Shown: positions 1 to 33,834 of the stretch, piece by piece | How the letters are laid out: each line of letters opens with the position of its first letter | How positions within the stretch are numbered: position 1 is the stretch's first letter | Virus record (IMG/VR): IMGVR_UViG_3300021356_000077 | Span: 1 to 33,834 of that record | Origin: a virus | Reading direction: 5' to 3' (one strand) | Length of the DNA: 33,834 nucleotides | The notes under the pieces: generated by a model | Databases searched by the model: none | Seen by the model: the letters and a program-made list of their open reading frames with translations, nothing else | Told to the model about the DNA's origin: nothing | Program-made: the position numbers and the translations under genes

Positions 1-1864
1 CTTTACTGAGAATCTGTCTAATGTCTGAGAACTCATACTGCTTCACAGCAGCAATAGTTCCAATCTCAACACCATCAACTAGAATTTTTTCACCAACGTT
101 AAACGATGAGTTATTTTCGGAAACGTAAATTGTTTTGCCGTTTGTAGTTCCAGTTGAAACGAAACCTTCGGTTCTTGTGATACTACCAGTAATTCTTCTG
201 TTTGCGGCAACAGTTACATTTGTAGTAAAGTCAATTCTGACATAAAGGTTTGAATCAGTAACATACAGTCTGTATTCATCTTCGGGTCTAGTTGTACCCT
301 CATCTTCCAATTGGAAGATCAAGCAACGTGCCTCACCAATTTTTTGTGCCAGAGAAACAACGTTAATATCTGCTGTAGCACCAGAACCATTATCGATCTG
401 CATACCATCAGTAAAGATACCCTGAGTGATACGGACATCGAGATAGTTTGATCCAACAACTAGGACAGTTGCATTAGTATTCTGAACACCTGTAACAGAT
501 AATGTATTACCAACAGCAAATGTGCCACTGACATTTCTTAGAAGCAGTCTGGAGGGTGCTACGTCACCTCTAGATGCTGTTGCACGGTTGTAATACTCAA
601 GACGTGCATAACTTTCAGTAACATTGTTACCCGTAGTGACAGGTGAACCATAAACATTCTTGACATTGATATAGTTGTCAATCAAGATTGCCTTGGTTGC
701 ATTAGGTCCAACAGTTGCTGTTGTTCTAGGTTTCAGAACATCTAGAATACTTGGGATAGTTCTTTCAATCTCATATCCACGGACATAACATTTACCAGGA
801 GAAATGTCCAGTGCTAGATAATTTTCGTTAGGTGTAATACCCAAATCAGCTGTGATTTGATCGACAGTATATGCACCATTGTTTTCACCATCATTCAAAG
901 ATTCGATGAATGTGATATCAAAGTCTTTCTTAATATAGTCACCAGTGATGTCGTAGAAACGACGTGCTAGGTTATCTTCTAGTTCACTATATTGAGTTCT
1001 ATTGCCAACTTCTGCTCTGACACCATTGATAAATCTAGAAATTTCAATGAAGTTCTTATCTGAATCATCAGTGAGAGTCTTCTTGACTAGTTTTGCAGTA
1101 ATTCTAAAACGATGACCACCAGGAGCAGAATAGTTAGAAGAACCAATTGCGTTATCATTTAGAGTTGAGTCATCTTCTGACGTGATGATAGACTCAATAA
1201 TCTCTAGACCGATACGATATGAAGGATTGATCGTATATTGATCGAGAATGATTGTTTGTTCAAAAACATCTACAAAGAAACCACGAACAAAATAGACACC
1301 TTGCTTGATATTTGCTAGTGAACCCTGCTGAATAGCAGCAGAGGGAACCAACTGTGCACAAGGAGTTCCTGCCTCAATGATCTGATCACCGAAAATGATA
1401 TCTTTGTCTGCAAAAACCTGCTCATTATCAATGAATGTAGCAGTATCATTATCAGTTCCACCAGATCCAGTGTATCTCACATATAGAGTGATGAATCCTT
1501 TCTCTGACGTTGTTGCATCAATAGAGTATGTGACACGTGCCTCAACACCAGATGTGACACCAGTCAGTGTCAGATCTGTCAGTTTATCTCTATAGAGTTC
1601 AACACTCGTACCTAAGAATGAAGACTGAATGACAATAGAGTTTGCATCTGGATTGACATTAAGTTCTCCAGGGATAACAACAGATCCCTCCTTAAAAACA
1701 TGCTGACCGAACGATTCAACCTGATGTTGCATCATCGATTGCATCGTTGTCAATTCACGAGCCTGGACTGGGAATCCAGGTCGGAATAGCACCTTGTAAT
1801 ACTCCCTATTTACATCGTAGTCGTCGTAATAGGGGGAAATATTGAGATCTGTATTCTGTGGCAT
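1..1864 (-). CDS. DUF4815-type phage structural protein (C-terminus cut by window edge)
   Basis: The reading frame opens at the ATG at 1864-1862 and stays open to the left edge, giving at least 621 codons of a longer protein. The N-terminus begins MPQNTDLNISPYYDDYD and continues with a YYKVLFRPG-VQARELT-MQ-QVESFG-VFKEGSVVIPG block (about residues 22-66). This is the hallmark start of the DUF4815 family of phage tail/baseplate-associated proteins (recognised from memory). Later parts are beta-rich, with GxTxxVTG...GDxLxV segments and the motif SPGKCYVRGYEIER near residue 365. It follows gp8 by 12 nt and is the last visible gene of the late operon. The start is preceded by AAAAGAG directly before ATG, the same arrangement as at the giant gene. 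The role is inferred to be a peripheral baseplate or fibre protein; T4 has no clear counterpart that I can name. Confidence 0.8.
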   Translation of the reverse strand, partial: MPQNTDLNISPYYDDYDVNREYYKVLFRPGFPVQARELTTMQSMMQHQVESFGQHVFKEGSVVIPGELNVNPDANSIVIQSSFLGTSVELYRDKLTDLTLTGVTSGVEARVTYSIDATTSEKGFITLYVRYTGSGGTDNDTATFIDNEQVFADKDIIFGDQIIEAGTPCAQLVPSAAIQQGSLANIKQGVYFVRGFFVDVFEQTIILDQYTINPSYRIGLEIIESIITSEDDSTLNDNAIGSSNYSAPGGHRFRITAKLVKKTLTDDSDKNFIEISRFINGVRAEVGNRTQYSELEDNLARRFYDITGDYIKKDFDITFIESLNDGENNGAYTVDQITADLGITPNENYLALDISPGKCYVRGYEIERTIPSILDVLKPRTTATVGPNATKAILIDNYINVKNVYGSPVTTGNNVTESYARLEYYNRATASRGDVAPSRLLLRNVSGTFAVGNTLSVTGVQNTNATVLVVGSNYLDVRITQGIFTDGMQIDNGSGATADINVVSLAQKIGEARCLIFQLEDEGTTRPEDEYRLYVTDSNLYVRIDFTTNVTVAANRRITGSITRTEGFVSTGTTNGKTIYVSENNSSFNVGEKILVDGVEIGTIAAVKQYEFSDIRQILSK

Positions 1865-1876
1865 CTCTTTTAATTA

Positions 1877-3409
1877 TTAGAATTCGATGACAATTTTAAC
1901 GTCTTCAATCTGGTCGTTTGACCTTGCGATTGCTCTTCTATTATCTATATAGATTAGGTCACCACTGTTTTTTGCGATCTCGGGTGTAGCATAACCAGAG
2001 TTAAACTTGATACCGAGTTCGTATTCAGTGTTGTTGATTGTTCTCTTAGAAGAGTTTGCCACAGCAGGGAATGCTGTATCAGGTGTACCCGTCACGGTAG
2101 AACCTGCACCTGTGATTGAGAACGCACCCTGAAACTCGTTTTGAACACCAGTAATTTCAGGGTAGATACCATCAACTTCGTTCTGATAATACTTCAGAAC
2201 TTTAGTTGTGGAGTCCCAAGAGATTACACGACCACGAGCAGTAACAGTAGTACCACCAACAGTACGAGTTTGTGTAATGATCTCGTCGGGATTGAAGTTT
2301 TGTGAGAAGTCAACAGGCATTGCAACTGCTTTCACTGCGGACAGTGTTAGATCAGCAGCAAGGTCTGTAGTACCAAACTTGAGTGGGTTTGCAACTAGAC
2401 CAACACGACGGAAGTCGTTATCAGTTGGGAAGTCACCTGAACCCTCTGCATAAGTGAAACGTGCGTTGACCATCACACGATATGCACCAAGTTCAAATAC
2501 AGGATCATCACCATGACCACCACGAGGGGGAATAATCACCTCAAGGGTGCCACCCTGTCCATTACCAACACCAGTGATTTCATCGATCACAACTTGACCG
2601 AATGAATAACCAGAACCACCAGAGGTCACAGTAACGGAGAAGATCTTACCACCGTCAATAACGATAGAAACACGACCACCAACACCGTCACCACGAATGG
2701 GCACATTATCATATGTACCGTTGTTATAACCTGATCCAGCAGATGAAATCAAAACGGTATCAATAGCACCATCGATTGCAGCAGCAGAGACCACAGGATC
2801 CGAAAGAACGGGCATGTAGTCGTTGGAGAAGAACTTCAGAACGTCATTAACTGGGATCGTATAGAGATATTTCCACCTGTAACCATCTGAAGTGGTAATA
2901 ATAGAAGTAGAAGTACCAGTAGGTTCAACAGTGCTAGGACGACCGTTAGGATCAGAAGGGGACGATCCATTGTAGATACACTTATAAACGTTGAACGATG
3001 AGTTCACAACGTAGAAGTCTGCATCATAAAGACGAGTAGCACCTGACGATGCAGTCTTTGATGCAGAGTAATCATTCTTGTACATGTCATAGGTGAAACC
3101 GATACCACCAGTGGTTTCTTCTGGTGGTGACCAGTCAATACGACGGACAACTTGCACCACATCAGATGCCAGAATCCTTTTCAGTGCAATCATGTCATCG
3201 AATGCATCTGAGAACTCGTTAAAGGAGTCCACAGGATCAGGAGGAGTATTTTCATTCGACCAGGGTTGAGGACGACCGATGAAAGCATACAGTCGAGTTC
3301 TCTTGTCTCCAGCTTGTGCGTCACTCTGCGTCTGATCAGGAGCATTGAGTGACTTAATAAACTGTTTGGCTGAGAAGATCCTAAATTGATCTGTAAGGAT
3401 TGCGGACAT
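1877..3409 (-). CDS. 8: Baseplate wedge protein gp8, with two module insertions
   Basis: 510 aa, against 334 in T4 gp8. Matches to T4 gp8 run in order: an FIGRPQPWSNEN segment (residues 43-54; T4 has FGRSEPWSSNEN), VVRRIDW (87-93), VYKC (141-144), DGYRWKYLYTIP (175-186), FRRVGLVANPL (333-343), and the C-terminal SGDLIYIDNR...DQIEDVKI (T4 SGEMIYMENR...DQTEEINI). gp8 is a structural part of the baseplate wedge beside gp6 and gp7. The extra length is explained by two segments missing in T4: residues about 202-304 hold GSGYNNG and GSGYSFG beta repeats, and residues about 374-430 hold an RGRVISWDSTTKVL module. Both types are abundant in the neighbouring giant protein. The stop of the giant gene lies 1 nt before this ATG (TAAGATG), so translation is probably coupled. 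Confidence 0.93.
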   Translation of the reverse strand: MSAILTDQFRIFSAKQFIKSLNAPDQTQSDAQAGDKRTRLYAFIGRPQPWSNENTPPDPVDSFNEFSDAFDDMIALKRILASDVVQVVRRIDWSPPEETTGGIGFTYDMYKNDYSASKTASSGATRLYDADFYVVNSSFNVYKCIYNGSSPSDPNGRPSTVEPTGTSTSIITTSDGYRWKYLYTIPVNDVLKFFSNDYMPVLSDPVVSAAAIDGAIDTVLISSAGSGYNNGTYDNVPIRGDGVGGRVSIVIDGGKIFSVTVTSGGSGYSFGQVVIDEITGVGNGQGGTLEVIIPPRGGHGDDPVFELGAYRVMVNARFTYAEGSGDFPTDNDFRRVGLVANPLKFGTTDLAADLTLSAVKAVAMPVDFSQNFNPDEIITQTRTVGGTTVTARGRVISWDSTTKVLKYYQNEVDGIYPEITGVQNEFQGAFSITGAGSTVTGTPDTAFPAVANSSKRTINNTEYELGIKFNSGYATPEIAKNSGDLIYIDNRRAIARSNDQIEDVKIVIEF

Positions 3410-3410
3410 C

Positions 3411-6400
3411 TTAAATACTTGTCGTGGTGATTAGGAACGTGGTGTAATTCACACTATCTATAGTATATGTAGTACCCGAGATGGTGGTTCCTTCTGCGAA
3501 TACTCCCGTTGTGATATTTTCAACTGTGAGAGTTCTAGTGGTAGAATCCCAAGTCTTGACCGTACCATATGCGGTGCCGTCATTGATTGCTTGTCCTGCA
3601 GTGAATGTTGCTGCTGAAGCTGCTTGATTGAGCACCAGTTCAACCTCTGCTTCGTGAGGAACACCCTCACTCAAACCACCTGCCTCTGTAACGATTGATT
3701 GTCTACCTTCGGAGTCGGTAATGACTTCGTTGACGGTCAGCAGAGTGGTGTTAATACCTGCGGTTTGTGCCTCAAGACCATAGAGTGTGTCAGGTCTGCC
3801 TCCATCGAGAGAGATCTGATTTTCATATAGAGTTCCTGTATTGTTGACAGGATTGTTATCTGGATCTTGCGTGTGTGAAGTTCCAGGACCCTGCGCGGGA
3901 TATGAAAGAATACAACCACCAGCATTGTTGAACTGTTGACATCCTGTCTGGACACCACCGTTAAACCTGACGGTTGCTGTGGGTTCCAAAGGACGACCTG
4001 CGTCGATTTCAGCAAGTTCATCAACTTCAAAGATAACCAAGAGTTCACGTGTTGAAGGTCTCCAGTCATAGACACGTGAAACCTTTGATGCTGCTGTGGA
4101 ACCAGATCTATTTATGATGTCGTTGACTTGGAAGTTGTAGGTCTGAGAGGAGTCTACGACAACTCTTTGGTCATATCTGAAGTTGATACCTCTTTGCAGA
4201 CCGAAGAATGTTGTAGCAGTTTTTGCACTGTAGGAGATCTTCTCTTTGTTGATGTAGAACTCACCTGCCTGAGCAAATCCAGAGGTGGAAGTCACGTGAA
4301 CAGTGGTGTCAGTTGAATTGACATCACGTGCGATATTCGTAAGTCTATTTGCAGAAGAACCGAATGCGGAACGATTTCTGTTCTTACGAATTAGAGCAGC
4401 AGGTCTCGTGAATGCAATAGTTGGAACGGTCTGATAACCCTTACCAGGATCAATAATTTCAACATCAACGATGGCACCTGCAGAGATGACAGGTTTCAGG
4501 ACAGCACCAACACCCGAACCAGAGATAACTCTGAGGTTAGGTGGTGTGACATAGAACTGACCACCGTTGGGGATTGCAACACTTGTGATCTTACCGAAGG
4601 TCTCAACCTGTGCTGCAGCAGTTGCACCAGTACCTCCACCACCTGTGAGGGTGACGACGGTAGGTTCTGTAGAGGTTGATCTATAACCAACACCCTCATT
4701 CACCTTACCTGTACTAGAGTTGACTGTGAGTCTGATACCAACAACGATACCTTTGGTGGGAATACCGACTGCACCATTTCCACCCTCACCACGGATTCTG
4801 ATGTGCGTGGTAGTGTTATTGAAGTAATTTTCACCGAAAGATCTCATCTTGATGCCTGTGATCTGACCCAAATCTGCAGGTAGGACACCCACGATTGGTT
4901 CTGCAATAGCACCAAATGGTGCCTGAATATCAAACTGGTCGATAGTCTGGTTGAGGGGTAGAGGTGCACCATACTTCACAGGTTGTGCGTAGTATGTGTT
5001 ACCGATTGCATAAGGATACGCAGGATCTAGACTTTCATCCAGAGTCATGAAGTATGCGTAGGTTCCATTGGGATATTCAGGTGTGACACAGAATCTACCA
5101 TTGTGCTCATCCAAATCACCCAGTGCCTGCACGTATTCAAAGTCTTGAATGAATGAACCCATGGGTTCTAGTGAAGGTAGGGGACGATTGGGATTGTATC
5201 CGACAGGTCTCAGTCTGTAAGAAGACTCAATTCTCTTGATTGCACTAGTTGCATCATTTGCGGTTGTGTAACCATAAGGACCATAGATTGGGAAACCATC
5301 GAAGGAAACACCAAGAATCTTGGAGTGACCGTTTGCGTGACGTGCCTTATCACCATTGAAGTCAGTGGTGTTGTAATAAGGGTTAGTCACTAGAGCAGAG
5401 TTCCAGCAGTTGCCTAAGAACTCAGCAGAGTGGTAGTGATACAGACCGTTCTGCTCAGGATGTCCACCACATGCGTCTTCACCAAACTGGTTATTCTCGT
5501 GGTTACCTGCATTGCGGTTGAATCCTGCAGGAGGATTGCCACCATTACCAGCAGAGGGGTTGAACAATGCAACACCATTTGCCATCAGACCAATAATGCC
5601 CAGAGGAACATTTCTGTCAGAACTTGTATTACCACGTTGTCCAGTACCACCTCTCCAAATAAACTCATGAGTAATGTTCTGTGCAGAGATAGTATTTGGA
5701 TTCTGAGGATTGGGGAATGTTCCTGCAGTTGCGGGTGCAGGTAGACCATCAGAGAAGACATACATCACGGAAGATGTCATGAATGATTCTGCATTGCTAC
5801 CAGTCATCTGGAAGATTGTAGTAGGATCGAATCCTGTAGATGCGATGGTGCCACCCGAACCTGTAGCAGTGTTGGGGTTGTAGTCACCGATGACATCTAC
5901 ACGTGCGGGGTTGAAACCTGCACCAGATTCAAACACTCTCACTGAAACCAGACGACCATCTTGGAACTGAGGTTCTAGATTTGGTTCCTTGATTGCTGTA
6001 CCTGCGTTGGTGATATTGATCTGAGGTGGATTTGTTGGATCATATCCAGCACCAGTATCAGTGACCTGAACTGAAGAAATGCCACCTCTCTTATCAAAGA
6101 CAGGAACCAGAACTGCACTGCGTGTAGCAGTAACTTGGGAACCACCACTCAGTGTGATCGTAGGAACTTGATATCCAATACCGTTGTTAGTGACCTGAAT
6201 TTGGTTGATACCAACCAGAGACACTGCCTGAGCACCCGTACCAGTGTTAGATAGGATTGCCACGTTGGGGTTGGAGGTGTAACCCGTACCACCATTCGTG
6301 ACTCTGATCGACTCGATGTAACCAGAGGTCAGGATTGGAGTCAGTTCAGCACCAACACCTTCAATCGTACCTTGATAATCGAAGGTAGTTAGTTCGTTAG

Positions 6401-9400
6401 AAGAACCAACCACAGCAACTTCTCTGTTCTCAATCTCACCCTGAATTCTGAGTTCGTCACCCACTTCAATAGGAGGAATAATCTCAGATGCTTCCACGTC
6501 TGCGTCTGAACCCACGAAGGAGAATGCAAGGAACTTAGAATCAGTTCTAGGTGCCTCAGCAAAGTCAATACGTGAACCCAACAGATTGAATGCAATTCCA
6601 GGTTCCTGCAGAATACCATTCAAGGTGATGATCAGGTTGTTCTCTGCCTTAACAACTTGGTTCTGAACACCGTCAGAGAGTGACAGTGAGTAGGGGTTGC
6701 CGTTTAGCAGCAGGTTGAACGAGGATCTTAGTGAGTCAAACTCAGTGCCAATATCATCCAGTTTTCTCAGACGACCGATGTAGTATGCGAAGAACTGGGA
6801 ATCAACTGTAGGTGCTTCAGTGAAGGTGATGTTTGTACCGAAGACGGTGAATGCTTCACCAGGAGCCTGTAGGACACCATTCAGGAATACCAGAACATGT
6901 CCTTCTGCAGGTGGTGCATAGGTCTGACCATCAGCAGCAGTGATTGGGAAGACAGTCTTCACACCATCGAAACCTTTCACGAAACTTGTTACAGAACCAT
7001 CAGCAACGATAGTGTTGGTCTTTGTGAGATAGTGAACAGCACCGTAACCAGTACCAGTGATACTGACACGAATACCTGTTTGTGCATCAGTCAACGTATT
7101 TGCCAGTGACAGATAGTTGTTCTGATCAGCAATACCTGTATTCAGGGAACCAGGAATCACGTAGTATTCTTGCTCTTCAACCAAACCACCGACTGCAGGT
7201 GATGAAACAAAGGTGTTGATCGTTTCTGAGTTAGAACCCTGAGTCACTGTCAAACCAGGAGTGAAGGGTCCTTGACGATCTCTGATAAACAGAACACGAC
7301 CACTGCTATCAACGTTGACCACAGTTGCAACACCACCAAAGTCAGAGAAGATGTTCTGACCTGCGAGGAACGTTGCAGTAGTAGTGTTGTTCAGAATCAG
7401 AACTTCAGAACTGAACGAAGAGGTATATGTGACCTTATCACCAACTGAGAAACCATGGTTAGGAACAAACAGGTGATTGTAGACTGTTGAGATGCCACCA
7501 ACCCCAGAGGGGTTAGAACCTGCAATACTTCCGTTGAAGGTCTTGACATCATCCTGTGTGTACACAGAGGTGATAGTGTCACCTGATGCAAACTCAGTCT
7601 CACCAGTAATTGACTCGGTGTCAATAACCATCTTAGTTGCACTAGAAACCTCTTCAATGGTTGCACTCTTGCGTTTCAGAATCTTCACCTTAGAAGACCA
7701 GTTAGAAGCATTGTCATAGACCTCATACTTCTCAGCAATGCCAGTGCCATTGACTTGGTTTAGATCCAGGAAGTTCTCAACTGCAGTGATGTCTGCAGTA
7801 ACTGCGACTGCACCACCACCACCAAGAGGAATCACCTGAGCATCAATCTGATCACCAACCTTGAAGTAACCAGTGATGTTATTCATCAAGAAGAATCCTG
7901 CATCAGCATCGAAGGACTGAACAGTGCCTTGACCAATCACATTACCGTTCTCAATCACCTGAATAACAGTGTTGACTGTGAACACATTACCTGTAGGTGT
8001 AACGTTATTGTAGGTAATCTTGACGTTAGAGGAAATGATATTTGCAGTGTTCTGCTGATAATTCTGAACTTCACCATCAGTTGTGGTAACTGTACCAAAG
8101 ACAATATCACCAGCATCGAAGGTTGGGATGTCCTTAGCAATTAGAGTTGTCTCTAGGAGTTCTGTAGTGCTTAGGTTGAAGTATGCAGTAACTGCGGGGA
8201 GTGTCTGTGCAGGACCTTGAATGAATTCATTAGTTGTGAAATCTTCAGGACCAACAACGATGACTTCCAGTTCTCTTGCATCAGCATCCCAGGAGATTAC
8301 ATCAGCAATCACACCAGAGGTGAGACCAGTAACTTCATCACCAACGTTGAATGTACCCACACCAGGACCACCAAGAATGGTTACGTTTGGTGCTGAGGTA
8401 TAACCAGCACCAGGATCAAGCAAGTTGATAGCAGTCACAGCACCATTAACCACAGTTGCTGTAGCAAGTGCCTGTGTACCACCAGGAGGGGGAGCATCGA
8501 TAGTCACTTGTGGGGCAGAAGCATAGTTCTGACCACCAACCAGAGTATTGACTGACAGAGCACCAGTGACGGGATCCACATTGAAAGTTGCGGAAGCACC
8601 CGAACCACCAGCAAGCATGGTCAGTTTTCTCTTGTTCGCAATCTGTGATGCATTGAAGTCTCTATCAACATATGCCTCTAGAGTAAACTCAACAACGTTA
8701 GATGCGTTGTAGATGCTGTCACCAGCAGTGAATCCAGATCCACCAGAGACGTTCTTCAGATAGATTCTTCTGTTCTGCTGATCAACTCTCATGATGGTGC
8801 CACTTGTACCACCAGAGATTGCATTCTTCAGAACTGCACCAGCAGTAATACCTGCAGGAGGACTATATGTTGAAGGATATGTCAGTCTATCCATGGTATA
8901 AATTTCAGACTGATCAAACTCAGCAACAGCATTGATGTTGAGCATATTCAGTGTATCCAACTTCAGATCATTGGTATCAGACACTAGATCTGTGTGCTCA
9001 GCAGTTGCAGGTGTAAATGCACCAACATACTTGGCATAGTTGGAGATCATCAGTTCATCAAAGTATCCAGTAAATGCATTAGCACCACTGAAGTTTGCAC
9101 CGACATAAAGTGGGTTAGTTGTACCGTAGTTGTTGTTATCTGTGTAGGTAGAACCTTCTTGAGCACCATTGACATATAGTTTGGTCTCAACACCATTCTT
9201 AACTAGTGCAACGTGATACCACTGTGCTGATTGAATTGGATTGGTTGCTGTGATAACATCAGCACCATTCACGTAGTATTTGATGGTAGAACCATCAAGA
9301 GTTAGAACAGGTCTAGTCTCAGGTTCTGCAGTTCTAAAGTCAATCATTGTCTTGACTCCAGCAGCAATGCTCTGAGGATAGATCCAGAAGTCAATAGTGA

Positions 9401-12400
9401 AATCATCCGAACCAAATCCATATGAGGTTGTTGTTGCAACACTCATATAGTCACCAGTGCCATCCAGATAGAGTGCACTTGAACCAAACTTCTTGAGAGC
9501 AGTCAGTAGTTTTGCATTACCATTCAGAGTGACTGTACGAACAGGATCGTGTGAAGTATCAAAGGTGAATGTCTGTTGATCAGCACCATTGAAGTGGAAG
9601 ACTGAGATAACATCTTCGTTCTTATATGTCAGAGTATCATTCGTGATTGTGAAATACTGCTGGAAAGTGGGAACACTGTTCAGTGAATATCTAAGAACTG
9701 ACTTGGACAGATCATCGACAATTGTGTTACCCTGACCAGGAACAGAGATTCTTTCAAAGACCACACCGTAGAACGATGGGATGTTAGGCAAGAATGTGGT
9801 TGTACCTGTGATAGGATCTGTTTGAGCAGAAAGAACTTCAGACAGGAAGATATCATCTAGATTCTGACTGGTTAGTTTGTCAACAGCAACAGAAACATTC
9901 TTGATGTTGCCACTTGTACCACCACTCTGACCTGTTAGTGTTGTGCCGATATCATCAACACCAACTTTCAACAGACCCTCATTGCCAGAACCAGCACCAG
10001 AAACTTCCTTCTGAATCAAGACATATTGATCAGACTTGCTCTGAGGTCTACGTGCAAAGAAGGGAGTAACCTGAGAGTTATTCAGATCCGTTCTGACTTC
10101 TGCAGCCTGTAGATTTGCCTGAATGACAGCAGTCTGGTTCGTACCATAAGGTAGATTCTGAGAAATAACTGCATTTGTGCCGAGAAGTGACTCATCACCG
10201 ATATCCTTAACAACCAACTCCCTTCTACCAGGATCCCAGAAAACAACTTTCGCAGTTGTCTGCTGACCAGAGTAGTTGATTAGAAGTGTACTTGTCTCTT
10301 GGAATGCTAGGTTGAGAGGAATCTCAGGTTCGGTGAAGACAGGTTGGGAGACAGTGATTCTAGTCAGATCTTGCTCGATGATATTCATACGATATTCATC
10401 TTCTGCATGATCATTGAGTGTGAACTGCAGGTTTCCAACAGGATTCCAGGGAACCCAGTTCACATTACCGTCATTAGCAGAAACAATCACGTTGCTGACA
10501 ACAGTGATTTGGAAGGAATTGCCAGTCACACCATATGGATTTCCAGTTGTGGGAACAGTTGCAGATGTAAATGAGACTGCCTCATAGAGGTCTGTTCCAT
10601 ACTTACGAATCATGCCACGATAAATGACTTCACCAGAAGACCAGATTGCATGATCAGTCTTTGCTTCTCTGATCATCTTCCATGTAATAGGAAGTTCTGC
10701 AAAGTTCAGACTGTATGCATCATCACCACTACCACCAGCAGTATCAACTGACTTAGGACCACGAAGAAGTTTGTACTTAATCAGTGCTCTGTTGTTCACT
10801 TCACTGTTAAGAACTTGCATCTCATCGATGAGGAATTGCCATGCATTATCAGCAGATGCAATAACATCACCTTCAGCAAGTGAATATGCACTGAAAGGTC
10901 CTTGTGCCTGGTTAGTAATTACTTGCCAACGTGATCCCCATGCCACATTAGGATCAACTGAAATGTCCATCTGACCAGTTCTAGTCAGAAGATTGAACTT
11001 AAATTGATCTTTAATATTGACCAGTCTTGCTGTTGAGGAGATTGTATAATCTTCAGTGATAATACCCTTAGCAGCATTTAGACCACTGGGTGTATATGCA
11101 TTATCAAATAGGTTAGATGCAAAGTTGTACTCTCTTTCATAGATGTCCTGAACACAGGTTGCACCCTTACCGATGTATAGAGGTGCACGATTACCTGCAG
11201 GATTTCTACGATCATATTCAAATTGCATTGTCAGATCATATTGCTTATCAGTGTTGATAATTGCTTCATCACCAGATTGTGTGAGAACTTTTTCACCGAT
11301 AATAAAGTCACCTTGACTGTCTAGAGCACCAGGAGTAACACCTGTCTGAACTAGTGCCTTCTGCTGAATAATAATATTTCCATACAAGGAAGTTCCACCA
11401 GGAGGGATATTAGTTGGGAGTGAAGTTGCAGGGTTGTAAACTTGCTCAGGTTGAATGGAAACTGCACCGTTGGTGTCAAACTCACGGTTGATAAATCCAT
11501 CATTAGTAACTGTGTTGGTGTAAACAATCTCTAGAGTTTGAGCAATCGTGCTACCTGCACTGTTAGTTGTCTGTGAAATGATTCCAACAACACGAGCAGT
11601 CTGTCCAGAGGTAATACCTTGAACGGTATCACCGACCAACCATGCAGGATATGGATTGGGAACACCTTGATTGACGATACCTTCGATCTCAATACGAGCA
11701 TTGAATTCCTCAACGATTGCAAATTCAACTGGAGGTGACTGGGGAATAGTTCTCTTCAGACCATCAAAGTATGTTCTGGGGTTAGTTGCCTCAAGAGTCG
11801 TGATTAGAATCTCGAATAGAGTATCAACTGCAGATCTGACGTTAGCACAGTTAGTAAGAGGATCAGGTGTAATGGTGTTATCAGTGAACTGAGTCAAACC
11901 ATGATCACCACTGACTTGAACAGCAGCATTCACAACTACCTGAACAGCAATTTGTTTTGCTTGGTCATATGCATATGCTGATTGCACTTTCTCAGTCTCA
12001 ATGTAATTCAGAGAAGATGCACCAACATAAACCTCAGTTGCATCATAAACTCTGCTATTGCCACCATACTGAAGGTTGAATGCAACTGCTTCAGTCACAT
12101 CCACAATGTCATCAGTACAGTTGACATCACCACCAGGGACTTGGAAGTCAGGGAAGTTTGCCTTCATTCTTGCAACTGCTTCTGCTGCAATGAATTCCTT
12201 GTTTGCTTCAAGCAAGTTAGCAGCATCACCAAATCTCATTGCAACAACTGAGAACTTATCGACGATTCTCAGTTTTTCACCAGCAACAAACTTTCCATCT
12301 ACTTGAGATAGTGTTAGTTGATCCTGTGCACCATATGGTGATGTGATACTTTCAATGATACCTGTTGCACCACTGGTAGTACCGATCATTTCATCACCAA

Positions 12401-15400
12401 CCTCTAGAGTGGTTCCGAATGTACCGATATACTTGTACACGGGGTCAGTTGCCAGTCCAGGTCTAACCAATTCATCAGTGATATGAGTTGGTGCACCATT
12501 GGTGACTTCAATCACAGAGTTGGGTAGTGCAGAAACAAACTGGTGAGTAGATGTACCAGTACCAGCATTACCAACGTTTAGGGTAATCGTAGTTGCAGTA
12601 ACCTGTAAAATCGTGATAGGTTGACCTGCAAATGGGTCAGAACCAGGACGAGGATATGTGTGAGTGGTTGCGTAATTATCTTGTGCACATCTGAATGTGA
12701 AAGAGTTGTCTAGTAGTCTGACCTTATCACCAGGACGGAGACTGTGAGCACCGATAGTAGTGGTCATGATGCCACTTATTGGTTCATACTCAGCAGCAGT
12801 TGGTGTGAAAGTAGAACCATCAACATTACCAGATGCTGTACCAGATGCTGTTACACGGTATGAATACGTTCCGTTGTAAACATAGTCACCAATGTTGTAG
12901 TTTGTGCCTGCAGTCCACTGAAGATTTGCTGTGGGGTAGATGATGACTCTTGATTCAGAGTCAAATGTAACCTCTCTATACTGCAGTTTGGTGGGTGGTG
13001 CTGGGGGTTCTGCAAAGGTAATAGTGGAACCAGACACCTCAAAAGAGTTAGGAGGTGCTGTAGAGGTTGTACCAGTTGCAGGTGCCTGTGCAATACCATT
13101 GATTGCAATCAGCAGAGAGTCTGCAGGAGGTGTGATATTCAGAGTATCACCTGCATTATCTGGGTCACCAGTCTTCAGTGTGAAGGATCTCTTCTCACCA
13201 TCAAACTCATCAGAGAAGTCAACGATCTTCTTAGCAACAGAGGTCAAGATAACCTCAGATGAAGTCAGATCCTTATCTCTGAACAGGACACTAGAGTTTG
13301 CTAGTGCTTCGTAAACAGGTTCGACGTTGGTGAAGAATGGAATGACACTAGTGGAAACAAAGTCAGTAATCTCAACCTTTCTTTCAACTGAAGTGGTAAA
13401 TCTGGAACCAACAATAACATCATTGGGTTCACGTAGAGTTAGTTCACCAAATACTCGGAAACCACCAGGATGGACAGAGTTCTTAATGGTATCTCTCCAC
13501 TCATTGATCTCAACTTCAGACTTAATCACATAAGAGAAGTTTTGATAGAAGAAGGAGTCTTGAATTCTCTGAGAAGAATCATTCAACAGACCAACGTTAT
13601 CAGCAAACTCACCTGCAGTTTGAGTCTCAGATGCGATGCTTAGAATACCAGAAGACTGGTTAATACTATCGATTGTACCATTGGACTTAGAAACAATACC
13701 AGTAACTGGTTGATCAACAGCAAATGTTCCAGTTGGAGTGGTGAGTCTCAGAATACGAGGACCCTTCTGCCAACCATCAATCTCAGCAACATAACCAGAA
13801 GCATTTGTATTTGCAGGATCATCACCTTGATAGACATATTCACCAGGCAAGAATGAAACAACATCCACAATTGCTTCAGCAGCACCAGCAAATGCTTCGG
13901 TAGTGACCTGCTGTTTACCCTGACCAGTGTTTGCAAAGGTGATAAATGCACCAGTTTGTGCATCTTGTAGAGTCAGTGCAATACGAAGTTGATCATCATC
14001 TAGGTTGTTTGAAGTGCCAGCAACAGCAAAGTAATTAGTTGCAGAGTCAAGTGAAACCAGACCAGCACTGGATGGTGAAGGTAGGACGTGTGCAACACCT
14101 TCTAGTGCCTCACCTTGCAGTCTCACAATGTCACCAGTGTTAATACCGTGAGGGAAGGAGAACTGCATCAACTGGTCATCTAGGTTGACCTGATATGCAA
14201 AGACGGATGCAATAGAAACGGTTGGTGGTGAAGAGTAACCCTGACCAGGATTAGTAACTTCAATACCGTCTAGTCTGTTGTTTCTGACGGTTGCCACCGC
14301 AGTAGCACCCGATCCACCACCACCTGAGATGATAACTTCAGGAACAGTGGTGTAACCAGAACCAGGATTGGTGATCTTAATATCATTCAATGCAGATGCA
14401 TCTCTCAACTGCAGGTTGACTGGGAAAGTAATCTCAGGACGCAAAGTATAGTCATGAGGATAGTCGAAACCAAAGTTGGAGTTCTTAATGGTCTTAATCT
14501 TACCAATCTCGTTACCAATTGGGAAGATGGTAGCACCGTTTCCAGTAGGAGGAATGAACACTGTGACTTCTGCACCAGCACCACCCTGAGAAATGATACC
14601 TGGGATGGTATTGATTGAAAGTGTACCTTGAGTATAATTGATACCAGGATCAGTTACTGTTGCCTCTGTCAACTCACCACCAATGATCTTGATTTGTGCT
14701 TTTGCACCAGTACCATCACCAACAATGTCTAGACCAGAATATGTGCCATCGACATAGTTCTGACCTGCCTGATTGATGATAATCTTGGTGATGTTTCTTT
14801 CAGTCACAACACCAGTCACTTCAGGTAGTTTTCTATAGAAACCACCAGAGTTAATTAGTTTGATCGTAGAAATAGGACCAGTAACATTCTTAGATGTGGT
14901 CGAATAAGTTGTTGTGGAAATATTTGCTGCAGTTTCTGAATCAGGTTCTGCAGATAGATTGACAGTGTATGATGAAGTAGTTGGTTTTGATGTAACCGTG
15001 AAAGTTCCACTGTAGGGGTTGTCAATAATGTTGACAAACGAAGTAGGTTCAACTAGTGAATTATCACCACTATAATCTTGTGCATAGTAGTAGATGATCT
15101 GCTCAATATCATCTGTCAACTCGATAGTGACAGATGTACCAACAGTAGTAGTTGTACTAGTGCTTCTCAGAGGAATATTTCTGAAGTCAAATTCAATCTT
15201 GTTCAGGTTATCTCTAGAGAAGTTGAGATAATAAGGTAGGTTTGATGGATGCGAAGTATCAAACTGATATCTCTGACCTCTAATTAGATTGAGGACAGGT
15301 GCCTTGCTGTATGCATAGACATTGTTAATATTACCACCGAAGGAGAAATTATTAGTAACACTAGGAACTGTGCTGCTATTCAGGACAACTGCAGCATCTT

Positions 15401-18400
15401 CTGCTTCGTATACGAAATCTCTGATTCCAGGAGTTGAGTAAACATTGAAGTTACCAGTCCAAGTAGACTCATTGAATCCTTCAACGTTGATAATTTGTCC
15501 AGCAGTCAAATAGTGTGAAAGTGCAGTTCTAACGAACACATACTTAGTCTCACTGAATGAAGCAGGATATCTGGAAGGAGTATCACCAGCAACATTAGAT
15601 GAAATGGTATTTCCAGATCCACTTTGCCAAGTAGAAGTTCCAATGTCATAGAGCAAGACTCTGTTTGCAGTAACACCTGCAACCAAACCAGTAGCACTAG
15701 TATTTGCCTGAGTCAGTCTTGCACCAACAGTATAGTTGACGTTACCATCGAGATTCAGTTGAATAACTCTCTGAGTTCTAACAACATTTGCTTGCTCAAT
15801 GTAATACTTTTCTCTTACATTTGCAGTAACCTTAAGTTCCTGACCATCCTCATTAGGAACAGTTGCAATTCTAGTTGAGTAGTTGGTGATTCTTGGATCA
15901 CTGATGTAGTTGTTTGCGAGAGTCAATCCTGTCGCAGCAGCATCAGAAATATCAAACTGTTGAATACCAGCAGCACCAGCAGCAATATTAGAGATGTTTC
16001 TAGTTGTATTTGCTAGAGTTGTGAAATCATTAGAAGCATTTACAGTTAGAGTGTATTCAGCATTGTAATTATTTTCTGTTGCAAAGTTGATGAAGGTATT
16101 CAGATTAAATGCTGCATTGAAAACTGTGGGATTATCTTCATCAATCTGATATAAGAAATCAGGATTACCAGGAAGAGCTTGTGAGAGATTGTTCACAACC
16201 AATTCTTGTGAGGTAACATCCCAAGAAGTTACATAACCAGAAATTGTATTAGATTGATCATCAGTAATGTAGATCTTACTACCGAAGATCAGTTGACCTT
16301 TCTTAGAATAGAATGTCCAAGTAACACCACCATCAGATGCATCACCAGTTAGGTGAGTTGGAGGGGTAGAACCAGTTGTACCACCTGCAACTGTTCTGTA
16401 GATGTTGCCGAGATAGACTGCAAATGCACCAGCAGCAACAACTGTAGTACCATTCCAGGTGGGGTGATCCGATGCAGTTGCTTCTGCAGTTCTAGGATAT
16501 TTCTTAGAAACTGCAGTGTTATCAGGTTCAACTCTAAAGTCATGATCTTTTCTAAACTTGAAGATCAGTAGAGACTCTTGAGAGAGACGATATGAGTCGG
16601 TATCAAAGGGAGTGACATGGTTTGTTCCAATCTCTGTGGATCTAACAACACAACCAGAGATCAGTGTGTCACCAGAAACGTCAGATGTGCAACCAAGAAT
16701 GATTGCAGAGTCGTAGTTAACATCTTCCTGTGATTGGAAACTAAGTTTCGTAGACTCGACTTGTGTACCGAAGATATTATACTTTTGAATATATGCTTCA
16801 GACAAACCTGTCTGAGTGTTGATGTGGTTGAATGCAATATGAATTTCTCTAAACACATCAAAACTGATGTCAGCAATCGATACAATCGTATTGGTTGTTG
16901 CATTCAGATACTTCTGCCAATAGATGTCACCAAAATTATATGATTGATCACCATTGGCAATTTTGAGTAGTTGAATTTGTTCAGCATTTGATCCATTCAG
17001 AATCTCTGCAAGAACATACATGTTCCCATCTTCGTCAATGTCTGACTTGATTTTTCCAAATGCTTCTGTACCAACTGCTTTCAAATGCTGTTTGTTAGCA
17101 ACAATATTAGGATAGTTGTCAACATCCAGTTGTAGTTTGGCAAAGTTTAGTGCCTCAGCATTGTTGCTTTCACTCTTACCAACCAGAACAATTTCACCAT
17201 TTGTGGATGTTGCATGAACACCATAGTAGTAATCATTAGCAGTATTGGTGTTGACTTTTCTGGAATTCAGAACTTGACCACTGTCACTCATGACAACAAC
17301 AAAGTTGTCAAACGTAGAAACTGTATTTGTTGTTGTTCTACCGACAATATAGATCTTATTGTCAGGACCAATTGAAATGTCTTCGACATACTCCTCATTG
17401 GTTCCAGATCCACCAGAACCAGCAATATTCACCTGCCAACCAGCAGTACCAACTGTTCCATCAGTAGGATCAATTCTATGGACATAGATATCAGGATTTT
17501 CAGTTCCTGAAGTAGCAGTATTTGTTTCACCTGCAACAATCAAGAAAGATTCATCTGCAGAGAGTTCTAGTGCTTTGAGGTTGATTTTGCTATTAAAACC
17601 ACTATTAGCAGGAGTTGCCTTGATAAATTGCTTCCATCTTAGTGCACCAGTGGGCAGATATTTCATCACTACTGCATAATATTCTACCTTCCCTCTATCT
17701 TCGATGGTGGTGTCACCAACTTCACCATTGAAGTTAAGTAGACTTCCAGTGAACGAATCTGGGATAAATGTTGTTGTAGGTGCAGTAAATGATGCTGCAT
17801 CATATCTAGAGGTAAGTGAGAATCTAAATCCATCTAGATATAGATCGGTTGCCTTAGCAAAAGAGGTATCAGCAGTATGACCAATTGTGAAATCGGTTGT
17901 TGTGGTTAGGACTGGTGCAGCAGCAGATCCTGCATACACAAAGTTGACAACAGAAGAAGCACCAGAATCAGCACCATCAAGGAATAGTTTAATCTCGTTA
18001 CCATTTCTTCTGAGTGCAACGTGATGCCAGGTTGAATCGGACACAGTATCACTTCCTGTGTTCAACTCAATCGTAGTCATGTTATCATCAGTGACTGAAG
18101 AGGAACCAGCAGTATTTTCACAATGATATAGGGATAGAGTGTCTAGATCAGGCACAAATGCTGCAGAGGGAGCAGTAAATGCAGCAGTATATCTTGCACC
18201 ATAAGAAACACGAATTTCATCGATGTATCCATCTCTAACGGGGTTGACATCATCGAAGTTAGTACCGAAGTGGAAGATTGCACTGCTACCAAAGTCTGTT
18301 CCATCAGTGTGAGAGTTGTACTCAACACCATCAACGTAAGTCTTGATCGTGCCACTATTTCTAACTAGAGCAATGTGATACCACTGCCCAGTAGTAATTG

Positions 18401-21400
18401 CAACACCAGTGGAAGTATCCAGATCAGAACCAGCACGTGAATAGACTAGTTGACCAGATGTGTTGACTGCTAGTGTAGGCAGTTCATCCAATCCACCAGT
18501 TCTAAAATCAAACAGTGTGTTTACTGCAGAAAGATCTGCAAACTTGAAGAATGCTTCTGCAGTAAAATCACCAGTTCCAAATGCATATGCATTGCTTGCA
18601 GCAGTCTCAATGACTGCAGTAGAAGCATTTGCAACTTTAATTGAATTGGAACCAAACTTTGCATCAGCAGAAGACACTGTTGCATTGGTAAATGCTTGCG
18701 TATTAACTGCTGCTCTTTGAGTCTTGATCTTTGCAGCAAGTTTACCAGTGCTGTCAACATAAACGATATATGACTGATCAGATGCGTTTGCCCCCCACTT
18801 ACCAAACAGAACTTTATCGGTGGTTCCGAAAGGAGCACCATAAATGAATGATTCAAGTGTAAACTCATTAGTAGTTACACCAAAGTCAGTATCTGAAGGT
18901 GTAGACAAATAACTTGTATTTGAAGATTGGTCTAAACGCAGAGAACTACCACCAAACTTCCATACAGTGTTATCATATCCAGCATCCTGAACCCGAGTCC
19001 AAGTTCTATTAGTAAAGACATTTTCACCTTCACCAATAGCATAAACGTCTTTATTCTTACTGGTGATTAGTTTTGTGACCTTAATATGATCTTCTGTTGC
19101 AGAAGACTTTGCATACCAATAGGAAGATGCAGCATCTTTCTGAGGATGTTCAACCTTGATAACTGGAGGTCTATCAGGATCAAAGTCTCTACCTGAGTTT
19201 GTGATGTCAATAGAAGTCAACTCACCACCAGACGTGGGGGTAGTTGTTCCAATAAAATCAAATCCATCACCAATAACTGTAATCTTAGGTGAGGGTGTAA
19301 TACGTGAAGTATATCCAGTACCAGACTGTGTAGTTGTGAATGACTGAATACCTTCAATAACCTTGGTGGCAAATGTTTTAGTTGTTGCCAGATTGTCTGC
19401 AGGATTATTGATGATAACACTATCACCAATTTCTAGATCATTAACACCAGATGTAGTGACAGTTGCCTTGAAATCACTTCCATCTAGAGTAAATGTATAG
19501 TTGGAAATAGTCAGACCTGCAATAGATCCAACTGCTGCAGCAACACCAGCACCTTCGGTATCAGTGTCATCAAAGGTCAGAGGGTCATTGACAGCATAGT
19601 TTGTTCCTGGATTTTCGATCGAGAACCCTGTGACACGTGCAGATTCAAATCTGTTGATGGTTTCAACTTCAATATCAACTCTAGATTCCACAGAGACTGA
19701 TGGGAAGTAGTCAAACACTTCCAGTTCAGGTTCTTCGAGTAGAGTGATGAAGGTCTCAGATTCAGATGAAGTGATACCCTGAACAGAACCAGTAGCACCA
19801 GTGGAGACCTGAAGTAGAATCTCATTTACAAGGAACTTTTCATCATCAGGAGTAGATGTTGAATATTCAACTCTCAACTCATTATTAACTGCATCCCAGG
19901 AAACGACTTGTGCAGTCTTGATACTTTGACCTGTGGATTGAATGGGTTGACCTGCCACAAAGTTTGCTGTGACATCAGTCATCACCATCAGGGTATCAAT
20001 GAAACCATTATTATCACTATCTTCAGGTGCAAGTGCGAGAACTTCTCCATCTTGACCAAAAGTTCCATCACCATTCTCAAGAATTAGTTCTGCTGCTTCT
20101 TTGTTGGGAGTTCTTTCAATATCATCAACGTCAGTATTCAGATATGCATCTCTATAACGAGTGACATCACCAGGCAAATAAGCATGGTTTGAATTATTTG
20201 AGAAGTTCCAATCATTGGGAACTGCCTGATATCTGTCACCGATGATGTATGGGAACAGAGGATTACCATCTGATGAAGCATCAATGGTAACAAAGTATGC
20301 ATAGACACCATTAGGGAACTCAGGTGTCTTACAGAAACGACCATTGTATTCATCTAGTTTGCCCAGATTGAACACATACTCGTAGTCTTGAATGAATGAA
20401 CCTAGGGGATAGTGTTCACCAACCTGTGTAACAGTAGCTGATTGTGCAGGTGCACTCTGAACCAGAGTGTCTCCAACCACAGGTAGATTTGTATAATCAC
20501 CATATGGTTTAAGTTCTAGGACACCAGTAACAGAGTTCCAAGCAAGAACTTCCAAAACGGGGAAACTGCCACCAAATGCAGCACTAGTAGGTGCACTTTG
20601 ATTGCTAATAAAACCACCGACAGTGAAATCAACACCAAAGTTTGCAACAGTGACTGTAATCTTGGGGAAGATATCGGGACCATTCTCTCTAGTGGTCTTG
20701 AGTCTGTAGGATGTTGTCATTCTGACAGCATCAGATGAGATTGTATTGGGATCATCAAAACCGTAAGGACCATAGATGGGGTTGCCATCATATGCCCAAC
20801 CAAGAATAGGTGAGTGACTCTTAGTTGCTCCACTCTCAGTATAAGTGTCTACGTTGTTTACAGTAGTCTTAACTAGGTTATCTGAGAGGTTGTAACGTAG
20901 GAAAATGGGGTTTGATAGGTGTGCATATTCACCACCGAACTGAGAGTTCTGAGAAGTGAATACATAACCCTTTGCTGCATCTAGTTTACGAGCATAGTTT
21001 GACTTCTGGAAAATATCTTGTCCAACATTAGGGATAGTTTGTTGTTCCCAAACTTCACCGTTGTTGAACTCCCATTTGAAGATTTCAACATTGAATTGTG
21101 CACCCTCACCAATAGACAGCAAGAATACACTTGTATTTTGCTGAGTATAGTCAATACCTTTGTTTGAGAGGGTGATTGAGATAACTTTATCTGCTTCAAC
21201 TGTGCCAGCAGCACCAAGTTGTGCAGTTGCTTCTGCACCAAAACCATCACCAGAGATAAAGACTGTAGGAGGTGAGGTATAACCTGAACCTGAAGATAGA
21301 AGTGCAATGGATTCAATTTTACCATTGATCACAACTGGTTGGGCAGCAGCACCAGTACCAGAGTTCAGAGTAACTTTGGGTTGAGTGGTATAACCTACAC

Positions 21401-24400
21401 CACCACTAGTAATTTTGACTTCTTTGACAGGACCACGAACTGATGCAGTTGCAGTGGCACCACCACCTCCACCACCAACAAGGGAGATCTGAGGTGCAGA
21501 TGTATATCCAGTACCACCATTTTCAATCAGAATTTTAGTAACTGCACCGTTTGAGATAACAGCAGTTGCAGTAGCACCTTCTCCTCCACCACCAGCAATA
21601 GAAACGATGGGAACTGTGGTATATCCAGTACCACCATTTGTGAGGATAATATCTGATAGTGAACCATTAACAACAACTTCACCAGCAGCACCAGTACCAC
21701 CACCACCTTCGATGATCAGATTTGGTTTGTTCTGTGCATCATATCCAGTACCAGAAGTAACAACGTTGATCTTAGTCAATGAACCGAAGGTAACACCTTC
21801 AGAAGACTTGTAGTTATACAGAGAGACACCATTGACCCATTGACCTGTAGAACCGAAAACCGTCTCGGTTTTACTAGAGGTGGGTTGGGTAACAAATGGG
21901 AATCTCTTCAGATGTCTCTGGTTACCAGGAACTAGGGATGTTCCAACAAAAGGACCAATGTTATAGTTGGGAATTCCACTGGAAGCCACATAACAGTAGT
22001 CATTGTTGATGTAAGTGTTCTGAACATTGGCAATAAAGTCATTAACATTATTGTTGACTGTCAGATTAGTTGACTTACCTTTGTTTAGGTTCACTGCCAC
22101 AAACATTGTTCCGTTTGCGTCTGTTGTCACTGCAGAAGGCAAAGTGTAAGTAAACTGATTGACAATACCAGTTCCAGTAGTAATGATGTTTGTTACTTCA
22201 TAAACACCATTATAGATTGCTGGTGTAGCACCGTAGATGGTAATACTATCACCAGTTAGAATTCCATGATTATCATTTTCTGTGGTTACAGTTGCTGTAT
22301 AGACACCACTATCTTCAGTAACACTAATTGAGTTAATACGAAGAAGTTTCTTCACATTGTACAACCAAGACTTCACCAGAGTCTTATCACTAGTTGTACC
22401 AAGATTTGCAACTTGAAGTTTATCACCAGGCAGATAATATGACTTAGATGATGTAATTTCCGTTCTGGATGCTTCTGCAATACCAAGAATAGACATCACA
22501 ACAGGATTACCATCAGTATCAGTTGCTTGAATGGTAATATTTGCAGAAACTGGTGTACCTGCTTGTAGTGAAACTCTTGTTAGATCAGGTTGCTCATAAT
22601 ATCTCTCACAGTCAATAAACTGAGACAAAGTTTTCTCTTTATATGAAACTCTCTCAGAATCATTGATAAAGAAGAAACCATTTCTCTCTGGCCAACCAAT
22701 TGTAGAGTCAACAGAGATAATTCTGTCTGTGGCACCAATATTTTCGGAAAGAATAGTTTTGTATGGGACAACAAAATCACCAACTTGAGAATCTGCGTCA
22801 ATATAGATCTCAAAGATGTTTTCATCTGCAATTTGCAGTGAAATCACTTCTTGAACTAGTGCAGAAGCATATTGGACATTATCATCACTAGTATCTGCAA
22901 ACTGTTGCAGAACTTGACCAGAAAGTTTTGTTGGATCACCAGAAACAACTCTGACACGCAGAAGAGTGTCAATTTTCCACTGAGATGCCGATGGACTTAG
23001 AAGTTGTTCTCTAGGATATGAAATATTGACAGATTCACCATAGAGCATCCTGAATAGGAACTGAATACTCTTTGCTGTACCTTTTGAGACGTAAAAATCT
23101 CTAATATTTTTAATTAGTAGTGCTGGGTCAACTTTCTCAAAGAAAGATGATGGTAGTGTTGGCAAGAACTGCTTGACAATCTCATCTAGGAACTTTTTGA
23201 TGAATAGAACCTGTAGATTTTTGACTTCTGTCGCAGATCTATGGTCAGATTCAAGAGATGTCTTGAAGTTAATGTCACCAACAGAATCCAGACCAGAAAG
23301 ACCTGAGAAAGCACGTGAGCAGTTGTTAAATGCAGATTTTGTGTAACCTCTACCTGCATCAAAGATCTCAAATCCAGTAACCTGACCTAGACCAATCGTT
23401 GCCGACGCAGTTGCACCTTTTGGTGCCGAGATGGTAATGGTGGGGGGATTTGCTGCATCGTAGTTCTGACCAAAGTTTGAAATCAGAATATCAGTAACAG
23501 CATTTGCAAATAGGATACTAGATGCCGATGCACCTGAACCACCAATCTGATTACCTGCTGCATCTAGTCTGCTATCAGCAATAAAGACACTGGGAGGGTC
23601 AACATACCCTCTACCACCATCAGTAACCACAATATCAGTCAATTGACCATTAGTAATGGTTCCTGCTGTTGCAGTTGCTGCAGGAGGTCTATCAATAGTA
23701 ATTTTGGGTTGCCTAGTATAACCAGAACCAGAATTAGTGATGTTAATACCAGTCACAGAACCAGAAGAATTGACCACTGCTACTGCTGTTGCTGTTGTGC
23801 CAAAAGGATCTTCAGGTGCACCGATAGTGACCGTAGGGGGATTAGCTTGATCATAACCAGATCCACCATCAACAACAGTAATTGATGTCAAACCTGAAAC
23901 AAAGGTAGTTGCAGAAGCAAATTTACCGTTACTAGATTTGAAAGTAATTTTTGGAGGATTGAGGTGAGTATAGTCTTCACCACCAACCTTGATGGGGATA
24001 TCCGTCAACAATCCAGTATCACTGATTGTTGTGATTGCCTCTGCACCGAGTCCAAACTCAGGCATAGAGAACTCAATCGAAATAATAAAGTTGTTTGCTA
24101 GATTAACAGAAATATTATTGTTTACAATGACATTGTTCTCAACAACGGCATAGTCAATAAAAGGTCTCAGTCTAGTTCCATTGTTTACAAAGTAAATCAG
24201 TTCTTCATGGAGAGGTGTGTAACTAACACCATTTTTTTGTAGACGATATACTTTCTTTCCTGAAGGAAGTGTCTCAACAATATCTGTTTGTTGTAGACGA
24301 TCCAGTTTAACAATAGGATCACCGACAAAACCTCTCAGAAACTTGATAGAGGTGTCATTTTGATCATCTAGAGGCAGTCTAGTTCTAGGAGCATTGGTAA

Positions 24401-24962
24401 ACTGAATCTGATTGTTATTGAGGATAACATAATCAGTTCCAGGTTCTAGGATTTCACCGAAGATCTCAACAACTAAATGATTGACATCTGTGATAAAAGC
24501 AGGCGCACCAAGATACTTAAGATCAAAAAGTCTCTGCGTTCCATTAAACGCAAAGAAGAGGGAGTCTAGTTCAATTTGCTTTCTAGCAACTTCCACCCCA
24601 GAAATGCCAGTGGTGAAGATTGCTTTAGGTGACTCAGTTCTAGATGCATAAGTGATGACTTCCGAATCAATCAGAATCATACCATCTTTGTCTTTGAAAC
24701 CCTCAGTGGTTTCAACTTCAATGGTTTTATCACCCTTTAGTACATTCTTAGTCAGACTAGTGCAAGATGTTATCTGAGCATTGCGATACGTGTCAACATC
24801 AAAGTATCTTGTGATGTTGTTCAGAATGTCAATAGGGTATCCACTACGTTCCTGTGACTCATAATAGCCACGAACAAATTCTACAAAAGTGGGATAATCC
24901 TGTCTGATGAATGCAGGAAATTGACCTGCAATACGATCCGATATGGCAATGTTCTTTTGCAT
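3411..24962 (-). CDS. Giant modular baseplate/tail protein (7183 aa) in the gene 7 position
   Basis: One uninterrupted frame of 7183 codons (roughly 0.75 MDa) between gp6 and gp8, the slot of the wedge initiator gene 7 in T4 (about 1030 aa). I see no direct sequence similarity to T4 gp7, so the equivalence rests on position. Residues 1-650 look like the anchor: an FPAFIRQDYPTFVEFVRGYY start and an SKGTAKSIQFLFRMLYGE / ISYPREQLLSP block near 615-655, of a type seen in phage baseplate proteins. The rest is a mosaic: seven clusters of GGxGYTxxP repeats, at least seven SWDxxTxxL modules, four or five LNGxLQxPG modules, three LamG-like folds (two nested), two YHYH-type domains, a propeller-like region (about 2423-2813) and a helical segment (about 4243-4408). 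The ATG is preceded by AAAAAGAG with 25 nt to the gp6 stop. No transmembrane segment or protease motif was seen. It is likely a virion protein extending outward from the wedge; glycan binding is inferred from LamG only. Confidence 0.85.
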   Translation of the reverse strand: MQKNIAISDRIAGQFPAFIRQDYPTFVEFVRGYYESQERSGYPIDILNNITRYFDVDTYRNAQITSCTSLTKNVLKGDKTIEVETTEGFKDKDGMILIDSEVITYASRTESPKAIFTTGISGVEVARKQIELDSLFFAFNGTQRLFDLKYLGAPAFITDVNHLVVEIFGEILEPGTDYVILNNNQIQFTNAPRTRLPLDDQNDTSIKFLRGFVGDPIVKLDRLQQTDIVETLPSGKKVYRLQKNGVSYTPLHEELIYFVNNGTRLRPFIDYAVVENNVIVNNNISVNLANNFIISIEFSMPEFGLGAEAITTISDTGLLTDIPIKVGGEDYTHLNPPKITFKSSNGKFASATTFVSGLTSITVVDGGSGYDQANPPTVTIGAPEDPFGTTATAVAVVNSSGSVTGINITNSGSGYTRQPKITIDRPPAATATAGTITNGQLTDIVVTDGGRGYVDPPSVFIADSRLDAAGNQIGGSGASASSILFANAVTDILISNFGQNYDAANPPTITISAPKGATASATIGLGQVTGFEIFDAGRGYTKSAFNNCSRAFSGLSGLDSVGDINFKTSLESDHRSATEVKNLQVLFIKKFLDEIVKQFLPTLPSSFFEKVDPALLIKNIRDFYVSKGTAKSIQFLFRMLYGESVNISYPREQLLSPSASQWKIDTLLRVRVVSGDPTKLSGQVLQQFADTSDDNVQYASALVQEVISLQIADENIFEIYIDADSQVGDFVVPYKTILSENIGATDRIISVDSTIGWPERNGFFFINDSERVSYKEKTLSQFIDCERYYEQPDLTRVSLQAGTPVSANITIQATDTDGNPVVMSILGIAEASRTEITSSKSYYLPGDKLQVANLGTTSDKTLVKSWLYNVKKLLRINSISVTEDSGVYTATVTTENDNHGILTGDSITIYGATPAIYNGVYEVTNIITTGTGIVNQFTYTLPSAVTTDANGTMFVAVNLNKGKSTNLTVNNNVNDFIANVQNTYINNDYCYVASSGIPNYNIGPFVGTSLVPGNQRHLKRFPFVTQPTSSKTETVFGSTGQWVNGVSLYNYKSSEGVTFGSLTKINVVTSGTGYDAQNKPNLIIEGGGGTGAAGEVVVNGSLSDIILTNGGTGYTTVPIVSIAGGGGEGATATAVISNGAVTKILIENGGTGYTSAPQISLVGGGGGGATATASVRGPVKEVKITSGGVGYTTQPKVTLNSGTGAAAQPVVINGKIESIALLSSGSGYTSPPTVFISGDGFGAEATAQLGAAGTVEADKVISITLSNKGIDYTQQNTSVFLLSIGEGAQFNVEIFKWEFNNGEVWEQQTIPNVGQDIFQKSNYARKLDAAKGYVFTSQNSQFGGEYAHLSNPIFLRYNLSDNLVKTTVNNVDTYTESGATKSHSPILGWAYDGNPIYGPYGFDDPNTISSDAVRMTTSYRLKTTRENGPDIFPKITVTVANFGVDFTVGGFISNQSAPTSAAFGGSFPVLEVLAWNSVTGVLELKPYGDYTNLPVVGDTLVQSAPAQSATVTQVGEHYPLGSFIQDYEYVFNLGKLDEYNGRFCKTPEFPNGVYAYFVTIDASSDGNPLFPYIIGDRYQAVPNDWNFSNNSNHAYLPGDVTRYRDAYLNTDVDDIERTPNKEAAELILENGDGTFGQDGEVLALAPEDSDNNGFIDTLMVMTDVTANFVAGQPIQSTGQSIKTAQVVSWDAVNNELRVEYSTSTPDDEKFLVNEILLQVSTGATGSVQGITSSESETFITLLEEPELEVFDYFPSVSVESRVDIEVETINRFESARVTGFSIENPGTNYAVNDPLTFDDTDTEGAGVAAAVGSIAGLTISNYTFTLDGSDFKATVTTSGVNDLEIGDSVIINNPADNLATTKTFATKVIEGIQSFTTTQSGTGYTSRITPSPKITVIGDGFDFIGTTTPTSGGELTSIDITNSGRDFDPDRPPVIKVEHPQKDAASSYWYAKSSATEDHIKVTKLITSKNKDVYAIGEGENVFTNRTWTRVQDAGYDNTVWKFGGSSLRLDQSSNTSYLSTPSDTDFGVTTNEFTLESFIYGAPFGTTDKVLFGKWGANASDQSYIVYVDSTGKLAAKIKTQRAAVNTQAFTNATVSSADAKFGSNSIKVANASTAVIETAASNAYAFGTGDFTAEAFFKFADLSAVNTLFDFRTGGLDELPTLAVNTSGQLVYSRAGSDLDTSTGVAITTGQWYHIALVRNSGTIKTYVDGVEYNSHTDGTDFGSSAIFHFGTNFDDVNPVRDGYIDEIRVSYGARYTAAFTAPSAAFVPDLDTLSLYHCENTAGSSSVTDDNMTTIELNTGSDTVSDSTWHHVALRRNGNEIKLFLDGADSGASSVVNFVYAGSAAAPVLTTTTDFTIGHTADTSFAKATDLYLDGFRFSLTSRYDAASFTAPTTTFIPDSFTGSLLNFNGEVGDTTIEDRGKVEYYAVVMKYLPTGALRWKQFIKATPANSGFNSKINLKALELSADESFLIVAGETNTATSGTENPDIYVHRIDPTDGTVGTAGWQVNIAGSGGSGTNEEYVEDISIGPDNKIYIVGRTTTNTVSTFDNFVVVMSDSGQVLNSRKVNTNTANDYYYGVHATSTNGEIVLVGKSESNNAEALNFAKLQLDVDNYPNIVANKQHLKAVGTEAFGKIKSDIDEDGNMYVLAEILNGSNAEQIQLLKIANGDQSYNFGDIYWQKYLNATTNTIVSIADISFDVFREIHIAFNHINTQTGLSEAYIQKYNIFGTQVESTKLSFQSQEDVNYDSAIILGCTSDVSGDTLISGCVVRSTEIGTNHVTPFDTDSYRLSQESLLIFKFRKDHDFRVEPDNTAVSKKYPRTAEATASDHPTWNGTTVVAAGAFAVYLGNIYRTVAGGTTGSTPPTHLTGDASDGGVTWTFYSKKGQLIFGSKIYITDDQSNTISGYVTSWDVTSQELVVNNLSQALPGNPDFLYQIDEDNPTVFNAAFNLNTFINFATENNYNAEYTLTVNASNDFTTLANTTRNISNIAAGAAGIQQFDISDAAATGLTLANNYISDPRITNYSTRIATVPNEDGQELKVTANVREKYYIEQANVVRTQRVIQLNLDGNVNYTVGARLTQANTSATGLVAGVTANRVLLYDIGTSTWQSGSGNTISSNVAGDTPSRYPASFSETKYVFVRTALSHYLTAGQIINVEGFNESTWTGNFNVYSTPGIRDFVYEAEDAAVVLNSSTVPSVTNNFSFGGNINNVYAYSKAPVLNLIRGQRYQFDTSHPSNLPYYLNFSRDNLNKIEFDFRNIPLRSTSTTTTVGTSVTIELTDDIEQIIYYYAQDYSGDNSLVEPTSFVNIIDNPYSGTFTVTSKPTTSSYTVNLSAEPDSETAANISTTTYSTTSKNVTGPISTIKLINSGGFYRKLPEVTGVVTERNITKIIINQAGQNYVDGTYSGLDIVGDGTGAKAQIKIIGGELTEATVTDPGINYTQGTLSINTIPGIISQGGAGAEVTVFIPPTGNGATIFPIGNEIGKIKTIKNSNFGFDYPHDYTLRPEITFPVNLQLRDASALNDIKITNPGSGYTTVPEVIISGGGGSGATAVATVRNNRLDGIEVTNPGQGYSSPPTVSIASVFAYQVNLDDQLMQFSFPHGINTGDIVRLQGEALEGVAHVLPSPSSAGLVSLDSATNYFAVAGTSNNLDDDQLRIALTLQDAQTGAFITFANTGQGKQQVTTEAFAGAAEAIVDVVSFLPGEYVYQGDDPANTNASGYVAEIDGWQKGPRILRLTTPTGTFAVDQPVTGIVSKSNGTIDSINQSSGILSIASETQTAGEFADNVGLLNDSSQRIQDSFFYQNFSYVIKSEVEINEWRDTIKNSVHPGGFRVFGELTLREPNDVIVGSRFTTSVERKVEITDFVSTSVIPFFTNVEPVYEALANSSVLFRDKDLTSSEVILTSVAKKIVDFSDEFDGEKRSFTLKTGDPDNAGDTLNITPPADSLLIAINGIAQAPATGTTSTAPPNSFEVSGSTITFAEPPAPPTKLQYREVTFDSESRVIIYPTANLQWTAGTNYNIGDYVYNGTYSYRVTASGTASGNVDGSTFTPTAAEYEPISGIMTTTIGAHSLRPGDKVRLLDNSFTFRCAQDNYATTHTYPRPGSDPFAGQPITILQVTATTITLNVGNAGTGTSTHQFVSALPNSVIEVTNGAPTHITDELVRPGLATDPVYKYIGTFGTTLEVGDEMIGTTSGATGIIESITSPYGAQDQLTLSQVDGKFVAGEKLRIVDKFSVVAMRFGDAANLLEANKEFIAAEAVARMKANFPDFQVPGGDVNCTDDIVDVTEAVAFNLQYGGNSRVYDATEVYVGASSLNYIETEKVQSAYAYDQAKQIAVQVVVNAAVQVSGDHGLTQFTDNTITPDPLTNCANVRSAVDTLFEILITTLEATNPRTYFDGLKRTIPQSPPVEFAIVEEFNARIEIEGIVNQGVPNPYPAWLVGDTVQGITSGQTARVVGIISQTTNSAGSTIAQTLEIVYTNTVTNDGFINREFDTNGAVSIQPEQVYNPATSLPTNIPPGGTSLYGNIIIQQKALVQTGVTPGALDSQGDFIIGEKVLTQSGDEAIINTDKQYDLTMQFEYDRRNPAGNRAPLYIGKGATCVQDIYEREYNFASNLFDNAYTPSGLNAAKGIITEDYTISSTARLVNIKDQFKFNLLTRTGQMDISVDPNVAWGSRWQVITNQAQGPFSAYSLAEGDVIASADNAWQFLIDEMQVLNSEVNNRALIKYKLLRGPKSVDTAGGSGDDAYSLNFAELPITWKMIREAKTDHAIWSSGEVIYRGMIRKYGTDLYEAVSFTSATVPTTGNPYGVTGNSFQITVVSNVIVSANDGNVNWVPWNPVGNLQFTLNDHAEDEYRMNIIEQDLTRITVSQPVFTEPEIPLNLAFQETSTLLINYSGQQTTAKVVFWDPGRRELVVKDIGDESLLGTNAVISQNLPYGTNQTAVIQANLQAAEVRTDLNNSQVTPFFARRPQSKSDQYVLIQKEVSGAGSGNEGLLKVGVDDIGTTLTGQSGGTSGNIKNVSVAVDKLTSQNLDDIFLSEVLSAQTDPITGTTTFLPNIPSFYGVVFERISVPGQGNTIVDDLSKSVLRYSLNSVPTFQQYFTITNDTLTYKNEDVISVFHFNGADQQTFTFDTSHDPVRTVTLNGNAKLLTALKKFGSSALYLDGTGDYMSVATTTSYGFGSDDFTIDFWIYPQSIAAGVKTMIDFRTAEPETRPVLTLDGSTIKYYVNGADVITATNPIQSAQWYHVALVKNGVETKLYVNGAQEGSTYTDNNNYGTTNPLYVGANFSGANAFTGYFDELMISNYAKYVGAFTPATAEHTDLVSDTNDLKLDTLNMLNINAVAEFDQSEIYTMDRLTYPSTYSPPAGITAGAVLKNAISGGTSGTIMRVDQQNRRIYLKNVSGGSGFTAGDSIYNASNVVEFTLEAYVDRDFNASQIANKRKLTMLAGGSGASATFNVDPVTGALSVNTLVGGQNYASAPQVTIDAPPPGGTQALATATVVNGAVTAINLLDPGAGYTSAPNVTILGGPGVGTFNVGDEVTGLTSGVIADVISWDADARELEVIVVGPEDFTTNEFIQGPAQTLPAVTAYFNLSTTELLETTLIAKDIPTFDAGDIVFGTVTTTDGEVQNYQQNTANIISSNVKITYNNVTPTGNVFTVNTVIQVIENGNVIGQGTVQSFDADAGFFLMNNITGYFKVGDQIDAQVIPLGGGGAVAVTADITAVENFLDLNQVNGTGIAEKYEVYDNASNWSSKVKILKRKSATIEEVSSATKMVIDTESITGETEFASGDTITSVYTQDDVKTFNGSIAGSNPSGVGGISTVYNHLFVPNHGFSVGDKVTYTSSFSSEVLILNNTTTATFLAGQNIFSDFGGVATVVNVDSSGRVLFIRDRQGPFTPGLTVTQGSNSETINTFVSSPAVGGLVEEQEYYVIPGSLNTGIADQNNYLSLANTLTDAQTGIRVSITGTGYGAVHYLTKTNTIVADGSVTSFVKGFDGVKTVFPITAADGQTYAPPAEGHVLVFLNGVLQAPGEAFTVFGTNITFTEAPTVDSQFFAYYIGRLRKLDDIGTEFDSLRSSFNLLLNGNPYSLSLSDGVQNQVVKAENNLIITLNGILQEPGIAFNLLGSRIDFAEAPRTDSKFLAFSFVGSDADVEASEIIPPIEVGDELRIQGEIENREVAVVGSSNELTTFDYQGTIEGVGAELTPILTSGYIESIRVTNGGTGYTSNPNVAILSNTGTGAQAVSLVGINQIQVTNNGIGYQVPTITLSGGSQVTATRSAVLVPVFDKRGGISSVQVTDTGAGYDPTNPPQINITNAGTAIKEPNLEPQFQDGRLVSVRVFESGAGFNPARVDVIGDYNPNTATGSGGTIASTGFDPTTIFQMTGSNAESFMTSSVMYVFSDGLPAPATAGTFPNPQNPNTISAQNITHEFIWRGGTGQRGNTSSDRNVPLGIIGLMANGVALFNPSAGNGGNPPAGFNRNAGNHENNQFGEDACGGHPEQNGLYHYHSAEFLGNCWNSALVTNPYYNTTDFNGDKARHANGHSKILGVSFDGFPIYGPYGYTTANDATSAIKRIESSYRLRPVGYNPNRPLPSLEPMGSFIQDFEYVQALGDLDEHNGRFCVTPEYPNGTYAYFMTLDESLDPAYPYAIGNTYYAQPVKYGAPLPLNQTIDQFDIQAPFGAIAEPIVGVLPADLGQITGIKMRSFGENYFNNTTTHIRIRGEGGNGAVGIPTKGIVVGIRLTVNSSTGKVNEGVGYRSTSTEPTVVTLTGGGGTGATAAAQVETFGKITSVAIPNGGQFYVTPPNLRVISGSGVGAVLKPVISAGAIVDVEIIDPGKGYQTVPTIAFTRPAALIRKNRNRSAFGSSANRLTNIARDVNSTDTTVHVTSTSGFAQAGEFYINKEKISYSAKTATTFFGLQRGINFRYDQRVVVDSSQTYNFQVNDIINRSGSTAASKVSRVYDWRPSTRELLVIFEVDELAEIDAGRPLEPTATVRFNGGVQTGCQQFNNAGGCILSYPAQGPGTSHTQDPDNNPVNNTGTLYENQISLDGGRPDTLYGLEAQTAGINTTLLTVNEVITDSEGRQSIVTEAGGLSEGVPHEAEVELVLNQAASAATFTAGQAINDGTAYGTVKTWDSTTRTLTVENITTGVFAEGTTISGTTYTIDSVNYTTFLITTTSI
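3495..3600 (-). other. SWD-type module closing the giant protein
   Basis: The last residues of the giant protein (about 7120-7175) form one copy of a short beta module: FTAGQAINDG, then VKTWDSTTRTLTVEN, then GVFAEGTTISG. The same pattern (GxxVxSWDxxTxxLxVxxxxGxFxxGExI) recurs at about 3995-4085 (VYDWRPSTRELLV), 8235-8315 (VISWDADARELEV), 10185-10255 (VVFWDPGRRELVV), 16175-16235 (VTSWDVTSQELVV), 19850-19915 (VVSWDAVNNELRV) and 20500-20565 (VLAWNSVTGVLEL), and once in gp8. I do not know a family name for it. Confidence 0.75.
4395..4880 (-). repeat. GGxGYTxxP repeat cluster 7 in the giant protein
   Basis: Residues about 6695-6856. Several divergent copies of a beta repeat of roughly 35-45 residues: FGENYFNN, EGVGYRST, GGGGTGATAAAQV, NGGQFYVTPP and DPGKGYQTVP. 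Each copy couples an x-I-x-V-x-N-G-G-x-G-Y turn to a short P-x-V strand and an often glycine-rich ATA strand. Confidence 0.8.
4975..5460 (-). other. YHYH-type domain, copy 2 (motif intact)
   Basis: Residues about 6502-6663 of the giant protein. The segment contains the literal YHYH motif (NGLYHYHSAEFLGNC), then SFDGFPIYGPYGY, SSYRLRP, MGSFIQDFEYVQALGDLDEHNGRFC, TPEYPNGTYAYFMT and YPYAIGN in order. This matches the YHYH domain family found in bacterial and phage proteins, whose function is unknown as far as I recall. The residues between SSYRLR and GSFIQDFEY number only about 17 here, unlike copy 1. Confidence 0.85.
5875..6355 (-). repeat. GGxGYTxxP repeat cluster 6
   Basis: Residues about 6203-6363 of the giant protein. 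Copies read NGGTGYTSNP, NNGIGYQVP, DTGAGYDPTNPP and ESGAGFNP, each followed by a short beta strand. Confidence 0.85.
6505..6995 (-). repeat. Tandem pair of LNGVLQxPG modules
   Basis: Residues about 5990-6153. Two adjacent copies of a module of about 75-80 residues. The first has VLVFLNGVLQAPGEAF, then GTNITFTEAPTVDS. The second has LIITLNGILQEPGIAF, then GSRIDFAEAPRTDS. The shared order (F-x-L-x-DG, LNGxLQxPGxxF, GxxIxFxEAPxxDSxF) shows a tandem duplication. A more divergent copy lies at 12960-13215 (LLIAINGIAQAPA), and one near the N-terminus at 24375-24565 (LVVEIFGEILEPG). Modules of this kind are frequent in phage tail proteins. Confidence 0.8.
8360..8640 (-). repeat. GGxGYTxxP repeat cluster 5
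   Basis: Residues about 5442-5535 of the giant protein. Two clear copies, VGGQNYASAPQVTI and DPGAGYTSAPNVTI, run directly into an SWD-type module (FNVGDEVTG...VISWDADARELEV). Confidence 0.85.
8990..9495 (-). other. LamG/concanavalin-like domain, complete
   Basis: Residues about 5157-5325 of the giant protein. Order of motifs: KFGSSALYLDGTGDYM, GSDDFTIDFWIYP, MIDFRT, SAQWYHVALVKNG, TKLYVNGAQ, LYVGANFSG, TGYFDELMISNYAKY. This is the standard layout of the laminin-G/concanavalin-A-like jelly roll of phage and bacterial surface proteins (Laminin_G_3 type), which often binds glycans. It is a close paralogue of the inner domain at 18081-18719, with shared DFRT, QWYH-ALV-N and Y-DE-x-IS motifs. Confidence 0.85.
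11740..12235 (-). other. Alpha-helical 'NKEF...YGGNS' module
   Basis: Residues about 4243-4408 of the giant protein. It stands out from its beta-rich surroundings by being Ala/Glu/Lys-rich and predicted helical: LEANKEFIAAEAVARMKANF, a CTDDIVDVTEAVAFNLQYGG segment, then AYAYDQAKQIAVQVV and CANVRSAVDTLFEILITTLE. From memory, related NKEF/GGNS helical modules recur in large structural proteins of marine T4-like phages. Two Cys residues sit at the start of matching helices. Confidence 0.6.
14190..14885 (-). repeat. GGxGYTxxP repeat cluster 4
   Basis: Residues about 3360-3592. Copies include NSGGFYRKLP, QAGQNYVDG, DPGINYTQG, NPGSGYTTVP and NPGQGYSSPP, with a GGGGSGATAVATV strand between the last two. 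The best-conserved copies are at the C-terminal end of the cluster. Confidence 0.85.
16525..17695 (-). other. Propeller-like region of the giant protein
   Basis: Residues about 2423-2813. Repeating strands of the form x-Y-Y-A-V-V-M-K-Y, SFLIVAGETN, DIYVHRID, KIYIVGRTT, EIVLVGKSE, NMYVLAEIL, EIHIAFNH and SLLIFKFRKD are spaced some 40-55 residues apart, each beginning after a polar 'D-x-x-G/D-x' turn. This is the look of a 6- to 7-bladed beta-propeller of SBBP/delta-60-like type. The fold is inferred from this periodicity only. Confidence 0.55.
17727..18965 (-). other. LamG domain interrupted by a second LamG domain
   Basis: Outer domain, first half (residues about 2000-2081): KFGGSSLRL, NEFTLESFIYG, KVLFGKWG, GKLAAKIKTQ. 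Inner domain (2082-2294): KFGSNSIKV, GDFTAEAFFKF, LFDFRTGG, TGQWYHIALVRNSG, KTYVDGVEYN, GYIDEIRVSYGARY. Outer domain, second half (2295-2413): DSTWHHVALRRNGN, KLFLDGADSG, DFTIGHTAD, LYLDGFRFSLTSRY. Neither outer half makes a full jelly roll alone, but joined they do, in the right order. The inner one is complete. Confidence 0.75.
19150..19650 (-). repeat. GGxGYTxxP repeat cluster 3
   Basis: Residues about 1772-1938. Copies NPGTNYAVNDP, QSGTGYTSRITP and NSGRDFDPDRPP are separated by an inserted strand-rich segment with the string LEIGDSVIINNP. More divergent than the other clusters. Confidence 0.7.
20215..20830 (-). other. YHYH-type domain, copy 1, interrupted by an SWD module
   Basis: Residues about 1378-1583. 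Motifs shared with copy 2: ILGWAYDGNPIYGPYGF, TSYRLKT, LGSFIQDYEYVFNLGKLDEY, NGRFCKTPEFPNGVYAYF and FPYIIGDRYQ. Copy 1 lacks the literal YHYH string. It also has some 85 extra residues (about 1433-1518) between SYRLK and GSFIQ, containing VLAWNSVTGVLELKP and VVGDTLVQS, an SWD-type module. Confidence 0.8.
21130..21790 (-). repeat. GGxGYTxxP repeat cluster 2 (most regular)
   Basis: Residues about 1058-1278. Six copies in a row: TSGTGYDA, NGGTGYTTVP, NGGTGYTSAP, SGGVGYTTQP, SSGSGYTSPP and NKGIDYTQ. The three central copies each carry a GGGG-x-GATATA strand and are nearly identical in layout, with a period of about 36-40 residues. This is the cleanest copy set for deriving the consensus. Confidence 0.9.
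23000..23330 (-). other. Conserved N-terminal anchor segment of the giant protein
   Basis: Residues about 545-655. Helical and charged, unlike the repeats on both sides: FIKKFLDEIVKQFLPTLP, LLIKNIRDFYVSKGTAKS, IQFLFRMLYGESVNISYPRE and LRVRVVSGDP. The SKGT-x-x-S-x-x-FLFR-x-LYG string recurs, from memory, in tail/baseplate proteins of many myoviruses. It is the best candidate for the part that binds the wedge. Confidence 0.65.
23335..24015 (-). repeat. GGxGYTxxP repeat cluster 1
   Basis: Residues about 316-543. Six copies: VGGEDYTHLNPP, DGGSGYDQANPP, NSGSGYTRQP, DGGRGYVDPP, NFGQNYDAANPP and DAGRGYTK. They sit inside the N-terminal anchor region, splitting the N-terminal FVEFVRGYY part from the SKGT block. 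Confidence 0.88.
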
Positions 24963-24987
24963 CTCTTTTTATATTTCTGTTATCTGA

Positions 24988-27066
24988 TTAGAAACACTCA
25001 GGAGTGTCGTCTGCTGGTCCTATAATATCTAGGTTGTCATCGGTACTACCATTTGGAATTTCACCAGTGGTGCCACCACCACCAGTTCCTGTACCAACTG
25101 TTCCAGTGGTGCCTCCACCAGTAGAACCAGTTCCTGTACCAGTTTCATTAGTTCCACCAGTTCCTGTTCCACCTCCATCTGCAAAGTCTGCAGGTTCACC
25201 ATTGTTTGTAGTTGTGGAATCAATAACAATACCAGCAATGTCAGGAACAACGTTGATAACAGGAGCAATACCGCATTCAGATCCGTTTACTGCAAGGTAA
25301 ACGTCAAATTTGGAGATAATGTCATATGAATTAGGAATGATCGAAATCTTAATTTGATCACTAATAGAAGTGTCTAGGACAGTGATGGTATTTATGTCCA
25401 CAACCCCAGTGGTATAATTGATTTTGCCTGCTGTTTCGTTGACATAAACCTTTTCAGATTCTTCGAGTTTGAAGAGTCTGAGATTACCCATTCCATCTTC
25501 ATCTAGGTAAACTGTCGTGTTTGCTCCATATTCTGCAGTTGTAAATCCTGATGATGCCAAAGAAGAAATTCCATGGCACTCATTATTGATAGGTTGGTGG
25601 AAATCAATGCAATATGATGAAGCAACACCCTTTGAAGGTGCGAAACATTTACGGATTCTTAGTTTGGTGATGTTTGATGTGATTGATGGGTGAGCATTAT
25701 CAATTGCTGTTTGAATTTTTGAATATTTGAACTTACCATCAAACTTCTTAACTGACTCACCATTGATGTAACCGTTGATTGCAGTTTCAACGTAATTTTT
25801 AATCTCGTTAGGTGATAGATTGGTAGTGTTGATGTCATAGTATGCAGTAGTTCTCAATTCAACCTCAAGAACCTTCGCATCAACAACTTCTGGGATGATG
25901 GATGCAATAGTGTAATCTTTTAGTGACCTAACAAGGTTTCTCTTTGTGTTTGTATCAATGTTTAGACCTGTTTTGGTCTTAACTGCCAAAAAGACCTTAC
26001 CGTACTGAGGTGGATCTAGTTCCTCACCACCATATGCGATAACATCATCAGTATCACTGTAAATTTGACGGAAAATGTTCTCGTAGTCCTTAGATGTCAC
26101 TGCTCTGTTCTGAGTAGAGAACTGTCTAGGTGCTTTGAACTTGATTTTCTCTAGGGACTCAGCAGCAACACCACCAGAAGACTTAGAGACCACTGTAATA
26201 GTTGCTTCTGAGGTAATATCTCTACCAACAGCATCAACCACCGTTCCAGTAAACGAAAATGACCCTGCATTGTTAGCAGCAGAACCTTGAGTCTGGATAT
26301 AGTTGAATTCTACAACCTCACCGTCAACACTTTCCCTACCAAAGACCCCATCACCGAAATAAACCTCATATCTAAGGTCTTCAACCTCTTGTAAGAAGTA
26401 AACACGATCTTTTGAGTCTAGATCAATGATAGTTTGTGCTTTAACGTAGTTATTTCTGACAGTGGAGTTTTCGGACTGTCTAACATAAACCTTCAATGTC
26501 GAAATATCAACATTTTCGTTGGGGATGACAAATCTTTGTGTTGTATCAGTTTTATCAACCACGTATTCATAGTCAAGCAACTGACCTTCAAAAACTGTGA
26601 GGTTATTCCAAGTTGCTTGACCTGTAATTGAGTTGACAGGAACAGTAACATTCTCTACAATCGAAAAAATGAAAGATTCGTTGTCAATTCTTGATGCTAG
26701 AACAGATCCTGCTTTCAAAGTAGCAGTGTTGGGATATTCACCATCTTCAATCTGAGGTACAATCAAATTGATATTGACAACTGCCTTAGACGCACTGATT
26801 GAGTCAGGTGTATAGTTAAAATACTTGAGGATATTGACTACATTGTCCCTAATTGTTGATGTGGACAAAAATAGTTCGTTAACAGCAAGGTTTGCATTGA
26901 ATGCAGAGTAATAAGTGTTGTATGCTAGAATGTCCAGCAAATACGACAGAGTAGAACCTTCAAAATCGTAGTCAGTAAACTCCGATCTAGTTCTTAGGTA
27001 AGACTTGATAGACTCTTTGATTTCCTCAAAATCAAGAGTCGTTAAATTTGAAGGTCTAGTTGCCAT
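24988..27066 (-). CDS. 6: Baseplate wedge protein gp6
   Basis: 692 aa (T4 gp6: 660). The N-terminus (DFEEIKESIKSYLRTRSEF, FEGSTLSYLLDILAYNTYY, NLAVNELFLSTSTIRDNVV, LKYFNYTPDS) is the conserved start of the gp6/baseplate J-like family. YFGDGVFGRE near residue 240 and the FKAPRQFSTQNRAVTSKDYE block near 310-330 are also typical of the J-like fold. gp6 forms the dimeric core bundle of the wedge that holds the baseplate ring together. It follows gp25 with a 3-nt gap and has an AAGG ribosome site in the gp25 stop region. Unusual: a Gly/Thr-rich C-terminal tail from about residue 625, ending DDTPECF. Confidence 0.95.
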   Translation of the reverse strand: MATRPSNLTTLDFEEIKESIKSYLRTRSEFTDYDFEGSTLSYLLDILAYNTYYSAFNANLAVNELFLSTSTIRDNVVNILKYFNYTPDSISASKAVVNINLIVPQIEDGEYPNTATLKAGSVLASRIDNESFIFSIVENVTVPVNSITGQATWNNLTVFEGQLLDYEYVVDKTDTTQRFVIPNENVDISTLKVYVRQSENSTVRNNYVKAQTIIDLDSKDRVYFLQEVEDLRYEVYFGDGVFGRESVDGEVVEFNYIQTQGSAANNAGSFSFTGTVVDAVGRDITSEATITVVSKSSGGVAAESLEKIKFKAPRQFSTQNRAVTSKDYENIFRQIYSDTDDVIAYGGEELDPPQYGKVFLAVKTKTGLNIDTNTKRNLVRSLKDYTIASIIPEVVDAKVLEVELRTTAYYDINTTNLSPNEIKNYVETAINGYINGESVKKFDGKFKYSKIQTAIDNAHPSITSNITKLRIRKCFAPSKGVASSYCIDFHQPINNECHGISSLASSGFTTAEYGANTTVYLDEDGMGNLRLFKLEESEKVYVNETAGKINYTTGVVDINTITVLDTSISDQIKISIIPNSYDIISKFDVYLAVNGSECGIAPVINVVPDIAGIVIDSTTTNNGEPADFADGGGTGTGGTNETGTGTGSTGGGTTGTVGTGTGGGGTTGEIPNGSTDDNLDIIGPADDTPECF
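25050..25195 (-). repeat. Gly/Thr-rich low-complexity tail of gp6
   Basis: Residues about 624-673 read as runs of GTGTGG, GTGTGSTGGG and TVGTGTGGGG. At the DNA level the plus strand shows repeated units such as CCAGTTCCTGTACCA (twice) and TTCCAGTGGTGCC (twice), so it is a degenerate short tandem repeat prone to length change. T4 gp6 has no such tail that I know of. Confidence 0.8.
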
Positions 27067-27069
27067 TTT

Positions 27070-27474
27070 TTACCTTGCTAGTAGGAATGTCACAGTTTGT
27101 TTTAGTGGTTGACCAATAATTGTAAATTCAATCTCAACTTCAATTTCATTACTATCTTCCAGTAAGTATATATCTGTATTGTCGATGGTTACTCTGGGTT
27201 CAAAGTTATTGATTGCTGTTTCAATCTCATCTTTCAAAACTTCACCCAAGAATTGGTCTGCTTGCTCAAAAAGCAGATTTCCTACTTGAGAACCGAAAGA
27301 TGGATTGAAAGGTTTTTCACCAAATCTGGTCAAAACAATATTTCTTACAGCATCACGGATTGCATTTGCGTCTTTTACTTGTGTAACGTCATCTGTACCA
27401 GGATTTTTCAGGAATGAAAGTTTCACATCCCTGAATGCTCTTGAAATATCAGTGACTTTTCCTGTGATTGCCAT
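27070..27474 (-). CDS. 25: Baseplate wedge protein gp25 (lysozyme-like gp25/GPW family)
   Basis: 134 aa, matching the T4 gp25 length (132). The segment DAVRNIVLTRFGEKPFNPSF, then GSQVGNLLFEQ, then EIETAINNFEPRV is the signature of the GPW/gp25 family. gp25 ties the inner baseplate to the sheath and is present in nearly all contractile tails. The ATG overlaps the stop of the upstream 62-aa gene by one base (TAATG), so the two are translationally coupled. Confidence 0.96.
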   Translation of the reverse strand: MAITGKVTDISRAFRDVKLSFLKNPGTDDVTQVKDANAIRDAVRNIVLTRFGEKPFNPSFGSQVGNLLFEQADQFLGEVLKDEIETAINNFEPRVTIDNTDIYLLEDSNEIEVEIEFTIIGQPLKQTVTFLLAR

Positions 27475-27662
27475 TAGAGTCTTTCAACGTAATCGTCAAA
27501 TCCGTCTTTGCCTCCACACCACTTACTCATTCTATCTTCGGGAGGATTTTTCTTGTTTTTCCTTGCCATGTTAAGATATTTATCACTGCGTGGATCAGTG
27601 ATAAGTGTCATGCCCGATTCAATAAACGCATTACCTTGATCAGGGATAGGATTGTTTGCCAT
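27474..27662 (-). CDS. Small hypothetical protein, first gene of the late operon
   Basis: 62 aa: starts MANNPIPDQGNAFIESG, centre KNKKNPPEDRMSKWCGG, ends DDYVERL. Hydrophilic, no membrane segment. Not recognised. An excellent ribosome site GGAGG lies just before the ATG (plus-strand tcctcc at 27665-27670), and a late promoter lies 57 nt upstream. Its position ahead of gp25 suggests a structural or assembly role, but nothing in the sequence shows which. Confidence 0.8.
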   Translation of the reverse strand: MANNPIPDQGNAFIESGMTLITDPRSDKYLNMARKNKKNPPEDRMSKWCGGKDGFDDYVERL

Positions 27663-27718
27663 TTTCCTCCAAAAGCACGGATTTTAGAACTTTTTGAGGG
27701 GTTGCTATCCCGTCTTTT

Positions 27719-27726
27719 TATTTATA
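27719..27726 (-). promoter_or_regulatory. T4-type late promoter (TATAAATA)
   Basis: The minus strand reads TATAAATA, an exact match to the T4 late promoter octamer recognised by gp55-RNA polymerase. It lies 57 nt upstream of the 62-aa gene and directly after the terminator of the preceding unit, as a promoter for the 25-6-giant-8 operon should. Confidence 0.8.
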
Positions 27727-27728
27727 GT

Positions 27729-27755
27729 AAAAAACCCACCCCTTTCGGAGTGGGT
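27729..27755 (-). terminator. Rho-independent terminator
   Basis: On the minus strand, stem CCCACTCC pairs with GGGGTGGG (8 bp with one T-G pair) around a GAAA tetraloop, followed by six T residues. It lies 5 nt after the stop of the 48-aa gene. Confidence 0.92.
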
Positions 27756-27760
27756 ATTGA

Positions 27761-27907
27761 TCACTTGCCTTGACCACGATAACGTTTCTTGGCTTTGTTG
27801 CGACTAGTTGCTGCATACTTGGTATGCTGTCCACATCCTTGTCGAGTATTTTTGGGCTTGGACTCAATGAGTTTACCACCACTGATAGATTTTGAACGTG
27901 CTGCCAT
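27761..27907 (-). CDS. 48-aa basic protein in its own transcription unit
   Basis: 48 aa, too short for a usual gene finder but clearly a gene: it begins MAARSKSISGGKLIESK, continues NTRQGCGQHTKYAATS and ends RNKAKKRYRGQGK. About a third of the residues are Lys/Arg and it would be strongly basic, suggesting nucleic-acid or anionic-surface binding. It lies between an extended -10 promoter and a strong terminator, so it is expressed by itself. I remember near-identical small proteins in other marine T4-like cyanophages, without a known function. No Shine-Dalgarno sequence is visible. Confidence 0.85.
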   Translation of the reverse strand: MAARSKSISGGKLIESKPKNTRQGCGQHTKYAATSRNKAKKRYRGQGK

Positions 27908-27930
27908 AGTTTGACTTGTGAACTGCTGAT

Positions 27931-27955
27931 ATTATAGCACAAATTAGATTGTAAA
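27931..27955 (-). promoter_or_regulatory. Extended -10 (sigma70-like) promoter of the 48-aa gene
   Basis: Minus strand TGCTATAAT (TGn + perfect TATAAT at 27931-27936), overlapping the end of the PAAR-like gene. A TTTACA at 27950-27955 is only 13 nt away, too close for a classical -35, so recognition would rely on the extended -10. The leader would be roughly 18-20 nt. Confidence 0.6.
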
Positions 27956-28450
27956 CACAGTCCAAGTGCCAGTTGCGATTTTGGACCAACATGGTGCCTT
28001 GCCAGGGGTCTTGGTTCCCAAATCATCTCCGACTCTAGCAATCGGAATACCTGTAACCAAAACTGTTGGTGGGTTTGCCATCGGGATTGCCCAAGGAACC
28101 ACGATTCTAGTGTGTCCACCACCTCCTATAATGTCCTCAATCGTAAGTTTGGTACAACCGAACGGAACAGGGCATAGACCACCCTTACAGGGGATTTTAA
28201 CGAGGTTTGTGCCAATTGCTGGGTGAGGAATCAAAACATCACCTTGAACCAAAGGTGGTTGTTTTTCGATTAGAACCTTTCCTTTGATTGGAACGAGTGG
28301 AATTGTGCTGACAGGCATCCAAGCACATGATATATTCTTAGTTGCCACAACCAAAGGAATCGGACCAATCTTTTGATGCAAGAATGCAGGCAAAAGAAGT
28401 CCATGTCCTGAACAAATACCTGATGGTACTCCAATTGGTCTATATCCCAT
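27944..28450 (-). CDS. PAAR-like tail-spike tip protein
   Basis: 168 aa, rich in Pro, Gly, Ile and Val. The C-terminal half (VLVTGIPIARVGDDLGT, then CWSKIATGTWTVF) follows the PAAR pattern of V-x-G-x-P-x-ARVGD followed by a Cys and a G-x-x-x-V strand. Earlier there are SGICSGHGLL, NISCAW and PCKGGLCPVPFGC, with Cys/His that could bind a metal ion as in PAAR tips. T4 has the PAAR protein gp5.4 (97 aa) at the spike tip; this one is longer. It starts 2 nt after the stop of the 1072-aa gene. A non-PAAR spike or chaperone is possible but less likely. Confidence 0.65.
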   Translation of the reverse strand: MGYRPIGVPSGICSGHGLLLPAFLHQKIGPIPLVVATKNISCAWMPVSTIPLVPIKGKVLIEKQPPLVQGDVLIPHPAIGTNLVKIPCKGGLCPVPFGCTKLTIEDIIGGGGHTRIVVPWAIPMANPPTVLVTGIPIARVGDDLGTKTPGKAPCWSKIATGTWTVFTI

Positions 28451-28452
28451 GA

Positions 28453-31400
28453 CTACAAGAAACTCCAGTTGGCGTTAGATGGGTGGTCATTATAGGTCTT
28501 AATAATATTAGACCATCTGTTAGCAGCATTGCTAAAGTTATTGACAAAATATTTAGTATAACTCCACGTCATTTGCTCATTTGGTTGCGGTGGACAGCAG
28601 GGTTGTCCGCAACCCAGAGGTGGTGTATAGGTAGTTGTTGTCTCTATTCCCGTTTCAGGATCTGTAGTTGTAGTAGTTGTCGATGGTTGTTGCTGGAACG
28701 GTTCTCTGGGTCCAAAATCACAACTTCCTGTAGGTGACTCAAAAGTGCAAGTGACTGTAAAGGTTCTCTTGATTTGCTCTCTTTCATCAGGAATCCATTT
28801 TGTGGGCATGATCTTCAATTCTGTAGTAGATCTAGGAATATCTCTCCATCTATTGACAGGACCATACTTTTTAACTTTATCATTGGCAACATCAAAGATC
28901 TTAACCTTGTTATCTGGATTATCATTGAATCCAGACGCAAACACATTACCAGTTTCTCTCTGAATAGATGAATTTGAAAGATTTGTATCAATGACCAATT
29001 TACTAACATTACCTTGTGTCAGATCATTGATTGCAGCACTTGACTTTGAGGTGCCCAAAAAGTTGACTTCATCATTATTTTCATCTTCGAGTTTCATTTC
29101 GTCAACCAATCTTCTATCTTGACCCTCATCATATGACTGAACTTGTTCTGGTGTAAAAACCTCATGTAGAATAGGATCAACTTTTGCAAGTGTTTTGGGT
29201 GAAATCACCCTTCTAGCACTAGTAACTGTTGCAGTATTTTTAGTGACCCCAAAGAAAAGCACATCACCAACCTGAGGTGTACGTGAAGCATCTCTGCATA
29301 TAAACTCTGTTCCCGCAGCATTGATTGTCTGAACAGTTCCAGATAGGGTTCTATCGTCCAATCCACGGAATTGATGACCTACTTGAATTTGAGTAAGGGG
29401 ACTTTCGGTAAATACGCCTTCAACAACTGCCAAAGCAGTGGTGTTATCTTGAGGGAATACCTCAAATGTAGTATTAGTCTCGTTATATCCGTACCCTTTC
29501 TCAGTCAAAACTGCTACATCTAGTTCAAATGCACCAGCAACAGGTGTAATTTGCAATTGAGTCCCTGCAACATATGGTGATGTAGGCAAACTTACGTTGA
29601 ATGTAACCGATTCACTGACCCTAGCACCAGCATTTAGAACTGTCACCGCAGTAATTCTGCCATCATAGTTCTTAGAAATTGCTTTTGCTGCTTCTCCTGC
29701 ATAAGTCCAGTCCAAATTACCGTCACTTGCAGTGCCTGTGGTGTGAGTTGGAGCAGTCGCACCTGATGTTCCAGTGGCAGCTGCGGTATAAAGGTTGGCA
29801 CCAACGAAAACTTGGTCCCCAGAATTGTATGCTTGAGTACCAACCCACGAATTTCCGATCGTGATTAGTGGATTTGAGGTGGCACCATCACCAGGAGTGA
29901 CTGTAATTGCGGTAATTCGGTCCCCATCCAAGGTAGCAACTGCTGTTTGAGTGCCTGTATTAAAGGAGATTGAGGGTGTAGATGTGTATCCAGACCCCTG
30001 TTTGGTGATTTCAACGTACTCTGTGCGAGTTGTACCGATCAAATCTAGACTAAAAGCAGGCAAATTGCCTCTATACAGTAGTTTTGCTGTACCATTCAGC
30101 TCTGTTCCTGTAGTATGAGTGGGTGCATTAGCACCAAAATCACCTTCTAGAACAACTTGATAGACATTTACCCCAGAAACTATCATAGAATTGAGTTCAG
30201 CATTGGCATTTGCTACCCAATCTGTGTAATTTGGGGTGATAGTTGCCGCGGGAGTCAACTGATATCCCACCCCTTCAACGTCTACAGTGATAGAATCGAG
30301 CGGAGCACTGCCCAAAATGACTCCTGATCCGTCTTTTCCTGTCGGAGAAGAGATTCCAACCTCAACATCGTTGGTATATCCCACTCCAGGATTGACTAAA
30401 GTGAGTCCAGTTAGTTCAGAATTGTCTGTTGCATCGATTGTTATGATAGTTTCATTGACTGTACCTTCATTTCCTTCGGAATTGTGCTGATACACACCCT
30501 CTGGTTCATAGATTTTGAGGTATCTTTCCTGCTCCAACTTCTCAGGAGTGTCATTCCTCTTCAAATTGATGAAACCATTGACCTCAGTATCGAGTTCTGA
30601 CACCATCATGCCAGCATATTTCTGCATTCCCTGCCCTAATTGCACAAAAGACTGCTGTTGAGATGCAACAATCTTAGATAAACGACTACTAGGTTTGACT
30701 TTATTCATCCTGGTAGTCTCTTGTTGAGTCACAGGATACTTATTTTCGACCTCTCGGTTCTCTTTGGTGGTGTAAAGTGCAGGATTGACCTGCAATTTGC
30801 TGTAAAAGATCTCTTTTTGGATGAATTCAAACCTTCCAAACACAATACACTTGTCTTTGATCCCTCCACCAGCAACAATTTGCACATTTTGGTTGATGTT
30901 ATTCGACAAACTTGCCCCAGATGTCTGATTTTGGAGGGGAGATGCAAGTTCAACGTAGTGGTAATTGAGATCTTCGACCGTACTACTCGAAACAGACCCC
31001 GATTGACGGTCCTGTTCGACATCATTCCACTTTGAATAGTGATAGATCTTCGTAATTTCGACTCCACCAAGCAAATCTCCAGTTCTTAAGTGCTGCCTGG
31101 GTTCAGAAGTTGGGTCTGGAGTGCCTCCATTGTACCTAATGCAGATTGCAGAACTACTAATACTGTTACCAGAGGTTCCTACAACGTGAATTTCCTCATC
31201 ATCTGCGTTAGTTGTGATCTCAGTAGTGGTAATATCAAGTGGTTGCTTCCCATCAGGGCAATATCCACCTCCTGTTCTACACCATCTCTCGTGATCTGAG
31301 GTATCCCAGAGCATATGAAACATGATTTCTGACTCTACATCGGGTGTGCTGACCTCATGAACGTAATTTGGACCAGTACAACAGATACAAACAGGTTCTC

Positions 31401-31671
31401 CATCTGGTTTACAAGGTGGAGCACAGACATATTCAACCCATTGGGGACCTTGAGCAATGATGGTAGACTGATTTCCATCACCAGGCTCATGTTCTCCGTA
31501 CTCAAATGCTAATTGACAGTTCTGACCAGGGTTATCATAGATCCTACTATCCAGTTTGCCACTAAAAGGATTTGGATTGCCAACTACAGCAGCACTCTTA
31601 TAGGTCTTCTCACTTCTACTTTCATACCAGTAGTAACCAAGATTTCCAGACTCACTCAAGGTAATCGGCAT
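28453..31671 (-). CDS. Large cysteine-containing baseplate/tail structural protein
   Basis: 1072 aa, family not recognised. The N-terminal part has a Cys cluster (C52, C83, C87, C95, C97, C98, C131, C138; CAPPC, CICC). The middle (about 400-800) holds modules shared with the giant protein: NPGVGYTNDV, VEGVGYQLTP and QGSGYTSTPSISF repeats, and two copies of a PTHTTGT-x-x-x-G module (one with SDGNLDWTYAG). Residues 985-1045 have more Cys (TCTF, SCDF, GCGQPCC) around a Thr-rich linker (TTTTTTDPETGIETTTTY). It overlaps the previous gene by 20 nt and is followed at once by the PAAR-like tip. The position suggests a spike/hub or adjacent baseplate part. No lysozyme motif typical of T4 gp5 was seen. 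Confidence 0.75.
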   Translation of the reverse strand: MPITLSESGNLGYYWYESRSEKTYKSAAVVGNPNPFSGKLDSRIYDNPGQNCQLAFEYGEHEPGDGNQSTIIAQGPQWVEYVCAPPCKPDGEPVCICCTGPNYVHEVSTPDVESEIMFHMLWDTSDHERWCRTGGGYCPDGKQPLDITTTEITTNADDEEIHVVGTSGNSISSSAICIRYNGGTPDPTSEPRQHLRTGDLLGGVEITKIYHYSKWNDVEQDRQSGSVSSSTVEDLNYHYVELASPLQNQTSGASLSNNINQNVQIVAGGGIKDKCIVFGRFEFIQKEIFYSKLQVNPALYTTKENREVENKYPVTQQETTRMNKVKPSSRLSKIVASQQQSFVQLGQGMQKYAGMMVSELDTEVNGFINLKRNDTPEKLEQERYLKIYEPEGVYQHNSEGNEGTVNETIITIDATDNSELTGLTLVNPGVGYTNDVEVGISSPTGKDGSGVILGSAPLDSITVDVEGVGYQLTPAATITPNYTDWVANANAELNSMIVSGVNVYQVVLEGDFGANAPTHTTGTELNGTAKLLYRGNLPAFSLDLIGTTRTEYVEITKQGSGYTSTPSISFNTGTQTAVATLDGDRITAITVTPGDGATSNPLITIGNSWVGTQAYNSGDQVFVGANLYTAAATGTSGATAPTHTTGTASDGNLDWTYAGEAAKAISKNYDGRITAVTVLNAGARVSESVTFNVSLPTSPYVAGTQLQITPVAGAFELDVAVLTEKGYGYNETNTTFEVFPQDNTTALAVVEGVFTESPLTQIQVGHQFRGLDDRTLSGTVQTINAAGTEFICRDASRTPQVGDVLFFGVTKNTATVTSARRVISPKTLAKVDPILHEVFTPEQVQSYDEGQDRRLVDEMKLEDENNDEVNFLGTSKSSAAINDLTQGNVSKLVIDTNLSNSSIQRETGNVFASGFNDNPDNKVKIFDVANDKVKKYGPVNRWRDIPRSTTELKIMPTKWIPDEREQIKRTFTVTCTFESPTGSCDFGPREPFQQQPSTTTTTTDPETGIETTTTYTPPLGCGQPCCPPQPNEQMTWSYTKYFVNNFSNAANRWSNIIKTYNDHPSNANWSFL
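29670..30170 (-). repeat. PTHxTG modules of the 1072-aa protein
   Basis: Two copies: FGANAPTHTTGTELNG at about 30080-30150 and GATAPTHTTGTASDGNLDW at about 29690-29770, the latter preceded by YNSGDQVFVGANLYTA. The giant protein has a third copy (PPTHLTGDASDGGVTWTFY, about 16300-16380), and a related NYNIGDYVYNGTYSYRV segment at about 12840-12905. The layout resembles small chitin-binding-like modules (CBM5/12 style), which is inference. Confidence 0.65.
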
Positions 31672-32038
31672 ATTTCGTCAGTAAATGAGGGGCAAAGATC
31701 TTCATGTCAGCTTTGATCTTATCTTTATCAACAGATCTATAACCGATCCGCATATTTTCTAAGATATACTCTTTCACCTGTTCAGGATCTGCGGTAGATA
31801 GAACTTTTTTTACGATAAGTGATACCGCAGACTTAATATCGTTGTTAGTATCTATATCAAGAATGTCAAAAAATGTCCGATATTCTTTCTTGATGGTGTT
31901 ATTCACGCATCGTGTCATCTGAATATATGAAAACGTACTCATGGCACGTTTGTCCATTTTCTCATATACGTGTTCTGCCATCTCATCAGCAATTTGAGGT
32001 AGCATTACAGCAAAACTTACTTCACTTAGATTGCTCAT
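31652..32038 (-). CDS. 128-aa hypothetical protein
   Basis: Starts MSNLSEVSFAVMLPQIADE and ends HLLTKYADYLE. Mostly alpha-helical and charged (VYEKMDKRAMSTFSYIQ, DPEQVKEYILENMRIGY). Not recognised. The frame could be extended two codons to a TTG at 32044, but the ATG at 32038 is the first good start, so 128 rather than 130 aa is chosen. It overlaps the 90-aa gene by 17 nt and the 1072-aa gene by 20 nt, so expression is coupled. Confidence 0.75.
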   Translation of the reverse strand: MSNLSEVSFAVMLPQIADEMAEHVYEKMDKRAMSTFSYIQMTRCVNNTIKKEYRTFFDILDIDTNNDIKSAVSLIVKKVLSTADPEQVKEYILENMRIGYRSVDKDKIKADMKIFAPHLLTKYADYLE

Positions 32039-32294
32039 TTTCAATACGGTTATAGATGTCGTTCAAAACCTCACCAAGGGGTAGATGCTTATCAGACCCT
32101 GGTGGTTTATAATGTGGCACAGAATACTTTAACACCCAGTTCTCGATGGTTTGAATACGTGACAGTAGACTCTCACAGTCTCCCTGCACCTTCAAAACAC
32201 CACCCATAGCAAGAGATGCCATCTCAATAGATGTCAAATGTTCTGAGTAAGGAACATCTAGATTGATGTCCCCAGGATTGCCTTGTTCATTCAT
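32022..32294 (-). CDS. 90-aa hypothetical protein
   Basis: Starts MNEQGNPGDINLDVPYSEH, with a central helix LLSRIQTIENWVLKY and the segment HYKPPGSDKHLPLGEVL. Soluble, acidic to neutral, not recognised. Its start overlaps the stop of the 280-aa gene (ATGA, 4 bp), typical of phage operons. Confidence 0.78.
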   Translation of the reverse strand: MNEQGNPGDINLDVPYSEHLTSIEMASLAMGGVLKVQGDCESLLSRIQTIENWVLKYSVPHYKPPGSDKHLPLGEVLNDIYNRIENEQSK

Positions 32295-33133
32295 TTCAAA
32301 ATACTGTTGATAATAGCATTATAATCGTCATCAGAAAGAGATCCAGCAATACGTGCTTCAGGTGTTTCAAGTGCTCTCGATCCTACTACCTGTCCCGAAC
32401 TAGTTTTCTCTTTCGTACTATTTAGTTGCTGATTTTTAACCTGCTCATAGTTCTGTTCTTTCACAGTATTACCAAGAATAGTCTGAGTATAGTTCTCAAC
32501 AGTTACTTGCTCATAGACGTTATGAACTCTCTCTTCTTCCTCAGACATCTCATAGTTGTAGATAGCATCCTCAGGATTTGATTTCTTATACTCTTCGTTA
32601 CCATCAGGATTCAGACGACTACCTTCATACTTTCCTACTGCCTTGATATAATCCGTCGTAGGAACATCCTCTCCTGCGTCTAGACGGTCCTGAAAGGCAA
32701 TCTCATTCGTTCTTAGGTAGTCTGGGTCTCCACCTTCTGTAGTCAATGATGTGTTGCGGTCTGCACCCTCTTGCACAAGACCAGCATTGATCTCTCTATC
32801 AAGGTTTGCTTTCTTGATATTTGCAATATAAGTCCCGTCTAATCCTAACATCTCTGCTGGATCAAACAATGCTTCTTGTTCAGTTTTGATATCTTGTCTA
32901 GAATAATCAAACCCAGAGTCCTCATCTCCATTGACAAGAACTTCTTCGTCCTCTTCAATAGTATTGACAGTAGTAAACCTATTGATAGTGGTTGTATCAT
33001 TTGCAGGTGTAGGTACAATCACATCTGCAACAGTAAAGAAGGTCTCAAACGATCCTGTCTTCGCATCACTATCAATAGGTGAAAAGGTCTTTGTCAGACC
33101 CATATCTTCAGTTAACTCATCAAACCTAGACAT
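32291..33133 (-). CDS. Acidic 280-aa hypothetical protein
   Basis: Starts MSRFDELTEDMGLTKTF and is rich in Asp, Glu, Asn and Thr throughout, with long stretches likely to be disordered (EEDEEVLVNGDEDSG near 60-74; KEQNYEQVKNQQLNSTKEK near 230-248). The C-terminus is LSDDDYNAIINSILK. No catalytic motif and no membrane segment seen. It could be a scaffolding or assembly-type protein by composition and place in the operon, but no similarity to a known one is recognised. Confidence 0.75.
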   Translation of the reverse strand: MSRFDELTEDMGLTKTFSPIDSDAKTGSFETFFTVADVIVPTPANDTTTINRFTTVNTIEEDEEVLVNGDEDSGFDYSRQDIKTEQEALFDPAEMLGLDGTYIANIKKANLDREINAGLVQEGADRNTSLTTEGGDPDYLRTNEIAFQDRLDAGEDVPTTDYIKAVGKYEGSRLNPDGNEEYKKSNPEDAIYNYEMSEEEERVHNVYEQVTVENYTQTILGNTVKEQNYEQVKNQQLNSTKEKTSSGQVVGSRALETPEARIAGSLSDDDYNAIINSILK

Positions 33134-33160
33134 ATTTGGAACGCGGTGGTGGGGTTTTTT

Positions 33161-33361
33161 CTATATATCTTCTTCTTCCCAGTTCCTAGGAGGTAATCCA
33201 AGTTCTCTCTCAAGTTTCCTTCTCATCCTCCTCATACGATACTTAACGATCTGCCAGTTGATCCACAGATCAATAAACCGTATCAATCGCATGGTATCCT
33301 CCACTCCCGCATATGCGATCAACAGGAGTAGAACTGTTGCGAGGATATAGAACGATAACAT
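33161..33361 (-). CDS. Small one-pass membrane protein
   Basis: 66 aa. Residues 2-19 form a hydrophobic helix (LSFYILATVLLLLIAYAG). They are followed by a strongly basic cytoplasmic-type segment (KYRMRRMRRKLERELG, residues 40-55) and the tail PPRNWEEEDI. From memory, similar small proteins sit near late genes of other cyanophages; no function is known to me. The start overlaps the stop of the previous gene by one base (TAATG). Confidence 0.82.
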   Translation of the reverse strand: MLSFYILATVLLLLIAYAGVEDTMRLIRFIDLWINWQIVKYRMRRMRRKLERELGLPPRNWEEEDI

Positions 33362-33555
33362 TAGAATTCCTCGTTTCGACGACCGTCAAGATAACTGATA
33401 ATCTCGTTTCTCCACTCCATGAGTTCGTAGAAGCACTTCTGCTCATGTGCGTCCTGTCGAAGTTCATGGTCGGGTTTCAGAACACTCTCATAGAACAAAA
33501 AGAATGCATCTTTGCGTTTACGTGCTTTGTCATCGGTATACGGATCAGAATGCAT
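33361..33555 (-). CDS. 64-aa hypothetical protein
   Basis: Starts MHSDPYTDDKARKRKDAFF, with FYELMEWRNEIISYLDGRR at the end. Helical, soluble, not recognised. The ATG at 33555 is chosen over the ATG at 33582 (nine codons earlier) because GAGGAG lies six bases before it on the minus strand, while the earlier ATG has no comparable ribosome site. Confidence 0.72.
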   Translation of the reverse strand: MHSDPYTDDKARKRKDAFFLFYESVLKPDHELRQDAHEQKCFYELMEWRNEIISYLDGRRNEEF

Positions 33556-33600
33556 GTTGGTCTCCTCTCGTTGTGTGAGCATACTTTAACATGCTCTCTG

Positions 33601-33610
33601 CTATTTAATC
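33601..33610 (-). promoter_or_regulatory. Possible late promoter, degenerate
   Basis: The minus strand reads GATTAAATAG, close to but not matching TATAAATA. It sits between the terminator at 33658-33688 and the 64-aa gene, where a promoter is expected. Weak support. Confidence 0.25.
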
Positions 33611-33657
33611 TGTATCTTCAGGAACCCTTTAGAATCTACGCAAATCCTTACAGGCAT

Positions 33658-33688
33658 AAAAAAATCCTCCGAAATTTTTTCAGAGGAT
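33658..33688 (-). terminator. Rho-independent terminator, 11-bp stem
   Basis: On the minus strand ATCCTCTGAAA pairs with TTTCGGAGGAT (11 bp with one T-G pair) around an AAA loop, followed by seven T residues. It ends transcripts coming from outside the right edge and separates them from the operon that starts with the 64-aa gene. Confidence 0.92.
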
Positions 33689-33834
33689 GCATCGGGGGGA
33701 CCCAATTGAAATAACCTGTGTGATATATCGATAGAGGGTACTAGGGACCGTTATAGATTAGGAGGACCCATTGTTTTAATATAGAACCCCCGCAAACTAT
33801 CACAAATACCCCCAAAAACACTGTCCTAAGTGTC
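33689..33834. other. No gene supported
   Basis: About 150 nt with short G and C runs and a near-repeat (GGGGGGACCCAATTG and AGGAGGACCCATTG on the plus strand, about 60 nt apart). A minus frame open from the edge to 33741 encodes a short hydrophobic stretch and could be the end of a gene outside the window, but there is too little to judge. Confidence 0.4.

Follow-up and report, generated by a model that had tools for sequence, protein, structure and literature searches.

Phage T4 gp7 (1,032 residues), a protein of the baseplate wedge, is a monomer present in six copies per baseplate (PMC3004832 Table 1) and takes part early in wedge assembly. Its orthologue in Vibrio phage XM1, gp17 (242 residues), belongs to a core bundle of the (gp6)2–gp7 type, in which a helix-turn-helix joins two gp6-like chains and flexible parts bind the tail spikes (PMC10457771). 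Cyanomyoviruses are without T4 g10, g11, g12, g34, g35 and g37 (PMC2984593), and, according to reviews, the abundant marine cyanobacterial T4-like phages have none of the T4 genes for pins, short fibres and long fibres, the replacement for which these reviews leave open. T4 gp7 has also been reported as absent from these phages, with VrlC in its place (PMC7029224). Single frames of great length are nevertheless found in the gp6–gp8 slot of isolates, encoding 3,048 residues in S-PM2, 4,067 in Bellamy, 6,180 in S-SM1, 6,619 in S-SZBM1, 6,737 in S-WAM1, 6,817 in ACG-2014d and 8,573 in P-RSM6.

Here we analyse such a giant in a viral DNA of 33,834 bases (hereafter, the window), which is an entire IMG/VR record, so that most of the phage genome is missing. 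The giant kind itself was already known; this analysis adds the anatomy of a split gp7 core and a corrected gp7 assignment.

The giant frame and its operon

The giant is encoded on the minus strand (positions 3411–24962) by a single open frame with an ATG start and no internal stop, corresponding to 7,183 residues and 769 kDa. The remaining five frames across the same 21.5 kb contain 269–770 stops each, and their longest open run is at most 126 codons. The surrounding features are as follows.

2..1864, minus strand: DUF4815 (VrlC-type) baseplate protein, 3′ end cut by the contig
1877..3409, minus strand: gp8 baseplate wedge (phrog_438, E = 8e-217; Pfam Phage-Gp8, E = 3e-19)
24988..27066, minus strand: gp6 baseplate wedge (phrog_219, E = 4e-195)
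27070..27474, minus strand: gp25 sheath initiator, upstream of the giant
27719..27726, minus strand: TATAAATA, exact T4 late-promoter motif, directly past a terminator-like stem (27734–27755)

The gene order is gp25–gp6–giant–gp8, with the DUF4815 protein downstream and a PAAR protein upstream along with gp25; the giant occupies the gp6–gp8 interval of a T4-like baseplate operon, which is the slot of T4 gp7. The TATAAATA site, identified by comparison with the T4 late-promoter motif given in PMC2984593, is probably the start of the late operon, a reading favoured by position alone, as motifs of this type occur in the window at chance level. Small ORFs lie in the gap preceding gp25 (27560–27910): a basic one (MAARSKSISGGK...) stops just ahead of the terminator-like stem and the TATAAATA motif, and a second begins shortly past them. 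Rfam and tRNA scans gave no matches.

The giant frame is under purifying selection, with dN/dS values of 0.07–0.18 (by blocks) for residues 1–3201 against two related contigs (L003 and L095) and 0.14–0.27 for residues 6111–7183 against a third (L094). In L003 (IMG/VR record G001), the same frame runs collinearly for 4,194 codons to the contig end, with 87% identity to the giant over residues 1–3325 and 91% over residues 3200–4193. In L094, the last 1,073 codons (residues 6111–7183) match at 97.7% identity without a gap, and the sequence continues into gp8. Independent contigs confirm residues 1–4193 and 6111–7183; for residues 4194–6110, no near-identical second assembly was found among the contigs compared. 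The initial annotation had described a 21.5-kb open frame, about seven times as long as T4 gene 7, between gp6 and gp8, and had raised the possibility that assembly had joined several genes. Its length comparison is right, its placement agrees with the phrog_219, phrog_438 and Phage-Gp8 matches, and the frame is real by the absence of stops and by selection. An artefact, for which residues 4194–6110 leave some room, is hardly credible: the two independent contigs reject it for most of the length, isolates carry single frames of 6,180–8,573 residues, and the coding signature is uniform along the frame.

The GC content is 0.45–0.47 at window positions 2001–9000 versus 0.37–0.43 over most of the remainder, and the giant's GC3 increases over the last 2,000 codons, from about 0.27 to 0.40; these shifts suggest a different history for the C-terminal part.

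Anatomy of the gp7 core

In the giant, the conserved core from the C-terminal part of T4 gp7 is split into three collinear pieces (residues 6–61, 589–733 and 3784–3843); about 530 residues separate the first two of them and about 3,050 the last two.

24780..24947, minus strand (residues 6–61): gp7 core segment 1, N-terminal helix-turn-helix (compact-gp7 HMM, E = 1e-16)
23199..24779, minus strand (residues 62–588): insertion 1, beta-rich domains and Gly-rich repeats (spacing table; model)
22929..23198, minus strand (residues 589–678): gp7 core segment 2 (PF23786 at 611–654; PDB profile match to T4 725–759)
22764..22967, minus strand (residues 666–733): first part of gp7 domain V (VIA, against T4 gp7 768–823)
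13614..22763, minus strand (residues ~734–3783): insertion 2, ~3,050 residues, presumably inside domain V
13434..13613, minus strand (residues 3784–3843): gp7 core segment 3 (family HMM, E = 4e-27; PF23786; T4 864–890)
3414..13433, minus strand (residues 3844–7183): C-terminal extension, 3,340 residues

Segment 2 bears the motif ..LIKNIRDFY.SKGT..SIQFLFRMLYGE.. and segment 3 the motif QRIQDSFFYQNFSYVIKS..W...I...VHPGGF..FGE. We aligned compact proteins from the same slot (Xanthomonas phage X1, 498 residues; Sinorhizobium phage phiM7, 1,006 residues; and the environmental L072, 1,019 residues) together with shorter cyanophage versions. Profiles for PDB searches were made from compact and cyanophage gp7s, and both T4 and the window were left out of the segment 1+2 profile. 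Against 177,635 PDB sequences, the only significant matches of this profile are the gp7 proteins of T4 (E = 1.8e-4) and Klebsiella phage KP1 (E = 6e-5). The segment 3 profile ranked the same two proteins first, at non-significant E values of 0.13 and 0.17, respectively; against T4 alone (E = 0.13) segment 3 is weak singly, and it is strong within the family. The matches follow the order of T4 gp7 (725–759, then 864–890): the core helical segment (T4 725–760) is recovered with an hhalign probability of 93, and the HPVGF segment (T4 864–890) follows the core helices collinearly.

The Pfam wedge domain PF23786 is divided in the same manner. Its positions 178–221 match giant residues 611–654 (E = 1.6e-6, above the cut-off) and its positions 230–281 match residues 3794–3841 (E = 0.0017, below the curated cut-off), so that eight profile positions correspond to 3,140 residues; the split recurs in S-SM1, ACG-2014d and P-RSM6. 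In the reverse direction, a search with T4 gp7 reached the giant family phrog_2885 at E = 1.3e-4, and the window giant matches this family at E = 4e-256. With three small HMMs, one per segment, 16 proteins of 498–8,573 residues all yield segments 1, 2 and 3 in this order; most of these proteins contributed to an alignment. T4 gp7, which contributed to none, yields segments 2 and 3 but not segment 1. Segment 1 has no sequence match to T4, and by its position it would correspond to the helical domain of T4 gp7 (643–689). NCBIfam searches with three pieces of the giant gave no match, and no Gp7_6th match was found in the giant, the chain of which begins at the helical core.

Structure prediction points in the same direction. 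A model of residues 1–760 (49 sequences, pLDDT 79) has helices at 11–36 and 583–641, a beta-rich insert between them (pLDDT ~90) and a helical core with a pLDDT of only ~60. In a fold search with this model, KP1 gp7 is the sole PDB match below E = 0.001 (3.6e-4) and T4 gp7 ranks third. Residues 666–733 superpose on T4 gp7 768–823, in domain V, with an rmsd of 2.0 over 56 residues and a Z-score of only 4.7 (VIA), placing a domain V fold between the core helices and the HPVGF segment. Whole-model TM-scores to gp7 are low (0.05–0.07) because the domain arrangement differs, and the structural comparison rests on local superpositions only. For the compact relative L072, the model has a mean pLDDT of 51, with domain V stretches at ~75–90; KP1 and T4 gp7 are its top two matches by both Foldseek and VIA (Z = 9.8 and 9.6, ~88 residues). 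Its residues 247–727 map onto the contiguous T4 gp7 residues 764–851, which places an insertion of about 400 residues inside the domain V of L072. Insertion 2 of the giant (~3,050 residues) may, by analogy, also lie within domain V.

The PDB profiles, the split Pfam domain, the fold search and the T4 reverse search agree, and thus support the giant as a gp7 homologue. The initial annotation had inferred a gp7 role for it, considered that it might be the wedge initiator fused to adhesive modules, and had proposed comparing the predicted N-terminal structure with T4 gp7. This comparison returned KP1 gp7 first and T4 gp7 third, with the domain V match noted above; the gp7 homology stands and PF13385 matches recover the lectin-like modules, but a simple fusion of gp7 and adhesin does not describe the protein, as the core is interrupted twice and also carries an extension. 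T4 gp7 has the helical core, domain V and the HPVGF segment in the same order and in the same slot. Unlike the giant, it also carries ~640 N-terminal residues and domain VI, accessory parts that X1 and phiM7 lack too, and its core is continuous, with ~105 residues between segments 2 and 3 versus ~3,100 in the giant. X1, phiM7 and the L072 family (~1,020 residues) resemble the giant in having three segments and no T4-type N-terminal half, whereas their inserts are short and lectin or YHYH modules were not detected in them. No description of a discontinuous gp7 core was found in the literature searched.

Cyanophage relatives and their labels

With the N-terminal 683 residues as the query, tblastn found 503 phage records, nearly all of them cyanophages. 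The giant is a further member of a widespread cyanophage set and is not singular; nor is it unique in size, given that relatives occur in hundreds of cyanophage records and one orthologue has been verified in virions by mass spectrometry. It shares with the phrog_701/2885 giants homology along the chain, a length above 3,000 residues, the slot and the module set. The Kyanoviridae giants (phrog_701/2885/708), such as S-SZBM1_208 (labelled 'baseplate wedge initiator'), SSM1_102 and the 8,573-residue CPXG_00128 of P-RSM6, are likewise gp6-adjacent and have the three gp7 segments, an insertion 1 of 500–660 residues, an insertion 2 of ~2,700–3,100 residues, YHYH copy 1, laminin-G modules and Gly-rich repeats. 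The window giant differs from them in its sequence, with ~40% identity in the conserved parts and a mosaic C-terminal half, and, among the giants examined, it alone has a second YHYH domain with an intact tetrapeptide. The blocks conserved with isolates are residues ~1–2020, 3135–4044 and 5990–6270, and the remainder is mosaic: as queries, residues ~4217–4983 found no near relatives and residues ~5144–5990 no near relatives, only distant laminin-G-like matches.

The S-SZBM1 orthologue (6,619 residues, 724 kDa) was detected by mass spectrometry in purified virions with 71 peptides (PMC9146016 Table 1), at a peptide coverage of 13.5%, which does not demonstrate chain integrity. The S-SM1 protein T4-GC969, present in the virion proteome (PMC3037559), is the 6,180-residue giant homologue SSM1_102.

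Members of the set are labelled variously as 'virion structural protein', 'hypothetical protein', 'baseplate wedge initiator' or 'VrlC'. According to PMC7029224, gp7 would be absent and replaced by VrlC, making the giant an unrelated adhesin between gp6 and gp8; in keeping with this, publications describe gp7 as long hard to find in cyano- and pelagimyophages, and GenBank labels the gp6–gp8 protein of S-MbCM7 (KF156338, L192) as 'VrlC' and its DUF4815 protein as 'gp7'. We rejected this reading as very improbable, as it conflicts with what both the profile and the fold searches gave. All three gp7 segments are present in the gp6–gp8 protein S-MbCM7_077 (E = 5e-26, 8e-30 and 1e-24), whereas the DUF4815 protein S-MbCM7_079 has none of the three and no T4 gp7 match; the S-MbCM7 giant and the DUF4815 protein do not match each other, and the PDB match of the window's own DUF4815 protein is instead phi812 ORF65. 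The gp7 assignment contradicts the published absence and shows swapped labels in at least one database record; both the absence and the swap in S-MbCM7 appear to be annotation errors.

Compact gp7 proteins also make up a large family (L072 and L096–L173; ~850–1,130 residues). They are related to proteins annotated as 'hypothetical' or 'head closure Hc2' in pelagiphage Mosig/HTVC008M and methylophage Melnitz, and L072 carries the gp7 core, against the report that pelagimyophages lack gp7.

Modules and a proposed host-contact arm

Recognizable modules lie in both inserts and in the C-terminal extension.

24336..24578, minus strand (residues 129–209): fold resembling the T7 gp17 tail-fibre N-terminal anchor (VIA)
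20277..21071, minus strand (residues 1298–1562): YHYH-family domain copy 1, without the YHYH tetrapeptide (PF14240; sequence)
18192..18587, minus strand (residues 2126–2257): laminin-G/concanavalin-type lectin domain (PF13385, E = 2.5e-24; 2.7e-17 alone)
17823..18101, minus strand (residues 2288–2380): laminin-G, second half only (PF13385, E = 1.3e-6, profile 58–139)
9033..9464, minus strand (residues 5167–5310): laminin-G lectin domain (PF13385, E = 1.1e-21)
5034..5606, minus strand (residues 6453–6643): YHYH-family domain copy 2, YHYH intact at 6508 (PF14240, E = 5e-45)

The tetrapeptide of YHYH copy 1 is also lost in the four isolates inspected. About 20 repeats of the Gly-Tyr-Thr type are scattered along the giant, a count based on motif patterns only, as a BLAST self-comparison found nothing between repeat copies. 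The anchor-like fold of residues 129–209 (Z = 7.4, rmsd 2.7 over 67 residues; VIA) is a predicted likeness that is suggestive only, its Z-score being in the range of common arrangements.

We consider it likely that the giant is the baseplate wedge gp7 of a T4-like, cyanophage-related virus, combining a core bundle with a lectin arm and thereby wiring host contact to the wedge. Segments 1, 2 and 3 would fold together with two gp6 chains into the wedge core bundle, as in T4 and XM1, presumably with six such bundles in each particle. A covalent arm formed by the inserts and the C-terminal extension, and bearing lectin-type modules, may project outward; it would take over from the T4 gp10–gp11–gp12 pins, short fibres and long-fibre proteins absent from cyanophages. 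Because this covalent arm would do the work of the missing pins and fibres, touching the host surface would act directly on the wedge that triggers sheath contraction. In XM1 gp17, variable parts similarly serve host attachment, but that protein recruits separate tail spikes and has no covalent modules (PMC10457771).

An adhesive role is suggested by domain names and context. S-SZBM1 has no long tail fibres, as is likewise reported for S-WAM1 and P-RSM6, and all three phages have a giant gp7. The 3,048-residue S-PM2 homologue gained non-synonymous mutations during coexistence with its host (PMC9910659). In S-SZBM1 virions, the emPAI of gp7 (0.41) lies between those of gp6 (0.23) and gp8 (0.98), an order that is only compatible with wedge stoichiometry. 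If six copies are present, the giant would total 4.6 MDa versus 0.72 MDa for T4 gp7. We put forward more tentatively the stronger proposal that a ~0.77-MDa wedge protein in six copies replaces the whole T4 pin, short-fibre and long-fibre set, its gp7 core being put together from three segments up to 3,100 residues apart and a single covalent chain relaying host contact to the sheath trigger; if true, few structural subunits of any phage baseplate would equal giant gp7 in size.

Two other readings accept gp7 and differ on the modules or the chain. The modules might be structural, forming a wide baseplate network or a spacer, and not receptor-binding. The insert consists mostly of Gly-rich repeats and beta modules with no receptor-binding assignment, these repeats are shared with gp8 and a 1,072-residue neighbour, and further candidate adhesins are present in S-SZBM1 virions, a YadA-domain protein among them; set against the three laminin-G signatures and the host-coexistence mutations of the S-PM2 homologue, this seems rather unlikely. 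Alternatively, the giant might be a polyprotein cut during assembly, such that the 769-kDa chain does not occur in the particle. A prohead protease is present in T4-like phages and the 13.5% coverage of the orthologue is compatible with cleavage, but the core spans residues 6–3843, and cuts within the inserts would leave it associated non-covalently; we regard cleavage as improbable. On the favoured reading, a wedge gp7 with an adhesive arm, the split and module-laden core of the gp6-adjacent giants is a concrete candidate for the missing pins and fibres, and segments 1–3 define three short stretches that structural biologists can now seek in a baseplate map.

Two further observations concern the modules themselves. 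At window positions 17823–18713, a whole laminin-G domain is followed by only the second half of another, possibly a nested pair; the first half was sought at residues 1985–2095 and not detected. Modules like those of the giant (phrog_701/phrog_5342 matches) are also found in residues 205–298 of gp8 (1877–3409) and in the 1,072-residue neighbour (28453–31671), and therefore such modules are spread among several baseplate proteins.

Follow-up and report, generated by a model that had tools for sequence, protein, structure and literature searches.

The question raised by this locus is why a 48-codon gene lying among the tail genes of a T4-like virus should have a host-type promoter motif in front of it and a terminator behind it, and when and for what purpose its small product might be made. 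The stretch analysed (the window) is the 33,834-base virus record IMGVR_UViG_3300021356_000077, in which the T4-like tail genes all lie on the minus strand. An earlier note on this DNA had described an extended -10 promoter, a 48-codon gene, a GAAA-loop terminator and a late promoter packed together here, and all four are found on that strand where it had put them.

Gene arrangement in the window

Read in the direction of transcription, a 1072-aa baseplate wedge/tail protein (28453-31671) is followed by a PAAR-type spike protein of family phrog_281 (27944-28450), the end of which lies only 36 nt upstream of the gene for the 48-aa basic protein (27761-27907). The extended -10 site, TGCTATAAT, is at 27931-27939, with its hexamer at 27936-27931; transcription from it would start at about 27924, in agreement with the start near 27925 predicted earlier. 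Past the small gene come an intrinsic terminator (27734-27755), a T4-type late promoter, TATAAATA (27719-27726), a 62-aa protein of unknown function belonging to phrog_1414 (27474-27662), and the baseplate wedge proteins gp25 (27070-27474) and gp6 (24988-27066). Between gp6 and a gp8-like gene (3409-1877) is a single open frame of 7183 aa (3411-24962), occupying the place of the very large virion structural protein of Syn9, S-CAM1 and others. Another strong hairpin that resembles a terminator, with a long run of T, is seen at 33688-33664 on the same strand, 5' of several small ORFs. Rfam and tRNA scans gave no matches.

A conserved basic protein of cyanophages

The 48-aa protein matches the phrog_516 profile over its full length (1-48 of 48, E 3.9e-27), as do all 65 members of the alignment of its relatives; the family was already known and is annotated as of unknown function. 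By tblastn, 443 of 50,697 phage records match the protein (447 at a looser cut-off), and in 359 of the 443 the match spans 80% or more of the query; by name, 351 of the 443 are Synechococcus, 63 Cyanophage, 24 Prochlorococcus and 5 Marine. At E 1e-30 the window gp6 matches 2254 records, of which 373 are named Synechococcus and 61 Cyanophage; since these counts are similar, the small gene is about as widespread as gp6 among records with those names. A match on a 188-kb contig of Nonlabens xiamenensis (NZ_RMVE01000006.1, locus L147) had the look of a flavobacterial phage but was rejected as a sign of spread beyond cyanophages: with a gp6 that shares 99.6% identity with the P-TIM40 cyanophage protein, the contig was treated as cyanophage sequence in a bacterial assembly. 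The other matches on genome contigs (17 in all), nearly all of them metagenome bins, were not used as host evidence.

Differences from the window gene in 53 gene copies fall 605, 430 and 1363 times on codon positions 1, 2 and 3, the copies being ungapped, with at most 18 residue changes, and related and partly redundant; codon differences in the core block are 728 synonymous against 211 non-synonymous. Judged by this pattern and the profile match, the 48-codon gene is evidently real and under purifying selection. It has no annotated feature of its own in P-SSM2 (locus L087, 3001-3144), S-CAM1 (NC_020837; L002, 5001-5147), S-CAM7 (L090, 2977-3108) or P-RSM3 (L091, 2971-3105). A text search of the literature for the names phrog_516 and T4-GC 394, the latter from the S-PM2 record, or for S-PM2p076 found no mention, and the gene is not named in the accessible portions of PMC5082946 and PMC7238727.

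The protein contains nine Lys, five Arg, one Cys, one Glu and no Asp, for a pI of 11.2 and a net charge of about +12. The high Lys/Arg content remarked on earlier is a family trait, all 67 distinct phrog_516 proteins having charges of +9 to +14 and a pI of at least 10.5. Invariant among the 65 aligned proteins are M1, K19, Q23, G24, K41, R44, G45, Q46 and G47, and the conserved core can be written P-K-x-T-R-Q-G ... T-K-Y-x-A-T-S-R-N ... K-x-Y-R-G-Q-G. The single Cys, to which the earlier note had also given weight, was rejected as a functional residue: only 19 of the 67 proteins have a Cys at all, and Cys25, directly after RQG, is present in 18. Pfam gave no match for the window protein, and only weak, scattered matches, none of them credible, for a few of the 65 relatives. 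AlphaFold, given 53 sequences, predicted no fold (mean pLDDT 61, pTM 0.16). The charge and the predicted disorder make nucleic-acid binding possible.

One alternative is that the protein is an early host-takeover peptide that attaches, shortly after infection, to the ribosome, RNA polymerase or nucleoid of the host. Its strong positive charge would suit such a role, as would the confinement of matches in the phage collection to cyanophage-type names; against it, a profile search of the PDB, many ribosomes included, found no solved relative, the one hit being a chance match at E 1.9. With the mixed promoter evidence given below, we consider this unlikely. The same structures have little to say on a place in the virion: they gave best matches of E 1.9e-29 for Syn9 gp6 and E 1.8e-16 for the window gp25, and the absence of the 48-aa protein from known baseplates is uninformative because no very close solved baseplate was seen.

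The extended -10 promoter

The TGCTATAAT site is one of three occurrences of TGNTATAAT on the two strands of the window, where base composition predicts about 2.5, so that the motif alone is no more than chance would give; what counts is only where it lies and that relatives share it. Its spacing to the ATG is 23 nt, within the 20-26 nt taken as suitable, and its best -35, GTGTTT, is poor (two matches of six, spacer 16). The relatives sampled came to 92 copies of the locus: the 80 top-ranking of 493 confirmed IMG/VR matches, 10 loci taken from phage records, and two copies of the window (itself and L083). When every copy that repeated another in both its protein and its 50 upstream nt was dropped, 75 distinct loci remained, a sample that is not random and leans to close relatives because the best matches were taken. 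TGNTATAAT lies within 60 nt upstream of the phrog_516 gene in 13 of these, always 22-25 nt from the ATG. Mechanically called ATG ORFs of 60 aa or more from the same loci served as controls, and 9 of their 483 starts have the motif (Fisher 3e-7); some of these ORFs are non-genes, which lowers the control value. With the proteins clustered at 85% identity, 8 of 38 clusters have the promoter (6e-6 against the same controls). The 13 do not include L049 (truncated by the contig end), L074 (TG missing from the proper position) or L030 and L038 (mismatched hexamers). All 13 have AGT at offset 5 or 6 past the hexamer, and the four S-CAM1-type loci also have TTGGCA 17 nt upstream of it.

These figures bear on a simple alternative, that TATAAT arose by chance in the A+T-rich 36-nt gap and that the gene is transcribed by read-through only. 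The chance-level number of sites in the window and the poor -35 would be expected on this account, which does not predict the fixed spacing and the AGT in 13 of 13 loci, nor their recurrence in 8 of 38 protein clusters; a purely fortuitous promoter is the least probable of the explanations considered here. The claim that the small gene has a host-type promoter gains from this recurrence, though the arrangement is far from universal. Four further loci (L032, L034, L035 and L063) have an extended -10 one gene farther upstream: there the adjacent upstream gene, about 255-260 codons long and ending 11-13 nt short of phrog_516, has the site 23-24 nt ahead of its own start. Counting these, 17 of 75 loci have a site directly or via the adjacent upstream gene and 58 have neither; the direct site is absent from 62. 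In Syn9 and WH25-B just 2 nt separate the PAAR stop from the phrog_516 gene, and there is no extended -10 site. In L034 and L046 the upstream protein of about 260 aa that takes the place of PAAR belongs to phrog_1574 and is weakly glycosyltransferase-like; by eye, the upstream proteins of L032 and L063 resemble that of L034.

Comparable sites are found elsewhere in cyanophage genomes. In Syn9, TGCTATAAT precedes gp55, cobS (followed by gp45 and gp44), the gene before Phd/DenV, and gp203, in each case at 22-25 nt from the ATG. Like the window site, the TGCTATAAT promoters of Syn9 and WH25-B are of extended -10 form, lie 21-25 nt from the ATG and often have RGT at offset 5; several of them also have a TTGAC-type -35 and a AGGTAANCAA-like leader, both of which the window site lacks. 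Against a matrix built from 17 other cyanophage TGCTATAAT-type sites, the window leader scored p 0.16 and only the shorter AGT is shared, for which reason the site is called similar to this class and no proven member of it. Among the 13 promoter-bearing loci, p is below 0.02 for L059, L080 and S-PM2 only, and the S-CAM1 group scores worse than the window. The resemblance to this class is thus firm for some relatives and only partial for the window. Going by T4, the Syn9 genes behind these sites would be early or middle genes. In cultured cyanomyoviruses, according to the part of PMC7238727 available, nucleic-acid genes belong to the middle class and those for the capsid to the late one. A promoter resembling those of regulatory and replication genes is what a host-takeover peptide might be expected to have, but many lineages of the family are without any early-type promoter.

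Terminator, late promoter and expected read-through

The hairpin behind the small gene, ACCCACTCC-GAAA-GGGGTGGGT, has a 9-bp stem and is followed by a T run; its folding energy is -16.7 kcal/mol (z -3.43), and only 1 of 200 shuffles is as stable, which bears out its description as a GAAA-loop terminator. Terminators within 60 nt past the phrog_516 stop recur in 10 of the 75 loci, as against 16 of 491 control stops (Fisher 8e-4). The apparent terminators of the S-CAM1-type loci, about 91-100 nt past the stop, were excluded from this count because all are a single conserved sequence that probably lies within the following coding region. L034 has a terminator too, besides the promoter before its upstream neighbour, but among the 75 loci only the window has both elements on the phrog_516 gene itself. 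In its length, its full-length profile match and its place before gp25 the window gene is like the other members of the family, and it differs from them only in this regulatory arrangement.

The sequence TATAAATA at 27726-27719 is the only exact copy on either strand of the window, where composition would predict about three. It is intergenic, 56 nt before the phrog_1414 ATG at 27662, and is likely to serve the phrog_1414-gp25-gp6 unit. No terminator is found in the gap between the PAAR gene and the 48-aa gene, and because of this late read-through into the small gene would be expected. The earlier term "stand-alone" hence fits the gene as far as its own promoter and terminator are concerned and fails at its upstream side. 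The related suggestion that the protein is made at another time than its neighbours is likewise only partly sustained: the recurrent host-type promoter speaks for it, whereas the expected late read-through and the many relatives with no such promoter do not. A nearby comparison is psbA of S-PM2d, a gene described in the accessible part of PMC5931967 as having sigma-70 as well as gp55-type motifs, so as to be expressed early and late; in the window, by contrast, the late motif lies past the 48-aa gene and serves the next unit, and late expression of the small gene would come via read-through.

Gene neighbourhood and a possible structural role

In 74 of the 75 distinct loci, the window included, gp25 follows on the same strand, no more than 1.4 kb downstream. 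The gene immediately upstream is PAAR in 21 loci; 44 have no PAAR match upstream, and in 10 there is too little sequence to judge. The most serious competitor to the reading favoured below builds on this neighbourhood: the protein would be a late baseplate or virion-associated linker, assembly factor or packaged polycation of a PAAR-gp25-gp6 module, mainly made with the late genes, the extra promoter of some lineages merely adding dose. The nearly constant gp25 fits this equally well, as do the loci with PAAR upstream and the rarity of the direct promoter. Less easily accommodated are the 44 loci with no PAAR match, some with the phrog_1574 neighbour instead, and the non-structural or unknown genes (e.g., 2OG oxygenase, DenV) that part phrog_516 from gp25 in S-PM2, S-CAM1, P-SSM2 and P-RSM3; in T4, moreover, the annotation and inspection by eye show no phrog_516 counterpart from gene 5 to gene 6. 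We regard a late structural role as possible but rather improbable. A 2010 comparison of T4-like cyanophages, in the part of PMC3037559 available, picks out a hot spot in the small genes that lie between gp46 and gp25. The phrog_516 gene therefore stands where a variable gene region meets the late gp25 block.

T4 itself has small genes among its tail genes, namely repEA, repEB and gene 5.3 near gene 5, but repEA and repEB lie antisense at gene 5, unlike the 48-aa gene. A link to RepEA/RepEB was rejected, the position being different and no motif being shared when translations were compared by eye only.

Proposed expression and function

The reading that we prefer, with a probability of roughly 0.5, is that the unit encodes a phrog_516 polycation with an early or middle start plus late read-through, which binds nucleic acid or ribonucleoprotein. 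Early or in the middle of infection, host RNA polymerase with its principal sigma factor would start at the extended -10 and halt at the hairpin, giving an RNA of about 195 nt. Late in infection, transcripts of the upstream late genes would run through the 48-aa gene to the same hairpin, which would part it from the gp25-gp6 unit, and gp55-directed transcription would restart at TATAAATA for phrog_1414-gp25-gp6. The product, a short and mostly disordered polycation with a conserved core, would bind phage DNA, RNA or the ribosome through electrostatic and motif contacts. A more elaborate version, which we think doubtful, would have a near-universal, cyanophage-specific polycation with an invariant core act at two times: early on a host nucleoprotein such as the ribosome or nucleoid, and late when the genome is handled or the tail assembled. 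On this view an early promoter has been gained or lost again and again by lineages at one fixed spot.

Implications for cyanophage biology

Hundreds of genomes from T4-like viruses that infect marine cyanobacteria contain a member of phrog_516; the family is well conserved and yet stands unnamed or unannotated in the reference records. Learning when and where the protein acts would allow a role to be assigned to a protein that cyanophages share widely, and since promoter-bearing relatives such as S-PM2 and S-CAM1 are in culture, the question of timing is directly testable.
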